NCBI RefSeq assembly: GCF_014646815.1
Contig: NZ_BMNZ01000004.1
Location: 271,103-335,102, forward strand
DNA from: Terrabacter tumescens
Lineage (GTDB): Bacteria; Actinomycetota; Actinomycetes; Actinomycetales; Dermatophilaceae
Direction of reading: 5' to 3'
Length of the DNA stretch: 64,000 nt
Shown here: positions 1-64,000 of the stretch, piece after piece
Layout of the letters: every line of letters starts with the position of its first letter
How positions within the stretch are numbered: the first letter of the stretch is position 1
Position numbers and translations under genes: made by a program
The notes under the pieces: model-generated
Told to the model about the DNA's origin: nothing
Database searches by the model: none
The model's input: only the letters and a program-made list of their open reading frames with translations

Positions 1-10
1 GCACGGTGAC

Positions 11-50
11 ACGGAACGGCCCCGGGACCGAGGTCCCGGGGCCGTTCCGT
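11..50 (-). terminator. Perfect hairpin terminator
   Basis: A 19-bp perfect stem (11-29 pairs with 32-50) closes on a 2-nt loop. It lies just beyond the stop of the minus-strand membrane protein gene that ends at 97, so it most likely ends that transcript. It could also serve a plus-strand gene off the left edge. Confidence 0.8.
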
Positions 51-96
51 CCGGTCGTGGCGCCGTGTGGCGGGGGCGCCGACCGAGGTCCGGTGG

Positions 97-696
97 TCAG
101 GCGGTCTGCGGGATGGTCCTCGCGTGGCCGGCCTGGACCGCCGCCTCGTCCTCGGCGGTCTTCGCGTGGCGCAGGCCGAGCAGGGCGAGGGCCAGCAGGA
201 GGGCGGCTCCCACGAAGGCACCGATGGCGGCGTAGAAGGCGATGGTGCCCATCGTGCCGAAGGCGTAGGCGTTGAGGAGCAGGCCCCGCAGGGTGTTGCC
301 CATGAAGAGCGTCTGGCGCAGCTGGCCCAGCTCGGCAACCTTGGCCTGGTCGGCGTTCGGGTCCTTCGACATCTTGAGGAACTCGCCCGAGACCTCCTCG
401 TACGTGCGGTTGTCCGACGCAGCGTTCATGTGGACGAGGATGTAGTGGTCGGCGAAGGCCTTGGCCTGGTCGCCGGTCGTCATCTGCTGGCCGGCGTACT
501 GCAGGAGCGCGTCCTTCTGGGCCTGGGTCTCGAGGGCTGCCGCGGCCGGCATCGTGATGTTCTGCTGGCTCAGCTGCTCGTGCACGTTGTTGGCGACGAA
601 GCTGCTCGCGTACATCAGCAGTCCGCCGGCGACCACGAGCACGGCGGCCATGATGAGGCCGGTCCACGAGATCAGCTTGTCGAGTGTCTTGCGCAT
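97..696 (-). CDS. Uncharacterised two-helix membrane protein
   Basis: A 199-residue protein with an N-terminal hydrophobic helix at about 10-32, a roughly 115-residue hydrophilic middle rich in Gln and Ala, and a second long helix at about 150-178. This predicts an extracytoplasmic loop between two membrane anchors. Related actinobacterial proteins often carry the database name 'aromatic ring-opening dioxygenase LigA'; nothing in this sequence supports an oxygenase. The ATG at 694-696 follows a purine-rich GAAAG. The gene stands alone, divergent from htpX, with a perfect palindrome at 744-766 in its upstream region that probably represses or activates it. Function unknown. Confidence 0.85.
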   Translation of the reverse strand: MRKTLDKLISWTGLIMAAVLVVAGGLLMYASSFVANNVHEQLSQQNITMPAAAALETQAQKDALLQYAGQQMTTGDQAKAFADHYILVHMNAASDNRTYEEVSGEFLKMSKDPNADQAKVAELGQLRQTLFMGNTLRGLLLNAYAFGTMGTIAFYAAIGAFVGAALLLALALLGLRHAKTAEDEAAVQAGHARTIPQTA

Positions 697-743
697 CGTT
701 CGCTTCTTTCATCGGAAGGGTGTCGGTTTCCCCAACACGGCCA

Positions 744-766
744 AACTACTACGGCGCGTAGTAGTT
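744..766. promoter_or_regulatory. Perfect palindromic operator
   Basis: AACTACTACG (744-753) and CGTAGTAGTT (757-766) form a perfect 10-bp inverted repeat around GCG. The geometry is typical of a dimeric TetR- or MarR-type repressor site. It lies 48 bp before the start of the gene at 97-696 and 127 bp before htpX. The low GC of the arms stands out against the surroundings. No matching regulator gene is adjacent. Confidence 0.65.
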
Positions 767-835
767 GAGTTGCCGTTTCAACGAGTCCGGTTTGAGGCGT
801 GTGTCACATCCCGATGCGCGGCCATCACGTCCAGC

Positions 836-857
836 GGACTCCCAGAGGACTCCCAGC
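836..857 (+). promoter_or_regulatory. Tandem 11-bp response-regulator-type box upstream of htpX
   Basis: GGACTCCCAGA (836-846) is followed directly by GGACTCCCAGC (847-857); a weaker third copy at 825-835 matches 7 of 11. Direct repeats at 11-bp spacing on one face of the helix are characteristic of OmpR/PhoB-family regulators. Nearly the same unit (GAACTCCCAGC twice) precedes the response regulator gene at 11669-11690 in the same orientation relative to its gene. This suggests that htpX belongs to that regulator's regulon. Confidence 0.65.
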
Positions 858-892
858 GGGAACACCACCCCGGAGCCGGTCGTTCACCCGAC

Positions 893-1768
893 ATGCACAA
901 CCACTTCAACGGGCTCAAGACGGCCGCCCTCTTCGGCGGCATCTGGGCCCTCCTGCTCGGCATCGGCGCGCTCGTCGGCGGCGGGCGCTTCATCTGGGTC
1001 TTCGCGCTCATCGGCGTCGCGACGACCTTCTACGGCTACTGGAACAGCGACAAGCTCGCGATCCGCGCCATGCACGCCTACCCGGTCTCCGAGGCGCAGG
1101 CGCCGGCGATGTACCGCATCGTCCGCGAGCTCTCCACCGCCGCAGGCAAGCCGATGCCGCGCCTCTACATCAGCCCCACCCAGGCCCCGAACGCCTTCGC
1201 GACGGGCCGCAACCCGCAGAACGCCGCCGTCTGCTGCACCGAGGGCATCCTCGGCCTGCTCGACGAGCGCGAGCTGCGCGGCGTCCTCGGACACGAGCTC
1301 ATGCACGTCTACAACCGCGACATCCTCACGAGCTCGGTCGCGGCCGCCATCGCCGGCGTCATCACCTCGATCGGCCAGATGCTGATGTTCACGAGCATGT
1401 TCGGTGGCGGCGGCTCCGACGAGGACCGCCCCAACCCCTTCGCCCTGCTGGCCATGAGCCTGCTCGCGCCCCTCGCCGCGATGATGATCCAGATGGCGAT
1501 CAGCCGCACGCGCGAATACGACGCCGACGAGGACGGCGCCAAGCTGACCGGCGACCCGCTCGCCCTCGCCTCGGCGCTGCGCAAGCTCGAGTCCGGTGTG
1601 GCCCGCGCACCGCTCGCCCCGTCGCAGGACATCGTCAACGCGAGCCACATGATGATCGCGAGCCCGTTCCGGGCCCAGGACGTCACGCGCTTCCTCTCGA
1701 CGCACCCGCCGATGGACCAGCGCATCGCGCGTCTCGAGAGCATGGCCGGCGGTCCGCTCCACCGCTGA
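893..1768 (+). CDS. htpX: Membrane zinc metalloprotease HtpX
   Basis: An M48-family membrane-bound zinc endopeptidase of 291 residues, the usual HtpX length, that degrades damaged membrane proteins. Two N-terminal hydrophobic segments at about 10-50 precede the catalytic HELMH motif (H134, E135, H138). A further hydrophobic stretch at about 180-205 precedes the third zinc ligand in REYDADEDGA (E208). The ATG at 893 starts directly at the conserved N-terminus (MHNHFNGLKT); the open frame extends upstream but is not protein-like there. The 11-bp direct repeats 36-57 nt upstream suggest control by the envelope-stress two-component system encoded at 9.4-11.6 kb. In Escherichia coli htpX is controlled by CpxR, an analogous arrangement. 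Confidence 0.95.
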   Translation: MHNHFNGLKTAALFGGIWALLLGIGALVGGGRFIWVFALIGVATTFYGYWNSDKLAIRAMHAYPVSEAQAPAMYRIVRELSTAAGKPMPRLYISPTQAPNAFATGRNPQNAAVCCTEGILGLLDERELRGVLGHELMHVYNRDILTSSVAAAIAGVITSIGQMLMFTSMFGGGGSDEDRPNPFALLAMSLLAPLAAMMIQMAISRTREYDADEDGAKLTGDPLALASALRKLESGVARAPLAPSQDIVNASHMMIASPFRAQDVTRFLSTHPPMDQRIARLESMAGGPLHR

Positions 1769-1825
1769 CCCCGACCGCGACGCTGCAGTCCGGCATCCCG
1801 GGCGACGGCCGGGCGCTCCATCTGG

Positions 1826-1831
1826 CAGGCT
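1826..1831 (+). promoter_or_regulatory. -10 box of leaderless pepN
   Basis: CAGGCT ends 7 nt before the pepN ATG, and no Shine-Dalgarno sequence is present. The spacing fits a leaderless transcript. Confidence 0.4.
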
Positions 1832-1838
1832 CGCACCT

Positions 1839-4337
1839 ATGCGCAGTCTCACCCTGGCCGAAGCCCGCGAGCGATCCTCGCTGATCACCGTCACGTCGTA
1901 TGCCGTCGAGCTCGACCTCGACCAGGGTGCGGAGGTCTTCGGCTCGCGGACGGTCGTCCGCTTCACGTGCGCCCGGCCGGGTGCCGAGACGTGGGTGGAC
2001 CTCAAGGCTCGCTCCGTCGAGACGGTCTCGCTCAACGGCGCGCCTCTCGACCCCGACGCGGTCACCGACGGCCGCCTGACCCTGCCGGACCTCGCAGCCG
2101 ACAACGAGCTCGTCGTCGCGGCGACGATGGCCTACAGCCACGACGGTCAGGGCCTGCACCGGGCCACCGACCCCGCCGACGACCTCGACTACGTCTACGG
2201 CCACCTCTTCCTCGACGCGGCCCCCAGCGTCTACACCTGCTTCGACCAGCCCGACCTCAAGGCGCCCTACGACGTCACCGTCCACGCGCCGCTCGACTGG
2301 ACGGTCATCGGCAACGGCGCCGCCTCGCAGGTCGGTGCCGGCACGTGGACCCTCGCGACGACCAAGCCGCTCGCGACGTACTTCATGACGGTGTGCGCGG
2401 GACCCTACGTCTCCGTGCGCGACGAGCACGACGGCATACCTCTGGGGGTGCACGCCCGGGCGTCGCTGCGCGAGCCGCTCGAGCGCCACGCGGCAGAGCT
2501 CTTCGACGTGACCAAGCGGTCGTTCGACTACTTCCACGGGCTCTTCGGCATCCGCTACCCGTTCGGGGAGTACCACCAGGTCTTCGTCCCGGAGTTCAAC
2601 GCCGGCGCGATGGAGAACCCCGGCTGCGTCACCTTCCGCGACCAGTACCTCTACCGCGGCGCGGCGACCCGCGACGAGCTGCTGACGCGGGCCAACACGG
2701 TCAGCCACGAGATGTCGCACATGTGGTTCGGCGACATCGTCACGATGAAGTGGTGGGACGACCTCTGGCTCAACGAGAGCTTCGCCGAGTACATGAGCCA
2801 CCGCTGCCTCGTCGACGCCACCGAGTACACCGACGCGTGGGTCGACTCCTCGATCGTTCGCAAGGTGTGGGGCTACGGCGCCGAGCGATCCCCGTCGACC
2901 CACCCCGTCGCCGGGGTCGAGGCCCTCGACGCGCAGTCCGCGCTGCAGAACTTCGACGGCATCTCGTATGCCAAGGGCGCGGCCACGCTGCGCCAGCTCA
3001 TCGCGTACGTCGGTGACGACCGGTTCATCGCCGGGGTCCGCGCGTACCTGACCGACAAGTCCTACGGCAACGGCACGCTCGCCGACTTCCTCGGCGCCAT
3101 CGAGACGGCCAGCGGCAAGGACCTCGAGGCATGGTCGCGCGCGTGGCTGCTCACGGCCGACCGCGACACGCTCTCGGTCGAGCTCGAGGAGCAGGGCGGC
3201 GTCGTCGAGTCCGCCGTCGTGCGCCGCGAGTCGCCCGCCGACCGCCCGGCCGACCGGCCCCACGCGTTCGACGTCGCCGGCTGGACCGACGGGCGCGAGC
3301 TCGGCCGGGTCGCGGTGACGATCACCGGGCCGGAGACGACCCTCGCCGAGCTCGAGCGCACGCCGGAGCCGGCCGTGCTCGTCCCGAACGCCTCGGACCT
3401 GACGTGGGCGCGGGTGCGGCTGTCGGACTCGACGGTCGCCGCGCTGCCGTCGCAGCTCGGCCAGATCCCCGACGAGCAGGCCCGGGCCGTCGTGTGGTCC
3501 TCGCTCATCGACGGCGTGCACGGCGCGACGGTCTCGCCGGAGGCGTTCCTCGACGTCTTCGACGCAGCCTGGCCGCACGAGACGAACTCCTCGATCCTGA
3601 CGCGGGTCGCGGCCTACGCGGAGCACCGCGTCGTGCCGTGGTTCGTCCCGCGCGACCAGCAGGACGCTGCGGTGGCCCGCCTCAACCGGGCCGGCGTCGG
3701 GCTGCTCGAGCGGGCGGCCGCCGGCACGACCGAGTCGCTGGCGGCGGCCCGTCTCGTGGCGGGCACGAGCGACGACGAGACGCTGCTGCGCTCGTGGGCC
3801 GACGGCCAGGGCCTGCCGGCAGGTCTCGAGGACGACGGTGACTTCCGGTGGATCGTCGTGCGCAACCTCGCTGCGCGGGGGCTCATCGGCGCCACCGAGG
3901 TCGACGCGTTCCGCGCCAAGGACGACACCCTGCAGGGTGGCCTCAACGCGCTCATGTGCCGCGCGAGCCTGCCCGACGCCGACGCCAAGGCGTGGGCGTG
4001 GGAGCAGCTGACGGGCCGCAACGGCCGCTCCAACTACGAGATGGTCCACCTCGCCCGCGGCTTCTGGGTCGCCCCTGACGACGCCCTCGTCGAGGACTAC
4101 GTCGCGCGCTACTTCACCGACGTCCCGGCGATGTCGGCGTGGGTGGGTGAGGACGCCCTCTCGCGCGTCGTCCTCGTCGCGTTCCCGCGGGTCTTCACCG
4201 ACGAGACGGCACGCCTCAGCGCCGAGACGATCGCGCGTGACGACCTGACGCCGGCGGTCCACCGCTCCCTCGTCGACGCCGACGCCGAGCTGCGCGAGGC
4301 CCTGGCGTCCCGCGCGACGTTCGGCGCCGCCGTCTGA
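1839..4337 (+). CDS. pepN: Aminopeptidase N (M1 family)
   Basis: A cytosolic zinc aminopeptidase of 832 residues that removes N-terminal amino acids from peptides. The substrate-anchoring GAMEN motif is at about 256-260. The zinc site HEMSHMWFGD begins at H290, with the third ligand in NESFAEY about 19 residues later. The C-terminal half matches the helical ERAP1-like domain of actinobacterial PepN. The length is normal and no domain is missing. A nucleotidyltransferase gene begins 5 bp after the stop, so the two are probably co-transcribed. Confidence 0.96.
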   Translation: MRSLTLAEARERSSLITVTSYAVELDLDQGAEVFGSRTVVRFTCARPGAETWVDLKARSVETVSLNGAPLDPDAVTDGRLTLPDLAADNELVVAATMAYSHDGQGLHRATDPADDLDYVYGHLFLDAAPSVYTCFDQPDLKAPYDVTVHAPLDWTVIGNGAASQVGAGTWTLATTKPLATYFMTVCAGPYVSVRDEHDGIPLGVHARASLREPLERHAAELFDVTKRSFDYFHGLFGIRYPFGEYHQVFVPEFNAGAMENPGCVTFRDQYLYRGAATRDELLTRANTVSHEMSHMWFGDIVTMKWWDDLWLNESFAEYMSHRCLVDATEYTDAWVDSSIVRKVWGYGAERSPSTHPVAGVEALDAQSALQNFDGISYAKGAATLRQLIAYVGDDRFIAGVRAYLTDKSYGNGTLADFLGAIETASGKDLEAWSRAWLLTADRDTLSVELEEQGGVVESAVVRRESPADRPADRPHAFDVAGWTDGRELGRVAVTITGPETTLAELERTPEPAVLVPNASDLTWARVRLSDSTVAALPSQLGQIPDEQARAVVWSSLIDGVHGATVSPEAFLDVFDAAWPHETNSSILTRVAAYAEHRVVPWFVPRDQQDAAVARLNRAGVGLLERAAAGTTESLAAARLVAGTSDDETLLRSWADGQGLPAGLEDDGDFRWIVVRNLAARGLIGATEVDAFRAKDDTLQGGLNALMCRASLPDADAKAWAWEQLTGRNGRSNYEMVHLARGFWVAPDDALVEDYVARYFTDVPAMSAWVGEDALSRVVLVAFPRVFTDETARLSAETIARDDLTPAVHRSLVDADAELREALASRATFGAAV

Positions 4338-4342
4338 CGGCG

Positions 4343-5188
4343 GTGGGGGCCCCGAGCCCCGACGAGCTCCCCGGCGTCGTCCGTGCCACGTGCGACCTGC
4401 ACCTGGCGCTCCTCGACGAGCAGGCACCGGGGCTCGTCGAGGGGCTCCACCTGCACGGTTCCCTCGGTTTCGGCGGGGAGTTCCACGGCGGCAGCGACAT
4501 CGACTTCGTCGCGGTGACGACGAGGCGGGCGACCGACGCCGACGCCGAGGTGCTGCGCCGCGTGCACTCCGAGATCGACCGGCGCCGGCCCGAGCCGGCC
4601 TACGACGGCTTCTACGTCGTGGCGGCCGACCTCGCCGGATCGCCCGACGTCGTGCCGGACGTCCCCGGGGTGCTGCACCAGTGGTTCGACGTCGGCACCC
4701 ACTGCGACGTCAAGCACATCACGTGGCGCGAGCTGCGCGACCACGGAGTCACCGTGTGGGGCAAGCACCTTCGCGAACTGGCCATCTGGAGCGACGACGC
4801 CGCCCTCCACGCCTCGACCCTCGAGAACCTCGACACGTTCTGGCGCTCGCAGCTCGAGGCGATGGAGCACCACCCGCGCGAGGCGTCCCTGCCGCAGGCG
4901 GCGGAGTGGGGTGCGCTCGGGGCCCCGCGGCTCGTGCACCTGCTCGTCACCGGTCGTCCGACGTCCAAGTCGGGGGCGGGCCGGTGGGCGCTGGAGGCCT
5001 ACCCGCAGCACCGCGAGATCGTCGAGGAGGGCCTGCGTGTGCGCGAGCGCCCCGGCGACCCGTCGACGTATGCCGCCGACCCCGGCCGTCGTCGTCGCGA
5101 CCTCGTCGCCCTGATGGCCGAGGTCATCGCCGACGGCGTCGCCGTCACCTCGCCGCCGTCGACCGAGGCCCAGGGACCTGCGACGTGA
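4343..5188 (+). CDS. Nucleotidyltransferase (AadA/DUF4111-like)
   Basis: A 281-residue protein with the pol-beta nucleotidyltransferase signature HGSLGFGGEFHGGSDIDFV near residues 35-53: the GS pair and the two metal-binding Asp residues of SDID. The C-terminal half resembles the DUF4111 helical domain found in aminoglycoside adenylyltransferases. It could adenylylate a small molecule or antibiotic, but the substrate cannot be read from the sequence. Translation starts at GTG 4343, 5 bp after the pepN stop, and the stop overlaps the GTG of the next gene by 4 nt, so the genes are translationally coupled. A resistance role is possible but unproven. Confidence 0.85.
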   Translation: MGAPSPDELPGVVRATCDLHLALLDEQAPGLVEGLHLHGSLGFGGEFHGGSDIDFVAVTTRRATDADAEVLRRVHSEIDRRRPEPAYDGFYVVAADLAGSPDVVPDVPGVLHQWFDVGTHCDVKHITWRELRDHGVTVWGKHLRELAIWSDDAALHASTLENLDTFWRSQLEAMEHHPREASLPQAAEWGALGAPRLVHLLVTGRPTSKSGAGRWALEAYPQHREIVEEGLRVRERPGDPSTYAADPGRRRRDLVALMAEVIADGVAVTSPPSTEAQGPAT

Positions 5189-5727
5189 CCTCCGACCGGG
5201 CCGTCCCCGGGCAGGGTTCCTGGGTCATCGAGCTGGCCGACGTGCGCGAACCGGCCTGCGAGGCGTTGCTGCGCGACTACTACGTCGACGTCAGCGACCG
5301 GTGGTACCAGCACCGGGAGGGCCGCGACTCGACGCCGGAGGAGATCGAGACCGGTTTCCCGCAGATGCGCAGCGACGACCTGGCCCCACCGACGGGGGAG
5401 TTCGTCGTGGCCCGGCGCGCCGACGACAGCGCCGTGCTCGGCGGCTGCGTGGGGCTGAGGCTCCTGCGCGACGACACCGGCGCCCGGGTGGCCGAGCTGC
5501 GCCGCCTCTACGTGCGGCCCGAGCACCGCGGGGCCGGGCTCGGGTCGGCGCTGCTGGCCACCGCCGAGGAGATCGCCCGCGTCTGGGGCGTGTCCGCGAT
5601 GCGCCTCGACACCCGCCTGGACCTCGAGGAGGCCCGGGCGCTCTACGTGCGGCACGGGTGGGTCGGGGTGCCGGCCTTCTCCGACGCCTTCTACGCCGAG
5701 GTCTGGTACGCCAAGCCCCTGACCTGA
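5185..5727 (+). CDS. GNAT-family N-acetyltransferase
   Basis: A 180-residue acetyl-CoA-dependent acetyltransferase. The acetyl-CoA pyrophosphate loop RPEHRGAGLGSALL lies at about 111-124, preceded by the beta-4 strand VAELRRLYV. The C-terminal YVRHGWVGVPAFSD motif is typical of the family. The start is GTG 5185, overlapping the stop of the nucleotidyltransferase (GTGA); the frame stays open upstream inside that gene but is a shadow there. The pairing of two small-molecule-modifying enzymes in one coupled operon is suggestive of detoxification. Substrate unknown. Confidence 0.88.
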   Translation: MTSDRAVPGQGSWVIELADVREPACEALLRDYYVDVSDRWYQHREGRDSTPEEIETGFPQMRSDDLAPPTGEFVVARRADDSAVLGGCVGLRLLRDDTGARVAELRRLYVRPEHRGAGLGSALLATAEEIARVWGVSAMRLDTRLDLEEARALYVRHGWVGVPAFSDAFYAEVWYAKPLT

Positions 5728-5970
5728 GCGGCGCCGCCACCCGTTGGTGGAGGTCTCCCGGCACCAGGCGCCGGAAGAACTCCACGAACCCCCGGTGACC
5801 GCGCGAGCCACCCACGGCAGTGGTGCGCCGTCCGTCGCGTTCGTCCCCCTGTGCGTCGTGCGTGTGGTTCGATGCGCGGATGGGAGCAGGGGCGCCGGGG
5901 GCCGGCGGGTGGCGTGGCGCCTTCGCGACCCTCGTGAGGTGGGGTCCTCGAGCACCATCGCGGGGGCCGC

Positions 5971-6333
5971 GTGACGGTCACCGTGCTCTACAAGGACCCC
6001 GAGAGCAAGCCGGTGCCCGAGGTCCCGCCCTTCTGTCGGAGGTCGTTCACCGTGGAGGTCGAGGGCGATCTCATCACCTCGAACCGCAGCCACCCGCTCG
6101 TGCTCGGCGACCCGACGACGTTCTGGACGACGCTGGTCGCCGATGCCGCCGCGGGCGACCTGACGGTCCTGCGCCGGGGCGGCGACATGTGCCTCGTGGC
6201 TCGCGTCAGCTACCCGCGTGGCGCGAGGTTCGCCGTCGTCATGGCCGAGTCGGACTGGGACCTGGTGCGCCCGGCGCGACCTGCCGCGAGCCACGCCCCA
6301 GGGGTCACCAGGGGCTGGGCTCGTAGTCCTTGA
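5971..6333 (+). CDS. Small hypothetical protein
   Basis: A 120-residue open frame starting at GTG 5971. It has strong GC bias at third positions through most of its length, which supports coding, and it contains two Cys residues and no membrane segment. I recognise no family. Its last 29 bp run antisense into the 3' end of the SDR gene, and the final 15 or so residues look less coding-like, so the true protein may be close to its end by about 6290. The 243 bp upstream (5728-5970) show no gene or clear promoter. Confidence 0.6.
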   Translation: MTVTVLYKDPESKPVPEVPPFCRRSFTVEVEGDLITSNRSHPLVLGDPTTFWTTLVADAAAGDLTVLRRGGDMCLVARVSYPRGARFAVVMAESDWDLVRPARPAASHAPGVTRGWARSP

Positions 6334-7825
6334 CGAAGCAGCCGTAGAGGTCCTCGCCCGCCTCGCCGCGCACGATCGGGTCGTAGACGCGGGCCGCGCC
6401 GTCGACGAGGTCGAGCGGCGCGTGCCACCCCTCGGCGGCGATGCGCAGCTTCTCGTCGTGCGGGCGCTCGTCGGTGATCCAGCCGGTGTCGACGGCGGTC
6501 ATGAGGATGCGGTCGGTCTCGAACATCTCGCCGGCGCTCGTGCGGGTCATCATGTTGAGCGCGGCCTTGGCCATGTTGGTGTGCGGGTGGCCCGGCCCCT
6601 TGTAGCGGCGCGAGAACTGGCCCTCCATCGCCGAGACGTTGACGACGTAGGCCCGACGCGCCCCGGCGGCGACGGCAGCGCGCATCGCCGGGCGCAGCCG
6701 CGAGACGAGGATGAAGGGGGCCGTCGAGTTGCACAGCTGCACCTCGAGCAGCTCGAGGGGGTCGACCTCCTCGACCTTCTGGGTCCACGAGTTGTTGCGC
6801 TGGAGGTCGGGGAGCAGGCCGCCGGCGTCGACCGCGGTACCGGCCCGGTGCGCCTCGAGGCTGGCGTGGCCGGCCGACAGGGCGAGGGCCGTCATCGACG
6901 CGGCCGTCTGGGCGGCGATCGCGTGCTCGACCGACTCGCCGTCGTGGTGGGCGACGGCGTGGCCCCCCAGCGCGCCGGCGATCGACGCCGGGTGCGCCTC
7001 GCTGATGCGGTCGAAGGTCACCATCTCGGGCAGCGCCACGCCGTCGGGCAGCGGTGCCGACTCGAGCTCGACGAGGTTGCTGTAGGCGCCGGGGGAGCGG
7101 CGCACCGTCTGGGCCGCGTTGTTCACGAGGATGTCGAGGGGGCCTGCGGCGGTCACCTCGTCGGCGAGGGCGACGACCTGGGTGGGGTCGCGCAGGTCGA
7201 TGCCGACGATCTTGAGCCGGTGGATCCAGTCGGCGCTGTCCTCCATCGAGGCGAAGCGGCGCATCGCGTCCTTGGGGAAGCGCGTCGTGATCGTCGTGTG
7301 GGCGCCGTCGCGCAGCAGACGGAGGGCGATGTACATCCCGATCTTGGCGCGGCCGCCCGTGAGGAGGGCCCGCTTGCCCGTCAGGTCGGTGCGCTGGTCG
7401 CGCTTGGCGTGGCTGCGGGCCGCGCAGTCGGGGCAGAGCCAGTGGTAGAACGCGTCGACGAGGGTGTAGTCGCTCTTGCAGATGTAGCACCCGCGCGGGT
7501 TGATCAGCTCACCCGCGAAAGCGCCGGTTGCGTTGGAGACCAAGGGGATTCCCTTGGTCTCGTCGTCGATCCGCATCGGCGATCCGGTGGCGGTCGACTC
7601 GATGACCTGCCGGTCGGCCTTGCGCTCGGCCCACGTCTTGGCGTTGCGCCGGTCCTTCTTGAGCCGCTTGTACATCAGCGACGCCGCCCGCTTCAGGGTC
7701 TCGAAGTCCGGGTCGTCGATCTCGAGCGAGGGTGCGAGGGCCAGCACCCGGACCGCGGTCGCGACGTCCTCGGGGTCGAGGTGCACGACGGCAGCGGGGT
7801 CCAGCTCGTTCTCGGTCTCACTCAC
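6305..7825 (-). CDS. SDR-family oxidoreductase with zinc-ribbon insert
   Basis: A 506-residue protein, about twice the size of a classical SDR. An N-terminal region of about 110 residues is followed by a CxxC...CxxC zinc ribbon (C113, C116, C131, C134). A Rossmann domain then follows with the nucleotide-binding TGGRAKIG (about 150-157), the NNAAQT motif, and an active-site segment reading HTNMAK. The catalytic YxxxK becomes T416-x3-K420, so the usual Tyr is missing. Similar long proteins occur in other actinobacteria and in eukaryotes; their reaction is not known to me. GTG 7825 is chosen because the sequence upstream is not protein-like and a -10-like TACCCT sits 6 nt before it. Confidence 0.85.
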   Translation of the reverse strand: MSETENELDPAAVVHLDPEDVATAVRVLALAPSLEIDDPDFETLKRAASLMYKRLKKDRRNAKTWAERKADRQVIESTATGSPMRIDDETKGIPLVSNATGAFAGELINPRGCYICKSDYTLVDAFYHWLCPDCAARSHAKRDQRTDLTGKRALLTGGRAKIGMYIALRLLRDGAHTTITTRFPKDAMRRFASMEDSADWIHRLKIVGIDLRDPTQVVALADEVTAAGPLDILVNNAAQTVRRSPGAYSNLVELESAPLPDGVALPEMVTFDRISEAHPASIAGALGGHAVAHHDGESVEHAIAAQTAASMTALALSAGHASLEAHRAGTAVDAGGLLPDLQRNNSWTQKVEEVDPLELLEVQLCNSTAPFILVSRLRPAMRAAVAAGARRAYVVNVSAMEGQFSRRYKGPGHPHTNMAKAALNMMTRTSAGEMFETDRILMTAVDTGWITDERPHDEKLRIAAEGWHAPLDLVDGAARVYDPIVRGEAGEDLYGCFVKDYEPSPW

Positions 7826-7831
7826 CGCGCA

Positions 7832-7837
7832 AGGGTA
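7832..7837 (-). promoter_or_regulatory. -10 box of leaderless SDR gene
   Basis: TACCCT on the minus strand ends 6 nt before GTG 7825. No ribosome-binding site is present, which suggests a leaderless transcript. Confidence 0.4.
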
Positions 7838-7883
7838 CGCGGGTGGCTCCCTCACGCCCCAATCCGCGGAGCGCCCGGGATGA

Positions 7884-7960
7884 CGTATGCCGTCCGGCCG
7901 GCTCCCGTCCGAGCCACCGGGAGCGTGGTGGCGGGGACGGAGCGGGGCGGACGGCATACG
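7884..7960. repeat. 13-bp inverted repeat made of two GTATGCCG octamers
   Basis: CGTATGCCGTCCG (7884-7896) is repeated in inverted orientation at 7948-7960, 51 bp away. Each arm contains one copy of the window's over-represented octamer. The element fills most of the intergenic space between the SDR gene start and the HtrA gene end. It may form a long-loop hairpin or simply be two octamer copies. Confidence 0.6.
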
Positions 7961-8050
7961 CGATCGGGAGACGTTGGCCTCGCCCGGGTCACGTCCAGGG
8001 TGTGGTGACCCTGTCCGTGTCCCGGTGCGAAGTGGAGGGGGCCGGTCGGC

Positions 8051-9328
8051 TCAGCTGGTCGGCTTGACGGCGAGCGTGACCTCGACGTCCTGACGCGAAC
8101 CGCCACGGATGATCGTCAGCTTGGTCTTGTCGCCGGCGGTCATCTCGCGGATCTGGGCGACGAGGGCCGTGGCGGAGTCGACCCGCTGGCCGTCGACGGC
8201 GATGACGACGTCGCCGTTCTTGAGGCCGGCGTTCGCGGCGGGCGTCCCGCTGCTCACGGAGACCACCTGGGCGCCGGCGCGCTTGGCGCTGCCGTCGGTG
8301 ACCACCGCGTCGCGGGTGCTGACGCCGAGGAAGGCGTGCTCGGCCTTGCCGCTCTTGATCAGCTGGTCGGCGATGGACTTGGCCTCCTTGACGGGGATGG
8401 CGAAGCCGATGCCGATGTTGCCGCTCTGGCTGCCCTGGCTCTGGCCGAGCGAGGCGATCGAGCTGTTGATGCCGATGAGCTCGCCCTTGCCGTTGACGAG
8501 GGCGCCACCGGAGTTGCCGGGGTTGATCGCGGCCGACGTCTGGATGGCGTTCGTCACGACCTCGTCACCGGAGGACTGCTGCTGCCCGAAGGGGGACTCG
8601 CTCGACGTGCCGGTGCTGACGGGGCGGTTGAGGGCCGAGATGATGCCGGTCGTCACGGTGCCCGACAGTCCGAGCGGGTTGCCGACGGCCATGGCCGGGT
8701 CGCCGACCTTGAGGGCCTCGGAGTCGCCGAGGCTGATCGGCGTGAGGTCGGACGGGCCGTTGGTCAGCTTGATGACGGCGAGGTCGGTCGAGGCGTCGGT
8801 GCCGACGATGGTCGCGCCGTAGGTGCGGCCGTCGCTGAGGGTCACGGTGATCGCGCCGTTGCCCGTGGCGTCGCCCACCACGTGGTTGTTGGTGAGGATG
8901 TGGCCGCTCTTGTCGAAGACGACGCCCGAGCCGGCCCCCGAGCCCTGCTGGGTCGTGACGTCGATGCTGACGACGCTGGGCGCGACCGCGGCTGCGACGG
9001 CGGTCCAGTCGGGCGCGGAGGCGTTGCCCTGCACGACCGTGGGCGAGCTGTTCTGGTTGGGGTTCGTCGTCGCCGTCGCGGTGGGCGTCGAGGAGGTGGT
9101 GCCGGTGTCACCGAGCTGGGTGACGGCATACGTCCCCCCGCTCGCGAGGACGGCGGCCAGCAGCGCGGTGACGGCGGTCTGCCCGACGCGGCGGTCGCGC
9201 TTCGGGGCGGGGCGGCTGCCCTCGCCCAGCGGCGGCGTCGGCGGGGCCGGGGGTGCGGGCGGTGCCGACTGGCTGTAGTAGTCGCCCTGCGGGATCTGCT
9301 GGGTGTGGTCCTCAGGTGCCAAGGTCAT
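8051..9328 (-). CDS. HtrA/DegP-like serine protease with PDZ domain
   Basis: A 425-residue membrane-anchored trypsin-like protease. A Pro-rich cytoplasmic N-terminus of about 45 residues precedes a single membrane helix at about 48-70. A Ser/Thr/Asn linker leads to the protease domain with the triad H149 (NNHVV), D182 (STDLAV) and S273 (GNSGG), followed by one PDZ domain at about 320-415. The start is ATG 9328, which has a strong GGAGGAG site; the frame extends 22 codons further upstream without signal. It lies 68 bp after the histidine kinase gene on the same strand. The order regulator-kinase-HtrA parallels mprA-mprB-pepD of mycobacteria, where the protease handles envelope stress. Confidence 0.95.
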   Translation of the reverse strand: MTLAPEDHTQQIPQGDYYSQSAPPAPPAPPTPPLGEGSRPAPKRDRRVGQTAVTALLAAVLASGGTYAVTQLGDTGTTSSTPTATATTNPNQNSSPTVVQGNASAPDWTAVAAAVAPSVVSIDVTTQQGSGAGSGVVFDKSGHILTNNHVVGDATGNGAITVTLSDGRTYGATIVGTDASTDLAVIKLTNGPSDLTPISLGDSEALKVGDPAMAVGNPLGLSGTVTTGIISALNRPVSTGTSSESPFGQQQSSGDEVVTNAIQTSAAINPGNSGGALVNGKGELIGINSSIASLGQSQGSQSGNIGIGFAIPVKEAKSIADQLIKSGKAEHAFLGVSTRDAVVTDGSAKRAGAQVVSVSSGTPAANAGLKNGDVVIAVDGQRVDSATALVAQIREMTAGDKTKLTIIRGGSRQDVEVTLAVKPTS

Positions 9329-9396
9329 GGCTCCTCCTCGCTCTGGTCTGTTGCCTCCATCAGACCTACCCAGCTTTGGACCCGGTTGTGGCATTC

Positions 9397-10920
9397 CTAG
9401 GAATCGGCTGTGCCTTGCGCTGCGCCGTGCAGCGGGCGCTCGTCCTCGAGCCGGGGCTCGGGGGCGGGGAGCTCGACGACGAACGTCGCGCCGCCACCGG
9501 GGGTCTCGCGGACGCTGACGCGTCCGTCGTGCGCCTCGATGATCGCGTGCACGATGGCGAGGCCGAGGCCGTTGCCGCCGCCCTTGCCGCGGCTGCGGGA
9601 GCGGTCGGCGCGGTAGAAGCGCTCGAAGACGTCCGCGCGCTCACCGGGAGGTATGCCGTGTCCGTGGTCGCGCACGTGGAGCGCGACGTGCCCGGTGTCG
9701 ACCCGACCGACGAGGATCTCGATCGGCGTACCGGCGGGAGTGTGGACCCGGGCGTTGGTGACGAGGTTGGTGACGACCTGGCGCAGCTGCCGCTCGTCGG
9801 CCTGCAGCTCGGTCGGCTCGATGGGGCCGTCGATGCCGGTGGCGACGATGTGCCGGTCGGGCGCGATGGTGCGCGCGTCCTGGGCCGCGTCGGCGGCCAG
9901 CACGGCGAGGTCGACGGGCTGCAGCTCGAGCGGGCGCTCGCCGTCGAGGCGGGCGAGGGTGAGCAGGTCCTCGACGAGCCCGCTCATCCGGTGCGCCTCG
10001 GACTCGATGCGGCCCATGGCCCCGGTCACGGCGTCGGCCGACGGGAGGGCGCCCTGCCGGTAGAGCTCGGCGTAGCCGCCGACGGCGGCCAGCGGGGTGC
10101 GCAGCTCGTGCGAGGCGTCGGCGATGAAGCGGCGCATCCGGGCCTCGTTGGCCTCCCGGACGGCGAAGCTCTGCTCGATGCGGGCGAGCATGGCGTTGAG
10201 CGACCGGGACAGCGAGGCGACCTCGTCGTCGGTGTCGGGCACGTCGACGCGCTGGGTCAGGTCGCCCACCGCGATCTGGGCCGCGGTGTCCTCGATCCGG
10301 GTCAGGGGCCGGAAGGTGCGGCGCACGAGGTACCAGCCGAGCACCGCCGTGATGATGAGGGTGATGGCCCCGATGCCGGCGGCGTAGAGCAGGAACTGGT
10401 TGACCGTCCGGTCGAGGGGCGTGAGCGGCAGGGCCAGGACGTAGATCTCGTTGCGCGTCTCGTTGAGCTGGGCGAGGGCGAGCCACTGGGCGTCGCCCTC
10501 GACGGACCCGATCTGGAAGGTGGTCCGCTTGGTCACCCTGGGGTCGTTGACCGTGAGGGTGGGCAGCTTGGCCGCGTTGGTCTCGGTGACGGCCTCGCCG
10601 AGGGAGTCGGCCTTGCCGGTGCGCACGTCGATGACGCGGGTCGTGAAGCCGGTGGGCAGCTGGGGGCCGGCCTCGGCGAGCTCGGCCGGGTCGATGGACG
10701 CCAGGCTCGCGGCGTAGACCTTGAGCTCCTGCTCCGTCTGGTTGACGAGGTAGACGCGCAGCAGGGCGCCGACGACGAGCGAGGTGACGGCGAGCGCCAC
10801 GGCGATGAGCCCGAGGGTGACGGCGAGCAGTCGCCAGCGCAGCGGCATGGTGCGCAGGCGGGACAGCGGACGCTCCCGGCGGCCCGGTGGGGCGGCGGGC
10901 TCGGCGGTCACGTCGACCAC
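9397..10920 (-). CDS. Sensor histidine kinase (envelope-stress type)
   Basis: A 507-residue two-pass membrane kinase. Membrane helices at about 30-53 and 160-182 flank an extracytoplasmic sensor of about 105 residues. A HAMP domain (about 183-235), a dimerisation domain with the phospho-acceptor H271 in ASHELRTPLA, and a HATPase domain with N, G1 (DHGHG) and G2 (GNGLGLA) boxes follow. GTG 10920 begins 4 bp after the response regulator stop, so the pair is one transcript. It phosphorylates the neighbouring regulator. Resemblance to MprB/TrcS is in layout; the specific stimulus is unknown. Confidence 0.95.
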   Translation of the reverse strand: MVDVTAEPAAPPGRRERPLSRLRTMPLRWRLLAVTLGLIAVALAVTSLVVGALLRVYLVNQTEQELKVYAASLASIDPAELAEAGPQLPTGFTTRVIDVRTGKADSLGEAVTETNAAKLPTLTVNDPRVTKRTTFQIGSVEGDAQWLALAQLNETRNEIYVLALPLTPLDRTVNQFLLYAAGIGAITLIITAVLGWYLVRRTFRPLTRIEDTAAQIAVGDLTQRVDVPDTDDEVASLSRSLNAMLARIEQSFAVREANEARMRRFIADASHELRTPLAAVGGYAELYRQGALPSADAVTGAMGRIESEAHRMSGLVEDLLTLARLDGERPLELQPVDLAVLAADAAQDARTIAPDRHIVATGIDGPIEPTELQADERQLRQVVTNLVTNARVHTPAGTPIEILVGRVDTGHVALHVRDHGHGIPPGERADVFERFYRADRSRSRGKGGGNGLGLAIVHAIIEAHDGRVSVRETPGGGATFVVELPAPEPRLEDERPLHGAAQGTADS

Positions 10921-10924
10921 CGCG

Positions 10925-11647
10925 TCAGGGCGTGGTCAGCTCGGGGGGCACGCGGAGAACGTAACCCACGCCGCGCTTGGTGTGGATGAGCGAGGGCCCG
11001 TCGGCGTCGATCTTGCGCCGGAGGTAGGAGATGTAGGACTCGACGATCCCGGACTCGCCGCGGAAGTCGTAGTCCCAGACGTGGTCGAGGATCTGCAGCT
11101 TCGAGAGCACCCGGTTGGGGTTGAGGAGCAGGTAGCGCAGCAGCTTGAACTCGGTGGGGGACAGGTCGATGACGCGGCCCCCGCGCCGCACCTCGTGGGA
11201 GTCCTCGTTGAGCTCGAGGTCGTGGAAGCGCAGGGTGGCGCCGTCGTCGGCCTGGCCGCGCGTGCGGCGCAGCACGGCGCGGATCCGGGCGATGACCTCC
11301 TCGAGGCTGAACGGCTTGGTGACGTAGTCGTCGCCGCCCACGGTGAGGCCCTGGATCTTGTCGCCCGTCGCGTCGCGTGCGGTGACGAAGACGATGGGCT
11401 GCTGGCGGCCGCGGTCGCGCAGGCGCCGCGTCACCTCGAAGCCGTCGACGTCGGGCAGCATGACGTCGAGCACGACGAGGTCGGGCTCGGACTCGGCGGC
11501 CATGGCGAGGGCGGTCGTGCCGTCACCGGCCGTCTCGACCTCGAAGCCGGCGAAGCGCAGCGACGTCGCGAGCAGCTCACGGATGTTCGGCTCGTCCTCG
11601 ACGACGAGCAGCCGGGCCTCTGCGGTCGGGGCAGTCTGGGTGTCCAC
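10925..11647 (-). CDS. OmpR/PhoB-family response regulator
   Basis: A 240-residue two-domain regulator. The receiver domain (about 12-125) has the acidic pair EDE, the phosphorylated D61 in VVLDVMLPD, and the switch residues T and K (VTAR, TKPF). The C-terminal winged helix (about 145-235) ends in RGVGYVL, typical of the family. It starts at GTG 11647. Two 11-bp direct repeats at 11669-11690 form a probable autoregulatory site, and the same box precedes htpX. It is the first gene of the regulator-kinase-HtrA operon. Confidence 0.95.
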   Translation of the reverse strand: MDTQTAPTAEARLLVVEDEPNIRELLATSLRFAGFEVETAGDGTTALAMAAESEPDLVVLDVMLPDVDGFEVTRRLRDRGRQQPIVFVTARDATGDKIQGLTVGGDDYVTKPFSLEEVIARIRAVLRRTRGQADDGATLRFHDLELNEDSHEVRRGGRVIDLSPTEFKLLRYLLLNPNRVLSKLQILDHVWDYDFRGESGIVESYISYLRRKIDADGPSLIHTKRGVGYVLRVPPELTTP

Positions 11648-11668
11648 GAGAACAGTGTCGGCACGTTT

Positions 11669-11690
11669 GCTGGGAGTTCGCTGGGAGTTC
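11669..11690 (-). promoter_or_regulatory. Tandem 11-bp box, probable autoregulatory site
   Basis: On the minus strand GAACTCCCAGC occurs twice in tandem, ending 21 nt before the response regulator start. It differs from the htpX box by one base in the shared positions. Being so close to the start codon it probably overlaps or abuts the promoter. Confidence 0.65.
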
Positions 11691-11731
11691 GTCGGATCCG
11701 CCCGGTCTCGATGGTGCGGCGGTCGGTGCCC

Positions 11732-11737
11732 TACCGT
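11732..11737 (+). promoter_or_regulatory. -10 box of TauE/SafE permease gene
   Basis: TACCGT ends 8 nt before ATG 11746 with no ribosome-binding site, consistent with a leaderless or near-leaderless mRNA. Confidence 0.4.
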
Positions 11738-11745
11738 GTGCGGCG

Positions 11746-12513
11746 ATGACCTCCCTGCTGCTGCCCGCCCTCCTCGGCCTCGTCGTCGGCCTCGTCATGG
11801 GCGCGCTCGGCGGGGGCGGTGCCGTGATCGCGGTGCCCGTCCTCGTCTACCTGCTCGACCAGCCGATCCGCGAGGCGACGACCATCTCGCTCGTCGTCGT
11901 GCTCTTCGGCGCGGTGGTGGGCCTGGTCTCGATGCGCGGCGAGGGACGCGTCGACTGGCGCACCGGACTCGTCTTCGGCGGCCTGGGCCTCGGAGGGTCC
12001 GTGCTCGGGGCGCGGCTCTCGGTCCTGGCCGACCCCCGCGTGCTCATGGCCGGTTTCGCGGTGCTGCTCGCCGTCGTCGGGGCCATCACGTGGCGCCACG
12101 CGCGACGGGACGAGACGGCGGCGCGACGCTCCGACGAGGTCTCGCTGACCCAGCTCGTCCCGACGGCGTTCGGGGTCGGCACGCTCACCGGCTTCTTCGG
12201 CGTCGGCGGTGGGTTCGTGACCGTGCCGGCGCTGGCGGTCGTCATGCGGCTGCCGGCGCTCGTCGCGACGTCGACGAGCCTCGTCGTCATCGCCGTCAAC
12301 GCCGCCGCGGCGCTCGCCACCCGGCTGCTCGGCGGCGGGGTGCCGGGCCTGCCGTGGGGCCTCGTGACGGTCTTCGCCGCCGCGACGGGCGCCGGCACCT
12401 GGGCCGGCAACCGCCTCGCGGGTCGGGCCCGCGGGGCGGTGCTGCTCCGGGCCTTCGCCGTCCTCCTCGTCGTGCTCGCCGTCGTCGTCGGGACCGAGGC
12501 CCTGCGCAGCTGA
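11746..12513 (+). CDS. TauE/SafE (TSUP) family permease
   Basis: A 255-residue integral membrane protein with about eight hydrophobic segments in two repeated halves. Each half begins with a glycine-rich motif (MGALGGGGAVIAVP near 19-32 and GFFGVGGGFVTVPAL near 149-163), the hallmark of the family. Members export or import sulfite, sulfoacetate or other small organic anions; the substrate here is not predictable. The gene is divergent from the response regulator and converges on the XPB helicase gene with a 3-bp gap and no visible terminator between them. Confidence 0.9.
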   Translation: MTSLLLPALLGLVVGLVMGALGGGGAVIAVPVLVYLLDQPIREATTISLVVVLFGAVVGLVSMRGEGRVDWRTGLVFGGLGLGGSVLGARLSVLADPRVLMAGFAVLLAVVGAITWRHARRDETAARRSDEVSLTQLVPTAFGVGTLTGFFGVGGGFVTVPALAVVMRLPALVATSTSLVVIAVNAAAALATRLLGGGVPGLPWGLVTVFAAATGAGTWAGNRLAGRARGAVLLRAFAVLLVVLAVVVGTEALRS

Positions 12514-12516
12514 GCC

Positions 12517-14169
12517 TCAGAGGTCGTCGGCGTCGACGATCCGGTACGCGTAGCCCTGCTCGGCGAGGAAGCGCTGGCGGTGCGCGGCGAAGTCCGCGTC
12601 GACCGTGTCGCGCGACACGATCGTGTAGAAGTGCGCGGTCCGCCCGTCGCCCTTGGGGCGCAGCACGCGGCCGAGGCGCTGGGCCTCCTCCTGGCGCGAG
12701 CCGAACGTGCCGCTGATCTGGATCGCGACGCTCGCCTCGGGCAGGTCGATGGAGAAGTTCGCCACCTTGCTGACGACGAGCGTCGTGACCTCGCCGGAGC
12801 GGAACGCGTCGTACAGGCGCTGGCGCTCCTTGACCGTCGTCTCGCCGGTGATCACCTCGGCGCCGAGCCGCTCGGCCACCTCGTGGAGCTGGTCGAGGTA
12901 CTGCCCGATGACGAGCGTCGGCTCACCGGCGTGCTGCTTCGCGAGCTTCTCGACGACGGGCAGCTTGGCGTCCGAGCACGACGCGAGACGGTAGCGGTCC
13001 TCGGGCTCGCTGACGGCATACGCCAGGCGCTGGCTCTCGGGGAGGCTGACGCGCACCTCCACGCAGTCGGCGGGAGCGATGTAGCCCTGCGCCTCGATGT
13101 CCTTCCACGGCGCGTCGAAGCGCTTCGGGCCGATGAGGCTGAAGACGTCGGCCTCGCGGCCGTCCTCACGCACGAGGGTCGCCGTCAGGCCGAGCCGGCG
13201 GCGCGCCTGCAGGTCGGCCGTCATGCGGAAGATCGGCGCCGGCAGCAGGTGCACCTCGTCGTAGACCACGAGGCCCCAGTCGCGCGCGTCGAGCAGGTCG
13301 AGGTGGGCGTAGGCGCCCTTCCGCTTCGTCGTCAGCACCTGGTAGGTCGCGATGGTGACGGGACGGATCTCCTTGCGGGCGCCGGAGTACTCGCCGATCT
13401 CGTCCTCGGTCAGCGTGGTGCGCTTGAGCAGCTCGTCCTTCCACTGCCGCGCGCTGACGGTGTTGGTCACGAGGATGAGCGTCGTCGCCTTGGCCGCGGC
13501 CATCGCTCCGGCGCCGACGAGCGTCTTGCCCGCGCCGCAGGGGAGCACGACGACGCCCGAGCCGCCGTGCCAGAAGCCGTCGACGGCGTGCTGCTGGTAG
13601 GGCCGCAGGTGCCAGCCGTCCTGCTGGAGGTCGATGGGGTGCGCCTCACCGTCGACGTAGCCGGCGAGGTCCTCGGCGGGCCAGCCGATCTTGAGCAGCT
13701 CCTGCTTGAGGGTGCCGCGCTCGCTCGGGTGCACGACGACGGCGAGGTCGTCGAGACGCTCACCCGTCAGCGGCTTGATCTTCTTGTGCCGCAGCACCTC
13801 CTCGAGCACTGGGCGGTCCGTCGTGCGCAGCACGAGCCGGGTGCCCTCCTCGGAGTCGGGGAGGCCCTCCTTCTCGAGGGTGAGGCGGCCGTAGCGGTCC
13901 ATCGTGTCGGCCACGTCGACGAGCAGGGCGTTCGGGACGGCATACCTGCTGTGCGTCATGAGGGCGTCGACGACCTGCTCGGCGTCGTGCCCGGCGGCAC
14001 GGGCGTTCCACAGGCCGAGGGGGGTGATCCGGTAGGTGTGCACGTGCTCGGGGGCGCGCTCGAGCTCGGCGAACGGCGCGATGGCGCGCCGAGCGGCCTC
14101 GGCGCTCGGGTGGTCGACCTCGAGGAGGAGGGTCTTGTCGCTCTGGACGATCAGGGGTCCGTCATTCAT
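12517..14169 (-). CDS. XPB/Rad25-type DNA repair helicase
   Basis: A 550-residue superfamily 2 DNA helicase, the bacterial XPB type. An N-terminal damage-recognition-like region of about 180 residues precedes helicase motif I with CGAGKT (about 211-216) and motif II DEVH (about 304-307). Motif VI is QEEAQRLGRVLRP. It unwinds DNA 3' to 5' with ATP and is thought to act in repair. ATG 14169 is chosen at the family start (MNDGPLIVQSDKTLLLEVD); the longer frame upstream is not conserved-looking. The helicase-associated WYL protein gene lies 1.5 kb away on the same strand; in Mycobacterium tuberculosis the homologues are adjacent (Rv0861c and Rv0862c). Confidence 0.95.
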   Translation of the reverse strand: MNDGPLIVQSDKTLLLEVDHPSAEAARRAIAPFAELERAPEHVHTYRITPLGLWNARAAGHDAEQVVDALMTHSRYAVPNALLVDVADTMDRYGRLTLEKEGLPDSEEGTRLVLRTTDRPVLEEVLRHKKIKPLTGERLDDLAVVVHPSERGTLKQELLKIGWPAEDLAGYVDGEAHPIDLQQDGWHLRPYQQHAVDGFWHGGSGVVVLPCGAGKTLVGAGAMAAAKATTLILVTNTVSARQWKDELLKRTTLTEDEIGEYSGARKEIRPVTIATYQVLTTKRKGAYAHLDLLDARDWGLVVYDEVHLLPAPIFRMTADLQARRRLGLTATLVREDGREADVFSLIGPKRFDAPWKDIEAQGYIAPADCVEVRVSLPESQRLAYAVSEPEDRYRLASCSDAKLPVVEKLAKQHAGEPTLVIGQYLDQLHEVAERLGAEVITGETTVKERQRLYDAFRSGEVTTLVVSKVANFSIDLPEASVAIQISGTFGSRQEEAQRLGRVLRPKGDGRTAHFYTIVSRDTVDADFAAHRQRFLAEQGYAYRIVDADDL

Positions 14170-14270
14170 CGTGTGGGGACAACTCCGAGCGTAGGTCGAG
14201 GTATTCCGGCGGCCCCTGGACCGCGCCGATACATCGAACCGGCGGCGAGGGGCCTCGTGTGGCGTGGTGA

Positions 14271-14276
14271 CAGTAT
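14271..14276 (+). promoter_or_regulatory. -10 box of HMG-CoA lyase gene
   Basis: CAGTAT ends 6 nt before ATG 14283 with no ribosome-binding site, suggesting a leaderless transcript. Confidence 0.45.
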
Positions 14277-14282
14277 GGGCGC

Positions 14283-15215
14283 ATGCGATCCCCACAGGTC
14301 GAGGCGGCGACGGGGCTGCCCCCGAAGGTGACGATCTACGAGGTCGGTCCGCGCGACGGCCTGCAGAACGAGAAGACCGTCGTGCCGGCCGCCACCAAGG
14401 TCGAGTTCATCCGCCGGCTCGAGGCCGCCGGGCTCGGCACCATCGAGACGACGTCGTTCGTGCCCGCGAAGTGGGTGCCGCAGATGGGCGACGCCGAGGA
14501 GGTGCTCGCGGCCCTCGGCGCCGACGGGCTCGGACGCTGGCGCCCCGCCCTCGTGCCCAACGAGCGCGGCCTCGACCGCGCCGACGAGCTGGGCCTGACC
14601 GCGATCGCCATCTTCGGCTCGGCCACCGAGACCTTCGCGCAGAAGAACCTCAACCGGTCGGTCACCGAGCAGTACGCCATGTTCGAGCCGGTCGTGAAGC
14701 GCGCGCTGGCCGACGGCATGTGGGTGCGCGCCTACGTCTCGATGTGCTTCGGCGACCCGTGGGAGGGACCGGTCCCGATCGAGCAGGTCGTCGACACGGC
14801 CGAGCGGCTCATGGACCTCGGCTGCCACGAGCTGAGCCTCGGCGACACGATCGGGGTCGGCACGACGGGCCACGTGCACCGGCTGCTCGAGGCGCTCGCC
14901 GCCCGGGGCATCGGCACCGACCGCGTCGCCGTGCACTTCCACGACACCTACGGCCAGGCGCTCGCCAACACCATGGCCGCCCTGCGCGACGGTGTCTCCG
15001 TCGTCGACGCGGCCGCCGGCGGCCTCGGCGGCTGCCCCTACGCCAAGTCGGCCACCGGCAACCTCGCCACCGAAGACCTCGTCTGGGCGCTGCACGGCGC
15101 CGGCGTCGAGACCGGTGTCGACCTCGACGCGCTCGTCGAGACGTCGGTGTGGATGGCGGGGCAGCTCGGCCGGCCCTCGCCGAGCAACGTCGTGCGCGCC
15201 CTCGCCGGCGCCTGA
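14283..15215 (+). CDS. mvaB: Hydroxymethylglutaryl-CoA lyase
   Basis: A 310-residue TIM-barrel lyase that splits HMG-CoA into acetoacetate and acetyl-CoA in leucine degradation. The catalytic strand reads VGPRDGLQNE (about 22-31). The metal-binding HFHDTYGQALAN lies near 219-230, and the signature loop GGLGGCPYAKSATGN carries the active-site Cys. The length is normal. It is inserted between the XPB helicase and its usual WYL partner, and no other leucine-catabolism gene is nearby, so it is a single-gene transcript. Confidence 0.93.
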   Translation: MRSPQVEAATGLPPKVTIYEVGPRDGLQNEKTVVPAATKVEFIRRLEAAGLGTIETTSFVPAKWVPQMGDAEEVLAALGADGLGRWRPALVPNERGLDRADELGLTAIAIFGSATETFAQKNLNRSVTEQYAMFEPVVKRALADGMWVRAYVSMCFGDPWEGPVPIEQVVDTAERLMDLGCHELSLGDTIGVGTTGHVHRLLEALAARGIGTDRVAVHFHDTYGQALANTMAALRDGVSVVDAAAGGLGGCPYAKSATGNLATEDLVWALHGAGVETGVDLDALVETSVWMAGQLGRPSPSNVVRALAGA

Positions 15216-15296
15216 ACGGTCCGACCGGCCGGAACGAACGCGGCTTTCGGCTCCAGGAGTGCGTCTCCTCGTGTCGGTCCGGCCGAGTGGCCCGCG

Positions 15297-15671
15297 TCAG
15301 GCCGGAGGCTGGTCCTTGGTGAGGTGGAGCAGCCAGTCGCGGTCGGTGCGGATCAGCGCGTAGCGCCGCGGCTCACTCCGGCCGTGGAGCACGAAGACGA
15401 TGCGGTGGTCGTCACGCGACTCCTCCTCCCACCAGCCGGTGTTGGCGACCGACTTGTGCTCGTCGGTGTAGCCGAGATGGTCCATCGCGTGGTCGTCGAC
15501 CGCGACCGCGAGCCGGTCGTGACGGCTCGACGTCGGCAGCCCCTTGGGCACCGCCCACGAGCGCAGCACGCCGTCCTCCTCGAGCCGGAGGTCGAAGTGC
15601 GGCCGCGGTTTCCGGTGGTCGTGGAGCACGTATGCCGGCCGATGGCCTTGGCGGGATCCCTTGCCTGCCAA
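15297..15671 (-). CDS. Stand-alone LigD 3'-phosphoesterase-like protein
   Basis: A 124-residue protein resembling the phosphoesterase (PE) domain of DNA ligase D, which trims 3' phosphates and ribonucleotides during end joining. The PHFDLRLEEDGVLRSWAVPKG segment (about 24-44) carries His and Asp metal ligands, and VDDHAMDH supplies another His. The middle differs from classical PE domains: the EG-rich loop is replaced by a GWWEEESRDDHRIVFVLHG segment. Translation begins at TTG 15671, 6 bp after the stop of the upstream WYL gene, so it is coupled to that gene. Solo PE proteins are known; a repair role fits the neighbouring XPB and WYL genes. Confidence 0.8.
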   Translation of the reverse strand: MAGKGSRQGHRPAYVLHDHRKPRPHFDLRLEEDGVLRSWAVPKGLPTSSRHDRLAVAVDDHAMDHLGYTDEHKSVANTGWWEEESRDDHRIVFVLHGRSEPRRYALIRTDRDWLLHLTKDQPPA

Positions 15672-15677
15672 GGCCGC

Positions 15678-18095
15678 TCAGCCCTCGAGCGTCGCGCCGG
15701 TGATGCGGTGCACCGAGAAGGACTTCTCGTGGCCGGACTCGTCGGTGGCGCGCACGCGCCCGCCCTCGACCTTCTGGGGGTGGATGAGGTGGCGGCTCGT
15801 CGCGCCGTGGCCGTCGGAGTAGCCGATCCACACGCCGTGCCGGTCGGCGACGGCGTCGCGCAGCAGCGACAGCGTCACGACGGGGTCCATCGCCTGGATG
15901 CGAGGCCCCGCCCGAGTCTCGTCCTCGGTGCGCCGCTGGTCGGCGGTGGCCTCGGCGGCGCGGAGCCCGTCGACGAGTGACTGGGTGTAGGGCCGGTCGA
16001 CGGGCGAGACGTTGGGCCCCGGACCCCGGCGGCGTGAGCCGGCCCGTCGGCGCGGGGTCTCGGCGTGCACGACCGTGCCGTCCTGCCCCTCGTGCACGGG
16101 CGCAAAACCGTTGTCGCGCAGCAGTTCCACGAGTACGCGTGGGTCGGCCGACGACACGAGGACGGTCGGCGCGAGCCGTCGCAGGCGCAGGGGGGCGAGG
16201 TCGCGCGAGGCGAGCATCGTGTCGAGCACGGCCTCGTCGTCGGAGCGGATGTAGGCGGCGGCCCCGCCGATGCGGGTCTGGCCGTGCTTGCGGGCGACGT
16301 CGGTCACGAGGTACTCGAGCGGCTGCGGCACGGGCGTGCGGCTCGACCGGCGCACCGTCTCGGTGAAGTCGGCGGCGGTCCAGCCGGCGTCGAGCGCGCG
16401 GCGCACCGACTCGGGGGTGAACCGGTAGACCGTGGCGCCGCCGCGGGACTCGACGTCGGCCGCGAGGCGCATGAAGGAGCCGAGGCCACCGACGAGGGGC
16501 CCCGGGGCGACGGCGGTCAGGTCGGCCTGGACGAGGATGTGGTCGACCGGTGAGGGCAGGTGGGCCGACATCGCGGCCGCCACGCTCTCGGCGACTGCCT
16601 CACCTGTCGGCGCCCCCGGCTCGTTCGAGGTGATCGTGGCACCGGCGCCGTTGTCGCCATCACCTCGACCGCGCCCGGCGCGCTTGCCGTTCGAGGTGGT
16701 CGCGCCACCCGCCTTGCTGTCGCCATCACCTCGAACCGGGGGGACGCTGGGGACGAGGGGGGCGACGAGCTGGCGACCGGCGTCGGACAGGGCGCCGCGG
16801 CCGGTGACGCCGAGCCACTCCGCCTCGCGCAGCACGGCCTCGACGGCCTCGTCGAGCACGGCGGCGGACCGGTTGGGCCGCCGCCACGCGAGGCGTTCGC
16901 GCAGCGAGGCGTGGTCGGGCGCCGATCCCGGCTCGAGCGAGGCGAGCTCGCGCAGCACCTCGCGCCGGATCGCACGGATCGCGGGCCACTGCACGTCGGG
17001 ACCGAGCGCGTTGGCCGGGCCGGTGCCGGTGCTGCGTCGCCCGACGAGGTGCGGCGCGCGGGTCGAGGCGAACCAGGCCAGGGCCAGGGCGGCCCACCGG
17101 TGCCCGGCCTCGCTCGAGCTCCACTCGTCGATCTCCGACGTGGGAGCCCACACGGGCACGACCTCGCCGTCGTCGGCGACGAGGCCCGCGGCATACGCCA
17201 GCTCGACGACGAAGGCGGTGTGCTCGGGCTCGAGGTCGAGCGCCATCTGCGTGATGCGCAGGTCGCGGACCGACAGGCCGCCGGCGCGCAGCACGCGGGG
17301 CGGCTCGGCCCCCCAGGTGGCGGCGAGCTCGTCGACGTGGGTCAGGCACTCGCTCGCGGCGCCGCCCGCGGCCGCGTCGACGAGGGAGACCGAGCGCGCC
17401 TCGATCGCGGGCGGCGTCAGCTCGACGGACCGGTGCAGGCGCCCGTCGCGCAGCACGAGACCCACCTCGCGGGGCATCGCCACACGGTCGGTCGACACCG
17501 GCACGAGGAGGTGGTGCTCGAGCAGCCAGCGCGCGGTCGTGCGCCCGGGCTGCGCGGCGGGCAGCACGCCGAACGCCGGCCCCCACGTCATGCGCTCGAG
17601 CATGGCCCGCGAGTCGTCGGGAGCCTGCGCCACGGTGGCGCGGATGAGCTCGGGGTCGGCCTGCTCGGGCGGTGCCGACGGACGCAGCTCGCGCATCGGG
17701 GCGCCGAGCCCGGCGACCGACGTGCCGAGCACCTCGGGCACCGTGCGCACGACGTGGTAGCCGTCGGCGCCCTTCCAGAGCAGGGCCGAGCGCCAGAGGT
17801 CCTGCACGATCGTCTCGACCGTCGCTCGGTCGTCGGTGCCGAGCAGGCGCAGCAGGTCGCTGCGGTCGGCCGCGTCGCCGGCGACGACGACGGCCTCGAG
17901 CACCTGGAGATGGCCGCGGTCGAGCGCCTCGACGGCGCGCTGGACGCTGGCGCGGGTGCCGGCGCGGGCCGCGAGACCGGTGAGGTCTGCCGGAGCCGGG
18001 CGCGCGAGATCCGGGCGCGCGAGCACGAGGTCGATGAGCTCTGCGTCGCTGCGACCGCGGATGTCGTCGGCGAGGCTCCGGCTCGGGGTGGCCAT
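15678..18095 (-). CDS. Helicase-associated WYL-type protein
   Basis: An 805-residue protein of the family that accompanies bacterial XPB helicases (Rv0862c-like). The N-terminal third carries winged-helix-like repeats beginning SLADDIRGRSDAELIDLVLARPDL. A low-complexity Gly/Asn/Ala linker lies at about 450-510. The helicase-associated domain (about 515-690) follows, and the C-terminus (about 735-800) resembles a WYL domain with DRHGVWIGYSDGHG. It may sense or bind nucleic acid and assist the helicase. ATG 18095 sits 6 nt after a TAGGTT box. The solo PE protein gene follows in the same operon. Confidence 0.9.
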   Translation of the reverse strand: MATPSRSLADDIRGRSDAELIDLVLARPDLARPAPADLTGLAARAGTRASVQRAVEALDRGHLQVLEAVVVAGDAADRSDLLRLLGTDDRATVETIVQDLWRSALLWKGADGYHVVRTVPEVLGTSVAGLGAPMRELRPSAPPEQADPELIRATVAQAPDDSRAMLERMTWGPAFGVLPAAQPGRTTARWLLEHHLLVPVSTDRVAMPREVGLVLRDGRLHRSVELTPPAIEARSVSLVDAAAGGAASECLTHVDELAATWGAEPPRVLRAGGLSVRDLRITQMALDLEPEHTAFVVELAYAAGLVADDGEVVPVWAPTSEIDEWSSSEAGHRWAALALAWFASTRAPHLVGRRSTGTGPANALGPDVQWPAIRAIRREVLRELASLEPGSAPDHASLRERLAWRRPNRSAAVLDEAVEAVLREAEWLGVTGRGALSDAGRQLVAPLVPSVPPVRGDGDSKAGGATTSNGKRAGRGRGDGDNGAGATITSNEPGAPTGEAVAESVAAAMSAHLPSPVDHILVQADLTAVAPGPLVGGLGSFMRLAADVESRGGATVYRFTPESVRRALDAGWTAADFTETVRRSSRTPVPQPLEYLVTDVARKHGQTRIGGAAAYIRSDDEAVLDTMLASRDLAPLRLRRLAPTVLVSSADPRVLVELLRDNGFAPVHEGQDGTVVHAETPRRRAGSRRRGPGPNVSPVDRPYTQSLVDGLRAAEATADQRRTEDETRAGPRIQAMDPVVTLSLLRDAVADRHGVWIGYSDGHGATSRHLIHPQKVEGGRVRATDESGHEKSFSVHRITGATLEG

Positions 18096-18101
18096 CCTCC
18101 C

Positions 18102-18107
18102 AACCTA
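18102..18107 (-). promoter_or_regulatory. -10 box of WYL-type gene
   Basis: TAGGTT on the minus strand ends 6 nt before ATG 18095. The spacer GGGAGG could also serve as a ribosome-binding site, so the leaderless reading is uncertain. Confidence 0.4.
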
Positions 18108-18173
18108 CTGCCCGTCGCCGGCCGTTCCGCGTCCGTATGCCGTGGGGTGGCCTCGGGCTCGCGTGCTGCCCGC

Positions 18174-18179
18174 TAGCGT
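18174..18179 (+). promoter_or_regulatory. -10 box of aldose epimerase gene
   Basis: TAGCGT ends 7 nt before ATG 18187 with no Shine-Dalgarno sequence, which fits leaderless transcription. Confidence 0.45.
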
Positions 18180-18186
18180 TGCCCCC

Positions 18187-19128
18187 ATGAGCGCGCTCTC
18201 ACCCGTGTCACCCGCCGAGCCCGTGCCGGCGCACCCGACCGGGGAGCAGTGGACCATCGGCCACGGCCCGTTCGAGGCCACCGTCGTCGAGGTCGGCGGA
18301 GGACTGCGGACCCTGACCCGCGACGGCGTCGACCTCGTCGCGGGCTACGCCGCCGACGAGGCCTGCGCGTCGGGTCGCGGGCAGCAGCTCATGCCCTGGC
18401 CCAACCGGATCCGCGACGGCCGCTACACCTTCGACGGCGCCGAGCACCAGCTGTCGGTCACCGAGGTCCCGCGGGGCAACGCCAGCCACGGCCTGGTCCG
18501 CTGGGCGCTCTGGGAGCTCGTCGAGCTCGAGGACGACCGCGTGACCGTGGGCTACCGCCTGCACCCGCAGCCCGGCTGGGACCACTTCCTCGACCTGCGC
18601 ACCACCTACCTGCTCGACGACTCCGGGCTCGTCGTGACGACCGCGGCCCGCAACGTCGGACCGTCCGCCGCGCCCTTCGGCTACGGTGCGCATCCCTACC
18701 TCGCCATCGGCGACACGCAGCTCGCCGACGTGCGGCTGCGCATCCCGGCCGAGACATGGGTCGAGGTCGACGAGCGGCTGCTGCCGGCCGCGACCCACCC
18801 GGTCGACGGCGGTGACTACGACTTCCGCACCGCCCACGCCGTCGACGGCGCGCGCCTCGACACCGCCTACACCGACGTCCTGCGCGACGAGGACGGCATG
18901 TGGCGCTGCACCGTGTCGGTGGCCGACCGCGCGACGACCCTCTGGGCCGACGCGTCCTTCCCGTGGCTGCAGGTCTTCACCGCCATCGCCGAGGACCGCA
19001 AGGGTGAGGTCGGCATCGCCGTCGAGCCGATGAGCTGCCCTGCCGACGCCTTCAACTCTGGCGACGCCCTCGTCGTGCTCGCGCCGGGCGAGGAGTGGTC
19101 CGGCGTCTGGGGCATCTCCCCGGCCTGA
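18187..19128 (+). CDS. Aldose 1-epimerase family protein
   Basis: A 313-residue galactose-mutarotase-like protein that interconverts sugar anomers. Conserved landmarks are MPWPNRIRDG (about 69-78), the His in NASHGLVRW (about 98-106), a second His in GYGAHPYLA (about 162-170), and the C-terminal EPMSCPADAFNSGD. These match the bacterial YihR/GalM-like subgroup. It is a single-gene unit between the divergent WYL gene and the convergent SRPBCC gene. The exact sugar is not predictable. Confidence 0.92.
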   Translation: MSALSPVSPAEPVPAHPTGEQWTIGHGPFEATVVEVGGGLRTLTRDGVDLVAGYAADEACASGRGQQLMPWPNRIRDGRYTFDGAEHQLSVTEVPRGNASHGLVRWALWELVELEDDRVTVGYRLHPQPGWDHFLDLRTTYLLDDSGLVVTTAARNVGPSAAPFGYGAHPYLAIGDTQLADVRLRIPAETWVEVDERLLPAATHPVDGGDYDFRTAHAVDGARLDTAYTDVLRDEDGMWRCTVSVADRATTLWADASFPWLQVFTAIAEDRKGEVGIAVEPMSCPADAFNSGDALVVLAPGEEWSGVWGISPA

Positions 19129-19157
19129 GCAGCGGAGGTGCAGCGACGCCGGAGGGA

Positions 19158-19634
19158 TCAGCGGCCGAGCAGCACGTCCGACGTGTGCTCGAGCGCCTGA
19201 CGCGCATAGCCCCGCCACATCCGGCCGACGAGCGGCAGGACGCGGGCGGCATACGCGCTCGTCGGGTGCAGCGTCCAGCTCCACGTGATGAGCACGCCCG
19301 TCCCCACGGGGGCGAAGGCCCAGCGGCCGTCCACGTGCGAGACGAGCGGCTTGAAGGCGCCCGTGAAGTCGGTCAGGACGTAGTCGAAGCGCTCCGGGCG
19401 CACGACCTCGGTCAGCCGCTCGCGCATCGTGCCGCCGTCCGAGGTCACGATCGTCCGGGTCTGCCCGACCGTGCCCCAGGGACCGGACTGGTCGCGCACC
19501 TCGCGGATCGGCGGGAGCAGGCCGTAACGCCGCGACATGAGGTCGGTGAGCGGGTGGGCGATCAGCCGGTCGAAGGCGGCGCCGACCTCGACGGGCACGG
19601 CGCGCGAGGACTCGAGGTGCAGGGACGAGGGCAT
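19158..19634 (-). CDS. SRPBCC-family protein
   Basis: A 158-residue START/polyketide-cyclase-like fold protein. It begins with the typical strand SSRAVPVEVGAAFDRL, and a long C-terminal helix (about 128-150) covers the lipid-binding cavity. Such proteins bind hydrophobic ligands or act as cyclases. ATG 19634 is chosen because the family strand begins soon after and a TACGCT box lies 5 nt upstream; the open frame beyond it is low-complexity. Ligand unknown. Confidence 0.82.
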   Translation of the reverse strand: MPSSLHLESSRAVPVEVGAAFDRLIAHPLTDLMSRRYGLLPPIREVRDQSGPWGTVGQTRTIVTSDGGTMRERLTEVVRPERFDYVLTDFTGAFKPLVSHVDGRWAFAPVGTGVLITWSWTLHPTSAYAARVLPLVGRMWRGYARQALEHTSDVLLGR

Positions 19635-19639
19635 GGTCC

Positions 19640-19645
19640 AGCGTA
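19640..19645 (-). promoter_or_regulatory. -10 box of SRPBCC gene
   Basis: TACGCT on the minus strand ends 5 nt before ATG 19634. There is no ribosome-binding site between. Confidence 0.35.
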
Positions 19646-19836
19646 GGGCGGCTCGTGCGCGGCCGGGGGCTTCCGACGGGGGCTTGCGCCGGGCGGGGAG
19701 GCGGGGAGGCGGGGCGGCGCGAACGTGCGCGGCGGCGAATTCGGTTTGCTCCGAGCCGTTAGGCTGGAGCAGAGCGCAAGGAGCGCCATCGAGTCGTGCC
19801 GTCGGACGGCCGACCGAGATCTGAACGAGGTGGACT

Positions 19837-20232
19837 GTGCCGACTGGCAAGGTCAGGTTCTACGACGCGGACAAGGGCTTCGGATTCATCTCCGAGGACT
19901 CCGGCGCGGACGTCTTCCTGCACGCGAACGCGCTCCCGGAGGGGGTCACGACCCTGAAGAAGGGCGTGCGCGTGGAGTTCGGCATCGTCGAGGGGCGCAA
20001 GGGCGCCCAGGCGCTGTCGGTCAAGCTCCTCGACCCGGTCCAGTCCGTCGCCGCCAACAAGTCCGCGCAGACCCGCCGCACCCCCGAGGAGCTCGTCGTC
20101 ATCATTGAGGACGTCGTGCAGCTGCTCGACGGTGTCGGCGAGGGCTACCGCGCCGGACGCCGCCCCGACCGCAAGCTCGCCTCCAACGTCGCCCGCGCCC
20201 TGCGCGGCCTCGCGGACGAGCTGGAGAAGTGA
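19837..20232 (+). CDS. Cold-shock domain protein with C-terminal extension
   Basis: A 131-residue protein. The first 67 residues are a cold-shock OB fold with RNP1 KGFGFI and RNP2 VFLHANAL, which binds single-stranded RNA or DNA. A further roughly 60 residues, rich in charged residues and ending in an amphipathic helix, are absent from ordinary 67-residue Csp proteins but common in the actinobacterial CspB/Rv0871 type. It starts at GTG 19837. DUF3027 follows 4 bp after the stop and is probably co-transcribed. Confidence 0.93.
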   Translation: MPTGKVRFYDADKGFGFISEDSGADVFLHANALPEGVTTLKKGVRVEFGIVEGRKGAQALSVKLLDPVQSVAANKSAQTRRTPEELVVIIEDVVQLLDGVGEGYRAGRRPDRKLASNVARALRGLADELEK

Positions 20233-20236
20233 GCTG

Positions 20237-21172
20237 ATGACCGTCACCGCCCCCAAGACGGACGCCGTGCTGCTCGCCGCGTCCGACCTCGCCCGCAGCG
20301 TCCTCGAGGAGGTCGCCGAGCCGGGAACCATCGGCGCCCACCTCGGCATGGACCTGCTCGAGGAGCGCCTCGGCATGCACTGGTTCGAGTGCACGTCGCC
20401 GGGCTATCGCGGGTGGCGGTGGGGCGTCAGCGTCGCCCGGGTGCCGCGCGCCAAGGTCGCCACGGTCTGCGAGACCAACCTGCTCCCCGGCCCCGACGCC
20501 GTCCTGGCCCCCGAGTGGCTGCCGTATGCCGACCGGCTCGCTCCCGGCGACCTCGGCGCCGGCGACGTGCTGCCGTTCCGCCCCGACGACCCCAACCTCG
20601 AGGCGGGCTTCGAGGCGACGGGCGAGGAGGAGGTCGACCAGATGGCCTTCTTCGAGCTCGGTCTCGGCCGTCCCCGGGTGCTCTCGGCGGAGGGCCGTGA
20701 GGCCGCCGCGACCCGGTGGTACTCCGGCGACAACGGCCCGACCTCCGAGGTGGCCGCCAAGGCCACCGAGCACTGCTCGACTTGCGGCTACTTCCTGCCC
20801 ATGGCCGGTGCGCTGCGCGTGACCTTCGGGGTCTGCGCCAACGAGTGGAGCCCGTCCGACGGTCGCGTCGTCACGCTCGACCATGGCTGCGGCGCGCACT
20901 CCGAGACCGACATGGACCACCCCGAGCCGATGCCGGTCGGCGAGCCGATCGTCGACGAGTTCGCCGTCGACGTCGAGCCCGCCGAGCGTCCCGCGCAGCG
21001 GGACCAGGACGAGTCGCCGACCGCCACGACGGACATGGCGTCCGACGACACCACGGACGACACCACGGACGGGGCCACGGACGAAGCCCAGGACGCGTCT
21101 CCGGGCGAGACGCCCGCGGAGGACCAGCCCGCCGAGGAGCAGCACGGCTCGGACGACCCCGTCACCGACTGA
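20237..21172 (+). CDS. DUF3027 protein
   Basis: A 311-residue member of the actinobacterial family DUF3027, recognised by GMHWFECTSPGYRGWRWGV (about 47-65) and a HCSTCGYFLPM motif (about 179-189), with a second Cys (GVCANEWSP) and CGAHSE that could complete a metal site. The last roughly 75 residues are an acidic Asp/Thr/Glu-rich tail, probably disordered. ATG 20237 follows the cold-shock gene by 4 bp; in-frame codons further up overlap that gene. The pairing with a cold-shock protein is conserved and hints at RNA-related work, but no function is known. A hairpin terminator follows. Confidence 0.9.
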   Translation: MTVTAPKTDAVLLAASDLARSVLEEVAEPGTIGAHLGMDLLEERLGMHWFECTSPGYRGWRWGVSVARVPRAKVATVCETNLLPGPDAVLAPEWLPYADRLAPGDLGAGDVLPFRPDDPNLEAGFEATGEEEVDQMAFFELGLGRPRVLSAEGREAAATRWYSGDNGPTSEVAAKATEHCSTCGYFLPMAGALRVTFGVCANEWSPSDGRVVTLDHGCGAHSETDMDHPEPMPVGEPIVDEFAVDVEPAERPAQRDQDESPTATTDMASDDTTDDTTDGATDEAQDASPGETPAEDQPAEEQHGSDDPVTD

Positions 21173-21189
21173 CGGAAGGTCCAGCGCGA

Positions 21190-21218
21190 CGAACCACCCG
21201 GCACACCCGGGTGGTTCG
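21190..21218. terminator. Hairpin terminator between convergent genes
   Basis: A 12-bp perfect stem (21190-21201 with 21207-21218) has a 5-nt loop. It lies between the stop of DUF3027 and the stop of DUF2530 and can serve both strands. Confidence 0.85.
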
Positions 21219-21237
21219 TGCTGTCCGGGGGGGTGGG

Positions 21238-21510
21238 TCAGGCGGCGTCGCGGGCGTTGCCGCGACCGCGACGGACGTAGGCCCAGCCGATCCCGCCGAG
21301 CACGAGACCGGCCACGCACGTCCACGGCCACCAGTCACGATCGCCCTGGTGCAGGGCGGGCACGACGAGCGTGACGACGAGGGCGAGCAGCCACACGGCG
21401 AGGCCGACCTCGATGATCCGCAGCATCGGCACGTGCAGCGGCTCGATCTGCTCGGGCGTCGCCGGCTCGGTCCCGCCGGCCTGCACGTCGGGCCTGGTCT
21501 CGTCGCTCAC
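21238..21510 (-). CDS. DUF2530 membrane protein
   Basis: A 90-residue protein with two membrane helices at about 33-53 and 64-82 joined by a short WWPW-containing turn, matching the small actinobacterial family DUF2530. A Pro/Glu-rich N-terminus of about 28 residues lies on the cytoplasmic side. It starts at GTG 21510 and is divergent from the NCS2 permease gene with 58 bp between the starts. Function unknown. Confidence 0.85.
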   Translation of the reverse strand: MSDETRPDVQAGGTEPATPEQIEPLHVPMLRIIEVGLAVWLLALVVTLVVPALHQGDRDWWPWTCVAGLVLGGIGWAYVRRGRGNARDAA

Positions 21511-21555
21511 GCTGACAGCCTAGGGTCTCGTCACACGCGCGAAACGCGCCGCCAC

Positions 21556-21561
21556 TAAGGT
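21556..21561 (+). promoter_or_regulatory. -10 box of NCS2 permease gene
   Basis: TAAGGT ends exactly 7 nt before ATG 21569 with no ribosome-binding site, a textbook leaderless arrangement. The spacing also argues against the in-frame GTG at 21560. Confidence 0.55.
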
Positions 21562-21568
21562 GTGCGCC

Positions 21569-23071
21569 ATGTCGACGGATACGCGCACCACCCCCACACC
21601 GACCCGGTCTGGGCTCGACGGCTTCTTCAAGATCACCGAGCGCGGGTCCACCGTCGCCCGTGAGGTCCGAGGCGGCATCGTCACCTTCTTCACGATGGTC
21701 TACATCGTGGTCCTCAACCCCATCATCCTCTCGGGCGTCGTCGACGGCTCGGGCACGATGATCGGCGGCACCACCGACCTCGTGCGCAGCAAGCTGCTCG
21801 TCGCGGTGGGCACGGCGGTCGTCGCGGGCGTCATGTCGATCCTCATGGGGCTCGTCGCGAACTTCCCGATCGCGCTCGCCGCGGGCCTCGGCATCAACGG
21901 CCTCATCACGGGCATGGTGCTGACCCACTCGGCCGAGAAGATCACCTTCGCCGACCTCATGGGCCTCGTCGTGATCGAGGGCGTCATCATCCTCGTCCTC
22001 GTGCTGACCGGCTTCCGCAAGGCCGTCTTCCGGGCCATCCCCGGCCCGCTCAAGGTCGCGATCTCGGTCGGCATCGGCCTGTTCATCGCTTACATCGGCG
22101 TCATCGACGCCGGCTTCGCGCGCCGTCCGACCTCGCCCGGCTCGGTCCCGAGCGAGCTCGGCATCGGGGGCAGCCTCGACGGCTGGCCGACCCTCGTCTT
22201 CGTCGTCGGCGTCTTCCTCATCGCCGTCCTGCTCATCCGCAAGGTCAAGGGCGCGATCCTCATCGGCATCGTCGCCGCGACCGTGCTCGCGATGGCCCTC
22301 GAGGCCATCTTCAAGATCGGTCCGCGCGTCTTCGACGACAAGGGCGCCCTGACCAACCCGTCCGCGTGGGCCCTCACCGTGCCCAAGCTGCCGGACTCGA
22401 TCACCAACACCCCCGACCTCGGCATCCTCGGCCAGTTCAGCCTGCTCGGGTCGTTCCAGAAGATCGGCATCGTCACGGCCGTGATGTTCGTCTTCTCGCT
22501 GCTGCTCGCCGACTTCTTCGACACGATGGGCACCGTCGTGGCGATCGGCACCGAGGCCAAGCTGCTCGACGAGGACGGCAACCCGCCCCACACCGACCGC
22601 ATCCTCGTCGTCGACTCGGTGGCGGCCATCGCCGGTGGTGCCGGTGGCGTCAGCAGCAACACGTCCTACATCGAGTCGGCGTCCGGCGTCGAGGAGGGCG
22701 CTCGCACGGGGCTCGCGTCCGTCGTGACCGGCGTGCTGTTCCTGCTCGCGACGTTCCTCGCCCCGCTCTTCGCGGTCGTGCCGTCGGAGGCCGCGGCCCC
22801 GGCGCTCGTCATCGTCGGCTTCCTCATGATGACCCAGGTCAAGAACATCGAGTGGGACGACATGGAGATCGCCCTCCCGGCGTTCCTCACGATCGTGCTC
22901 ATGCCCTTCACCTACAACATCACCGTCGGCATCGGTGCGGGCTTCATCGCCTGGGTGCTCGTCAAGATGGCCCGCGGCAAGACGCGCGAGCTGCACCCGC
23001 TCATGTGGGTGGTCGCCGCCTTCTTCGTCATCTACTTCGTCAAGGCGCCGCTGGAGTCGATGCTCTCCTGA
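21569..23071 (+). CDS. NCS2/AzgA-type purine permease
   Basis: A 500-residue, 12-14 helix nucleobase transporter of the AzgA-like branch that imports hypoxanthine, adenine or guanine with protons. Diagnostic segments are FFTMVYIVVLNP (about 37-48), ALAAGLGINGLI, the helix-8 motif LLLADFFDTMGTVVAIG (about 310-326), and GGVSSNTSYIESASGVEEGARTG split around residue 370. The length is normal. It is a single-gene transcript ending in a hairpin at 23099-23137. Confidence 0.93.
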   Translation: MSTDTRTTPTPTRSGLDGFFKITERGSTVAREVRGGIVTFFTMVYIVVLNPIILSGVVDGSGTMIGGTTDLVRSKLLVAVGTAVVAGVMSILMGLVANFPIALAAGLGINGLITGMVLTHSAEKITFADLMGLVVIEGVIILVLVLTGFRKAVFRAIPGPLKVAISVGIGLFIAYIGVIDAGFARRPTSPGSVPSELGIGGSLDGWPTLVFVVGVFLIAVLLIRKVKGAILIGIVAATVLAMALEAIFKIGPRVFDDKGALTNPSAWALTVPKLPDSITNTPDLGILGQFSLLGSFQKIGIVTAVMFVFSLLLADFFDTMGTVVAIGTEAKLLDEDGNPPHTDRILVVDSVAAIAGGAGGVSSNTSYIESASGVEEGARTGLASVVTGVLFLLATFLAPLFAVVPSEAAAPALVIVGFLMMTQVKNIEWDDMEIALPAFLTIVLMPFTYNITVGIGAGFIAWVLVKMARGKTRELHPLMWVVAAFFVIYFVKAPLESMLS

Positions 23072-23098
23072 GCGCCGTCGACGCACGACGCACGACGA

Positions 23099-23137
23099 CC
23101 GTGAGGCCTCCTTCCCGCCGGGAAGGGGGCCTCACGG
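23099..23137. terminator. Hairpin terminator, bidirectional
   Basis: CCGTGAGGCC (23099-23108) pairs with GGCCTCACGG (23128-23137), and an inner CTTCC/GGAAG pairing extends the stem. It separates the convergent NCS2 and lipoprotein genes. Confidence 0.85.
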
Positions 23138-23142
23138 CTCTC

Positions 23143-23598
23143 TCAGCCCATCGTGCTCCGGACCCGGGCGACGCCCTCGGGGCTGCCGAACCACACGCGC
23201 GCGTCGGCCTCGCCGGCGAAGCCGGCCGTGCCGACGGGCGCCGCGAACGTGCACACCGTGACGGGCACGCCCTCGGCCGAGCCGGCGCACTCGCCGACGT
23301 TCTGCACCGATCCGGCGGGTATCTCGTCGGCGGGTGGTGCGCCGATCCCGGTCCCGGTGGCGGGAGCGCCGCCGGGCCAGAGGTCGATCGAGATCTCCGC
23401 GCCGGGCGGCAGGTCGCACACCGAGAGCCGGTCGAGCTCGGACGCTCGGAAAGGGCCGGCGGTGGGGCAGGAGACGCCCGAGACCGTCGTGCCCGGCGCG
23501 CCGTCCGGGGCAGCCGCGCACCCGGAGAGGCAGACGGCCGCCACGGCGACGGCGACAACGCTGAAGTGGTGCAGGGCCAGTGAGGTGCTGTGGGTCAT
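23143..23598 (-). CDS. Hypothetical lipoprotein
   Basis: A 151-residue exported protein. The N-terminal signal has a hydrophobic core of about 15 residues ending in the lipobox LSGC, so the mature protein starts at that Cys, about residue 27. The mature part contains four further Cys, which could form two disulfides. The ATG at 23598 is preferred over one 13 codons upstream because it follows a GGGGGAA ribosome site. No family recognised. Confidence 0.75.
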   Translation of the reverse strand: MTHSTSLALHHFSVVAVAVAAVCLSGCAAAPDGAPGTTVSGVSCPTAGPFRASELDRLSVCDLPPGAEISIDLWPGGAPATGTGIGAPPADEIPAGSVQNVGECAGSAEGVPVTVCTFAAPVGTAGFAGEADARVWFGSPEGVARVRSTMG

Positions 23599-23689
23599 CG
23601 GCGTTCCCCCTGTGTCGGTGCTCAGACCGTAGGACACGCGGCGGCCCCGGATCGATCCATCCGTCCGGGTCTGTCCAAGGTCGGGAATG

Positions 23690-23716
23690 GTTAGCCGAGG
23701 TAATGAGTTAGGCTAA
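23690..23716 (+). promoter_or_regulatory. Tandem iron-box-like site and promoter of the marR-MFS operon
   Basis: GTTAGGCTAA (23707-23716) matches the core of the IdeR/DtxR iron box (consensus TTAGGTTAGSCTAACCTAA) in all ten central positions; the flanks match poorly. A second core, GTTAGCCGAG (23690-23699), lies 17 bp upstream with 8 of 10. TTAGCC and GGCTAA also form an inverted repeat that could instead bind the MarR protein itself. The TAGGCT inside the site is a plausible -10 box, so a bound repressor would block transcription. Confidence 0.5.
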
Positions 23717-23749
23717 ACATCTGCCGACTGTACTTCCGAGGATCCGCTC

Positions 23750-24199
23750 TTGACTGCAAAGAACCCCACCGCTCACCTCTCCCGGGCCGAGCTCGTCTCG
23801 CTCTCCAACGACATCCGACTGGCCTGCATGCGCATCTCGCGCCGGGTCCGCTTCGAGTCCGACAGTGAGCTGCCGCCGCACCAGTTCTCGGTGCTGTGCC
23901 GCCTCGAGGGCATCGCACGCACCAACAGCGAGCTGGCCGACATCGAGCGCGTCTCGGCTCCGAGCATGAAGCGCACGACGAACATGCTCGTCGAGCGGGG
24001 CTACGTGTCTCGGGCCGACGACCCCACCGACGGCCGACAGGTGATCCTGTCGCTGACCCCGGAGGGCGGCAAGGCGCTGCGCCGCATCCGGCGCCACCGC
24101 GACGAGTGGATGCTCGAGCGGTTCGAGACGCTGACGGACGAGGAGCGGGAGCTGCTCCAGCGGGCCGCCGCCGTGCTGGGGAAGGTGGCCTCCAAGTGA
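23750..24199 (+). CDS. MarR-family transcriptional regulator
   Basis: A 149-residue winged-helix dimeric regulator. The recognition region TNSELADIERVSAPSMKRTT (about 58-77) and the wing SRADDPTDGRQVILSLTPEG (about 85-104) are typical. It starts at TTG 23750, 8-12 nt after a GAGGA ribosome site. Its stop overlaps the GTG of the downstream transporter gene, so the two are coupled; the usual job is to control that exporter. The promoter region carries iron-box-like sequences. Confidence 0.92.
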   Translation: MTAKNPTAHLSRAELVSLSNDIRLACMRISRRVRFESDSELPPHQFSVLCRLEGIARTNSELADIERVSAPSMKRTTNMLVERGYVSRADDPTDGRQVILSLTPEGGKALRRIRRHRDEWMLERFETLTDEERELLQRAAAVLGKVASK

Positions 24200-25482
24200 G
24201 CCCCACCTTCCACTCGCTCTCCATCCCCAACTACCGCATCTACGCCTCGGGCGCGATCGTCTCCAACGTCGGCACCTGGATGGGCCGGGTCGCCCAGGAC
24301 TGGCTCGTGCTCACCGTGCTGACCGACCACTCCTCGACGGCGCTCGGCATCGTCACGGGCCTGCAGTTCCTGCCGTTCCTCATCCTCGCGCCGTTCGCGG
24401 GGATGCTCGTCGACCGCTTCCCCAAGCGCCGCATCCTCTTCCTCACCCAGACGGCCCTGCTCGTGACGGCGCTGCTGCTCGCGGTCCTCACCGCCGCCGG
24501 CGTCGTGGAGCTCTGGCACGTCTACGCCCTCGCGTTCCTGCAGGGCGTCGCGACGGCCGTCGACAACCCGGCTCGCCAGACGTTCGTGTCCGAGATGGTC
24601 GACACCGAGCACCTGCCGAACGCCGTCGCGCTCAACAGCGCGTCGTTCAACCTCGGCCGCCTCGTCGGTCCCGCCGTCGCCGGCCTCGTCATCGCCTGGT
24701 TCGGCATCGCACCGGCGCTCTACGTCAACGCGGCGACGTTCGTCTTCGTCCTCGTGGCGCTGCTGCGGATGAACACGCGGCTGCTCACCCCCTCGCCCCG
24801 CGCCCGCGGCAAGGGACAGATCCGCGAGGGCCTGCGCTACGTCAAGGGACGGCCCGACCTCATCCTCATCATGGCGCTCGTCTTCGTGCTGGGGACCTTC
24901 GGCATGAACTTCCAGCTCACGATGGCGCTCATGGCGACCAAGGTCTTCGACAAGGGGCCGGGGGAGTACGGCCTGCTCGGCTCGATCATGGCCGTCGGGT
25001 CGCTCACCGCGGCCCTGCTGTCGGCCCGGCGGGCCCGTCCGCGCCTGCGCGTGCTGCTCGTCGCCCTCGTCGGCTTCACCGTGTCGACGGCCCTGCTCTC
25101 GACGGCGCCGAACTACGTCATGTTCGCGATCTACCTCGTGCCCACGGGCCTGGCTGCCCTGACCGCGCTGACCACGGCCAACGCCATGGTCCAGGTCAGC
25201 GTCGACCCCGTCATGCGGGGACGCGTCATGGCGCTCTACATGGCCATCTTCATGGGCGGCACCCCCGTCGGTGCGCCCGTGATCGGCTGGATCGGCGACG
25301 TGTGGGGTCCGCGCTGGACCATCGCCATCGGCACCGTCGCCGTCGGTCTCAGCCTGGTCGCGGTGGCTCTCTGGGTCGCACGTCGGCAGAATGTCGCGGT
25401 GACCTTCCAGACGCAGCGCCGCCCGCGCCTTCGCATCCAGCTCGCCTCGGCGGTGCCCACCGCCCCCGAGGTCATGAAGTGA
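24196..25482 (+). CDS. MFS transporter (EntS-like, MFS_3)
   Basis: A 428-residue, 12-helix major facilitator. The N-terminal SIPNYRIYASGAIVSNVGTWMGRVAQDWLVL segment (split here only for reading), the GMLVDRFPKRR loop between helices 2 and 3, and DNPARQTFVSEMV are characteristic of the MFS_3 group that includes the enterobactin exporter EntS. The substrate could be a siderophore or drug; the iron-box-like promoter favours iron, but no siderophore genes are present. GTG 24196 overlaps the marR stop by 4 nt. A 29-residue membrane microprotein is coupled at its 3' end. Confidence 0.9.
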   Translation: MSPTFHSLSIPNYRIYASGAIVSNVGTWMGRVAQDWLVLTVLTDHSSTALGIVTGLQFLPFLILAPFAGMLVDRFPKRRILFLTQTALLVTALLLAVLTAAGVVELWHVYALAFLQGVATAVDNPARQTFVSEMVDTEHLPNAVALNSASFNLGRLVGPAVAGLVIAWFGIAPALYVNAATFVFVLVALLRMNTRLLTPSPRARGKGQIREGLRYVKGRPDLILIMALVFVLGTFGMNFQLTMALMATKVFDKGPGEYGLLGSIMAVGSLTAALLSARRARPRLRVLLVALVGFTVSTALLSTAPNYVMFAIYLVPTGLAALTALTTANAMVQVSVDPVMRGRVMALYMAIFMGGTPVGAPVIGWIGDVWGPRWTIAIGTVAVGLSLVAVALWVARRQNVAVTFQTQRRPRLRIQLASAVPTAPEVMK

Positions 25483-25568
25483 ACTTCAAGTTCCGTCACC
25501 GCATCACGGTCGCGGCGCTCCTGCTCTTCATCGTGATCGCCGTGGTGGCGGCCCTCGTCAACCGCTGA
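25479..25568 (+). CDS. 29-residue single-helix membrane microprotein
   Basis: A short frame from GTG 25479, overlapping the transporter stop by 4 nt (GTGA), encodes 29 residues: a basic start (VNFKFRHR) followed by about 18 hydrophobic residues and a final NR. This layout predicts one membrane helix with the N-terminus inside. Coupling to an MFS gene and a strong terminator 6 bp after its stop suggest it is a real last gene of the operon, perhaps a transporter accessory peptide. No homologue recognised. Confidence 0.6.
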   Translation: MNFKFRHRITVAALLLFIVIAVVAALVNR

Positions 25569-25574
25569 AACGGC

Positions 25575-25610
25575 CCAGCGCCGCCTGCCGACGTCGGCAG
25601 GCGGCGCTGG
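25575..25610. terminator. Perfect palindromic terminator
   Basis: An 18-bp arm (25575-25592) is followed immediately by its perfect complement (25593-25610). It separates the marR-MFS operon from the convergent RNase J gene and can act on both. Confidence 0.9.
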
Positions 25611-25653
25611 TCGTCACGGGGCTCGTGCCCCGAGGCTGCAGCGTCAGGGACGG

Positions 25654-27378
25654 TCAGGCGTCAACGATGACGGGGATGATGAGCGGGCTGCGGCGTGCCT
25701 GGCGGTGGACCCACGTCGACATGGCGCGGCGCACGAGCTCCTCGACCTGCTCGATGTCCTCGATGCCCTCCTTGGTCGCCGTGGTCAGCGCCTTCTGGAT
25801 GGCGGGCGTGGCCTTGGCGAAGTCGCCCGGCTCGTGCTCGAACCCGTGGGCGAGGTAGTCGGGCTCCTCGGTGAGCTTGCCGGTCTCGGGGTCGACGATG
25901 CAGACGATGGTGATGACCCCCTCCTCGGCGAGGGTGCGTCGCACGTGGAGGGACTCCTCGGTCGCTCCGCCGACGGTCATCGCGTCGACGTAGACGAGCC
26001 CGGCCGGCACGGTGCCGGTGATGCTCGCCCGTCCGTCGACGAGGTCGACGACGGCGCCGTCGTGCCCGATGAGGGCCTGCTTGGCGTCGACCCCGGTGCG
26101 GATGGCGATGTCGGCGTTGGCCCGCAGGTGGCGCCACTCGCCGTGGACCGGCAGGACGTTGGAGGGCTGCACGATGTTGTAGCAGTAGGCCAGCTCGCCG
26201 GCGCTGGCGTGGCCCGAGACGTGCACCTTGGCGTTGCCCTTGTGCACGACGTTGGCGCCCCACCGGGTCAGCTCGTTGATCACCCGGTAGATGGCGTTCT
26301 CGTTGCCGGGGATGAGGGAGCTGGCGAGCAGCACGGTGTCGCCCTCGGTGATGCGGATGGGGTGGTCGCGGTTGGCCATCCGTGACAGCGCGGCGAGGGG
26401 CTCGCCCTGCGACCCCGTGCAGATCAGGGCGATCTGGTTGGCGGGCAGGCGTTCGAGCTGCTTGAGGTCGACGACCAGGCCCTTGGGGATGTCGAGGTAG
26501 CCGAGCTCGGCCGCGATGCCCATGTTGCGCACCATGGACCGCCCGACGAAGGCCACCTTCCTGCCGTGGTCACGGGCCGCGTCGAGCACCTGCTGGATGC
26601 GGTGCACGTGGCTGGCGAAGCTCGACACGATGACCCGGCCGGGCGTCGTCCGGAAGACGGCCTCGATGGCGGGGGACAGTTCGCCCTCCGACACGGTGAA
26701 GCCCGGGACCTCCGCGTTGGTCGAGTCGACGAGGAAGAGGTCGACGCCCTCCTCGCCGAGACGGGCGAAGGCGCGAAGGTCGGTGACCCGGCCGTCGAGG
26801 GGGAACTGGTCCATCTTGAAGTCGCCGGTGTGCAGCACGAGGCCGGCGGCGGTGCGGATCGCGACGGCGAGCCCGTCGGGGATCGAGTGGTTGACGGCGA
26901 CGAACTCGCAGTCGAAGGGCCCGAAGCTGCGTCGCTCGTCCTCCTTCACCTGCACGGTGACGGGCGTGATGCGGTGCTCCTTGAGCTTCGCCTCGAGGAA
27001 GGCGAGCGTCAGGCGCGAGCCGACGACCGGGATGTCCGGCCGCTCCCGGAGCAGGTAGGGCACACCGCCGATGTGGTCCTCGTGCCCGTGCGTCAGCACG
27101 ATCGCGTCGACCTTGTCGAGACGGTCACGGATCCAGGAGAAGTCGGGCAGGATCACGTCGACGCCCGGCTGGTGCTCCTCGGGGAAGAGCACGCCGCAGT
27201 CGACGACGAGCAGCCGTCCGGCGTGCTCGAAGACCGTCATGTTGCGGCCGATCTCCCCGAGGCCACCCAGCGGGACGATCCGCAGGCCGTCGCGTGCGAG
27301 CGCGGGGAGCTCCTGGGAACGCCGGGGGCCACGTCCCCGGCCACGGGACTGCCGCCCGCGACCGCCGCCGGAGCTCAC
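25654..27378 (-). CDS. rnj: Ribonuclease J
   Basis: A 574-residue beta-CASP metallo-ribonuclease with 5'-exo and endonuclease activity in mRNA decay and rRNA maturation. The conserved start LRIVPLGGLGEIGRNMTVFE is followed by the metal site HGHEDHIGG. Downstream are GDFKMDQ, the beta-CASP motifs SFASHVHR and GRSMVRNM, and HVSGHAS. The N-terminus is unclear: GTG 27378 is used here and adds a Gly/Arg-rich 25-residue leader (GRGRQSRGRGRG) unlike the usual MSHPHP... start. A 30-codon ORF upstream overlaps this GTG. Confidence 0.93.
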   Translation of the reverse strand: MSSGGGRGRQSRGRGRGPRRSQELPALARDGLRIVPLGGLGEIGRNMTVFEHAGRLLVVDCGVLFPEEHQPGVDVILPDFSWIRDRLDKVDAIVLTHGHEDHIGGVPYLLRERPDIPVVGSRLTLAFLEAKLKEHRITPVTVQVKEDERRSFGPFDCEFVAVNHSIPDGLAVAIRTAAGLVLHTGDFKMDQFPLDGRVTDLRAFARLGEEGVDLFLVDSTNAEVPGFTVSEGELSPAIEAVFRTTPGRVIVSSFASHVHRIQQVLDAARDHGRKVAFVGRSMVRNMGIAAELGYLDIPKGLVVDLKQLERLPANQIALICTGSQGEPLAALSRMANRDHPIRITEGDTVLLASSLIPGNENAIYRVINELTRWGANVVHKGNAKVHVSGHASAGELAYCYNIVQPSNVLPVHGEWRHLRANADIAIRTGVDAKQALIGHDGAVVDLVDGRASITGTVPAGLVYVDAMTVGGATEESLHVRRTLAEEGVITIVCIVDPETGKLTEEPDYLAHGFEHEPGDFAKATPAIQKALTTATKEGIEDIEQVEELVRRAMSTWVHRQARRSPLIIPVIVDA

Positions 27379-27467
27379 AGGCCCGTTCCGGGACGGGAGC
27401 TGGCGGCGTGCTGGCCTGAGGGTGCGGGGGCCCGTCGGGTGGCGGGGGTGAGCGAGTGGGTCGACAT
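27375..27467 (-). CDS. Possible 30-residue upstream ORF
   Basis: ATG 27467 opens a 30-codon frame (begins MSTHSLTPATRRAPAP) whose TGA overlaps the GTG start of RNase J (GTGA). It lacks a ribosome site. It may be a leader peptide coupled to rnj, or the true N-terminus of RNase J displaced by a frameshift, since family members start with MS followed by a Pro-rich tail. It may also be chance. Confidence 0.3.
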   Translation of the reverse strand: MSTHSLTPATRRAPAPSGQHAASSRPGTGL

Positions 27468-27529
27468 GGGGAGAGCATTTCACGTCAGACCGTGCCGGGC
27501 TCCCGGCCGACCCACGCGCTCACGCAACC

Positions 27530-27550
27530 GGGCCGGCTCGAGCCCGGCCC
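27530..27550 (-). terminator. Short hairpin terminator after the transglycosylase gene
   Basis: GGGCCGG (27530-27536) pairs with CCGGCCC (27544-27550) across a 7-nt loop. It sits 27 bp beyond the transglycosylase stop and before RNase J on the same strand, so it probably separates the two units. Confidence 0.5.
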
Positions 27551-27576
27551 GAGGCCGGCGGCGGGCGGGCCCCCGG

Positions 27577-28929
27577 TCAGCCGAGCAGGCCGCCGCCGGT
27601 GGGGCAGGTCACGACCTTGTCGACGAGGACGCAGACGACCTTGGCCTTGAGCGGGTCGAGCACCCGCACGAGGTCCTTCGGGTCGCCCGACAGCAGCGGC
27701 AGGTGTGGCAGCGCGAGCAGTCGCACGATCTCGGCCGGCAGGGTCGGGACGGGCAGCTTGGTCACCGACGGGAGCGGCAGGGTGACCGAGGGGAGCGGCA
27801 CCCCAGGGACCGACGGCACGGGCACCGGCAGCCCGGGGGAGCCCTTGCCCGGCTTCGGCGCGGGCGCCGGCTTGGGCGATGAGGACGGCTTGGGCGAGCT
27901 CGAGGGCTTGGGCGTGCCGGCCGAGGGTGACGGCTTCGCCGAGGAGCTCGGTGTGGGGCGCGCGCTCGGCGAAGCCGTCGAACGGGGAGCCGGCGACCCG
28001 GCATACGCGAACCCGGAGCCGTCGGGCGTCGCCGAGCCGCTGCCGGCGGCCGGGCGGGCGGCGGGAAGCGCGCTCATCGGCACCACGGTCACGCCGCGGC
28101 GGTAGGCGTCGGCGATCGACAGGACCGTGCGGACGTAGGAGTCGGAGTGGTTGTAGCGCAGCACGGCCTTGTAGGCCGCGCCCGGCGCGCGCAGGTCGGT
28201 GCCACCCGAGCAGAGCAGCACGCCCGCGCCGGTGACGGCGTCGGTGAGGCTCTGCGGGTTGGCGACCCCGTCGCCGTCCCCGTCGCGGCCGGCCAGCTTC
28301 CACGAGGTGGGGATGAACTGCATCGGACCCACGGCGCGGTCGTAGACGGCGTCGCGGTCCAGGGCGCCGCCGTCGGTGTCGGTGATCCTCGAGGTGCCGC
28401 GCGAGCCGTCGAGCGGGATGCCGATGATGCCGGGGCGGGCGATGCCCCTCGCGTCGAGGACGTTGCCGCCGAAGCGCGCGTGGTTGCTCTCGACGCGGCC
28501 GATGGCGCCGAGCAGCGCCCAGTCCACGCCGCAGCCCGGCTTGATGCCGTCGAGCACGCCGGCCGCGCGCTGGTAGGCGGCGAGGGCGAGAGAAGGTATG
28601 CCGTTCGCGTCCAGGCGGACCGGGGCGAGCGACTCGATGGCCGAGATCGCACCCCGCGCCTCGGACGGGACGTCGACGCGGGCGTAGTCCTTGGTGAAGG
28701 TCTGGTAGATCGGGGGCAGCTGCATCGGCGCGGGCGCGGGACCGGCCTGCGGGTAGAGCGGGCTGCCCTCGGCGATCGCCTGGTCGGGCACGGTGATGGC
28801 CGAGGTGGGCCTCACGGTGTCGGTGCTGCGCGTGGCGGCGAAGGCGATGCCGGCCGTGGCCAGGGCGATGACCGGCACGGCTGCAGCGACCCGGCGCGCC
28901 GTGGTGCCTGCGCGGACGATGCGGACCAT
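27577..28929 (-). CDS. Secreted lytic transglycosylase (MltB-like SLT_2)
   Basis: A 450-residue exported cell-wall enzyme. A signal peptide (about 1-31, ending AFA-A) precedes the transglycosylase domain (about 70-270). The catalytic Glu lies in GAIGRVESNHARFGG, and RAVGPMQFIPTSWKLAGRDG and CSGGTDLRAPGAAYKAVLRYN are diagnostic of MltB-type enzymes. A Ser/Pro/Lys repeat region (about 300-360) probably spans the wall, and the C-terminus is hydrophobic with two Cys. ATG 28929 has a GAGGAG site. The leader upstream is structured, see the entry at 28940-29050. Confidence 0.9.
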   Translation of the reverse strand: MVRIVRAGTTARRVAAAVPVIALATAGIAFAATRSTDTVRPTSAITVPDQAIAEGSPLYPQAGPAPAPMQLPPIYQTFTKDYARVDVPSEARGAISAIESLAPVRLDANGIPSLALAAYQRAAGVLDGIKPGCGVDWALLGAIGRVESNHARFGGNVLDARGIARPGIIGIPLDGSRGTSRITDTDGGALDRDAVYDRAVGPMQFIPTSWKLAGRDGDGDGVANPQSLTDAVTGAGVLLCSGGTDLRAPGAAYKAVLRYNHSDSYVRTVLSIADAYRRGVTVVPMSALPAARPAAGSGSATPDGSGFAYAGSPAPRSTASPSARPTPSSSAKPSPSAGTPKPSSSPKPSSSPKPAPAPKPGKGSPGLPVPVPSVPGVPLPSVTLPLPSVTKLPVPTLPAEIVRLLALPHLPLLSGDPKDLVRVLDPLKAKVVCVLVDKVVTCPTGGGLLG

Positions 28930-28939
28930 GGTGACTCCT

Positions 28940-29050
28940 CGATGCGTCAGCCGCCTTCCTTGGCGGTCTGTCGGTTCAACGAGCCACCGACCCGAAGGTC
29001 ACGCACGCGGGACGACGGGTTGTGCGAGAGGGCCGGCACCCGGCATACGG
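28940..29050 (-). ncRNA. Structured 5' leader, possible divergent c-di-AMP-type element
   Basis: On the minus strand the leader of the transglycosylase contains GACC-TTCG-GGTC (a UUCG tetraloop hairpin), a GGTCGGT/ACCGAC helix, and CCGCC-AAGGAA-GGCGG. The run GAACCGACAG...AAGG..GGCG loosely echoes the 3' part of the c-di-AMP riboswitch at 38.57-38.76 kb (GAACCCGACAG...TAGGCG). I cannot see the full aptamer, so this is only a structured leader with a suggestive resemblance. Confidence 0.35.
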
Positions 29051-29080
29051 GATCCGGCCCCCTCGAGGGTGCCAGGGAAC

Positions 29081-30527
<1,447 letters not shown>

Positions 30528-30809
30528 ATGGTCCTGCGCAACGCGGCCCGGTTCCTGACGGCTGTGACGCTGGCTGCCACGGGGGTGGCCGTCGGTGTCA
30601 TGGTCGGCGCCACGGCGGCCCTCGCCTCCGAGCCGATGCCCGAGCCGGTCGGGCGATCCGGCATCTGGCCGCCGCTGCCACCGCCCGCGGTCGCCGTCCC
30701 GGTCCTGGGCGACGACGGCGTGGGGGACTGGGTGTTCGCGGGGGTCCTCGTGCTGGCGGCGACGGTGACCCTGGCGATTCCCGGGCACGGTCGCCCGCGC
30801 CACCCCTGA
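30528..30809 (+). CDS. Small exported/membrane protein
   Basis: A 93-residue protein with an N-terminal signal-like helix (about 9-33, ending ALAS), a short Pro-rich segment, and a second hydrophobic helix (about 68-85). ATG 30528 follows an AAGGGGGA ribosome site, which supports the start; the frame remains open further upstream without features. It may be a secreted peptide with a C-terminal anchor. No family recognised. Confidence 0.65.
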   Translation: MVLRNAARFLTAVTLAATGVAVGVMVGATAALASEPMPEPVGRSGIWPPLPPPAVAVPVLGDDGVGDWVFAGVLVLAATVTLAIPGHGRPRHP

Positions 30810-30834
30810 CCGTCCTGTCGCGACGGGCGGTCCT

Positions 30835-31524
30835 TCAGAGCTGTCCGAGCAGGGTGGCCACCGCCTCGGTGCGGCTCACGACGCCGAGCCGCGCGTAGGC
30901 GTGCTCCAGGTGCTTGCGCACCGTCCCCTCGGAGATGAGCAGGCGGTGCGCTATCTGGAGGTTGGTCGCGCCCATGGCGACGAGGTGGAGGATCTCCCAC
31001 TGCCGGGGAGTGAGCGAGGACAGCCCGTGCAGCTCCGCGCGGCGACGCAGGTGCAGCTCCGCGAGGTGGGGACGCGCGAGCCGCAGCAGGTCGACCTCCC
31101 GGGTGGAGAAGGCCGGACCGCTGTGGCGGTGGAGCAGCACCCGGCGGTCCAGTTCCCCGACCGGCGCGAGGAAGCCGAGGACCCCGGAGGTGCGCCGACC
31201 CCGGCTGACCTCGGTGTGCGCGGTGACTCCGTGGGAGCCGAACTGCTCGGAGAGTCCGGCGCAGGCCCGACACAGGACCAGGTCGTCCGGGTCGGCGCCG
31301 GTCAGGACCATGACCGTGCGCCGCCCGCCCGCGACCTGCAGCACTACGCCCGAGAGCCGCAGCCACGCGGTGACCTGGAAGGCGACCTCGTCGGCCGGCA
31401 TGAGCTCGGCCAGCTCCGCGAGCACCGAGGTGTAGAAGATGTCGTCCGGCTCCCAGACGTGGGCGTGGTCGAGGATCTCGAGCAGGCGGATGACGTCGTC
31501 CTCGTGCACGCATGAGTCGGTCAT
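30835..31524 (-). CDS. LuxR-type transcriptional regulator
   Basis: A 229-residue regulator with a GerE/LuxR helix-turn-helix at about 165-225 (LSSLTPRQWEILHLVAMGATNLQIAHRLLISEGTVRKHLEHAYARLG, of which SEGTVRKHLEH is the recognition helix). The N-terminal 150 residues form an uncharacterised, possibly GAF-like sensory domain; no receiver Asp is visible. ATG 31524 is chosen since the 14 codons upstream are not protein-like. It is a single gene between two convergent or unrelated units; target unknown. Confidence 0.88.
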   Translation of the reverse strand: MTDSCVHEDDVIRLLEILDHAHVWEPDDIFYTSVLAELAELMPADEVAFQVTAWLRLSGVVLQVAGGRRTVMVLTGADPDDLVLCRACAGLSEQFGSHGVTAHTEVSRGRRTSGVLGFLAPVGELDRRVLLHRHSGPAFSTREVDLLRLARPHLAELHLRRRAELHGLSSLTPRQWEILHLVAMGATNLQIAHRLLISEGTVRKHLEHAYARLGVVSRTEAVATLLGQL

Positions 31525-31660
31525 GGCGGCCACCTCGGGTCTGCCGCACCGGCTCGTCGGCCGCACGGCCTCCGATCAAGCGTACGAGCGGCAGACCCGC
31601 CGCGTCCGTGATTGCCGGAGGTCCGCGCGGTGGTCCGTCAGGTGGCTCGGCGGGAGGGGC

Positions 31661-32782
31661 TCAGTGCGAGATCTCCGGGGTCCAGCCGGCGACGTCCTCG
31701 GGCTTGCGCGGCCCCTCCCCGATGTAGCGCGACGACGGTCGGATGAGCCGGCCGGTCTGCTTCTGCTCGAGGATGTGGGCCGACCACCCGGCCGTGCGGG
31801 CGCAGGTGAACATCGGCGTGAACATCGACGGCGGCACCTCGGCGAAGTCGAGGATGACGGCCGCCCAGAACTCGACGTTGGTCGCGAGGACCCGGTCGGG
31901 ACGGCGGGCGTGCAGCTCGTCCAGGGCTGCCTTCTCGAGGGCGGCGGCGGCCTCGTAGCGCGGCGCGCCGAGGCGCTCGCAGGCCGAGCGGAGCACGCGG
32001 GCGCGCGGGTCCTCGGCGCGGTAGACGCGGTGCCCGAAGCCCATGAGCCGCTCGCCCTTGTCGAGCACGCCCTTGACGTAGGCCGTCGCGTCGCCCTGCT
32101 GCTCGACGCCGTCGAGCATGTGCAGCACGCGCGAGGGCGCGCCGCCGTGCAGCGGTCCGGACATCGCGCCGACGGCGCCCGAGAGCGCGGCGGCGACGTC
32201 GGCGCCGGTCGAGGTGATGACGCGCGCGGTGAAGGTCGAGGCGTTCATGCCGTGCTCGGCCGCGGAGACCCAGTAGGCGTCGACGGCCTCGACGTGCTTG
32301 GGGTCGGGCTCGCCGCGCCAGCGGATCATGAAGCGCTCGGTGATGGTGCGGGCCTTGTCGACCTCGCTCTGCGGGACCATCGGCTTGTCGAGCCCGCGGG
32401 CGGACTGGCCGACGAACGACAGCGCCATGACGGCGGCACGGGCGAGGTTGTCGCGCACCTCGTCGGCGTCGATGTCGAGCGTCGGCTTGAAACCCCACAC
32501 CGGCGCGAGCATGGCGAGCGCGGACTGGACGTCGACGCGTACGTCCCCGGTGTGCACGGGCAGCGGATACGGCTCTGCGGGCGGCAGGCCGGGGTCGAAC
32601 TCGTTGTCGACGAGCAGGCCCCAGACGTGGGCGAAGTCGACGTGGCCGACGAGGTCGTTGATGTCGACGCCGCGGTAGCGCAGCGCGCCACCCTCCTTGT
32701 CCGGCTCGGCGATGGTCGACTCGAAGGCGATGACGCCCTCGAGGCCTGGCTTGAAGTCGGGGTCGGGCGTGCTGTCTGCCAT
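31661..32782 (-). CDS. Citrate synthase (type 2, CitA-like)
   Basis: A 373-residue citrate synthase that condenses acetyl-CoA and oxaloacetate. Active-site segments are VSAAEHGMNASTFTAR (His), GPLHGGAPSRVL (His) and the CoA/oxaloacetate region GFGHRVYRAEDPRAR, with the catalytic Asp near LATNVEFWAAVILDFA. The short form resembles the second actinobacterial enzyme (CitA, Rv0889c) that lies near serC in mycobacteria. ATG 32782 begins at MADSTPDPDF; the upstream extension is not conserved-looking. Confidence 0.94.
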   Translation of the reverse strand: MADSTPDPDFKPGLEGVIAFESTIAEPDKEGGALRYRGVDINDLVGHVDFAHVWGLLVDNEFDPGLPPAEPYPLPVHTGDVRVDVQSALAMLAPVWGFKPTLDIDADEVRDNLARAAVMALSFVGQSARGLDKPMVPQSEVDKARTITERFMIRWRGEPDPKHVEAVDAYWVSAAEHGMNASTFTARVITSTGADVAAALSGAVGAMSGPLHGGAPSRVLHMLDGVEQQGDATAYVKGVLDKGERLMGFGHRVYRAEDPRARVLRSACERLGAPRYEAAAALEKAALDELHARRPDRVLATNVEFWAAVILDFAEVPPSMFTPMFTCARTAGWSAHILEQKQTGRLIRPSSRYIGEGPRKPEDVAGWTPEISH

Positions 32783-32863
32783 GGACGATCCTTGCTGTGC
32801 AGGCGGTACCACCGCGGTGTGGAGGCCGGCAGCCGCGGACGCTCGGGCGTCGGTCGCGGCTGA

Positions 32864-32869
32864 CAGACT
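32864..32869 (+). promoter_or_regulatory. -10-like box of pentapeptide-repeat gene
   Basis: CAGACT ends 6 nt before ATG 32876, and no ribosome site is present. The start codon itself lies within a GTATGCCG octamer. Confidence 0.35.
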
Positions 32870-32875
32870 CACCGT

Positions 32876-33502
32876 ATGCCGTCAGCCGCCGACCAGACCG
32901 TCTTTCGTGATGCCGTGTTCACCACCCGAGACCAGCACCACGACGCCGTCCGCTTCGAGGGGACCGACTTCACGGGGGCGCACGCGGAGGGCCACAGCTT
33001 CCTCGAGTGCTCGCTCGTCGGCAGCACGCTCGACGAGGCGCACCTCGAGGGCTCGCGGTGGTCGGAGTGCGAGTGGGAGCGCGTCGGTGGTGTGGGCGTC
33101 GTCCTGACCGAGTCGACCCTCGTCGAGACGACGATCGAGGGCTGCCGGCTCGCGGCCGTCTCGGCGTGGGGGTCGACGTGGCGCGACGTCACGGTGCGCG
33201 GCGGCAAGGTCGACTTCCTCAACCTGCGCGGGGCGCGCCTCAAGGACGTCGCCTTCGTCGACTGCGTCGTCGGCGAGCTGGACCTGCAGGAGGCGAAGGT
33301 CGACGGACTGACCTTCGAAGGGTGCACGCTCGTGGCGCCGACCTTCGGTCGCGGGACGTATGCCGGCCTCGACCTCTCCGGTGCGACGCTGCGTTCGCCG
33401 GTGGGGCTGGCCGGGCTCAGGGGCGCGACGCTGAGCCGCACGCAGGTCATCGACCTCGCCGACGCCCTCGCGGCCGAGCTCGGGATCCTCGTCGCCGACT
33501 GA
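32876..33502 (+). CDS. Pentapeptide-repeat protein
   Basis: A 208-residue protein built largely of A(D/N)LXX-type pentapeptide repeats, for example FEGTD FTGAH and LNLRG ARLKD, predicting a right-handed quadrilateral beta-helix. Bacterial members include DNA mimics that protect gyrase from quinolones, but most have unknown roles. The N-terminal 20 residues and the final helix (VIDLADALAAELG) cap the repeat. It is divergent from citrate synthase. Confidence 0.88.
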   Translation: MPSAADQTVFRDAVFTTRDQHHDAVRFEGTDFTGAHAEGHSFLECSLVGSTLDEAHLEGSRWSECEWERVGGVGVVLTESTLVETTIEGCRLAAVSAWGSTWRDVTVRGGKVDFLNLRGARLKDVAFVDCVVGELDLQEAKVDGLTFEGCTLVAPTFGRGTYAGLDLSGATLRSPVGLAGLRGATLSRTQVIDLADALAAELGILVAD

Positions 33503-33510
33503 GCCGGAGC

Positions 33511-33915
33511 TCAGTTGATCTGGTTGGGCTTGGCCCGGCGCAGGGCCGCGGTCGCGGCGTCCTTGGCGCGGTCGGTGGCCTTGACCTTGTCGTCGGGCCG
33601 GATGCGCTTGGTGAGGTCGGCGCGCTCGACGAGGTCCGAGAGCAGCATGTCGGTGTGGGGGTGCACGCCGACGGCCTCGTCGCTGCTGAAGACGACCCAG
33701 TGGGCGACGTCGCCCTTGTAGACCTTGAGGATGCTGCCGTCGGCGAGCGACTTGGCGTGTGCCATGGCCTGGCGCCGGGCGCGCTCGCTCGAGATGGCCT
33801 TGTTGGCGGCCTCCTTGGCCGGCTCGCGCAGCGCCTGCGTGGCCACCCAGATCTGGGGGCCGTACTTGATGCCGAGCTTGACGCCCTGGGTGACGAGCTT
33901 GCCCTTGCCTGCCAT
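33511..33915 (-). CDS. Uncharacterised basic protein
   Basis: A 134-residue Lys/Arg/Ala-rich protein with no membrane segment. The N-terminal MAGKGKLVTQGVKLGIKYGPQ and an Ala/Lys-rich C-terminus (VKATDRAKDAATAALRRAK) look helical, and the middle (LKVYKGDVAHWVVFSSDEAVGVHPH) suggests a small beta domain. It converges on the pentapeptide gene with an 8-bp gap. ATG 33915 is preferred over one 5 codons earlier. Conserved-looking but of unknown function. Confidence 0.78.
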   Translation of the reverse strand: MAGKGKLVTQGVKLGIKYGPQIWVATQALREPAKEAANKAISSERARRQAMAHAKSLADGSILKVYKGDVAHWVVFSSDEAVGVHPHTDMLLSDLVERADLTKRIRPDDKVKATDRAKDAATAALRRAKPNQIN

Positions 33916-34013
33916 GTGGTCACTCCTCACAGCGCCCCGGGGCGGCCCGGGGCTGTCGTCGGGGCCGCGCGCGCCGTGGCCTGACGTCCGCGCGGACCTT
34001 CTCGGGTCAACCC

Positions 34014-34019
34014 TAGTGT
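34014..34019 (+). promoter_or_regulatory. -10 box of pdxH
   Basis: TAGTGT ends 6 nt before ATG 34026 with no Shine-Dalgarno sequence, consistent with a leaderless transcript. Confidence 0.45.
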
Positions 34020-34025
34020 GGGGTC

Positions 34026-34742
34026 ATGAACAGCTCACCGCGCGATGCGGCCCCGCAGGGCCTGGCAGCCGTCCGCCGTGTCGACTACTCCGGCGACGGC
34101 CTCGTCGAGTCCGATGTCGCGGCCTCGCCGTACCTCCAGGCCCGGGCGTGGGTCGACGACGCCGTGGCGGCAGCCGAGGAGCGCGACGACGTGCCCGAGC
34201 CGACCGCCATCTCGGTCGCCACCGTCGACGCGACGGGCACGCCCGACGTGCGCACCGTCCTGATGCGCTTCCTCGACGAGCGCGGACCCGGCTTCGTCAC
34301 CAACCTCGACTCGGCCAAGAGCGAGCACCTCAAGGCCAACCCGCGCGTCGCGGCGGCCCTGACGTGGCCCTCGCTCTACCGCGCGATCCGCTTCCGGGGG
34401 AGTGCGGAGCTCGTCGGGCGCGACGAGGTCGAGGCCTACTTCGACTCGCGCCCCTACGGCTCGAGGCTGTCGGCGTGGGCGTCGGACCAGTCGCGTCCGG
34501 CGGAGGACCGGCACCAGCTCGAACGCAAGTGGCAGGAGGTCCTGGAGCGCTTCCCCGACACGGGCAGCGACCACGACGTGCCGGTGCCGGACTTCTGGGG
34601 CGGGTGGCGCATCGTGTGCGACGAGGTGGAGTTCTGGGCGGGGCGGCGCAACCGGCTGCACGACCGGATCGTCTTCCGTCGCACGGGCGACGGCGACCTC
34701 GCCGACGCGGCCTCGTGGACGAGGCTGCGCCTCCAGCCCTGA
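34026..34742 (+). CDS. pdxH: Pyridoxamine 5'-phosphate oxidase
   Basis: A 238-residue FMN-dependent oxidase converting pyridoxine and pyridoxamine 5'-phosphates to PLP. Landmarks are the N-terminal RVDYSGDGL, the FMN-binding RTVLMRFLDERGPGFVTNLDSAK, SRQS-like DSRPYGSRLSAWASDQSRP, and the C-terminal FWAGRRNRLHDRIVFRR. The length and motifs are complete. A 70-bp palindromic cluster and a terminator hairpin follow the gene. Confidence 0.95.
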   Translation: MNSSPRDAAPQGLAAVRRVDYSGDGLVESDVAASPYLQARAWVDDAVAAAEERDDVPEPTAISVATVDATGTPDVRTVLMRFLDERGPGFVTNLDSAKSEHLKANPRVAAALTWPSLYRAIRFRGSAELVGRDEVEAYFDSRPYGSRLSAWASDQSRPAEDRHQLERKWQEVLERFPDTGSDHDVPVPDFWGGWRIVCDEVEFWAGRRNRLHDRIVFRRTGDGDLADAASWTRLRLQP

Positions 34743-34779
34743 CCCCACCGACGTCCCGCCGCCCACCGACCTCCCGCAC

Positions 34780-34845
34780 CGAACGCAGCGTTCGGTCGCG
34801 AACTCACTGTTCGAACACTGAGTTCGGCATCGAACGCTGCGTTCG
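34780..34845. repeat. Four CGAAC-N5-GTTCG palindromes in one large inverted repeat
   Basis: The motif CGAAC-N5-GTTCG occurs at 34780-34794, 34799-34813, 34812-34826 and 34831-34845. The outer two have mutually complementary centres (GCAGC, GCTGC) and the inner two nearly so (TCACT, ACTGA), so the whole block folds as one imperfect hairpin of about 35-bp arms. It could be a multi-site operator, a REP-like element or a large terminator. Confidence 0.75.
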
Positions 34846-34882
34846 GTCGAAGAGGTGGGGAGGGGAGGGGCTGGACATGGAA

Positions 34883-34912
34883 CAGGGCAGCCCGACGAGT
34901 CGGACTGCCCTG
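34883..34912. terminator. Hairpin terminator after pdxH
   Basis: CAGGGCAGCCCG (34883-34894) pairs with CGGACTGCCCTG (34901-34912) with a single mismatch and a short loop. It lies 140 bp after the pdxH stop and can also serve the opposing gene that ends at 35075. Confidence 0.7.
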
Positions 34913-35074
34913 CTTCATCCATGGGTATGGATGGGGACGCGGCTATCGCGTGGCCACCTCACACGCTCCGGAAGAAATCACTTCTCGGATCACCTCCCTT
35001 CGGTTTCGATGTCTCGACCTTAGGTCGGGTCCGCGAGGGCGGCAAGAGCTTTATCGAGGGCTGCCCGCGGACCG

Positions 35075-36337
35075 TCAGACGCCGGGCTCGGGGTCCGGCG
35101 CGACCGCCGCCGGCGCGCTGGGGCGCAGGCCGACCGGGCCCGAGCCACCACCGGTCGGCGGCAGGGGCGGCGCGGCCGGCGGCCAGTAGGGCAGCGTCGC
35201 GACGGACGGCTCCGACGGCTCGGACGTCGCGTCCGCGGTCGAGGCCGGCGGCTCCGCCACGTCCCGGGACTCCGCGTCCTCGGGCTGCGACCCGGCGGCA
35301 GCGCTCGTCGACCCGTAGAGACGACCCGCCCCGACGAGCATGGCCAGCAGCACCGGGAGCTCGAGGTAGGCCGCGTAGCTGGAGAGGGCGGCATACAACG
35401 TCGTGGCCCGGGCGTAGTCGACGCCGAAGAGCACGGCGAAGAGGGCGGCGGCGACGAAGCCGACGGCCCATAGCCGCGGGCCGGTCACCCACGGCACCCG
35501 CGCCTCGAAGGCCGCGGACGCGTCCGGGGCGATGCGTGGCATGAGCGCCACCCAGACCACGTAGTGCATCGTCTGCATGAAGGCGAGGACCGTGAGCAGC
35601 CGCACCCCGATGACGGTCGCGGCCGTTCCCGGCAGCGCGCCCGAGGCAAGGACCGCGTGGCCGTCACCGACGACGCTGCGCACGATGCCCGGGTCGGCGC
35701 TCAGCGACCCGTCGAACAGACCCGTGAGGATGACGGCCGGGACCACCACGACCCAGAGCAGCTGCACGGCTCGGAAGGCCCGGCGTCCGCGTTGCGAGGT
35801 GATGCGCCGCGACCACTCCCAGAGGAAGAAGAGCGGCACCACGTGGTGCAGGTGGACCAGCACGACGAGGTGGTAGGCCGGGAAGGCCAGCGACACGGCT
35901 GCCGCCACCCCGATCAGCGCCCACGCGACCACCCGCCGGCGGCCCTCGAGCACGTGGTGCGCCGCGGCTGCGAGCACGGCGTAGCCCAGGGCGATCTCGC
36001 CCAGCTGGGCGGGACGACCGATGACGGGCGCGAGCAGACGGAAGGCCACGATCCCGGTGACGAGCACGACGAGGAGGTCGACGAAGGGACGGGCCAGCAG
36101 GCCCCCGAACCGCCCCACGACGTAGCGGATCTCGAGGAGGTTGTGCAGCACCCCGAAGAGGATGAGGCCGATCACGGCCGTCGCGACGGGGGAGCGGAGC
36201 GTGACGGCGAGCGAGGCGGCCACGGCGCCGAGCACGAGCAGCGTCAGGGTGCGCGAGCGCGGCACCGCACTCGCGGCGCTCGACTCCTCGGCTTCGGCCA
36301 CGCGCCCATGGTTTCGTCGGCTGGTCGGCGCGGCCAC
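35075..36337 (-). CDS. Histidine-rich polytopic membrane protein, unknown
   Basis: A 420-residue protein with about 8-9 membrane helices (about 28-340) and a 75-residue Pro/Glu/Ser tail. His residues recur inside or at the edge of helices: VLHNLLEIRY, AAAAHHVLEG, AYHLVVLVHLHHVVPLFFLWEW and MQTMHYVVWV. This pattern suggests metal or haem binding and loosely recalls membrane di-iron or Brp/Blh-type enzymes, but no family signature is complete. The start is uncertain between GTG 36337 and GTG 36301. It is divergent from an MFS gene. Confidence 0.8.
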   Translation of the reverse strand: MAAPTSRRNHGRVAEAEESSAASAVPRSRTLTLLVLGAVAASLAVTLRSPVATAVIGLILFGVLHNLLEIRYVVGRFGGLLARPFVDLLVVLVTGIVAFRLLAPVIGRPAQLGEIALGYAVLAAAAHHVLEGRRRVVAWALIGVAAAVSLAFPAYHLVVLVHLHHVVPLFFLWEWSRRITSQRGRRAFRAVQLLWVVVVPAVILTGLFDGSLSADPGIVRSVVGDGHAVLASGALPGTAATVIGVRLLTVLAFMQTMHYVVWVALMPRIAPDASAAFEARVPWVTGPRLWAVGFVAAALFAVLFGVDYARATTLYAALSSYAAYLELPVLLAMLVGAGRLYGSTSAAAGSQPEDAESRDVAEPPASTADATSEPSEPSVATLPYWPPAAPPLPPTGGGSGPVGLRPSAPAAVAPDPEPGV

Positions 36338-36354
36338 CTGAGTAACCCGATCGT

Positions 36355-36360
36355 TAGGGT
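36355..36360 (+). promoter_or_regulatory. -10 box of MFS gene
   Basis: TAGGGT ends 8 nt before GTG 36369; there is no ribosome-binding site. Confidence 0.4.
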
Positions 36361-36368
36361 CCTGTGGC

Positions 36369-37619
36369 GTGACCGAGATTCAGGGGGACGGCGCAGACGG
36401 GGCCGCCGGGCGGAGCGGCAGCCTGCGGGCGATCGCCCTGTCGGCGTACGGCCCCACGCTGCTCGGCTCGACGGGCGCCGGAGCGGTGTCCCCGATCGTG
36501 GCCGTCTCGGCGCGCGAGCTCGGTGCGTCGGTGGGGGTGGCCGCGCTGCTCGTCGCGATGATGGGCGTCGGTCAGCTGCTCGGTGACCTGCCGTCGGGGG
36601 CGCTCGCCGCCCGCATCGGTGAGCGTCGGGCTCTCCTCGTCGCCGCCGTCGTCGAGGCGGTCGGGATGCTCGTCTCGGCGCTCGCCGGTGGTCTCGTCAT
36701 GCTCTTCGTCGGCGTCCTCGTCATCGGCCTCGCCGGCTCCCTCTTCGGGCTGGCGCGGCAGGCCTACCTCACCGAGGCCGTGCCGGTCGCGATGCGCGCG
36801 CGGGCCCTGTCCACACTCGGCGGGGTCCACCGCATCGGCTACTTCCTCGGCCCGTTCATCGGGTCGCTCGTCATCGTGCGGTGGGGCACGGAGTCCGCGT
36901 ATGCCGTGGGCGGGGTCGCGAGCATCGCCGCCTTCGTCCTCGTCCTCCTCGCACCCGACATCACGGGATCGGCCCACCGTGTCGCGGGTGGTGGCCCCCC
37001 ACGCAGCGTCGCGTCCGTGCTGCTGCAGCACCGGCACGTGCTGCTGACGCTGGGCACGGGCGCGATGTGCGTGGCGGGGGCCCGCGCCATCCGCGAGGCG
37101 CTCGTCCCGCTCTGGGCCGAGTCGGTCGGCTTCTCGCCGGCGCAGACCTCGCTCGTCTTTGGCGTGGCGGGCGCCATCGACATGCTGCTCTTCTACCCCT
37201 CGGGGTGGCTGATGGACCGCTACGGCCGCGTGGCCGCCGCCGTCCCGAGCATGCTCGTGCTCGGACTCGGCATGGCGCTCATGCCTCTTGCGACGAGTCT
37301 CGTCGCCGTGACGGCCGCAGCGACCGTGCTGGGGATCGGCAACGGGCTCGGCGCAGGCCTCATCATGACGCTCGGGGCGGACGCGTCGCCGGCCGACGGC
37401 CGCGCCCAGTTCCTCGGCGGCTGGCGCCTCTGCGCCGACCTGGGAAGGGCCGCGGGCCCGCTGGCGTTGTCAGGGCTGAGCGCCATCATGTCCCTCGGCG
37501 CCTCCGCCGTCGTGCTCGGCGTGGGCGCCGTCGTCGGGGCGGGGTGGCTGCGCATCTGGGTGCCTCGGCACGACCCGACCCGGGTCGGCGACCGCGGTGC
37601 TGCGACGAGCGGTCCCTGA
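36369..37619 (+). CDS. MFS transporter
   Basis: A 416-residue, 12-helix major facilitator. The helix 2-3 loop reads GDLPSGALAARIGERRALL (about 73-91), a good match to the MFS signature G-x3-D-R-x-G-R-R. The second half repeats it as PSGWLMDRYGRVAAA. It resembles drug or metabolite efflux proteins; substrate unknown. It starts at GTG 36369 and ends 23 bp before ideR, so the two may be co-transcribed, although ideR has its own ribosome site. Confidence 0.88.
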   Translation: MTEIQGDGADGAAGRSGSLRAIALSAYGPTLLGSTGAGAVSPIVAVSARELGASVGVAALLVAMMGVGQLLGDLPSGALAARIGERRALLVAAVVEAVGMLVSALAGGLVMLFVGVLVIGLAGSLFGLARQAYLTEAVPVAMRARALSTLGGVHRIGYFLGPFIGSLVIVRWGTESAYAVGGVASIAAFVLVLLAPDITGSAHRVAGGGPPRSVASVLLQHRHVLLTLGTGAMCVAGARAIREALVPLWAESVGFSPAQTSLVFGVAGAIDMLLFYPSGWLMDRYGRVAAAVPSMLVLGLGMALMPLATSLVAVTAAATVLGIGNGLGAGLIMTLGADASPADGRAQFLGGWRLCADLGRAAGPLALSGLSAIMSLGASAVVLGVGAVVGAGWLRIWVPRHDPTRVGDRGAATSGP

Positions 37620-37642
37620 GCGCTCTCCGACTCTGAGAAGGT

Positions 37643-38344
37643 ATGACCGTGACGGACCTGATCGACACCACCGAGATGTACCTGCGCACCATCTTCGAGC
37701 TCGAGGAGGAGGGCATCGTCCCCCTGCGTGCGCGCATCGCCGAGCGTCTCGGCCACTCCGGTCCCACGGTGTCGCAGACGGTGGCCCGCATGGAGCGCGA
37801 CGGGCTCGTCGCCGTGTCGGGCGACCGGCACCTCGAGCTGTCCGACCACGGCCGGCTGCTGGCCACCCGCGTCATGCGCAAGCACCGGCTCGCCGAGCGG
37901 CTGCTCGTCGACGTCATCGGCCTGGAGTGGGAGTACGCCCACGACGAGGCCTGTCGCTGGGAGCACGTCATGTCCGAGAAGGTCGAGCGCAAGATCCTCG
38001 GACTCATCGGCGAGGGTCTCGAGTCGCCCTACGGCAACCCGATCCCGGGGCTCGACGAGCTCGGCGTGCGCCAGGACGAGGACTTCCTCACCGGTCTCAG
38101 CACGCTGACCGCGGCGGTCAAGGACGCCCCGGCCATCGTGACGATCCGCCGCATCGGCGAGCCCGTGCAGGTCGACCCCGAGGCGCTCGCGCTGCTGACG
38201 AGCGCCGGCGTCGTGCCCGGTGCCCGTGTCGAGGTCGTGCGTGACGGGGGCCGCGTCGTGGCCGTCCGTGAGGGCAGCGAGCCCTCGACGGGAGTGTCGC
38301 TGCCCGACGACGTCGCCGTCCACGTCTTCTGCCAGGCCGCCTGA
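37643..38344 (+). CDS. ideR: Iron-dependent repressor IdeR/DtxR
   Basis: A 233-residue metal-activated repressor of iron uptake and related genes. The N-terminal winged helix carries LGHSGPTVSQTVARMERDG. Metal ligands are conserved: Met in TTEMYLR, the KHRLAERLL and AHDEACRWEHVM motifs supply His, Glu and Cys of both sites. A C-terminal SH3-like domain (about 150-230) is present, so this is the long IdeR form and not MntR. ATG 37643 has a GAGAAGG site. A candidate target, the marR-MFS promoter, lies in this window. Confidence 0.95.
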   Translation: MTVTDLIDTTEMYLRTIFELEEEGIVPLRARIAERLGHSGPTVSQTVARMERDGLVAVSGDRHLELSDHGRLLATRVMRKHRLAERLLVDVIGLEWEYAHDEACRWEHVMSEKVERKILGLIGEGLESPYGNPIPGLDELGVRQDEDFLTGLSTLTAAVKDAPAIVTIRRIGEPVQVDPEALALLTSAGVVPGARVEVVRDGGRVVAVREGSEPSTGVSLPDDVAVHVFCQAA

Positions 38345-38390
38345 CGCCGGTCGGTGCTGCCGTTCCCCACTGTTTCGCGGGTCGGTCTGT

Positions 38391-38404
38391 GGGGGTTTGC
38401 CCCC
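38391..38404 (+). terminator. Small GC hairpin after ideR
   Basis: GGGGG-TTTG-CCCCC lies 47 bp after the ideR stop. It is short for a terminator but is the only candidate before the next promoter. Confidence 0.35.
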
Positions 38405-38496
38405 TGCTGCCGGACCCTTTTGTCAGTCCTTGCCACAGCGCGCCACGAGCCCGTCGAGAGCCTCGGAAAAATTCTTTGACGAGTGGGAACTCGGAG

Positions 38497-38525
38497 GTGA
38501 CAAGGGTGGGCCTCTTGGGTACGGT
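38497..38525 (+). promoter_or_regulatory. Promoter of the riboswitch-NlpC/P60 unit
   Basis: GTGACA (38497-38502) and TACGGT (38520-38525) are spaced by 17 bp, a good vegetative sigma arrangement. It would place the transcript start near 38532, just before the riboswitch. Confidence 0.6.
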
Positions 38526-38569
38526 TGGCCCCACTTGCTCTCCCCGTCGAGTGAGTGCCGTGGGTCGAA

Positions 38570-38757
38570 CCGCCTAGTCCTGCCATCGACCCGAGGCTCA
38601 GCACGAACCGCATGGCAGGAGCGGGGGAACCACTTTCTCCGGACGTCGAGAGACGCCCTCGGGGTGAAGCCCTCCGTGGACCGAACCTGGTCCGAGCGAA
38701 GGCCGGGCAGCACCTCCAGCCCGAACCCGACAGCTCACCTCGTAGGCGTCGAGAGGT
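38570..38757 (+). ncRNA. c-di-AMP riboswitch (ydaO/yuaA type)
   Basis: The leader of the NlpC/P60 gene has the aptamer landmarks in order: GGCAGGAGCGGGGGAACCAC (about 38611-38630), GGGGTGAAGCC (about 38660), GGCCGGGCAGCACC (about 38701), and the highly characteristic CCCGAACCCGACAGCTCACC followed by TCGTAGGCGTCGAGAGG ending at about 38757. In actinobacteria this riboswitch senses cyclic di-AMP and turns down wall hydrolase and Rpf genes. Boundaries are approximate. Confidence 0.85.
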
Positions 38758-38762
38758 CAACC

Positions 38763-39536
38763 GTGGCTCAGAACGTTCCCGGGCGCCACCGCGCCCCCGG
38801 TCGATTCAACGCGATCGCAGAGCTCAAGACGATCGCCAAGGAGTCTGCTCAGCCCGCCGTGAAGGGTGCCGCTATCGTGGCCGCCTCGGGTGGCCTCGTC
38901 GCCTCGTTCGCCGGCACGGCGAACGCCGCCGACGGTTCGAGCAGCGCCGTCGCCGCCCCCGCAGCCGTCGGCCCCGCCGTCGGCACGCTCAAGGCCGGCA
39001 ACGCCCTCTCCGCCATCGGCTTCGCCAAGCCCGCGCTCAAGCAGGCCAACGTCAAGCCGGTCGTCATCGAGGACATCCAGGTCAAGACGGCTCGCGCCGA
39101 GAAGAAGGCCGCTGCCAAGGCAGCCGCCGAGCGTCAGGCCGCGACCGAGCGCACCTCGCGGTCGGCCACGCGTGTCGCCCTCAACGCGCCCGCACCGGCG
39201 CCGACCGCCAGCGGCATCGTCGGCATCGCGCAGTCCTTCTTCGGCGTCCCGTACGTCTACGGCGGCTCGACGCCCTCGGGCTTCGACTGCTCCGGCTTCA
39301 CCTCCTACGTCTACCGCCAGGCCGGGATCTCGATCCCGCGCACGGCGTCGGCGCAGCAGGCCGCCGCGACGCGCGTCAGCAACCCGAGCCCCGGAGACCT
39401 CGTCTTCTTCGGCTCGCCGGCCTACCACGTGGGCATCTACGTCAGCCCCGGCCGCATGATCGACGCCCAGCGCCCCGGCACCGTGATCGGCAACCACTCG
39501 ATCTGGACCGCCCCGTCGGGCTACGGCCGCTTCTGA
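38763..39536 (+). CDS. Secreted NlpC/P60 cell-wall hydrolase
   Basis: A 257-residue exported endopeptidase. An N-terminal signal region has a hydrophobic stretch at about 32-58 ending TANA-A. An Ala/Lys-rich coiled-coil-like linker (about 95-135) leads to the NlpC/P60 domain (about 150-257) with the catalytic Cys C176 (FDCSGF) and His H222 (AYHVGIY). It cleaves peptidoglycan stem peptides during growth or separation. It starts at GTG 38763, right after the c-di-AMP riboswitch, so expression is tied to that second messenger. Confidence 0.94.
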   Translation: MAQNVPGRHRAPGRFNAIAELKTIAKESAQPAVKGAAIVAASGGLVASFAGTANAADGSSSAVAAPAAVGPAVGTLKAGNALSAIGFAKPALKQANVKPVVIEDIQVKTARAEKKAAAKAAAERQAATERTSRSATRVALNAPAPAPTASGIVGIAQSFFGVPYVYGGSTPSGFDCSGFTSYVYRQAGISIPRTASAQQAAATRVSNPSPGDLVFFGSPAYHVGIYVSPGRMIDAQRPGTVIGNHSIWTAPSGYGRF

Positions 39537-39559
39537 GCCGCACCTCCTGCTTCGTCGCT

Positions 39560-39588
39560 GCGCCCCCACCGGTCACCGGTGGGGGCGC
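39560..39588 (+). terminator. Hairpin terminator after NlpC/P60 gene
   Basis: A 14-bp perfect stem (39560-39573 with 39575-39588) lies 24 bp after the stop codon. Confidence 0.85.
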
Positions 39589-39620
39589 AGTGCTTTCCGG
39601 GCCCGTGGTTGACTGAGGTG

Positions 39621-40304
39621 ATGACCGACCAGCCTGCCGCCGAGTCCACGACCCTCATCGAGCTCGACCTCTGGAGCGACTTGGTCTGCCCCTACTCGTG
39701 GGTGGCCAAGCGGCGTGTCGAGGCCGCCGTCGCCGCCTTCGAGCGCCCACACGACGTCACCGTGCGGCTGCGGTCGTTCGAGCTCGACCCCGACGTGCCG
39801 GTGGGTGGTGCCGTGCCCGTCAGCGAGCACCTGTCGGTGCGGCACGGGGGCGACGCGGGGGCCGGCCGGCTCATGAACGCCAGGGCGAGCGAGGTCGCTG
39901 AGGCCGACGACCTCGTCTTCGACTGGGACCGCGCCGTGCGCGCCAACACCTTCGACGCCCACCGGCTCTGCGCCCTCGCGGGCGAGATGGGCGGCCCGGC
40001 CCTGCGGTCGGCGGCCGTCGAGCGCTTCCACTCCGCCCACTTCGGTGAGGGGCTGGCCATCGACGACCACGAGGTGCTCCAGCGGCTCTCCGGCGAGTGC
40101 GGGCTCGACGAGCGTCGCGTGTCCTCCGTGCTCGCGTCCGACGAGTACGCCGAGCAGGTGCGGGCCGACGAGCAGCAGGCCCGCTCGATGGGCGTCACGT
40201 CGACGCCCTTCGTCGTCGCCAACGGGTATGCCGCGGTGTCGGGTGCGCGTCCCGTCGAGGACTACCTCGCCCTCCTTCGCGGCGTCGCCACGCAGACCGT
40301 CTGA
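39621..40304 (+). CDS. DsbA-family (FrnE-like) protein
   Basis: A 227-residue thioredoxin-fold protein of the FrnE/2-hydroxychromene-2-carboxylate isomerase-like group. The active-site motif near the N-terminus is CPYS (WSDLVCPYSW), so the second Cys is replaced by Ser, and the cis-Pro loop reads GVTSTPFVVAN. FrnE proteins act in oxidative-stress tolerance or as isomerases. No signal peptide is present, so it is cytoplasmic. ATG 39621 is chosen over the longer frame, which begins in the preceding terminator. Confidence 0.9.
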   Translation: MTDQPAAESTTLIELDLWSDLVCPYSWVAKRRVEAAVAAFERPHDVTVRLRSFELDPDVPVGGAVPVSEHLSVRHGGDAGAGRLMNARASEVAEADDLVFDWDRAVRANTFDAHRLCALAGEMGGPALRSAAVERFHSAHFGEGLAIDDHEVLQRLSGECGLDERRVSSVLASDEYAEQVRADEQQARSMGVTSTPFVVANGYAAVSGARPVEDYLALLRGVATQTV

Positions 40305-40340
40305 GGCGCACCCGCCGGGCCGGACGGCATACGCCCTCGG

Positions 40341-40952
40341 TCAGAACGCCTCGTCGGCGGCCGGACGACCGAACGACACTGCTGCGTCGACCCCGGCCGG
40401 TGCCTCGTCGCGCAGCTGCCGGTCGGGCAGTGCTCCCAGCGCGTCGTTGACCGTCGAGAAGGCACGACGCAGCGCGACGAACGCGGTGATCGCGAAGATC
40501 TGCCGGTCGTCGAAGCCCGCCCGTCGGAGGGGCTCGAGGTCGGCGGCCGTCGTGGCGTTCGGGTCTCGGGCGATCGTCCCTGCCCACCCGGCGAGGGCGG
40601 CGTCGACGGCGTCGAGACCGTCGTCGTCGCCGCGGAGGACGGTCTGCGCGACATCGTCGCCGGCAGCCGTCGCGAGCCGGTTGCCCCACGCCAGCGAGCA
40701 GTACGCGTCGCCGATGGTTCCGGCGGTCGCGGAGATGAGGACCCCGCGCTGGCGGAAGGTGAGGCGGGCCTGCTGGGCCAGGTCGCCGAGCAGCGCGAAG
40801 AGCGCGACCTTCGCGGACGGCGCGTGCGCCCACACGCGCGTGAGGTTCATGACGAAGCCGTGGTCGGCGACGTCACCGTCGAAGAGCGCCTGCACCTCTG
40901 GCGACGGCGGGGGCTCCGCGAGGAAGCCATGACTCGGGTGTGTCGTCGCCAT
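40341..40952 (-). CDS. Carboxymuconolactone decarboxylase/AhpD-like protein
   Basis: A 203-residue all-helical protein of the CMD/AhpD-like superfamily, with LTFRQRGVLISATAGTIGDAYCSLAWG at the position of the usual active site. Only one of the two Cys of the CxxC pair is present (YCSLAWG), so AhpD-type disulfide reduction is unlikely. It lies convergent to the FrnE-like redox gene. Catalytic role unknown. Confidence 0.8.
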   Translation of the reverse strand: MATTHPSHGFLAEPPPSPEVQALFDGDVADHGFVMNLTRVWAHAPSAKVALFALLGDLAQQARLTFRQRGVLISATAGTIGDAYCSLAWGNRLATAAGDDVAQTVLRGDDDGLDAVDAALAGWAGTIARDPNATTAADLEPLRRAGFDDRQIFAITAFVALRRAFSTVNDALGALPDRQLRDEAPAGVDAAVSFGRPAADEAF

Positions 40953-41285
40953 TGCGCAGCTCCCTCGGTGTCAGGGCGTGGTGCTTCATCGTCCCACGGT
41001 GTTCTGGACGTGTCCGGGCTCGTACGGAACGCGACGGGACGCCGTTGCTCGTGGTGGCCGGGACAGAACGGCGCAAAACGCCCAGTGCGGCGCGGACCCT
41101 GCACAGTCGTGGGCATGTCGCGCCGGGATTCGGCTCCCGCGCGGCTTTTCGGGGGAAGGATGCGAGGGTGCGCAGTCGCGCGCTCGGGTGGGGGCCCGGG
41201 TGGAGGCTCGGGTGGAGGCTCGGTGCGGTCGCGCAGCAGTCCAGCGACGGGTCGAGCAGCCGGCGAGGTCGGCAGACCGGGGTGG
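40953..41285. other. Intergenic region with a tandem 12-bp repeat
   Basis: The 333 bp between divergent starts hold no convincing gene; third-position bias is absent. A 12-bp unit GGGTGGAGGCTC is repeated at 41198-41209 and 41210-41221. Possible start codons of the downstream gene occur at 41223, 41286 and 41292. Confidence 0.5.
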
Positions 41286-42980
41286 GTGAGGGTGGAGCAG
41301 TCGGACGGCGGGCGCGAGGGCGCGCACGACGAGGCGCACGACGTGCACGACGACGCGCACGAGACGGACGCCGGGCTCGTGGGCCGGGTGCGCGGGGGTG
41401 ACGATGCGGCCTGGGCGCATCTGCGGGCGCGGCACGAGTCGGCCGCCCGACCTCTTGCCGAGCGGCTCGCCGGGTCATCGGCGTCGGCCGCCGCGCTTGT
41501 CGACGACGCCTTCGTGCGAACTCTCGACGACCTGCTCGCGGGTGGCGGCGCCGACACGGCCTTCCGGCCCTACCTGCTCAGCACCCTCCGACGGGTCGCC
41601 GCCGGCGGCGACGGAGAGGCCGGGGTCGACGCCGTCGAGGCGGAGGAGCGCGATGCCGTCTGGGCCGCGTGGCGTTCGCTGCCCGACGAGTCCCGTTCTC
41701 TCCTCTGGCGCCTCGCCGTCCACGAGGAGCAGCCGCACCAGATCGCGCCAGCCCTCGGAACGACCTCGAGCGGGCTCGCCGGACGGAGCCGGCGGGCGCG
41801 GGAGCGCCTGCGCCGGGCGTTCCTGTCCGAGCTCGTCGCGAAGGCGGGGGAGCCGGGCTGTCGCGCGGCGCGGCGCCAGGTCGGGGGCTACCTGCGCGAC
41901 GACCTTCCGGAGCCCGCGCGACAGCAGGTCGACGACCACCTCGACGGGTGTGCCCGCTGCCGAGCCGCAGTCCTCGACGCCGTCGACCTCGATGCCGCGA
42001 TCCTGCTGCGGGTGGCGCCGGTGCTCTTGCCGGGAGCGTTCGCGGCGGCCGTCGCGGGGGCTGGTGCGTCGGCGGTCGCCGATGAGGCCGGGGCGGGCGA
42101 GGTGTCGGGAACGGACGAGGCGTCAGAAGCGGACGGCACGGCGGCCGCGCTCGCCGAGAGCTGGGTGCCGGTGCCCGTTGGCGTGGCGTGGCTCATGGAC
42201 GGGGCGGAGGACGACCGAGGGCCTGACGACGACCCTGCAGAGGAGGTGTTCGGGCGGGTGGTCTCCGTGCCCGGGCGATCCGTCGCTGCGATCCTCGCCG
42301 CTGCCGCCCTCATCGTGGCAGCTGCCCTCTTCCTGAACCAGCTCGAGCCGTCGGGTCGTGTCGCGGCGGATTCGCCTGTCGGGCAGGCCTCCTCGCCGGG
42401 ATCGGCCGACGGTGCCGAGACGGACTACCCGGACGAGACGTCCGGCAGCGCCGATACGAGCGCGACCGCGCCCAGGCCCGTCATCGGAGTCGCGACGGCA
42501 GAAGGGGTCTCGCGCTACCAGTCGTCGGGCGGTCGGGCCGGGAGCCAGGCGCAGGCAGCGGCGGGCACAGGTGGGTCCAGCGGCTCCGCGAGCCGCCGGC
42601 CCCGCACGTCGCCGACCTCGACCGTCGCGCGGCCCACGTCCACGTCGGCGAGGCCCACCACCACCACCACGCCGACTGCGACGGTCAGTCCCGTCGGCAC
42701 GGTGACGAGCCTCGGGTTCACGCCGAGCGACCGCGGCTATGTCGCCCACCTCGAGGTGCCGGGCGGCTGGGCCATCACCTCGGTGCGGGACGTCAAGGGC
42801 GCCCGGGTGCGCGAGCACGTGGACCAGCCGGTCACCGTCTTCGACGGCCGGCTCGGGGGCGGGGACCTCGTCGTCGAGGTGACGAGAGTGAGGCCAGACG
42901 TCACCGGGGCGCTGACCGCCGTCTTCACCGACCGGTCCGGCGCGCGGCTCCCCGGCTCGGGGGACTACCTGCTGCGGTGA
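41286..42980 (+). CDS. Fused sigma-factor-like / zinc-finger anti-sigma membrane protein
   Basis: A protein of about 564 residues combining an ECF-sigma-like N-terminus (region 2 near 30-110; region 4 helix-turn-helix HQIAPALGTTSSGLAGRSRR near 155-175) with a putative zinc-finger anti-sigma domain (HLDGCARCRAA, HxxxCxxC, near 218-228). A single membrane helix lies at about 335-355, followed by a Ser/Thr/Pro linker and a small extracytoplasmic beta domain (about 480-564). Such fusions are known in actinobacteria and sense envelope signals. The start is uncertain (GTG 41286 or 41292; codon use before this is not coding-like). Its last 16 bp overlap the end of the convergent STAS gene. Confidence 0.85.
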   Translation: MRVEQSDGGREGAHDEAHDVHDDAHETDAGLVGRVRGGDDAAWAHLRARHESAARPLAERLAGSSASAAALVDDAFVRTLDDLLAGGGADTAFRPYLLSTLRRVAAGGDGEAGVDAVEAEERDAVWAAWRSLPDESRSLLWRLAVHEEQPHQIAPALGTTSSGLAGRSRRARERLRRAFLSELVAKAGEPGCRAARRQVGGYLRDDLPEPARQQVDDHLDGCARCRAAVLDAVDLDAAILLRVAPVLLPGAFAAAVAGAGASAVADEAGAGEVSGTDEASEADGTAAALAESWVPVPVGVAWLMDGAEDDRGPDDDPAEEVFGRVVSVPGRSVAAILAAAALIVAAALFLNQLEPSGRVAADSPVGQASSPGSADGAETDYPDETSGSADTSATAPRPVIGVATAEGVSRYQSSGGRAGSQAQAAAGTGGSSGSASRRPRTSPTSTVARPTSTSARPTTTTTPTATVSPVGTVTSLGFTPSDRGYVAHLEVPGGWAITSVRDVKGARVREHVDQPVTVFDGRLGGGDLVVEVTRVRPDVTGALTAVFTDRSGARLPGSGDYLLR

Positions 42981-43468
42981 GCCTCGTCGACGGCGGTGTC
43001 GGGGTCCGACTCCGCGTCGGTGCTGCCGTCGGGGCCGCCGGCGGTGGTGCCGGCGGCAGGCGAAGGGTCAACGGGCACAGGGGTGGCGGGCGCGCCCGGG
43101 GGCGGGAGGGCGGCATACGCCATCGGGTCGACGGGCAGGTCAGGGGCACTCTCGTCGACGGGGATCACCTGGCCCAGCCGGGTCAGCTCGACGACGGCGC
43201 GGATCGGCGTCACGGGCGGCACGACGAGGCGAAGGTCCTGGCGGCGGTCGCGCAGGCGCTGGGAGAGGCGGAAGAGCGAGGCGATCGCGGCGCTGTCGAC
43301 GTAGGTGGTGCCCGTGAGGTCGACGACGACGAGCGTCACGTCGTCGGGGACGGCGTGGGCGAGGGCGTCGGTCAGGGAGCGGGCGTTGGAGAGGTCGAGC
43401 TCGCCCGTGATCCGCACGAGCTGGGTGGTGCCCGATCTCGTCATGTCGACGCGGGCGAGGTCGCTCAC
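42965..43468 (-). CDS. STAS-domain anti-sigma antagonist
   Basis: A 167-residue protein. The first roughly 105 residues are a STAS domain with the phosphorylatable Ser in DLTGTTYVDSAAIASL. The remaining 60 residues are a Pro/Asp-rich tail. It should bind an anti-sigma kinase, with binding blocked by Ser phosphorylation and restored by a SpoIIE-type phosphatase. GTG 43468 overlaps the stop of the phosphatase gene (GTGA), so the two are coupled. Confidence 0.9.
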   Translation of the reverse strand: MSDLARVDMTRSGTTQLVRITGELDLSNARSLTDALAHAVPDDVTLVVVDLTGTTYVDSAAIASLFRLSQRLRDRRQDLRLVVPPVTPIRAVVELTRLGQVIPVDESAPDLPVDPMAYAALPPPGAPATPVPVDPSPAAGTTAGGPDGSTDAESDPDTAVDEAHRSR

Positions 43469-45675
43469 GACGTGCCTCCGAGCCGGATGCGTCGTCGGAG
43501 GCGGACCTCGGTGCCCTCGGGAGAGCGCTCGACGGCGACGTCGTCGACGAGGGCGCTCATGAGCTGGAGGCCCCAGCCGCCCCCGCGCTCGGCGGCAGGA
43601 CGCCAGTGGCCGTGGTCGCGGACCCGGACCTCGAGGTGGTCCTCGTCCAGCCGGGCCTCGACGACGAGGTCCCCGGCGGAGGGCCGCCCGCTGTAGGCGT
43701 GCTGGACGACGTTGGCGCACGCCTCGCCGCACGCAACGAGGACCTCGTCCGCGTCGTGGTCGGACACGCCCGACTCCCTGAGCCAGCGGCGCAGGGCGCT
43801 GCGGACCTGAACGAGGTTGCGGGCCTGCGCGGGCAGGCGCAGGTCGAGCTCTCCGTCGACCGACGGCGCGGCCCGCATCGCGAGCACGGCGACGTCGTCC
43901 TCGATGTGGTGCTCGTCGAGGAAGGTCTCGAGCAGGCGGTCGCACAGGGCCTCGAGACGGTCGTCCACGGCCGCAGCCGACGCCTCCAGCGCGAGGCGGT
44001 CGAGGCCGTCGGTGAGCGACACGCCCCGGCGCTCGATGAGACCGTCGGTGAAGAGGATGAGGGTCGCGCCCGGCGGCAGCTCGGCGCTCGCTTCGGTGAA
44101 CGAGCCGTCCGCGGTGACCCCGACCGGCGGCGAGAGCGCGCCGGTGAGGAAGTCGCCCCGACCGTCGGCGACGGTGAGGGCCGGGGGGTGGCCGGCGTTG
44201 CTCCACCGGATCCGGCGGGTGGCCGGGTCGAAGACGAGGTAGATGAGCGTGACCATCTCGGGGACCGGCAGCTGCGCGACGAGCTGGTGGACGCCGCGCA
44301 TGACCGCGGGCGGGGACGGGTCCTGAAGGGCGTACGCGCGCAAGGCCATCCGCACCTGCACCATGGTCGCGGCGGCGGGGAGCCCGTGGCCCGCGACGTC
44401 GCCGATGGCGAGACCGAGCAGGCCGCCGGGGAGCTGGACGACGTCGTACCAGTCGCCGCCGATCTGCACGTCGGCCGTGGCCGGGACGTAGCGGGCGGCG
44501 AGGGCGACGCCGGGGACGTCGGGGAGGCGGTCGGGCAGGAGGCTGCGCTGGAGGGTCTCGGCGATCTGGTGCTCGCGCTGGGCGCGGGCCTCCTCGTGGC
44601 TCAGCAGCTCCTGCGCCTCGGAGCGCTCCTGGACCTCCTGCACGAGACGGGTGTTGGCGGCCGAGAGCTGCGCCGTGCGGTGCTCGACGCGGCGCTCGAG
44701 CTCGGTGGTCGCGGCGCGGAGCGCGGCCGCGGTCTGCAGGCGCTCGCTGACGAGGGCAGCAAGGAAGAAGGAGGTCAGGGCGACGCAGGCGTTGAAGGTC
44801 TGGAGCGTGACCATCTGGCCGACGAGGGTCATGCCCTTGAAGGGTCCAATCATCTGGGCCGCGGACCACGTCGCAAGCAGGCTCGCGATGAGGGCCGCGG
44901 GGGCGGCGCCGCGCAGCTGCAGGCGCCAGGCCGCCCAGCCCAGGACCGGCAGCGTGAGGAAGAGGACGGGCAGCTCGGTCACGGACGCGGCCGCGATGAC
45001 GGCGGTCGACGCCGCGAGCACCGCCGCACCCTCGAGCCACTGGCGCAGGGGCCAACGGCGCTGCTCCCAGAAGAGGGGCAGGCAGAGCAGGAAGGGGGTG
45101 ACGGCGAGGACGCCCATCGCGTCACCGGTCCACCACACGGCCCACGCTGCCGGGAGCTGCGCCGAGGTGATGGAGCCGGAGGCGAGCAGCGTGGCGGAGC
45201 CGATCGTCGCGCTGACCAGCATGCTCGCGAGGGCGCCGAGGAAGACGATCGCGACGGCGTCGCGCTGGCGGTCGAGCTGGCGACGGAAGCCGACCCGCTG
45301 GAGGAGCGTGACGGCCACGACCGGGGCGAGGGTGTTGCCCACCGCCGTGACGGCCGCGGCGAGCGGGCTGGCGCTGATCGGCAGGTTGACGGCGAGGGCC
45401 GCGACGGCGACGGCCGGCCAGTAGGACCGTCCGACGACGACGAGAGCGGCGACCGCGACACCGGTCGGCGGCCAGAGCGGCGTCACGTCGTTGCCGACCA
45501 AGGACAGGCCGAGGCCCAGTCGCGCGCCGATGTAGTAGGCGGCGGCGATGACGAGCAGCCGGACCAGGCGGCGAGCGAGGGGTACGGACATGACGGACAG
45601 CTCCGTCGCCGGGGTGCCGTGGGAGGGCATGGCTGCGGGAGCCGAGGTGTACTCCGCTCCCACGTCCGTCGTCAT
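43465..45675 (-). CDS. MASE1-SpoIIE phosphatase-HATPase fusion protein
   Basis: A 736-residue signalling protein. A MASE1-like membrane sensor (about 30-310, eight or so helices), a coiled coil (about 315-375), a PP2C/SpoIIE phosphatase (GGDWYDV, GDVAGHG, SNAGHPP, FTDGLIER) and a C-terminal RsbW-like HATPase domain (EACANVVQHAY, DHGHW, GGGWGLQLM). It thus carries both phosphatase and kinase-like functions of a partner-switching module. The STAS partner is encoded next with a 4-nt overlap. Which sigma factor is controlled is not shown; the sigma/anti-sigma fusion gene is adjacent. Confidence 0.94.
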   Translation of the reverse strand: MTTDVGAEYTSAPAAMPSHGTPATELSVMSVPLARRLVRLLVIAAAYYIGARLGLGLSLVGNDVTPLWPPTGVAVAALVVVGRSYWPAVAVAALAVNLPISASPLAAAVTAVGNTLAPVVAVTLLQRVGFRRQLDRQRDAVAIVFLGALASMLVSATIGSATLLASGSITSAQLPAAWAVWWTGDAMGVLAVTPFLLCLPLFWEQRRWPLRQWLEGAAVLAASTAVIAAASVTELPVLFLTLPVLGWAAWRLQLRGAAPAALIASLLATWSAAQMIGPFKGMTLVGQMVTLQTFNACVALTSFFLAALVSERLQTAAALRAATTELERRVEHRTAQLSAANTRLVQEVQERSEAQELLSHEEARAQREHQIAETLQRSLLPDRLPDVPGVALAARYVPATADVQIGGDWYDVVQLPGGLLGLAIGDVAGHGLPAAATMVQVRMALRAYALQDPSPPAVMRGVHQLVAQLPVPEMVTLIYLVFDPATRRIRWSNAGHPPALTVADGRGDFLTGALSPPVGVTADGSFTEASAELPPGATLILFTDGLIERRGVSLTDGLDRLALEASAAAVDDRLEALCDRLLETFLDEHHIEDDVAVLAMRAAPSVDGELDLRLPAQARNLVQVRSALRRWLRESGVSDHDADEVLVACGEACANVVQHAYSGRPSAGDLVVEARLDEDHLEVRVRDHGHWRPAAERGGGWGLQLMSALVDDVAVERSPEGTEVRLRRRIRLGGTS

Positions 45676-45956
45676 CGTCCGGAGCAGCCCAGCCGCCCGC
45701 GCCCCACCATGGTCATGACTCTAGGAGCAGATCCGGCTCCTGACGAGGGGCGCCATGGCGCAGGGAACTGCCACGAGCACTCGGTCCGGAGCCCGAAGCG
45801 CAACCACAGCGCCCTGGTCAGGCGTCGGGACCATGCCACCCGGCATACGCGAAAGTTCGTCTCAGAGCGGTTGAGCGGCGAGCCGATGGGCACGGGGAGG
45901 GACACACCAGGGCGACGACGGGGGTTGTCGCCGTTCCGCAGCCCCAAGGAGATGAC

Positions 45957-46775
45957 ATGACGACGCGAGTCGAGAAGACCGTCATGGTGAACGTCCCGGT
46001 CAGCCGGGCCTACAACCAGTGGACGCAGTTCGAGGACTTCCCGCGGTTCATGGGCGGCGTGCAGAGCGTGACCCAGCTCGGCGACGACCGACTGGAGTGG
46101 GTCGCCGAGATCGCCGGAGTCCGGCGCCAGTGGGAGGCCAGGATCCTCGAGCAGGTTCCGGACCGCAAGGTGGCCTGGGCCGCGACCGAGGGCGCGACCA
46201 ACGCCGGCGCCGTGACGTTCGAGGACCTCGGCGGCGACCAGACCTCGGTGACGCTCGAGCTCGAGTACGAGCCGGAGGGGCTGGTCGAGAAGGCGGGGGA
46301 CAAGCTGGGCATCGTGGAGAACCAGGCCCAGAACGCCCTCGAGCGCTTCAAGGACTTCATCGAGTCGGAGGGCTACGCCACCGGCGCGTGGCGAGGCTCC
46401 GTCGACACGGCAGGGACCGTCGGCACGCCCGGGGTCGAGGACGCCGCAGCGTCGAAGGGCGACTCCGGCAAGGCGGGCCTGTCGGCCAAGACCGTCGCCG
46501 CGGGCGTCGGCGTTGCTGCGGCGGCCGCTGCTGTGGCCGGCGCCTCGGGCTCGCGTGGGTCGTCCGAGACGTCAACCGAGGGCGACGTCGTGAGCACCGC
46601 GACGACTCCGGCCCGCGACACCACGACCGTCACCGATCAGCGGGTCGGGTCCGGGACGGACCCGGACATCCACATGCTGGCGGATGAGGAGATCGAGGCG
46701 GGCGCGTCCGACGTCCCCCTCCGCGCCGACGAGCAGGTGCACCCGGACACCCGTAGAGACGTCACCCCGAGCTGA
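45957..46775 (+). CDS. SRPBCC (cyclase/dehydrase) protein with long disordered tail
   Basis: A 272-residue protein. The first 150 residues form a START-like cyclase/dehydrase domain, beginning VEKTVMVNVPVSRAYNQWTQFEDFPRFM. The remaining 120 residues are Ala/Gly/Ser/Thr-rich, with a short hydrophobic Ala/Val run at about 180-200 and an acidic end. AAGGAGATG before ATG 45957 is a strong ribosome site, unlike most genes here. Such proteins are often part of general-stress regulons in actinobacteria. The terminator at 46793-46829 follows. Confidence 0.88.
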   Translation: MTTRVEKTVMVNVPVSRAYNQWTQFEDFPRFMGGVQSVTQLGDDRLEWVAEIAGVRRQWEARILEQVPDRKVAWAATEGATNAGAVTFEDLGGDQTSVTLELEYEPEGLVEKAGDKLGIVENQAQNALERFKDFIESEGYATGAWRGSVDTAGTVGTPGVEDAAASKGDSGKAGLSAKTVAAGVGVAAAAAAVAGASGSRGSSETSTEGDVVSTATTPARDTTTVTDQRVGSGTDPDIHMLADEEIEAGASDVPLRADEQVHPDTRRDVTPS

Positions 46776-46792
46776 CCCGCGGGCAGCATCTG

Positions 46793-46829
46793 GCGGCCGC
46801 CTCCGTCCTGCTGGGACGGAGGCGGCCGC
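46793..46829 (+). terminator. Strong hairpin terminator
   Basis: A 16-bp perfect stem (46793-46808 with 46814-46829) with a 5-nt loop follows the SRPBCC gene stop by 17 bp. Confidence 0.9.
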
Positions 46830-46988
46830 TCCTGGGCGGGGCGGCGACTGCCGCGCCCCGGTCGGCCGCGATCGGCCGCCCGGCAACCTCCTCCATCTTC
46901 GAAAGGCACTTCATGCCCTCTGCACGACGAGGCCGGTTCAGGCTTGCGCCCTCCCCGGGTACTCCACGACCACGGCGGGCGGGACACG

Positions 46989-47109
46989 AGTGTCCTGCAC
47001 CGGCTGCTGCCTGCCCCTGCCGCTGGGCTGCCTCACGACCGTCGTGGCGGTGGCTGCCCCGGCCACACTGGCGTGGGTGCGTCGGCGACGAGCTGGAGGG
47101 CGAGCGTGA
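46989..47109 (+). CDS. Possible Cys-rich microprotein
   Basis: A frame from GTG 46989 encodes about 39 residues starting VSCTGCCLPLPLGCL, then a hydrophobic stretch (TTVVAVAAPATLAW) and an Arg-rich end. The layout of a Cys cluster followed by one membrane helix and basic residues resembles small actinobacterial membrane peptides I have a vague memory of, but I cannot name a family. Start and reality are uncertain. Confidence 0.35.
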
Positions 47110-47176
47110 CCCTGCGTACGGCACGTAGCCCTGACGTGTGCCGTGTCGAGGGTGTTGCTGCCGCACGCACGGGTGG

Positions 47177-47249
47177 TGCCCCCGGCAGGATTCGAACCTG
47201 CGACACCCGCTTTAGGAGAGCGGTGCTCTATCCCCTGAGCTACGAGGGC
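47177..47249 (-). tRNA. tRNA-Arg (anticodon CCU)
   Basis: A full cloverleaf reads on the minus strand: acceptor GCCCTCG/CGGGGGC with discriminator A, D arm AGCTCAGGGGATAGAGC, anticodon stem CCGCT/AGCGG with loop CTCCTAA giving anticodon CCT, and T arm GCAGG-TTCGAAT-CCTGC. CCA is not encoded. The tRNA decodes AGG, rare in this high-GC gene set. tRNA genes are common integration sites, but no attachment repeat or integrase is seen here. Confidence 0.97.
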
Positions 47250-47434
47250 GGGGCATGGCACGGACCTGCGTGTGGTCCTCGCGGTGGTGAGACCATCGCC
47301 GGGCCGGCCAACGGTGGACAGGTTACTCGACCTGACGACTCCCGCTCGTCGCGGTCGTCCGACCGTTCGAAGTCGCATGAAGAAGCGGGGTGCAGCGGCC
47401 TCGCCGCCGCACCCCGCCATCCTCGTCGTAGGGA

Positions 47435-49990
47435 CTAGCGGCCGCCGCCGTGTCCCGATGCGGTCGAGCGCGTGTAGTCCGCGTTCGGGCCGGACGGCGG
47501 CGTCAGCGACGGTGCGGCAGCCCAGGTGGTGGGCTTGGCGGCGAGCTTGAACGTCATGGCGCCGCCGTTCTTCACCTCGCGCACCGGCAGCCACGAGCTC
47601 GGGTGCGCGTCACCGTTGACCGTGAGGTCACTGATGAACGGGCGGGCAGCCGCGTCGTGGTCCGTCGTGATGCGCAGCGCCTTGTTCTTCAGCCACACCG
47701 TCGCTGCCGGGAACTGCGGCGTCGACAGGGACAGGCCGGGCGCCGACGCGACGGTCGGGTACATGCCCAGCGCAGCGAAGACGTACCAGCTCGACAGGGC
47801 GCCCATGTCGTCGTTGCCCGGCAGGCCGTCACGTCCGGCGTTGAAGGTGACGTCCATGAGCTTCTGCACGATGTACTGCGTCGAGGCCGGCGCTCCCGCC
47901 CAGTTGTACGCCCACGGCGCGTTGAAGCCCATCTCGTTGCCCATGTAGAAGGTCTCCGCCTCCTGGCCGCCGTTGAGCTGGGCAGCCGTCGGCGTGGTGC
48001 TGAGCGAGGAGTCGATGGAGAAGAGCCGGTTGAGACGGTCGACGGCCTGGTCCTTGCCGCCGATGGCCGCGATGAGGTCGGTCCACGCGTAGCCGAACGA
48101 CCAGAAGTAGTTCGGCTCGGTCGACTCGTGGAAGGTGCCGGGCATCAGCGCTCCCGGAGTCCCCGGGGTGGTCGGCGCCGCGCGAGTGGCGATGCGGCCG
48201 TTGGCCGTGTCGAAGATGTTGCGCCACCAGCCGGCCCGGTCGTAGAGCTGGTCCAGGTCCGCCTGGGTGACGGCCACGCTCGGGTCGCGACGCACCGAGT
48301 CGGGGACGTCCGCGAGGAACGCGGCCGCGGCCCGGTCGCTGTTGTAGCGCTCGATGTTGCTCGAAGACCACTCCGGGCTGGGGTAGTAGCCGTCCCGCAG
48401 GTACTGCTCCGAGGACGTCATGCTCTTGTTGCCGTTGCACGCGCTCTTCGGGTCGAAGGCCGACTGCTTGACGAGGCGAGCGGCGCTCGTGACGTCGAAG
48501 TCCTTGACACCGAAGGCGTAGGCGCCGGCAAGGACGGGCAGGGCGTTGTCTCCGGCCATGGGCGTCGAGTCGTCGCTGGCGTCCACCCAGTGGGGGAAGG
48601 CGCCGCACTGCTCCGCGTCGACGACCAGCGACTGCATCATCTCGCCGGACTCCTTGGGGGCCAGCAGTGCGAGCAGCTGCGCCTGCGACCGGTAGGTGTC
48701 CCACATCGAGAAGCTGCTGTAATGCGTTGTGTAGCGGCCCTTCTCGCCGTCCGGCTTCGTGTAGGAGTAGTCCGCGACGTTGGCCGTCTTGCGGGGCGCG
48801 ATGCCTCCCGTCGTGTCGACGCCGGTCGGGTAGGGGCGCTCGGCGCCCATGCTTCGGAAGTCACCGTTGACGTCGGAATAGACTGTGGGAGAGCCGAACA
48901 CGCGGTAGAGCGCGGTGTAGAGCTTCACGAGCTTGTCGCGCTCAGGACCCGTCAGCGTGCGGGCGTCGGCTGCCCGGTCGACCTGGATCGTGTTGAGCCT
49001 CGCGTTCCAGGCCGTGTCGGCTGCCTTGCGCGTCTGCTCGAAGTCGGACGCGCGGTTCTCGGTGTGGAGGTTGAGCTTCGCGTTCTCGACGCTGACGGCC
49101 GAGATGCCGACGCGCATCGTGAGCGTCGGGTCGTATGCCGGGAGCGAGTAGTGCAGCAGCGCGGCGCCGTCCTTCGGCGAGTTCACCGCGTTCTCCGCGG
49201 TCTGCTGGAGCGGCCGGTTCACCTCGGCGTAGAAGTACACCGGCGAGTTCCACGGCGTGCCGTACGGGGTGCAGAAGGCCGGGGCGACGCTCTGGCCGGA
49301 CAGCACCCGACCGTCCTTGCTGACGTCGAGCGACACGTGGTCGGGGGTGATCTTGCCGGCCTCGGTCTTGCGGTTGCTGTTGCCGTTGAGCCGGGTGTCG
49401 ATGGAGAAGTAGCCGGACCCGGCGTCGGGATAGGTGAAGCGCGCCATGCCGGTGCGGGTCGTGGCCGTCAGGTCGACCTTGACCTGGTTGTCGAGCTTCA
49501 CGCCGTAGTAGCCGGGGGAGGCGGACTCGGTGTCGGTGTGGAAGGGCACGCCGGTCGGGACGCCGGTGCTCGACGCCACCGGAGTCGGCGACGACGCCGG
49601 CATCATGCCCACCGCACCCTGGCCCGGGCAGCCGACGCCGTTGAGGTGCGTCAGGCTGAAGAAGTTGATCCGGCCGGTGGTCGCGTCGGGCGGGTTGAGG
49701 TAGCCCCCCGAACCGTTGAAGTTGGTCCGGGGCATGTCCGGTCCGAAGTTGGTGAAGCCGAAGGGCACCTTGGCGCCCGGGTTGTTGTTGCCGGCGTAGC
49801 CGCTCGTGGCCGACACCGCCGTGCCGATGAACGGGTTGACGTACTGGGTCAGCGGCAGGACCTGCCGGTGCTGCGGTGGCACGGCGCCGTGGTCGGAGCG
49901 TGCGCTGGCCGCCCCGGATGTGCCGGTGGCGAGCAGGGCGGCCGCCGTCACGGCCACGGTCCACCTCCGCTTGGTCCTCGACAGGTGCAT
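47435..49990 (-). CDS. Secreted GH92 alpha-mannosidase
   Basis: An 851-residue exported glycosidase. A signal peptide (about 1-30, ending ASA-R) precedes the GH92 beta-sandwich and (alpha/alpha)6 domains. Diagnostic segments are YVNPFIGT (about 50-57), FFSLTHLNGVGCPGQG, the YSSFSMWDTYRSQ catalytic region, and NDDMGALSSWYVFAALGMYP near the C-terminus. GH92 enzymes are calcium-dependent exo-acting alpha-mannosidases that trim N-glycans or yeast mannans. It is a single gene; the host probably degrades external mannose polymers. Confidence 0.95.
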   Translation of the reverse strand: MHLSRTKRRWTVAVTAAALLATGTSGAASARSDHGAVPPQHRQVLPLTQYVNPFIGTAVSATSGYAGNNNPGAKVPFGFTNFGPDMPRTNFNGSGGYLNPPDATTGRINFFSLTHLNGVGCPGQGAVGMMPASSPTPVASSTGVPTGVPFHTDTESASPGYYGVKLDNQVKVDLTATTRTGMARFTYPDAGSGYFSIDTRLNGNSNRKTEAGKITPDHVSLDVSKDGRVLSGQSVAPAFCTPYGTPWNSPVYFYAEVNRPLQQTAENAVNSPKDGAALLHYSLPAYDPTLTMRVGISAVSVENAKLNLHTENRASDFEQTRKAADTAWNARLNTIQVDRAADARTLTGPERDKLVKLYTALYRVFGSPTVYSDVNGDFRSMGAERPYPTGVDTTGGIAPRKTANVADYSYTKPDGEKGRYTTHYSSFSMWDTYRSQAQLLALLAPKESGEMMQSLVVDAEQCGAFPHWVDASDDSTPMAGDNALPVLAGAYAFGVKDFDVTSAARLVKQSAFDPKSACNGNKSMTSSEQYLRDGYYPSPEWSSSNIERYNSDRAAAAFLADVPDSVRRDPSVAVTQADLDQLYDRAGWWRNIFDTANGRIATRAAPTTPGTPGALMPGTFHESTEPNYFWSFGYAWTDLIAAIGGKDQAVDRLNRLFSIDSSLSTTPTAAQLNGGQEAETFYMGNEMGFNAPWAYNWAGAPASTQYIVQKLMDVTFNAGRDGLPGNDDMGALSSWYVFAALGMYPTVASAPGLSLSTPQFPAATVWLKNKALRITTDHDAAARPFISDLTVNGDAHPSSWLPVREVKNGGAMTFKLAAKPTTWAAAPSLTPPSGPNADYTRSTASGHGGGR

Positions 49991-50213
49991 GGTCGACTCT
50001 CCTTCGTTCCCCGACGCTGGGGTTGGCTCGGAGCCAGCACGCTAGGGATCGTGTCGGATCCACGGCAATGCGAGATGTCGCATTTGTCCGATCGGGACAG
50101 CCGGTGGACAGGACCGGTGACGACCGCCCGATCCGAGCGCCGGCCCCGGCTCGGAGTCATCGAGGTCGCACTCAAGGCGGCCTCCCACGTGCCGTCAGCG
50201 GCCCCAGATCGTC

Positions 50214-50219
50214 CATAAT
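50214..50219 (+). promoter_or_regulatory. -10 box of ANTAR gene
   Basis: CATAAT ends 7 nt before ATG 50227. A GGAG lies between but only 3 nt from the ATG, too close for a normal ribosome site. It is unusually AT-rich for the window. Confidence 0.45.
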
Positions 50220-50226
50220 GGAGGAC

Positions 50227-50724
50227 ATGAGTGAGCACGCTCAGTCACAGGACGAGCCGGATCTGCTGGCCGAGGTCGAGCAGATGCGGGCCCAGATGAC
50301 CGTCAACAGGTCGGACATCGACGACCTCCTGAACACCTCGGAGGAGACAGCCGCCCGGGCGGACTCCATCGAGGGTCGCGCCGAGGACGACCGGAAGCGG
50401 ATCGACGGTCTGGAGTGTCGTGCCGATCTGGACCACGAGCTGCTCCTCGAGCTCCAGGCCGCGGGTCTGGTGCGCGACGAGCTGACCACGCAGCTCCAGC
50501 TCGCCCTGCGCACCTCGCGCCGGATCGGGGCGGCGATCGGCATCGTCATGCTGGCTCGCAAGGTGAGCGAGGAGGCCGCCTTCGGGCTGCTGCGCACCGC
50601 GAGCCAGAACACGAACCAGAAGCTGCGTCTCGTGGCCGACGAGATCGTGGAGACCGGCGACGTGACGCTGCTGCCTGCCGAGCCGCTCGGTGCCGAGTCC
50701 ACTGAGTCTGCCGAGGCCGTCTAG
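50227..50724 (+). CDS. ANTAR-domain protein with coiled coil
   Basis: A 165-residue protein. The N-terminal 95 residues are charged and heptad-like, predicting a coiled coil that also includes three Cys-free helices. The C-terminal 60 residues are an ANTAR RNA-binding domain (LQLALRTSRRIGAAIGIVMLARKVSEEAAFGLLRTAS, of which AIGIVMLARKVSEEAAF is the core). ANTAR proteins antiterminate transcription by binding paired hairpins. No GAF or receiver domain is attached. An in-frame ATG at 50218 is an alternative start. Confidence 0.88.
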   Translation: MSEHAQSQDEPDLLAEVEQMRAQMTVNRSDIDDLLNTSEETAARADSIEGRAEDDRKRIDGLECRADLDHELLLELQAAGLVRDELTTQLQLALRTSRRIGAAIGIVMLARKVSEEAAFGLLRTASQNTNQKLRLVADEIVETGDVTLLPAEPLGAESTESAEAV

Positions 50725-50868
50725 CCCGTACGTTCTGCACCACGCTCGGCCACACGTGCGCGCGACGACGTGCGCAGCAGTGCCCGTCGTCTGCGTATGC
50801 CGTGTGCCCGCGGAGCGATTCCTCCGCGCGGTGGTCTGTCGCTGGCAGGACTACGGAGGTTCGTTCGT

Positions 50869-50874
50869 TAGCCT
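50869..50874 (+). promoter_or_regulatory. -10 box of helicase-nuclease gene
   Basis: TAGCCT ends 6 nt before ATG 50881, with no ribosome site in the gap, suggesting a leaderless mRNA. Confidence 0.45.
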
Positions 50875-50880
50875 GCTGGA

Positions 50881-53800
50881 ATGACCGAAGCCCTCAGGAC
50901 CGACCCTGCCATCCCGGCGGAGTCGCCCTCGGGCGACCCGCGTGCCGACCGCGTCGCGGCCGCCGTCAGGACGTGGCAGCGCACGCTCGTCGACCTCGGT
51001 GGCCGCAACACGCTGCTCTGGTACCGCGACCTCCCCTCGGGCACCCTCGACCTGACGACCGCTCACCCCGGCGGCGTCTCGATGCTGCTCGCGGGCCGCC
51101 GCACCCGCCTGTCCGACCTCGTGCGCGAGCCCGCCGCCTTCGAGGAGGCCCGCCGTCGAGCGCGCGCCATCCGCGCCAAGGCACTCGAGCTGCGCGAGGA
51201 GCGTGGCATCGCGGCCGGGTTCATCGCCATCGGCATGGCCACGTGGTCGGTGCCCCGCGCCGCCCGGCCGCCGGCCTCGCCGGTGCTGCTGCGCTCGTGC
51301 GTGCTGCGACCGACCGGCGCCGCGCAGGAGGACTTCGAGATCGACCTCGGGCCCGAGGCCGAGTTCAACCCCGTGCTGCGCGAGTACCTCCGCTCCGAGC
51401 AGGGCATCGAGATCGACGCCGACGCGCTCGCCGACCTCGCCAGCGCCGGCAACGGCTTCGACCCCTACCCCGTGTATGCCGCCCTCGGCCACGCGTGCCA
51501 GCACGTGCCCGAGTTCGAGATCAGCCCGCGGCTCGTCCTCGGCACCTTCTCCTACGCCAAGCTGCCGATGGTCGCCGACCTCGCGCTGCAGGGCGCGACC
51601 CTCGCCGACCACGACGTCGTCGCGGCGCTCGCCGGTGACGAGTCGGCGCTCGCGGCCGTGCGCCTCCGGGTGCCCGAGAGCGAGGCCGACCCGGACCCCG
51701 AGCACGAGTACCTCGTCCTCGACGCCGACTCCTCCCAGCACGCGGCGATCGATGCCGTACGCGCTGGCGCCCACCTCGTGGTCAAGGGACCTCCCGGCAC
51801 GGGCAAGTCGCAGACCATCGTCAACCTCATCGCCTCGCTCGCCGCCGAGGGCAAGTCCACCCTCTTCGTCGCGGAGAAGCGCGCCGCCATCGACGCCGTC
51901 CTCAGCCGCCTCGACCGCCTCGGCCTCGGTGACCTCGTGCTCGACGCGTACGACGGCCCGACCAACAAGCGGGCGACCGCGCAGCAGTTCGCGCGCAGCC
52001 TCGAGGCCGCCGTCGACAACGATGCCACCGAGAGCGACCGCACCACCGCGACCCTGCGCGAACGTCGTGCCCGGCTGCAGCAGCACGTGCAGGCCCTGCA
52101 CGCGGTGCGCGACCCGTGGGGCGTGTCCGCCCACGACGCCCAGGAGGCGCTCGTCGAGCTGGGCACCCGCACGCCACCGCCGACCTGCCACGTGCGGCTC
52201 GGGAGTCGCGACCTCGCCGGCCTGAGCCGCACCCGCGCCGTCGAGCTCGGGCGTCGCCTGCGCGACGCCGCCGGCCTCGGCGCGTGGACCCGGGACGGTG
52301 ACGACCCGTGGTTCGGCGCCCGCATCCTCAGCTCCGACGACGCGGCCCGCGCCCTCGAGATCACGAGCAAGCACAGCACGAGCGGGCTCGACGACGCCGC
52401 TCGCCAGCTCAACCGCATACTGTCCGAATCCCGTGTGCCAGAGGCAAACTCGCTCGAGGACTGGAAGTCGGCCTTCGCGACGATGTCAAGCGTCCGCGAG
52501 ACGCTCGAGGTGTTCCGGCCCGAGGTGTTCGACATCCCCCTCAAGGAGCACATCGCGGCGACCGCGACGCGCGACTGGCGCGAGGCACGCGACGTCGAGA
52601 TGGGCTGGCTCGACCGCTGGAAGATCCGGCAGCAGACCAAGCGCCTCCTCCGTCCGGGTCGCCCGCCGGCCGACCTCCACGAGGAGCTCGTGTCGGCCAG
52701 CGAGCAGCGCGAGCACTGGTTCGAGCTCGTCGGCGGCGGCGGCCGGCCCGAGATCTCGCCGCGACTCGACGAAGGCCTCGCCCTGCTCGCCGACCTCACC
52801 GCCGACCTCGAGTGGCTCGACGAACGACTCCAGCCCGGGCCCCAGGGCCAGACGTTGACCTCGCTGCCGCTGCTCGAGCTGCGCGAGCGTCTCGCCGCCC
52901 TCGCGAGCCGCCCCGACCGCATCGCGGTGCTGCCCCAGGTCACGGCCGCGCTCGACGAGCTGCGCGCCGTCGGTCTCGGGGGAGTCGTCGACGACCTCGC
53001 CGCCCGGGGGATCCCCACCGAGCAGGTCACGGCCGAGGTCGAGCACGTGTGGTGGGCCTCGCTCGCCCAGGAGATCACCGTCCGCGACCCCGCCTACGGC
53101 GCCCACGACGGGACGGGCCTGCGCCGCGACGTCGCCGAGTTCGCAGAGGCCGACCGCGCCCACCAGTCCGCCACCGTCGCGCGGGTCCGCGCCGCCGTTG
53201 CCCGCAACGTGCGCGAGACCCTCGCCGACCACCCCGCGCACGAGGCGCTCGTGCGGGCCGAGGCCGGCAAGGCCCGGCGCCACCGGCCGCTGCGCGACCT
53301 CATGCCGCAGGCGTCGGCGACGCTGACGGCGATCAAGCCGTGCTGGGCGATGAGCCCGCTCGTCGTCGCCTCGACGCTGCCCCCGGGCCGCTGGTTCGAC
53401 GTCGTCATCTTCGACGAGGCGTCGCAGGTGCAGCCGGCCCAGGCGATCTCGGCGATCTCGCGCGCCCGGCAGGTCGTCGTCGCGGGTGACGAGCGCCAGC
53501 TGCCCCCGACCAACTTCTTCACCGTCGTCTCCGACGACGAGTCCGACGCGGCAGCCCCGGCCGACGAGACCCTGACCGAGGGCTTCGAGTCGGTGCTCGA
53601 CGTGCTGGCCGCGGCGCTCCCGACGCGCAACCTCAACTGGCACTACCGCAGCCGCGACGAGCGACTCATCGCCTTCGCCAACGAGGCGATGTACGACGGG
53701 CGCCTCACGACCTTCCCCGGCACCTCCCTCGACTCGGCCGTCACCTTCGAGCCGGTCGACGGGCAGGCCGTCGTCCAGCCCGGCGTCGACACCATCGAGA

Positions 53801-54996
53801 CGACCGACGGCGAGGTCGCCCGCGTCGTCGAGCTCGTCCTCGAGCACGCGCGCACGCGCCCAGCCGAGTCGCTCGGCGTCATCGCGCTCGGCATCAAGCA
53901 CGCCGACCGCCTCGAGGAGGCGATCACCGAGGCCCTGCGCACCGCGCCCGACGTCGCCGCCTTCTTCGACGACGCCCGCGACGAGCGCTTCTTCGTCAAG
54001 AACCTCGAACGCGTCCAGGGCGACGAGCGCGACGCCATCATCCTGTCGATCGGCTACGGCAAGACGCCGCACGGTCGGGTGCTGCACCGCTTCGGCCCCC
54101 TCAACATCGAGGGCGGCGAGCGCCGCCTCAACGTCGCCATCACCCGCGCCCGGTCCCGGATGGCGGTCGTGTCGGCGCTGCGGGCGATCGACCTCGACCC
54201 CGGTCGCCTCAAGGCACGGGGCGCCCTCATGCTGCGCGACTTCCTCGCCTACGCCGAGGGTGGTGGCGGGGCCGGCGACGAGGACACCCTCTTCGCATCC
54301 GCTCCCGTCACGAGCGACCCGCTGCGCCACGACCTCGCCGAGCGGCTCCGCCGTCACGGGCTCACGGTCCACGAGGACTACGGCACGGCGAGCCACCGCA
54401 TCGACATCGCCGTCGAGGACCCCTATCACCGCGGTCGCGCGCTCATCGCCGTCGAGACCGACGGGGAGCGGTATGCCGCGTTGCGCAGCACGCGCGACCG
54501 TGACCGTCTGCGTCCCGAGCAGCTCGCCCGCCTCGGGTGGGTGCACGAGCGGGTCTGGAGCACCGACGTGTTCCGCGACCCCGCTCGTGAGATCGCGCGC
54601 ATCGTGAACCTGGCCCGATCGTCGCCGCCCCCTCCGGCTGCTGAAGCAGCGGAGGAGACGTCGGGGCCGGTCGAGGAGCCACAGGCCAAGCAGGGTTCAG
54701 ACGCGGACGCGACGTCGGACGGCGCTGGCGATGCTGCTTCGTCGGACGAGGGCTCGACCGCAGCGGCTGCCGTGCCGGCGACGCAGGAGGCTCCCGCCCC
54801 GAAGCGCAAGCGTCGCCGGGTCTTCCGCAAGGGCACCGCGGCCGCCGAGTCGACCTCCGAGACCGACGGCAGCGAGCCGGGCGCCGCGCTCGGGCGCAGC
54901 GGCGACGAGCTCGACCTCGGCTGGGGCGAACGCCCCTCCAGCTCGGGCCTCGGCGACCGGTGGCTGCAGGAGCAGCGACCGCCGCACTACGAGTGA
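50881..54996 (+). CDS. DUF4011-SF1 helicase-Vsr-like nuclease, candidate phage-defence protein
   Basis: A 1371-residue protein. An N-terminal DUF4011 region (about 20-290) precedes a superfamily 1 helicase: Walker A GPPGTGKS at about 303-310, motif II DEASQ at about 845-849, NLNWHYRSRDERLI (motif IV-like), and the motif VI ITRAR near 1087. The segment at about 1145-1245 matches Vsr/MTES-type nucleases (RIDIAVEDP, IAVETDGERY, RDRDRLRPEQLARLGW, WSTDVF), with D and E/D metal ligands. The acidic Ser/Ala tail of 120 residues is probably disordered. The architecture is that of the single-gene DUF4011-helicase-Vsr group reported as antiviral (Hhe); I am fairly, not fully, sure of that match. No neighbours look defence-related. 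Confidence 0.92.
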   Translation: MTEALRTDPAIPAESPSGDPRADRVAAAVRTWQRTLVDLGGRNTLLWYRDLPSGTLDLTTAHPGGVSMLLAGRRTRLSDLVREPAAFEEARRRARAIRAKALELREERGIAAGFIAIGMATWSVPRAARPPASPVLLRSCVLRPTGAAQEDFEIDLGPEAEFNPVLREYLRSEQGIEIDADALADLASAGNGFDPYPVYAALGHACQHVPEFEISPRLVLGTFSYAKLPMVADLALQGATLADHDVVAALAGDESALAAVRLRVPESEADPDPEHEYLVLDADSSQHAAIDAVRAGAHLVVKGPPGTGKSQTIVNLIASLAAEGKSTLFVAEKRAAIDAVLSRLDRLGLGDLVLDAYDGPTNKRATAQQFARSLEAAVDNDATESDRTTATLRERRARLQQHVQALHAVRDPWGVSAHDAQEALVELGTRTPPPTCHVRLGSRDLAGLSRTRAVELGRRLRDAAGLGAWTRDGDDPWFGARILSSDDAARALEITSKHSTSGLDDAARQLNRILSESRVPEANSLEDWKSAFATMSSVRETLEVFRPEVFDIPLKEHIAATATRDWREARDVEMGWLDRWKIRQQTKRLLRPGRPPADLHEELVSASEQREHWFELVGGGGRPEISPRLDEGLALLADLTADLEWLDERLQPGPQGQTLTSLPLLELRERLAALASRPDRIAVLPQVTAALDELRAVGLGGVVDDLAARGIPTEQVTAEVEHVWWASLAQEITVRDPAYGAHDGTGLRRDVAEFAEADRAHQSATVARVRAAVARNVRETLADHPAHEALVRAEAGKARRHRPLRDLMPQASATLTAIKPCWAMSPLVVASTLPPGRWFDVVIFDEASQVQPAQAISAISRARQVVVAGDERQLPPTNFFTVVSDDESDAAAPADETLTEGFESVLDVLAAALPTRNLNWHYRSRDERLIAFANEAMYDGRLTTFPGTSLDSAVTFEPVDGQAVVQPGVDTIETTDGEVARVVELVLEHARTRPAESLGVIALGIKHADRLEEAITEALRTAPDVAAFFDDARDERFFVKNLERVQGDERDAIILSIGYGKTPHGRVLHRFGPLNIEGGERRLNVAITRARSRMAVVSALRAIDLDPGRLKARGALMLRDFLAYAEGGGGAGDEDTLFASAPVTSDPLRHDLAERLRRHGLTVHEDYGTASHRIDIAVEDPYHRGRALIAVETDGERYAALRSTRDRDRLRPEQLARLGWVHERVWSTDVFRDPAREIARIVNLARSSPPPPAAEAAEETSGPVEEPQAKQGSDADATSDGAGDAASSDEGSTAAAAVPATQEAPAPKRKRRRVFRKGTAAAESTSETDGSEPGAALGRSGDELDLGWGERPSSSGLGDRWLQEQRPPHYE

Positions 54997-55052
54997 CCCC
55001 TGCGGACTGACTTCTGCGGAATGCCGCGACCCTGCGCCGCGTTGACGGGCGC

Positions 55053-55469
55053 ATGAACACGACGACTCCGTTCTCGCTGCGCCTCTCCTGGGCCCAGGGT
55101 CTCTTCGAGCGAGGTGACCACGCGGCCGCTGCCACCGCCCTGGCCGAGCTCGTCGACGAGGTCGAGTCGTCCCGTGAGAGCTCGTCCGAGTCCGAGGCCG
55201 TGCTGCACTCGGTCACCGACCTGCGCCTCATGCTGGCCCGCGCCTACTTCCAGTCGGCGCAGCTCGGCCGCGCCGAGGCGACGCTGACGCAGGTCATCGA
55301 GCAGTCGCCGACCGACTCCTATGCGCACCTGCTGCTCGGGCGCACGCTGCAGCGCGCCGGCCGGCACGCCGAGGCCGCCCGTCCGCTCGCCCTCGCCGAG
55401 ATCCTCGGTGACTACGAGCGCCCGCAGGCCTACGGCAGCAGCCGCCCGGAGCCGACCGACCCCGCTTGA
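55053..55469 (+). CDS. TPR-domain protein
   Basis: A 138-residue protein with about two and a half tetratricopeptide repeats: SLRLSWAQGLFERGDHAAAATALAELV, VTDLRLMLARAYFQSAQLGRAEATLTQVIEQSP, and SYAHLLLGRTLQRAGRHAEAARPLALAE (core residues at the usual W/L/G/Y/A/P positions). It is probably a cytosolic scaffold for protein contacts. It starts 56 bp after the helicase-nuclease and is followed by a hairpin terminator. Confidence 0.88.
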   Translation: MNTTTPFSLRLSWAQGLFERGDHAAAATALAELVDEVESSRESSSESEAVLHSVTDLRLMLARAYFQSAQLGRAEATLTQVIEQSPTDSYAHLLLGRTLQRAGRHAEAARPLALAEILGDYERPQAYGSSRPEPTDPA

Positions 55470-55478
55470 CCTCAGACA

Positions 55479-55528
55479 AACTCGAGGGGCCCCGCCGTCA
55501 CACCTGTGACGACGGGGCCACTCGAGTT
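55479..55528 (+). terminator. Long hairpin terminator after TPR gene
   Basis: A 23-bp stem (55479-55501 with 55506-55528) has two mismatches and a 4-nt loop, starting 9 bp after the TPR stop. Its right arm carries the CACTCGAGTT motif that recurs downstream. Confidence 0.85.
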
Positions 55529-55669
55529 CATGGTGGGGCGGGGCGCTCACTCGAGTGTGTGTGCCACACAGTGCCTACCGCGACTTTGCGTGGGGCGGGG
55601 CGCTCACTCGACTTTGTGTGACGACGGGGCCACTCGACTTTTGTGGCAATGGAAGTGCCCACTCGACTT
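55507..55669. repeat. Tandem mosaic of terminator-derived repeats
   Basis: CACTCGAGT or CACTCGACTT recurs at 55519, 55548, 55605, 55631 and 55660. TGGGGCGGGGCGCTCACTCGA occurs twice, as does GTGACGACGGGGCCACTCGA. The array lies between two convergent terminators and looks like successive partial duplications of terminator arms. Confidence 0.7.
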
Positions 55670-55687
55670 GGGGTCGAGTGGGCACTT
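55653..55687 (-). terminator. Perfect hairpin terminator after mscL
   Basis: A 15-bp perfect stem (55653-55667 with 55673-55687) with a 5-nt loop lies 18 bp beyond the mscL stop. It also contains the repeat motif CACTCGA. Confidence 0.9.
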
Positions 55688-55704
55688 CGGTGCGTGGGTG
55701 AAGG

Positions 55705-56070
55705 TCAGCGGGCGCGGAGGCTGTCGCGGATCTCGGTGAGGAGGATGACCTCTTCGGACGGAGCCTCGGGCTCGGGCTCGATGCCCTGCTTGCGCCGCTC
55801 GGCGAGCTTGTTCATCGGCACGACGACCATGAAGTAGACGGCTGCCGCGACGATGACGAAGCTGATGAGCACGGTGATGAACGTGCCGATGTGCACGCCG
55901 CCCGGCGCCCAGGCGGAGAAGTTGGGCGTGCCGCCGAGCTTGCCGATGAGGTCCATGATGACGGTGACGAAGGCCTCGATGACCTTGCCGAATGCGCCCG
56001 CGATGACGACCGCGACTGCGAGGTCAACGACGTTGCCCCGCATCAGGAAATCCTTGAAACCCTTGATCAT
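55705..56070 (-). CDS. mscL: Large-conductance mechanosensitive channel
   Basis: A 121-residue pentameric channel that opens under membrane tension to release solutes in osmotic downshock. The N-terminal MIKGFKDFLMRGNVVDLAVAVVIAGAF leads into the pore helix, with a second membrane helix at about 68-92 and a charged C-terminal helix (EEVILLTEIRDSL). The length is slightly under the E. coli protein. ATG 56070 has an AAAGGGA site. In mycobacteria mscL also lies near a SAF-domain, FmdB and 5-FTHF gene set, so the neighbourhood is conserved. Confidence 0.95.
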   Translation of the reverse strand: MIKGFKDFLMRGNVVDLAVAVVIAGAFGKVIEAFVTVIMDLIGKLGGTPNFSAWAPGGVHIGTFITVLISFVIVAAAVYFMVVVPMNKLAERRKQGIEPEPEAPSEEVILLTEIRDSLRAR

Positions 56071-56258
56071 GAGCGTCCCTTTCTCTGCCCCTGGAAGGGG
56101 GGCGTCTCGGTGCCTCGAGGGGGATGCGGTGGGTGTCGACTCGTCCCCGAGGGTCCTGCCTGTCTCTGTTGAGCCTGCGGCCCGCGTGCGGCGTTGCGAC
56201 GAGAGTGGCTCGTGTGACGAGCGACCCGGGCGGTTCGAGCCTACTGCCGTGCTCGTGC

Positions 56259-56940
56259 TCAGTGCCGGATGGCGATGACCAGACTTTGGCCGGCCGCGAG
56301 CGCGCTGAGGCCGCGCGCGACCTCGGTGGCCTGGCTCGGGTCGAGGGCCAGGGTGACGCGGGCCGGGGCCCCGGTGCCGAGACCGGTCGACTCCTCGGCG
56401 TCGTGCACGGCGAGGACGACGACGTCGCTGGCCGTCCTCGTGCCCGTGCCGGTGGCGTAGAGGTCGACGTGGTCGCCGGGGCGAGCGCCCACCGAGGCGG
56501 CGTCGAGGACGGGGACGCTGATGGCGACGCGGTCGGCGGGCTGGCCCGAGAGCAGGTCAGGGCCGAGGAGGCGCTCGGGCGTCACGACGTCGTGCACCGC
56601 GAGCGGCGCGGCGACGACGCGGCCCACCGCTACGTCGGGCCGGGTGAGTGCAGACTCGGGTCGCTGGCCGCCCGGCCTCGTCGCGACGGCGACGTCGTCG
56701 GGACCGAGCCGCTGCCCGGTGGCGACGTCGCGGACCATGACGAGCGTCGGCAGCCCCGTGCCACCGGCCGGCGCCGGGCGCAGGGCGCCGACGGTGACGA
56801 GGACCGCGAGGGCCGCGAGACCTGCCGCCGCCCACCGGCGCCACCGGGTGCGGCGCGCGCGGCGACGACGCGGGCCGTCGGGCCACGCCGCCGCAGCCGG
56901 ACCCCGACCCCCAGCGCCCCCCGACGCGCGTCCCGGCCAT
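56259..56940 (-). CDS. SAF-domain (CpaB/RcpC-like) protein, apparent frameshift
   Basis: The C-terminal 160 residues, in one frame from ATG 56738, form a SAF domain (AVGRVVAAPLAVHDVVTPERLL) like those of Flp pilus CpaB or flagellar FlgA proteins. The same frame is open further upstream and encodes a basic segment and a membrane helix (RRWAAAGLAALAVLVTVGAL), as family members have, but it contains no start codon. The natural ATG (56938-56940, overlapping the mtnP stop as TGATG) is one base out of phase; removing one base from the C6 run at 56917-56922 joins them. A real frameshift or a sequencing error are both possible. Confidence 0.7.
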
Positions 56941-57818
56941 CAGGGGAGCGGGAAGGGCAGCTCGAGACCGTCGAGGCTGCGACGGCACGGGCAGGTCGCG
57001 GTGTCGTCCGGCTCGGCCGCGGGCATCTGCCCGATGGCGTCGCGCAGGATGCCGGTGAGGTGCTCGACGTTGGTCGCGAAGACGCGCAGCACCTCCTCGT
57101 GCGTGACCGCGTCGCCACCCTCGACCCCGGCGTCGTGGTCGGTGACCATCGCGATCGTCGTGAAGCACATGGCGAGCTCACGGGCGAGCGCCGCCTCGGG
57201 CATCGTGGTCATGCCGACGATGCCGAAGCCGGCCGCCTGGTGCATGAGCGACTCGGCGCGCGAGGAGAACCGGGGCCCGTTGATGACGACGAGGGTGCCG
57301 TCGGGCACGACCTGGAGCTCGGAGAGCCGGGCCGCGTCGACGGCGACCTGGCGGCCGTTGGGGCAGTACGGGTCGGCGAACCCGACGTGGACGACCGGGC
57401 CCTCGGCCTCGTAGATCGTGTGCGCGCGGCCCGACGTGCGGTCGACGACCTGGTCGGGCACGACGATGGTGCCCGGGCCGTGCTCGGGCCGGAGCGACCC
57501 GACCGCACAGGGGGAGAGGATCTGGCGCACGCCGACCGCTCGGAGCGCCCAGAGGTTGGCGCGGTAGTTGACGCGGTGGGGCGCGAAGCGGTGCCCCTTG
57601 CCGTGGCGGGCGACGAAGGCGACGGAGCGTCCCTCGACCTCACCGACGACGAGCGGGTCGCTGGGCCGACCGAAGGGGGTGTCGACCTCGACCGTCTCGT
57701 AGTCGTCGAGGAACTCGTAGAGGCCGGATCCGCCGATGACGCCGATCTCGGCGCGCGGTCCCGGAGCGGGCGCCAGCGGGACGGCGGGGTCGGACACGGT
57801 CGTCTGCTCTGTCGTCAT
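56940..57818 (-). CDS. mtnP: S-methyl-5'-thioadenosine phosphorylase
   Basis: A 292-residue purine nucleoside phosphorylase family enzyme that phosphorolyses methylthioadenosine in methionine salvage. Key segments are GVIGGSGLYEFL, the phosphate-binding FVARHGKGHRFAPHRVNYRANLWAL (Arg and His), SPCAVGSLRPEHGPGT, and GIVGMTTMPEAALARE, with the base-recognition VTDHDAG. A C-terminal CPCRRSLDGL motif is present. A TAGGCT box 6 nt before ATG 57818 suggests a leaderless mRNA. The SAF-domain gene follows with a 1-bp overlap. Confidence 0.94.
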   Translation of the reverse strand: MTTEQTTVSDPAVPLAPAPGPRAEIGVIGGSGLYEFLDDYETVEVDTPFGRPSDPLVVGEVEGRSVAFVARHGKGHRFAPHRVNYRANLWALRAVGVRQILSPCAVGSLRPEHGPGTIVVPDQVVDRTSGRAHTIYEAEGPVVHVGFADPYCPNGRQVAVDAARLSELQVVPDGTLVVINGPRFSSRAESLMHQAAGFGIVGMTTMPEAALARELAMCFTTIAMVTDHDAGVEGGDAVTHEEVLRVFATNVEHLTGILRDAIGQMPAAEPDDTATCPCRRSLDGLELPFPLP

Positions 57819-57824
57819 GGCACG

Positions 57825-57830
57825 AGCCTA
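57825..57830 (-). promoter_or_regulatory. -10 box of mtnP
   Basis: TAGGCT on the minus strand ends 6 nt before ATG 57818; no ribosome site is present. A GTATGCCG octamer lies just upstream. Confidence 0.5.
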
Positions 57831-57891
57831 GGGTGGGCTCCCGGCCGGCCGGACGGCATACGTCCTCGGGTGGGGACAACGTCCCCGTGGC

Positions 57892-58272
57892 TCAGGAGGC
57901 TGTGGACGACGTGCCGGAGCCCGAGCCCGAAGATCCCGTCGAGCCCGTCGAGGACGTGCTCGACGAGCCGGAGGAGCCGGACGTCGTGGACGCGCTCGAG
58001 GAGGTCGAGTCGGAGGAGGGGGAGGACGTCGCGGCGTCCTTCTTCTTCTCGCCCGAGCCACCGGCCGCCGGCGTCGCAGCGCTCTTGGCACCCGCGCGGG
58101 AGTCGGTCTTGTAGAAGCCCGAGCCCTTGAAGGCGATGCCGACCGGGTGGATCACCTTGCGCAGCCGCGGCTCGCCGCACTCCGGGCACACCGTCAGGGA
58201 GTCGTCGGTGAACGACTGGCGGATGTCGAAGGCGTGACCGCACTCTTGGCACGCGTAGGAGTAGGTGGGCAC
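57892..58272 (-). CDS. FmdB-family zinc-ribbon protein
   Basis: A 126-residue protein. The first 50 residues are an FmdB zinc ribbon: CQECGHAF (CxxC), CPECGEPRL (CxxC) and the conserved GSGFYKTD end. The rest is a very low-complexity Ser/Gly/Thr tail with a central Lys patch (EKKKDA), probably disordered. The family is often a regulatory partner near formamidase or other genes; its role here is unknown. It starts at GTG 58272. The same order, FmdB close to 5-FTHF cyclo-ligase, is seen in mycobacteria. Confidence 0.92.
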   Translation of the reverse strand: MPTYSYACQECGHAFDIRQSFTDDSLTVCPECGEPRLRKVIHPVGIAFKGSGFYKTDSRAGAKSAATPAAGGSGEKKKDAATSSPSSDSTSSSASTTSGSSGSSSTSSTGSTGSSGSGSGTSSTAS

Positions 58273-58317
58273 AGGTGAACCTCGGACGTCGTATGGGGAA
58301 ACAGGCCGAGGGTCAGT

Positions 58318-59838
58318 CTACGGCCACCCGGCGAGGCGTCCGCCGCGGCTGATGTCGCGGATGCGCTGCTCGGTGCGCTGCTTGACCTTGGAGGTCGTGA
58401 CGACGAGCAGCTGGTCGCCGTGCCGGATCGTCGTGTGCCGGTCCGGGACGAAGCCCTCGCCGCCGCGCACCACGAGGGTGACGTTGGCGCCCTTGGGCAG
58501 GCGCAGCTCGAAGACGGCGACGCCGTGCAGCCGGGACTGCGGTCCGACCGTCACCTGGATGACGTCGGCGCTGATCTCCATGAGCGAGGTCGACTCGAGG
58601 TCGACGTCGACCGAGTGCACCTGCTCGGTGAGCCCGAGGCGCCGCGCCACCCACGGCAGCGTCGGGCCCTGGACGATGGTGAAGACGACGACGAGCATGA
58701 AGACGAGGTCGAAGATCCACTCGGTGTCCGGCGTGCCGACGACGAGCGGCACGGTTGCGAGCACGACGGGGACGGCGCCGCGCAGCCCCGCCCACGACAG
58801 GAAGAGCTGGTCGCGCCAGGGCACCTTGAACCACGACACGGACGCGACGACCGACAGCGGGCGGGCGACGAGCAGCAGGACGAGGCCGATGACGATGGCG
58901 GGGATGAGCTGCTCGCCGAGGCGCCGCGGGTCGGCGAGCAGGCCGAGCAGCACGAAGAGACCGATCTGCGCGATCCAGCCGAGGGCGTTGGCGAAGCTCT
59001 GGAAGGCGACCCGGTTGGGCAGCCCCATGTTGCCGAGCACGAGGGCCGAGAGGTACGTGGCGAGGAAGCCGGAGACGTGGACGGCGGCGCCCGCGGCATA
59101 CGCGAGCACCGTGAGGGAGACGACGCCGATCGAGAAGAGCGCGGACGACGCGCCCGCGACGCGGTGCAGGATCTGCCCGCCCAGCCAGCCCACCGCGCCA
59201 CCGACGAGCGCGCCGCCGACGAGCTCGACGACCGCGTGCAGGAGCAGCACCCACCACGGGTCGGCCGTCCCGCCCGGCACGCCCTGGGCGGCGAACGCGA
59301 CGACGAGGATGACGACCGGCGCGTCGTTGAAGCCCGACTCGGCCTCGAGCATCCCCGAGAGGCGCTTGGGCAGCGGCACGTTGCGCAGGACGGCGAAGAC
59401 GGCGGCCGCGTCGGTCGAGGTGACGATCGCGCCCATGAGCAGCGAGATCGTCCACGACAGGGGGAGGAGGGTGTGGGCGGCCACGGCGACGACGAGCACC
59501 GACACGACGACGCCGACCGTCGAGAGCACCGCGGCGGGCGCGACCGAGTCCTTGATGTTGGACCACGACGTCGTCAGGCCACCCTCGGCGAGGATGAGCA
59601 CGAGGGCGGCGTAGCCGAGCACCCGCGTGATGGACGCGTCGTCGAACTGGATGCCGGCGCCGGCGTTGCCGAGGGCCAGGCCGATGCCGAGGTAGATGAG
59701 CAGCGACGGCAGGCCCGAGCGGACCGACAGGCGCACGGCGGCGACCGCCACGAGCAGCACGAGCGAGCCGACGAGGAGCACACGCGTCAGGTCGTCGAGG
59801 TCCATGGTCGACGACGTGATGGATGCGAGTGCGGGCAA
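58318..59838 (-). CDS. Cation/proton antiporter with RCK_C domain (NhaP2-like)
   Basis: A 506-residue CPA1-type antiporter exchanging K+ or Na+ for H+. About 12 membrane helices span 10-395, with the transport-core motif AEGGLTTSWSN and the discontinuous helix segment TSTDAAAVFAVLRN. A C-terminal TrkA-C/RCK_C domain (about 425-495) probably gates it by ligand binding. TTG 59838 is favoured as start: GAGGAG lies 6 nt before it; ATG 59805 is an alternative. It is divergent from the penicillin acylase gene. Confidence 0.9.
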   Translation of the reverse strand: MPALASITSSTMDLDDLTRVLLVGSLVLLVAVAAVRLSVRSGLPSLLIYLGIGLALGNAGAGIQFDDASITRVLGYAALVLILAEGGLTTSWSNIKDSVAPAAVLSTVGVVVSVLVVAVAAHTLLPLSWTISLLMGAIVTSTDAAAVFAVLRNVPLPKRLSGMLEAESGFNDAPVVILVVAFAAQGVPGGTADPWWVLLLHAVVELVGGALVGGAVGWLGGQILHRVAGASSALFSIGVVSLTVLAYAAGAAVHVSGFLATYLSALVLGNMGLPNRVAFQSFANALGWIAQIGLFVLLGLLADPRRLGEQLIPAIVIGLVLLLVARPLSVVASVSWFKVPWRDQLFLSWAGLRGAVPVVLATVPLVVGTPDTEWIFDLVFMLVVVFTIVQGPTLPWVARRLGLTEQVHSVDVDLESTSLMEISADVIQVTVGPQSRLHGVAVFELRLPKGANVTLVVRGGEGFVPDRHTTIRHGDQLLVVTTSKVKQRTEQRIRDISRGGRLAGWP

Positions 59839-59997
59839 GGGCAGCTCCTCAGGTCTGGTGGCAATCCAACCATCCCGGCGTGGCCCGTCGTGGAGCGGTC
59901 CGGGGCTCGGCCGACCCACGTCACAGGTTTGTCGTCGGTTCGGCAACGATGTGCGCCGGCGCCCGCCGGGCTGCGGTCCGGGCCGTCGGCGGTGGCC

Positions 59998-60003
59998 TAG
60001 GCT
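59998..60003 (+). promoter_or_regulatory. -10 box of penicillin acylase gene
   Basis: TAGGCT ends 6 nt before GTG 60010 with no ribosome site, again leaderless-like. Confidence 0.5.
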
Positions 60004-60009
60004 CGTCGC

Positions 60010-62601
60010 GTGTCACGGTTGAAGCGCGCCCGTCGGATCGTCCTGCTCGTCTCCGTCCTCGTCGTCATGGCGGTGGTCGCGGTGAGCATCCTGGCGATCG
60101 GTGTGGTGCGACAGTCCTTTCCGGACACCACCGGCCAGCTCGAGATCGAGGGCCTCACGAGCTCCGTCTCGGTGCACCGCGACGCCCAGGGCGTCCCGAC
60201 GATCTTCGCCGACAACGCGAACGACCTCTTCCGCGCGCAGGGCTTCGTCAGCGCCCAGGACCGCTTCTTCGAGATGGACCTGCGCCGTCACGTGACGGCC
60301 GGGCGCCTGTCCGAGCTCGTCGGCAGCGCCGGCATCGACAGCGACAAGGTCATCCGCGCGATGGGCTGGCGCCGCGTCGCCGAGCAGGAGCTGCCCAAGC
60401 TCGCGCCCGAGACCCGGCAGTACCTCCAGGCGTACGCCGACGGCGTCAACGCCTACATCAAGAAGACCGAGTCGCCCGAGAAGATGTCGCTCGAGTACAC
60501 CGTGCTCGCGCGCCGCAACCCCGGCTACCGCGTCGAGCCGTGGACGCCCGTCGACTCGCTCGCCTGGCTCAAGGCCATGGCGTGGGACCTGCGCGGCGAC
60601 TACAAGGACGAGCTCGCCCGCGCGCGCCTGTCGCGCACGACCCGCTCGCTCAAGCAGGTCAACCTGCTCTACCCGCCCTACCCCGTCGACCGCAACCAGC
60701 CGATCCTCTCCGAGCAGGACTGGCAGCCGGCGTCGGCCCAGAGCGACCAGGCCGCGAGCCCTGCGCCCGCCGCGCTGAAGGCGCTGCGCACGCCCGACGG
60801 CAGCGACGCGATCGACTCGGCGCTCGCCTCAATCGAGGCGGTCCCGGTCAGCCTCGGGCGCGGCGACGGCATCGGCTCCAACTCGTGGGTCGTCTCCGGC
60901 TCGCGCACCACGACGGGCAAGCCGCTGCTCGCCAACGACCCGCACCTCGCCCTGTCGATCCCCGGCATCTGGGGGCAGGTCAACCTCCAGTGCCGCACCC
61001 TCAGCGCCGCGTGCCCCTTCCAGGTCTCGGGCTTCACCTTCTCGGGCCTGCCCGGCGTCGTCATCGGGCACAACGACAAGGTCGCGTGGGGCATGACCAA
61101 CCTCGGCCCCGACGTCACGGACTTCTACCTCGAGCAGGTCTCGGGCGACACCTACCTCCGCGACGGTGACAACGTGCGCGTCACGAAGCGCCAGGAGGTC
61201 ATCAAGGTCGCCGGAGGCGCCGACGTGCCCCTGACGGTCCGCTCGACGGTGCACGGCCCGATCCTGTCCGACGTGGTCCCGTCGATCGATGCCGCCGGCG
61301 ACCGCAGCGTCGTGCGCGGTGCGCCGCAGTCGAACCGGTATGCCGTGTCGCTCGCGTGGACGGCGCTGACACCGGGCACGACCGCCGACGCGATCTTCGC
61401 CCTCAACCGGGCGACGAACTGGGCCGACTTCCGCAAGGCGGCCGCGCTCTTCTCGGTCCCGTCGCAGAACCTCGTCTACGCCGACACGGCCGGGCACATC
61501 GGCTACCAGGCGCCCGGCAAGATCCCGGTCCGTCGGTCGGCGACACCCGGTGCGGCCCCCGGCTTCTGGCCCTCGCCCGGCTGGGACTCCCAGTGGGACT
61601 GGAAGGGCTACGTCCCCTTCGACGACCTGCCGACCTCGTTCGACCCGGCCGAGGGCTTCGTCGTCACGGCCAACCAGGCCGTCACCGCGAGCCCGACGCC
61701 GTTCCTGACGTCCGAGTGGGACTACGGCTTCCGGGCGCAGCGCATCCGCACGGTCCTCGCCGCGACCCCGAAGGTCTCGCCCGAGACGATGTCGCAGATC
61801 CAGGGCGACACCCGCAACACCTACGCTCCCGAGCTCGTCGAGCGGCTCCTGTCGGTGCAGGTCGACGACTTCACCGCACAGGCCCAGCGGCTGCTGCGCG
61901 ACTGGGACGGCAGCCAGCCCAACGACAAGTCGCGCGACGCGGCCTCGGCGGCGTACTACAACGCCGTCTGGAAGTACCTCCTGCAGTACACCTTCGACGA
62001 GCTCCCGCCCGACATCGCCCCCGACGGCGGCAGCCGCTGGATGGTCGTCATGGAGCAGCTGCTCAAGGACCCGAAGAACGACTGGTGGGACGACAAGACG
62101 ACCCCCGGTGTCACCGAGGGGTCGGGCGAGATCCTCAAGCGGGCTCTCGTCGAGGCCCGTCTCGACCTCGCGCGCGAGCTCGGCAAGGTGCCCGCCACGT
62201 GGCGCTGGGGCCGCCTGCACCAGCTCGACCTCAAGCACCAGGTCATGGGCGCCGACGGAGTGCCGGAGATCGTCCAGAACCTCTTCAACCGCAACGACAT
62301 CGAGCTCGGCGGCGGCAACTCCATCGTCAACGCCAACTCGTGGAACGCCTCGAAGCCGGGCTACGACGTGACCAACGGCCCGTCGATGCGCATGGTCGTC
62401 GACCTCGGAAACCTCGACGCGTCCCGTTGGGTCAACTCGACGGGCCAGTCGGGGCACGCCTACGACGACCACTACGCCGACCAGATCGACGCGTGGGCGG
62501 CCAACGAGACCTTCGCGTGGCCGTTCAGCCAGGCCGCGGTGCGCGACGCGACGGACGACGATCTGACCCTCGTGCCGCCGTCGCAGGCTCCCGCTCCCTG
62601 A
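60010..62601 (+). CDS. Penicillin acylase family protein
   Basis: An 863-residue Ntn-hydrolase precursor. An N-terminal membrane anchor (about 10-33) leads to the alpha chain, a spacer, and the beta chain that starts at the catalytic Ser S290 in GIGSNSWVVSG, where self-cleavage occurs. Further conserved parts are DPHLALSIPGIWGQ, the calcium-binding NDPH, and GHNDKVAWGMTNLGPDV. Family members hydrolyse penicillins, acyl-homoserine lactones or other amides; the substrate is unknown. If it acts on homoserine lactones it would be a quorum-quenching enzyme. Confidence 0.93.
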   Translation: MSRLKRARRIVLLVSVLVVMAVVAVSILAIGVVRQSFPDTTGQLEIEGLTSSVSVHRDAQGVPTIFADNANDLFRAQGFVSAQDRFFEMDLRRHVTAGRLSELVGSAGIDSDKVIRAMGWRRVAEQELPKLAPETRQYLQAYADGVNAYIKKTESPEKMSLEYTVLARRNPGYRVEPWTPVDSLAWLKAMAWDLRGDYKDELARARLSRTTRSLKQVNLLYPPYPVDRNQPILSEQDWQPASAQSDQAASPAPAALKALRTPDGSDAIDSALASIEAVPVSLGRGDGIGSNSWVVSGSRTTTGKPLLANDPHLALSIPGIWGQVNLQCRTLSAACPFQVSGFTFSGLPGVVIGHNDKVAWGMTNLGPDVTDFYLEQVSGDTYLRDGDNVRVTKRQEVIKVAGGADVPLTVRSTVHGPILSDVVPSIDAAGDRSVVRGAPQSNRYAVSLAWTALTPGTTADAIFALNRATNWADFRKAAALFSVPSQNLVYADTAGHIGYQAPGKIPVRRSATPGAAPGFWPSPGWDSQWDWKGYVPFDDLPTSFDPAEGFVVTANQAVTASPTPFLTSEWDYGFRAQRIRTVLAATPKVSPETMSQIQGDTRNTYAPELVERLLSVQVDDFTAQAQRLLRDWDGSQPNDKSRDAASAAYYNAVWKYLLQYTFDELPPDIAPDGGSRWMVVMEQLLKDPKNDWWDDKTTPGVTEGSGEILKRALVEARLDLARELGKVPATWRWGRLHQLDLKHQVMGADGVPEIVQNLFNRNDIELGGGNSIVNANSWNASKPGYDVTNGPSMRMVVDLGNLDASRWVNSTGQSGHAYDDHYADQIDAWAANETFAWPFSQAAVRDATDDDLTLVPPSQAPAP

Positions 62602-62668
62602 CGTCCGCTCCCTGACGCTCGCTGCCTGAGGTCCGCGACGCGAGGGCGTATGCCGTGTGCTGACCTCG

Positions 62669-63283
62669 TCAGCGCAGGCGCACGACGCGGCCGGTGGTCG
62701 TCACGTAGCCGTCGACGGGCACGTCGTGCGCGTCCGCCGGCAGGTCGAGCTCGCTCTGCTCTCCCTCGTGCAGCAGCGTGACGACGGGTGCCGACGGGTC
62801 GCGGTGCAGCAGGGCCCGGTCGTAGCAGCCGCCGCCCTGTCCGAGCCGCGTGCCGTGGCTGTCGACCGACAGGCCGGGCGTCACGACGAGGTCGCACGTG
62901 GCGAGGGCGTCGGTGCCCAGCCAGCGCTGCCGCTCGTCGGCGTCGGGCTCGTGGCCGCCGTGGCCCGGGCGGCGCACGGTGGCATCGTCGCCCGAGGCGC
63001 CGGGGACGGCATACCTCCACTCCAGCGAGAAGTCCTCGAGCACGATCGGCACGATGACCTCGTGCCCGGCGGCAAGGAGCGCCTCGACGAGGCGGCCGGT
63101 CGGCGGCTCGTCCGGGAGCGACTCGTAGACGGCCACCCGGCAGGGCTCGGGCACGAAGCGCAGGACCGCGTCGGCGATCGCGACGGCAGCGGCCTCGCGG
63201 GCCGCGGGGTCCGTCCCGCGCGCGAGCTCACGCCGTCGGGCCCGTGCGGCGTGACGCACGTCACGCTTGGTGCCCGCTGTCAC
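62669..63283 (-). CDS. 5-formyltetrahydrofolate cyclo-ligase
   Basis: A 204-residue ATP-dependent enzyme that converts 5-formyl-THF to 5,10-methenyl-THF. The characteristic GQGGGCYDRALLHRD motif (about 149-163) and the folate-binding VTPGLSVDSHGTRLG precede the VPVDGYVTTTG C-terminus. GTG 63283 starts the family-like N-terminus (KRDVRHAARARRREL). It is divergent from the UDP-sugar pyrophosphorylase gene; this pairing (5-FTHF gene beside galU) also occurs in mycobacteria. Confidence 0.93.
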   Translation of the reverse strand: MTAGTKRDVRHAARARRRELARGTDPAAREAAAVAIADAVLRFVPEPCRVAVYESLPDEPPTGRLVEALLAAGHEVIVPIVLEDFSLEWRYAVPGASGDDATVRRPGHGGHEPDADERQRWLGTDALATCDLVVTPGLSVDSHGTRLGQGGGCYDRALLHRDPSAPVVTLLHEGEQSELDLPADAHDVPVDGYVTTTGRVVRLR

Positions 63284-63329
63284 GCTGATCGGGTTCGTGG
63301 GACGGGCCGGACGTGCATGGAGCCCATCG

Positions 63330-63335
63330 TAAGGT
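63330..63335 (+). promoter_or_regulatory. -10 box of UDP-sugar pyrophosphorylase gene
   Basis: TAAGGT ends exactly 7 nt before ATG 63343, the same arrangement as the NCS2 gene. GAGGG in the gap is too close for a normal ribosome site. Confidence 0.5.
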
Positions 63336-63342
63336 GAGGGCC

Positions 63343-64000
63343 ATGAGTGACCAGGCCTTGCGCGCTTCCGTCGACCTGATGCGCCGGAGAGGCCTGGGGC
63401 CCGAGGCCATCAGCGTCTTCGAGCACTACTTCCAGCAGCTGCAGGCCGGCGCGCTCGGCACCATCCCGGAGGAGTCGATCCAGCCCCTCGGCGACATCCA
63501 GGCGCTGGGTGAGGTGCAGGTCAGCGACGAGGAGGCCCGCGAGGCCCTGTCCAAGACCGCGGTCATCAAGCTCAACGGCGGCCTCGGCACCGGCATGGGC
63601 ATGACAGGCGCCAAGTCGGCGCTCGAGGTCAAGGACGGCCTGACCTTCCTCGACATCATCGCGCTGCAGGTGCTCGCCCTCCGCGAGCGCTGGGGCGTCG
63701 AGCTGCCGCTCGTGCTGATGAACTCCTTCCGCACGTCGGAGGAGTCGCTCAAGATCCTCTCGAAGTACCCGGACCTGGCCGTCGAGGGCCTGCCGCTCGA
63801 CTTCATCCAGAGCGCCGAGCCCAAGCTGCGACCCGACGACCTCATGCCCGTCCAGTGGCCCGCCGACCCCGAGCTCGAGTGGTGCCCGCCCGGCCACGGC
63901 GACATCTACGTCTCGCTCGTCACCTCCGGCGTGCTCGACGCCTTGCTGGAGAAGGGGATCCGCTACGCGTTCCTCTCCAACTCCGACAACCTCGGCGCCA
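63343..64000 (+). CDS. UTP-glucose-1-phosphate uridylyltransferase, eukaryote-like type (partial)
   Basis: The first about 219 residues of an enzyme making UDP-glucose from UTP and glucose 1-phosphate; the gene runs off the right edge. The nucleotide loop reads KLNGGLGTGMGMTGAKSAL and MNSFRTSEESLKIL and GHGDIYVSLVTSG follow, the UDPGP family signatures of eukaryotic UGP2. Bacterial GalU instead has AAGLGTRFLPATK. Since galU occupies the same position next to the 5-FTHF gene in mycobacteria, this may be a non-homologous replacement. Confidence 0.94.
   Translation, partial: MSDQALRASVDLMRRRGLGPEAISVFEHYFQQLQAGALGTIPEESIQPLGDIQALGEVQVSDEEAREALSKTAVIKLNGGLGTGMGMTGAKSALEVKDGLTFLDIIALQVLALRERWGVELPLVLMNSFRTSEESLKILSKYPDLAVEGLPLDFIQSAEPKLRPDDLMPVQWPADPELEWCPPGHGDIYVSLVTSGVLDALLEKGIRYAFLSNSDNLGA

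Follow-up and report, generated by a model that had tools for sequence, protein, structure and literature searches.

GTATGCCG, an abundant and conserved octamer of Terrabacter tumescens, as the putative core of a DNA uptake sequence

The octamer GTATGCCG occurs 2358 times in the 4.71 Mb assembly (all contigs) of T. tumescens, is under constraint and kept by selection, and its genomic pattern is that typical of dialect-forming DNA uptake sequences. We propose that it forms the core of a putative DNA uptake (self-recognition) sequence for natural transformation in Dermatophilaceae/Intrasporangiaceae, a reading drawn from sequence and from analogy with known systems, to which we give a probability of about 0.6. 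The first-pass annotation of the window, i.e. the whole 64-kb stretch of DNA that was analysed, had proposed that the octamer is a signal spread over the genome and that codon usage is skewed to preserve it, and this is supported by the copy number and by the codon and cross-species conservation data given below. A DNA uptake sequence was absent from the functions offered there; it is the explanation that fits best.

Abundance of the octamer in the window and the genome

The 34 copies previously counted in the window proved to be exact, the first starting at 1898 and the last ending at 63014, with 18 copies on the + strand and 16 on the - strand. All copies of GTATGCCG are given below, with coding or non-coding status taken from home-made gene calls (codon-usage script).

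1898..1905, +, coding, ORF 1839-4337 (pepN), Tyr-Ala frame
2432..2439, -, coding, ORF 1839-4337 (pepN), Gly-Ile (ATA) frame
5068..5075, +, coding, ORF 4343-5188, Tyr-Ala frame
7885..7892, +, non-coding, extended core; inverted relative to the 7952 copy
7952..7959, -, non-coding; inverted relative to the 7885 copy
9124..9131, -, coding, HtrA-like ORF, Tyr-Ala frame
9651..9658, +, coding, Gly-Ile (ATA) frame
13014..13021, -, coding, Tyr-Ala frame
13938..13945, -, coding, Tyr-Ala frame
15630..15637, +, non-coding by home-made gene calls
17189..17196, -, coding, Tyr-Ala frame
18135..18142, +, non-coding
19247..19254, -, coding, Tyr-Ala frame
20524..20531, +, coding, Tyr-Ala frame
27999..28006, -, coding, Tyr-Ala frame
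28596..28603, +, coding, Gly-Ile (ATA) frame
29041..29048, -, non-coding
32874..32881, +, non-coding
33358..33365, +, coding, Tyr-Ala frame
35389..35396, -, coding, Tyr-Ala frame
36899..36906, +, coding, Tyr-Ala frame
40226..40233, +, coding, Tyr-Ala frame
40325..40332, -, non-coding, extended core, between convergent ORFs
43111..43118, -, coding, Tyr-Ala frame
45841..45848, -, non-coding by home-made gene calls
49133..49140, +, coding, GH92-like ORF, Ala-Tyr frame
50795..50802, +, non-coding
51474..51481, +, coding, ORF 50881-54996, Tyr-Ala frame
54471..54478, +, coding, ORF 50881-54996, Tyr-Ala frame
57854..57861, -, non-coding, extended core
59094..59101, -, coding, Tyr-Ala frame
61338..61345, +, coding, Tyr-Ala frame
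62648..62655, +, non-coding, between convergent ORFs
63007..63014, -, coding, Tyr-Ala frame

Base composition predicts 2.1 copies in the window, close to the roughly 2 estimated before, and a third-order Markov model, the check suggested in the first-pass annotation, predicts 1.59, so the over-representation stands and exceeds what had been claimed. In 100 dinucleotide shuffles of the window, the mean was 0.77 copies and the largest number 4. Copy density does not fall off outside the window, with 0.50 per kb in the genome compared to 0.53 per kb in the window, and 464 kb of the same Terrabacter-like genome contained 227 copies where 11.5 were expected. The shuffles, the Markov model and the latter excess rule out chance or base composition as the origin of the word.

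Over the whole assembly the copies are balanced between the strands (1158 and 1200), and the letters of the octamer read backwards occur 199 times. The spread is even, with between 4 and 15 copies in each 20 kb and a variance below the mean. Direct reading shows that the word is not its own reverse complement and thus not a palindrome. Its one-letter neighbours are mostly at or near the expected counts, and coding effects raise other octamers two- to four-fold above expectation. A long mobile repeat was rejected as the similarity around GTATGCCG fades within about 15 bases.

Constraint in coding DNA and placement outside genes

In coding DNA, GTATGCCG shows a strong reading-frame preference. 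The 23 coding copies of the window comprise 19 in the Tyr-Ala (TAT), 3 in the Gly-Ile (ATA) and 1 in the Ala-Tyr frame, which bears out the earlier statement on codon usage. Within the 464 kb, 100 of the 178 TAT codons and 16 of the 22 ATA codons sit within the word, and the word occupies 100 of the 196 Tyr-Ala contexts that could hold it. At tyrosines aligned across species, TAT was kept in 421 of 503 cases (84%) inside GTATGCCG compared to 37 of 205 (18%) outside, and the cross-species conservation of the octamer itself was 661/942 compared to 37% for other octamers. Codon bias alone was rejected on the grounds of this difference in TAT retention, the Tyr-Ala contexts and the excess in non-coding DNA, where 65 of the 227 copies lie in 9.6% of the 464 kb (p 6e-16).

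The density of the word is 3.7 times higher outside genes than inside, with no bias to gene starts and the highest density between convergent genes. With the same gene-calling script, the non-coding fractions of several of the genomes compared are probably too high (0.20 in G016 and up to 0.53 in G014), which lowers the non-coding enrichment ratios in these genomes. Close pairs were inverted in 34 of 43 cases over four word/genome sets (p 8.5e-5), namely 6/6 in T. tumescens, 7/11 in relatives, 13/17 for the word GGATGCCG and 8/9 for the word CGAAGGGG, and the inverted pairs form hairpins. The six close pairs of T. tumescens compare to a Poisson expectation of 7.1, so that their number is not raised and the orientation alone stands out. 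The longer core described before for several intergenic copies, CGTATGCCGTCCGGCC on the motif strand, does exist, its occurrence being limited to 3 of the 11 non-coding copies of the window (7885, 40325 and 57854).

Dialects within the family and comparison with known words

Among the genomes sampled, abundance of GTATGCCG is restricted to Dermatophilaceae/Intrasporangiaceae and patchy inside the family, with near-loss even inside genera (G069, G125). Some of the poor genera carry the one-letter variants GGATGCCG or GTATGCGG at genome scale, and two others have an unrelated word, CGAAGGGG, that behaves in the same way as GTATGCCG. The dialects track the lineages; GGATGCCG was found in two separate clades, and two genomes carry two words each. 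In the dialect genomes, the variant words are enriched in non-coding DNA; the case of GTATGCGG is weaker, with 33 sites in 135 kb, a non-coding ratio of 1.8 and one close pair. Two further candidate dialect words, CGTACGCC in G024 and GTACGGCG in G069, must be taken as tentative, because Kribbella and Nocardioides abound in similar words; for several poor genomes the search gave no clear replacement word. In the valS stretch of T. tumescens, 8 of the 14 sites could be aligned in G016 and 4 in G026, and an orthologous dialect swap was seen at one of the eight and one of the four, the site being the same in both. Genomes rich in GTATGCCG contain GGATGCCG at about twice the expectation (91 vs 45), but in coding DNA.

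HIP1 of cyanobacteria is a very abundant octamer, too, of unsettled function; it is a palindrome, whereas GTATGCCG is not and has dialects and inverted pairs. The uptake words described so far depend on type IVa pilus systems for their recognition. For the DUS of Neisseriaceae, PMC3630211 describes about 1900 copies in 2.2-2.3 Mb, one-letter dialects, the coexistence of two of these in one genome, inverted pairs that form hairpins at terminators, and intergenic sites as permissive. GTATGCCG resembles this ComP-read word in its thousands of copies, dialects, two-word genomes, inverted pairs and intergenic sites (PMC3630211), but differs in the phylum of the host, the word itself and the strong reading-frame preference; furthermore, its genome has no PilM or PilT over the cut-off. 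The AT-DUS ATGCCGTCTGAA shares ATGCCGT with our extended word but not the CTG core, which we take as a coincidence. The USS of Pasteurellaceae, as described in PMC12616744, is a short and abundant word with a flanking extension and two dialects, all features with a counterpart in GTATGCCG, and the predicted receptor there is the minor pilin PpdA/ComN. Phylum and word again differ, and uptake is proven for the USS, whereas we infer it for GTATGCCG.

Competence genes, alternative readings and implications

Gene presence was compared in 52 chosen genomes, 28 of them rich and 24 poor in GTATGCCG. Both comEC and a ComEA domain were present in 52/52, rich and poor alike, and are therefore no predictors of word-carrying genomes; comEA adjoins comEC by coordinates in 50 of them (not in G046 and G049). 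PilM and PilT gave matches in 25 and 51 of the 52 genomes, respectively, each over the cut-off in G025 only, and thus GTATGCCG is not classed as a DUS of Neisseriaceae or a USS of Pasteurellaceae proper. The genome of T. tumescens contains comEA, comEC and a tad cluster with TadA over the cut-off. Its PilM match was discarded as a type IV pilus marker, being below the cut-off and, as we take it from sequence and neighbours, MreB; the two PilT matches examined are TadA-type. Nine tad loci all contained a short pilin, eight a gene we name TadE-like (not G020) and eight one we name Rv3654c-like (not G069), and over the nine loci no clear association of these minor-pilin-like genes with dialect emerged. 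In the actinobacterium Micrococcus luteus, tad loci are required for transformation, as stated in PMC4322843, and the comEA, comEC and tad genes of T. tumescens resemble those needed there.

We infer that GTATGCCG acts in uptake, with a pilin as receptor and uptake bias driving its accumulation. Points that weigh against this reading are the ubiquity of comEC and the ComEA domain, the missing PilM and PilT over the cut-off in T. tumescens, the minor-pilin-like genes that do not clearly vary with dialect, the poor genomes with no clear word, the single swapped orthologous site and the number of close pairs in T. tumescens. DNA carrying GTATGCCG would be preferred by a DNA receptor on the cell surface that belongs to the competence machinery, the most likely candidate being a minor pilin of a Tad/Flp-type pilus feeding ComEA and ComEC; word-bearing fragments would be taken up and recombined at higher frequency, and the word would thereby spread and be kept. 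Permissive sites would retain it, namely intergenic DNA, in places with the word as a hairpin pair, and those parts of genes whose amino acids allow it, and shifts in receptor preference may lead to the rewriting of a genome to a new dialect. With slightly better than even odds, the word may belong to a third, independently evolved uptake signal system, the first in Gram-positives and the first with recognition by a Tad/Flp-type competence pilus. Such a system would comprise three or more related dialects (GTATGCCG, GGATGCCG and GTATGCGG), one of which arose twice, genomes in transition from one dialect to another and a sub-group using the unrelated CGAAGGGG.

We regard as unlikely a Chi-like role, in which a break-processing helicase-nuclease (AdnAB or other) would read the word as marking self DNA for recombination over degradation. 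GTATGCCG does resemble Chi as an abundant, conserved and non-palindromic octamer, and Chi words differ between taxa (PMC8022716), but copies split 43 to 39 over a contiguous 160 kb in which the genes run 103 to 43, and the genome lacks a RecBCD-type RecB (best match E 4e-22, model positions 334-459 only), with RecB matches at E < 1e-100 in 6 of the 28 rich and 14 of the 24 poor genomes. The missing RecB and the lack of polarity reject a RecBCD Chi and disfavour the recombination hotspot of the first-pass annotation. A strand-biased architecture word was rejected based on the same 43/39 split and the genome-wide balance.

We consider a binding site of a chromosome-wide nucleoid, segregation or regulatory protein similarly unlikely. 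The segregation or packing motif proposed earlier is compatible with the even spread and the enrichment outside genes, but does not by itself explain the word changes between genera: the conversion of thousands of sites into one-letter variants or an unrelated word, and the near-loss inside genera, are hard to reconcile with an essential binding site, and the distribution relative to gene starts and convergent genes also speaks against it. The recognition site of a modification/restriction system or an epigenetic switch is more improbable still: the word kept whole among neighbours near expectation would fit a modification enzyme, but GTATGCCG is not palindromic, a 20-fold enrichment would be unusual for modification sites, and hairpin pairs are left unexplained. 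A mutational, repair or codon-pair bias, suggested by the coding effects on other octamers, is highly improbable given rare TAT and ATA codons forced into a 72% GC genome and held between species, and the higher density outside genes.

Sequence-selective DNA uptake is described in PMC12616744 as known in two families only, Neisseriaceae and Pasteurellaceae. Among the titles of the papers listed, preprints excepted, we found no published account of GTATGCCG or of uptake words in Actinobacteria, Intrasporangiaceae or Terrabacter. If the uptake reading is true, a third case in actinobacteria would mean that selective uptake evolves repeatedly and can be tied to another pilus type, and that these soil bacteria exchange DNA by transformation frequently enough for sites to be rewritten in their thousands. 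Addition of GTATGCCG to donor DNA may ease the transformation of these bacteria. The two-word genomes and the losses within genera would make the question of why uptake words exist, by preference or by drive, testable in one family.

Abundance and distribution of the octamer

The window holds 34 copies of the octamer GTATGCCG, 18 on the forward and 16 on the reverse strand, compared to expectations of 0.77 from dinucleotide shuffles, 2.1 from base composition and 1.59 from a third-order Markov model. The first-pass annotation had counted 34 copies, with about 2 predicted by base composition, and had called the octamer far above chance; both the count and the excess were confirmed. Its proposal of a genome-wide signal was also right, as the Terrabacter tumescens assembly (4.71 Mb in 23 contigs, with the window on contig 4) carries 1158 forward and 1200 reverse copies, compared to 199 copies of the same word read backwards as a control. 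Among the listed loci, the one closest to the pepN gene of the window belongs to Terrabacter aerolatus (95%), which places the genome near Terrabacter in Dermatophilaceae/Intrasporangiaceae. Copy numbers per 20 kb ranged from 4 to 15 in twenty stretches (mean 9.65, variance 7.5), and in a contiguous 160 kb the two strands carry 43 and 39 copies, although the genes run 103 to 43. In 464 kb of this genome, 227 copies were observed and 11.5 expected. Among the one-base neighbours of GTATGCCG in this sample, the top excess was found for GGATGCCG in number (91 vs 45 expected) and for GTATTCCG in ratio (6 vs 0.5 expected).

Nine genomes of the genus, T. tumescens included, hold 1423 to 2358 copies, and counts across the family Dermatophilaceae/Intrasporangiaceae (149 genomes, 53 genera) range from 7 in G037 to 4724 in G007 (G, g and L numbers denote sampled genomes, genera and fetched loci). 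The distribution is patchy within one genus, with 1062 copies in G025 and 3681 in G096, yet 19 in G069, and likewise in a second, with 1251 in G035, 1455 in G073 and only 37 in G125. Named loci rich in the word come from Terrabacter, Humibacillus, Intrasporangium, Pedococcus and Nostocoides jenkinsii, poor ones from Phycicoccus (three loci; 0, 1 and 0 copies) and Nostocoides sp. F2B08 (0). Outside the family, the maximum was 167 among 92 genomes of the order (reversed word, 184) and 386, in 7.5 Mb, among 293 genomes of the phylum (reversed word, 176).

Constraint inside genes and arrangement outside them

The 162 coding copies of the 464-kb sample occur in the frames NNG TAT GCC G (Tyr-Ala; 100), NCG GCA TAC (35), GGC ATA C (16) and others (11). 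That the octamer brings scarce codons into genes, as the first reading had claimed, is borne out by the 100 of 178 TAT and 16 of 22 ATA codons that fall within it. Of the contexts able to hold the word without protein change, 100 of 196 Tyr-Ala and 35 of 132 Ala-Tyr contexts do so. Across related species, TAT is retained at 421 of 503 aligned tyrosines inside GTATGCCG and at 37 of 205 outside, four aligned non-tyrosine codons being left out of each class. The whole octamer is retained in 661 of 942 aligned cases, compared to 37% for other octamers, and is the better retained in 88 of the 90 ordered pairs of ten loci, counts that are not independent since pairs share ancestry and recurring sites.

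According to home-made gene calls, 65 of the 227 copies lie outside genes, in non-coding DNA that makes up 9.6% of the sample (p 6e-16). These copies share an extended consensus close to cGA[GT]ggC-GTATGCCG-T[CG][CT]G[CG]CC, with G+11 (83%), C-1 (80%) and T+8 (75%) as the strongest flanking positions, and their density peaks between convergent genes, where 25 copies fall within 8.6 kb; spacers of divergent genes hold 17 in 16.4 kb. Close pairs, defined as two copies 8 to 60 bases apart, were all inverted (6 pairs) in 564 kb of the T. tumescens genome, as were 7 of the 11 pairs from relatives, 13 of the 17 from genomes using the one-letter variant GGATGCCG and 8 of the 9 from genomes using the unrelated word CGAAGGGG; pooled, 34 of 43 pairs are inverted (p 8.5e-5), many with long stems. 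Control words in T. tumescens gave 0/2, 1/1 and 6/16 inverted pairs. The number of close pairs was not above the Poisson estimate in T. tumescens (6 vs 7.1) or relatives (11 vs 13.0); it was above it in the GGATGCCG (17 vs 8.6) and CGAAGGGG genomes (9 vs 3.0).

Dialects and other words in the family

Over-represented words were looked for in motif-poor genera. GGATGCCG reaches 3816 copies in G016 and 3838 in G064 (both g17), 3949 in G026 (g27), and 4480 and 3619 in G103 and G118 (g45), and two g45 genomes carry both words (G044, 2195 GGATGCCG and 1217 GTATGCCG; G079, 2099 and 1189); the other 142 genomes of the family hold 241 to 1336 copies. Its non-coding density per kb is 2.61 in G026, 1.10 in G016 and 0.05 in T. 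tumescens. A second one-letter dialect, GTATGCGG, occurs 511 to 1204 times in four g21 genomes (G020 among them), with a maximum of 476 elsewhere. At one intergenic site before valS, T. tumescens, G113, G039, G096 and G007 carry GTATGCCG, and G016 and G026 carry GGATGCCG; this swap was not seen at the remaining aligned sites of the comparison. The GGATGCCG genomes do not form one group in a ValS tree: G016 joins G026 (support 93/93) within a group holding Terrabacter and Humibacillus (100/100), and the g45 group (100/99) branches separately. The wordless G069 and G125 are nested in GTATGCCG groups (100/99 each).

In G037 and G038, CGAAGGGG has no strand bias, and its density in non-coding DNA is about fivefold that in genes (ratios of 4.8 and 5.1). 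In loci L145, L146, L182 and L202 of these genomes, CGAAGGGG(G) shares the habits of GTATGCCG, i.e. non-coding enrichment, strand balance and inverted close pairs. A clear word was not found in 40-80 kb samples of several poor genomes, e.g. G002, G009, G014, G019, G045 and G049. Possible words of G024 (CGTACGCC; 55 copies, 23 non-coding; L143, L144, L180, L200) and G069 (GTACGGCG; 74 copies, 16 non-coding; L188, L208, L277, L278, L284, L291) are uncertain because similar words are present in other actinobacteria. G041 (L147, L184, L204) repeats CGTAGCGA (15 copies, 13 non-coding) and CCCTCCTA (10/10 non-coding), which are perhaps promoter or repeat elements. In G010 (L139, L140, L173, L193), GTTCAACGA occurs 15 times vs 1.0 expected, with the overlapping neighbours GTCGTTGAA and CGTTGAACC.

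Competence genes and an uptake-sequence-like reading

In 52 chosen genomes, 28 rich and 24 poor in GTATGCCG (the latter including dialect genomes), comEC was over cut-off throughout; the ComEA domain was matched in all 52, over cut-off in 27, and adjoins comEC by coordinates in 50. Neither predicted which of these genomes hold the word. T. tumescens has tandem comEA and comEC genes. Its tad cluster encodes a TadA over cut-off (TIGR03819, 433 bits) and an Ssd-like protein that stays below cut-off, along with more tad and pilin-like ORFs assigned by position and resemblance; the two of these ORFs that were scanned singly gave no NCBIfam match. A DECH helicase over cut-off lies ~5 kb beyond this cluster, and a second cluster encodes TadA-like and CpaB-like proteins below cut-offs. 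For Micrococcus luteus, PMC4322843 describes comEA and comEC orthologues and a need for two tad loci in transformation; the term 'uptake sequence' is absent from that paper and from PMC8467076.

Six of the 28 rich genomes and 14 of the 24 poor ones have RecB matches with E below 1e-100; T. tumescens has no match at this level. Weaker matches, near 1e-62 and 1e-65, occur in two rich genomes. RecBCD-type RecB is patchy in the family and commoner in the poor genomes among these 52, by counts that ignore kinship. One ORF of the window, with two GTATGCCG copies inside, resembles anti-phage helicase families at scores below cut-off:

50881-54996, + strand: 1371-aa ORF; ProA (NF058533), 847 bits, cut-off 1500; Hhe (NF042953), 576 bits, cut-off 2000

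Taken as a set, the copy number in the thousands, the lack of polarity in the stretches tested, the enrichment between genes, the inverted close pairs, the synonymous sites of which about half are filled, the conservation, the one-letter dialects specific to genera and the genomes with two words agree better with what Frye et al. (PMC3630211) describe for the DNA uptake sequence (DUS) of Neisseriaceae than with any other kind of word considered. GTATGCCG would work in a way similar to DUS and to the uptake signal sequence (USS) of Pasteurellaceae, but is filed as a member of neither because the type IVa pilus markers PilM and PilT of those systems are not over cut-off in T. tumescens. Sequence-specific uptake in Neisseria is called an outlier in PMC12040237. 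The main gap of the uptake reading is that competence genes do not predict word-carrying genomes, which would be expected if genomes differ only in the specificity of a putative receptor, or if the word has its role outside uptake. The best explanation of GTATGCCG, to which we assign a probability of roughly 0.6, is that it serves actinobacteria as an uptake sequence that comes in dialects.
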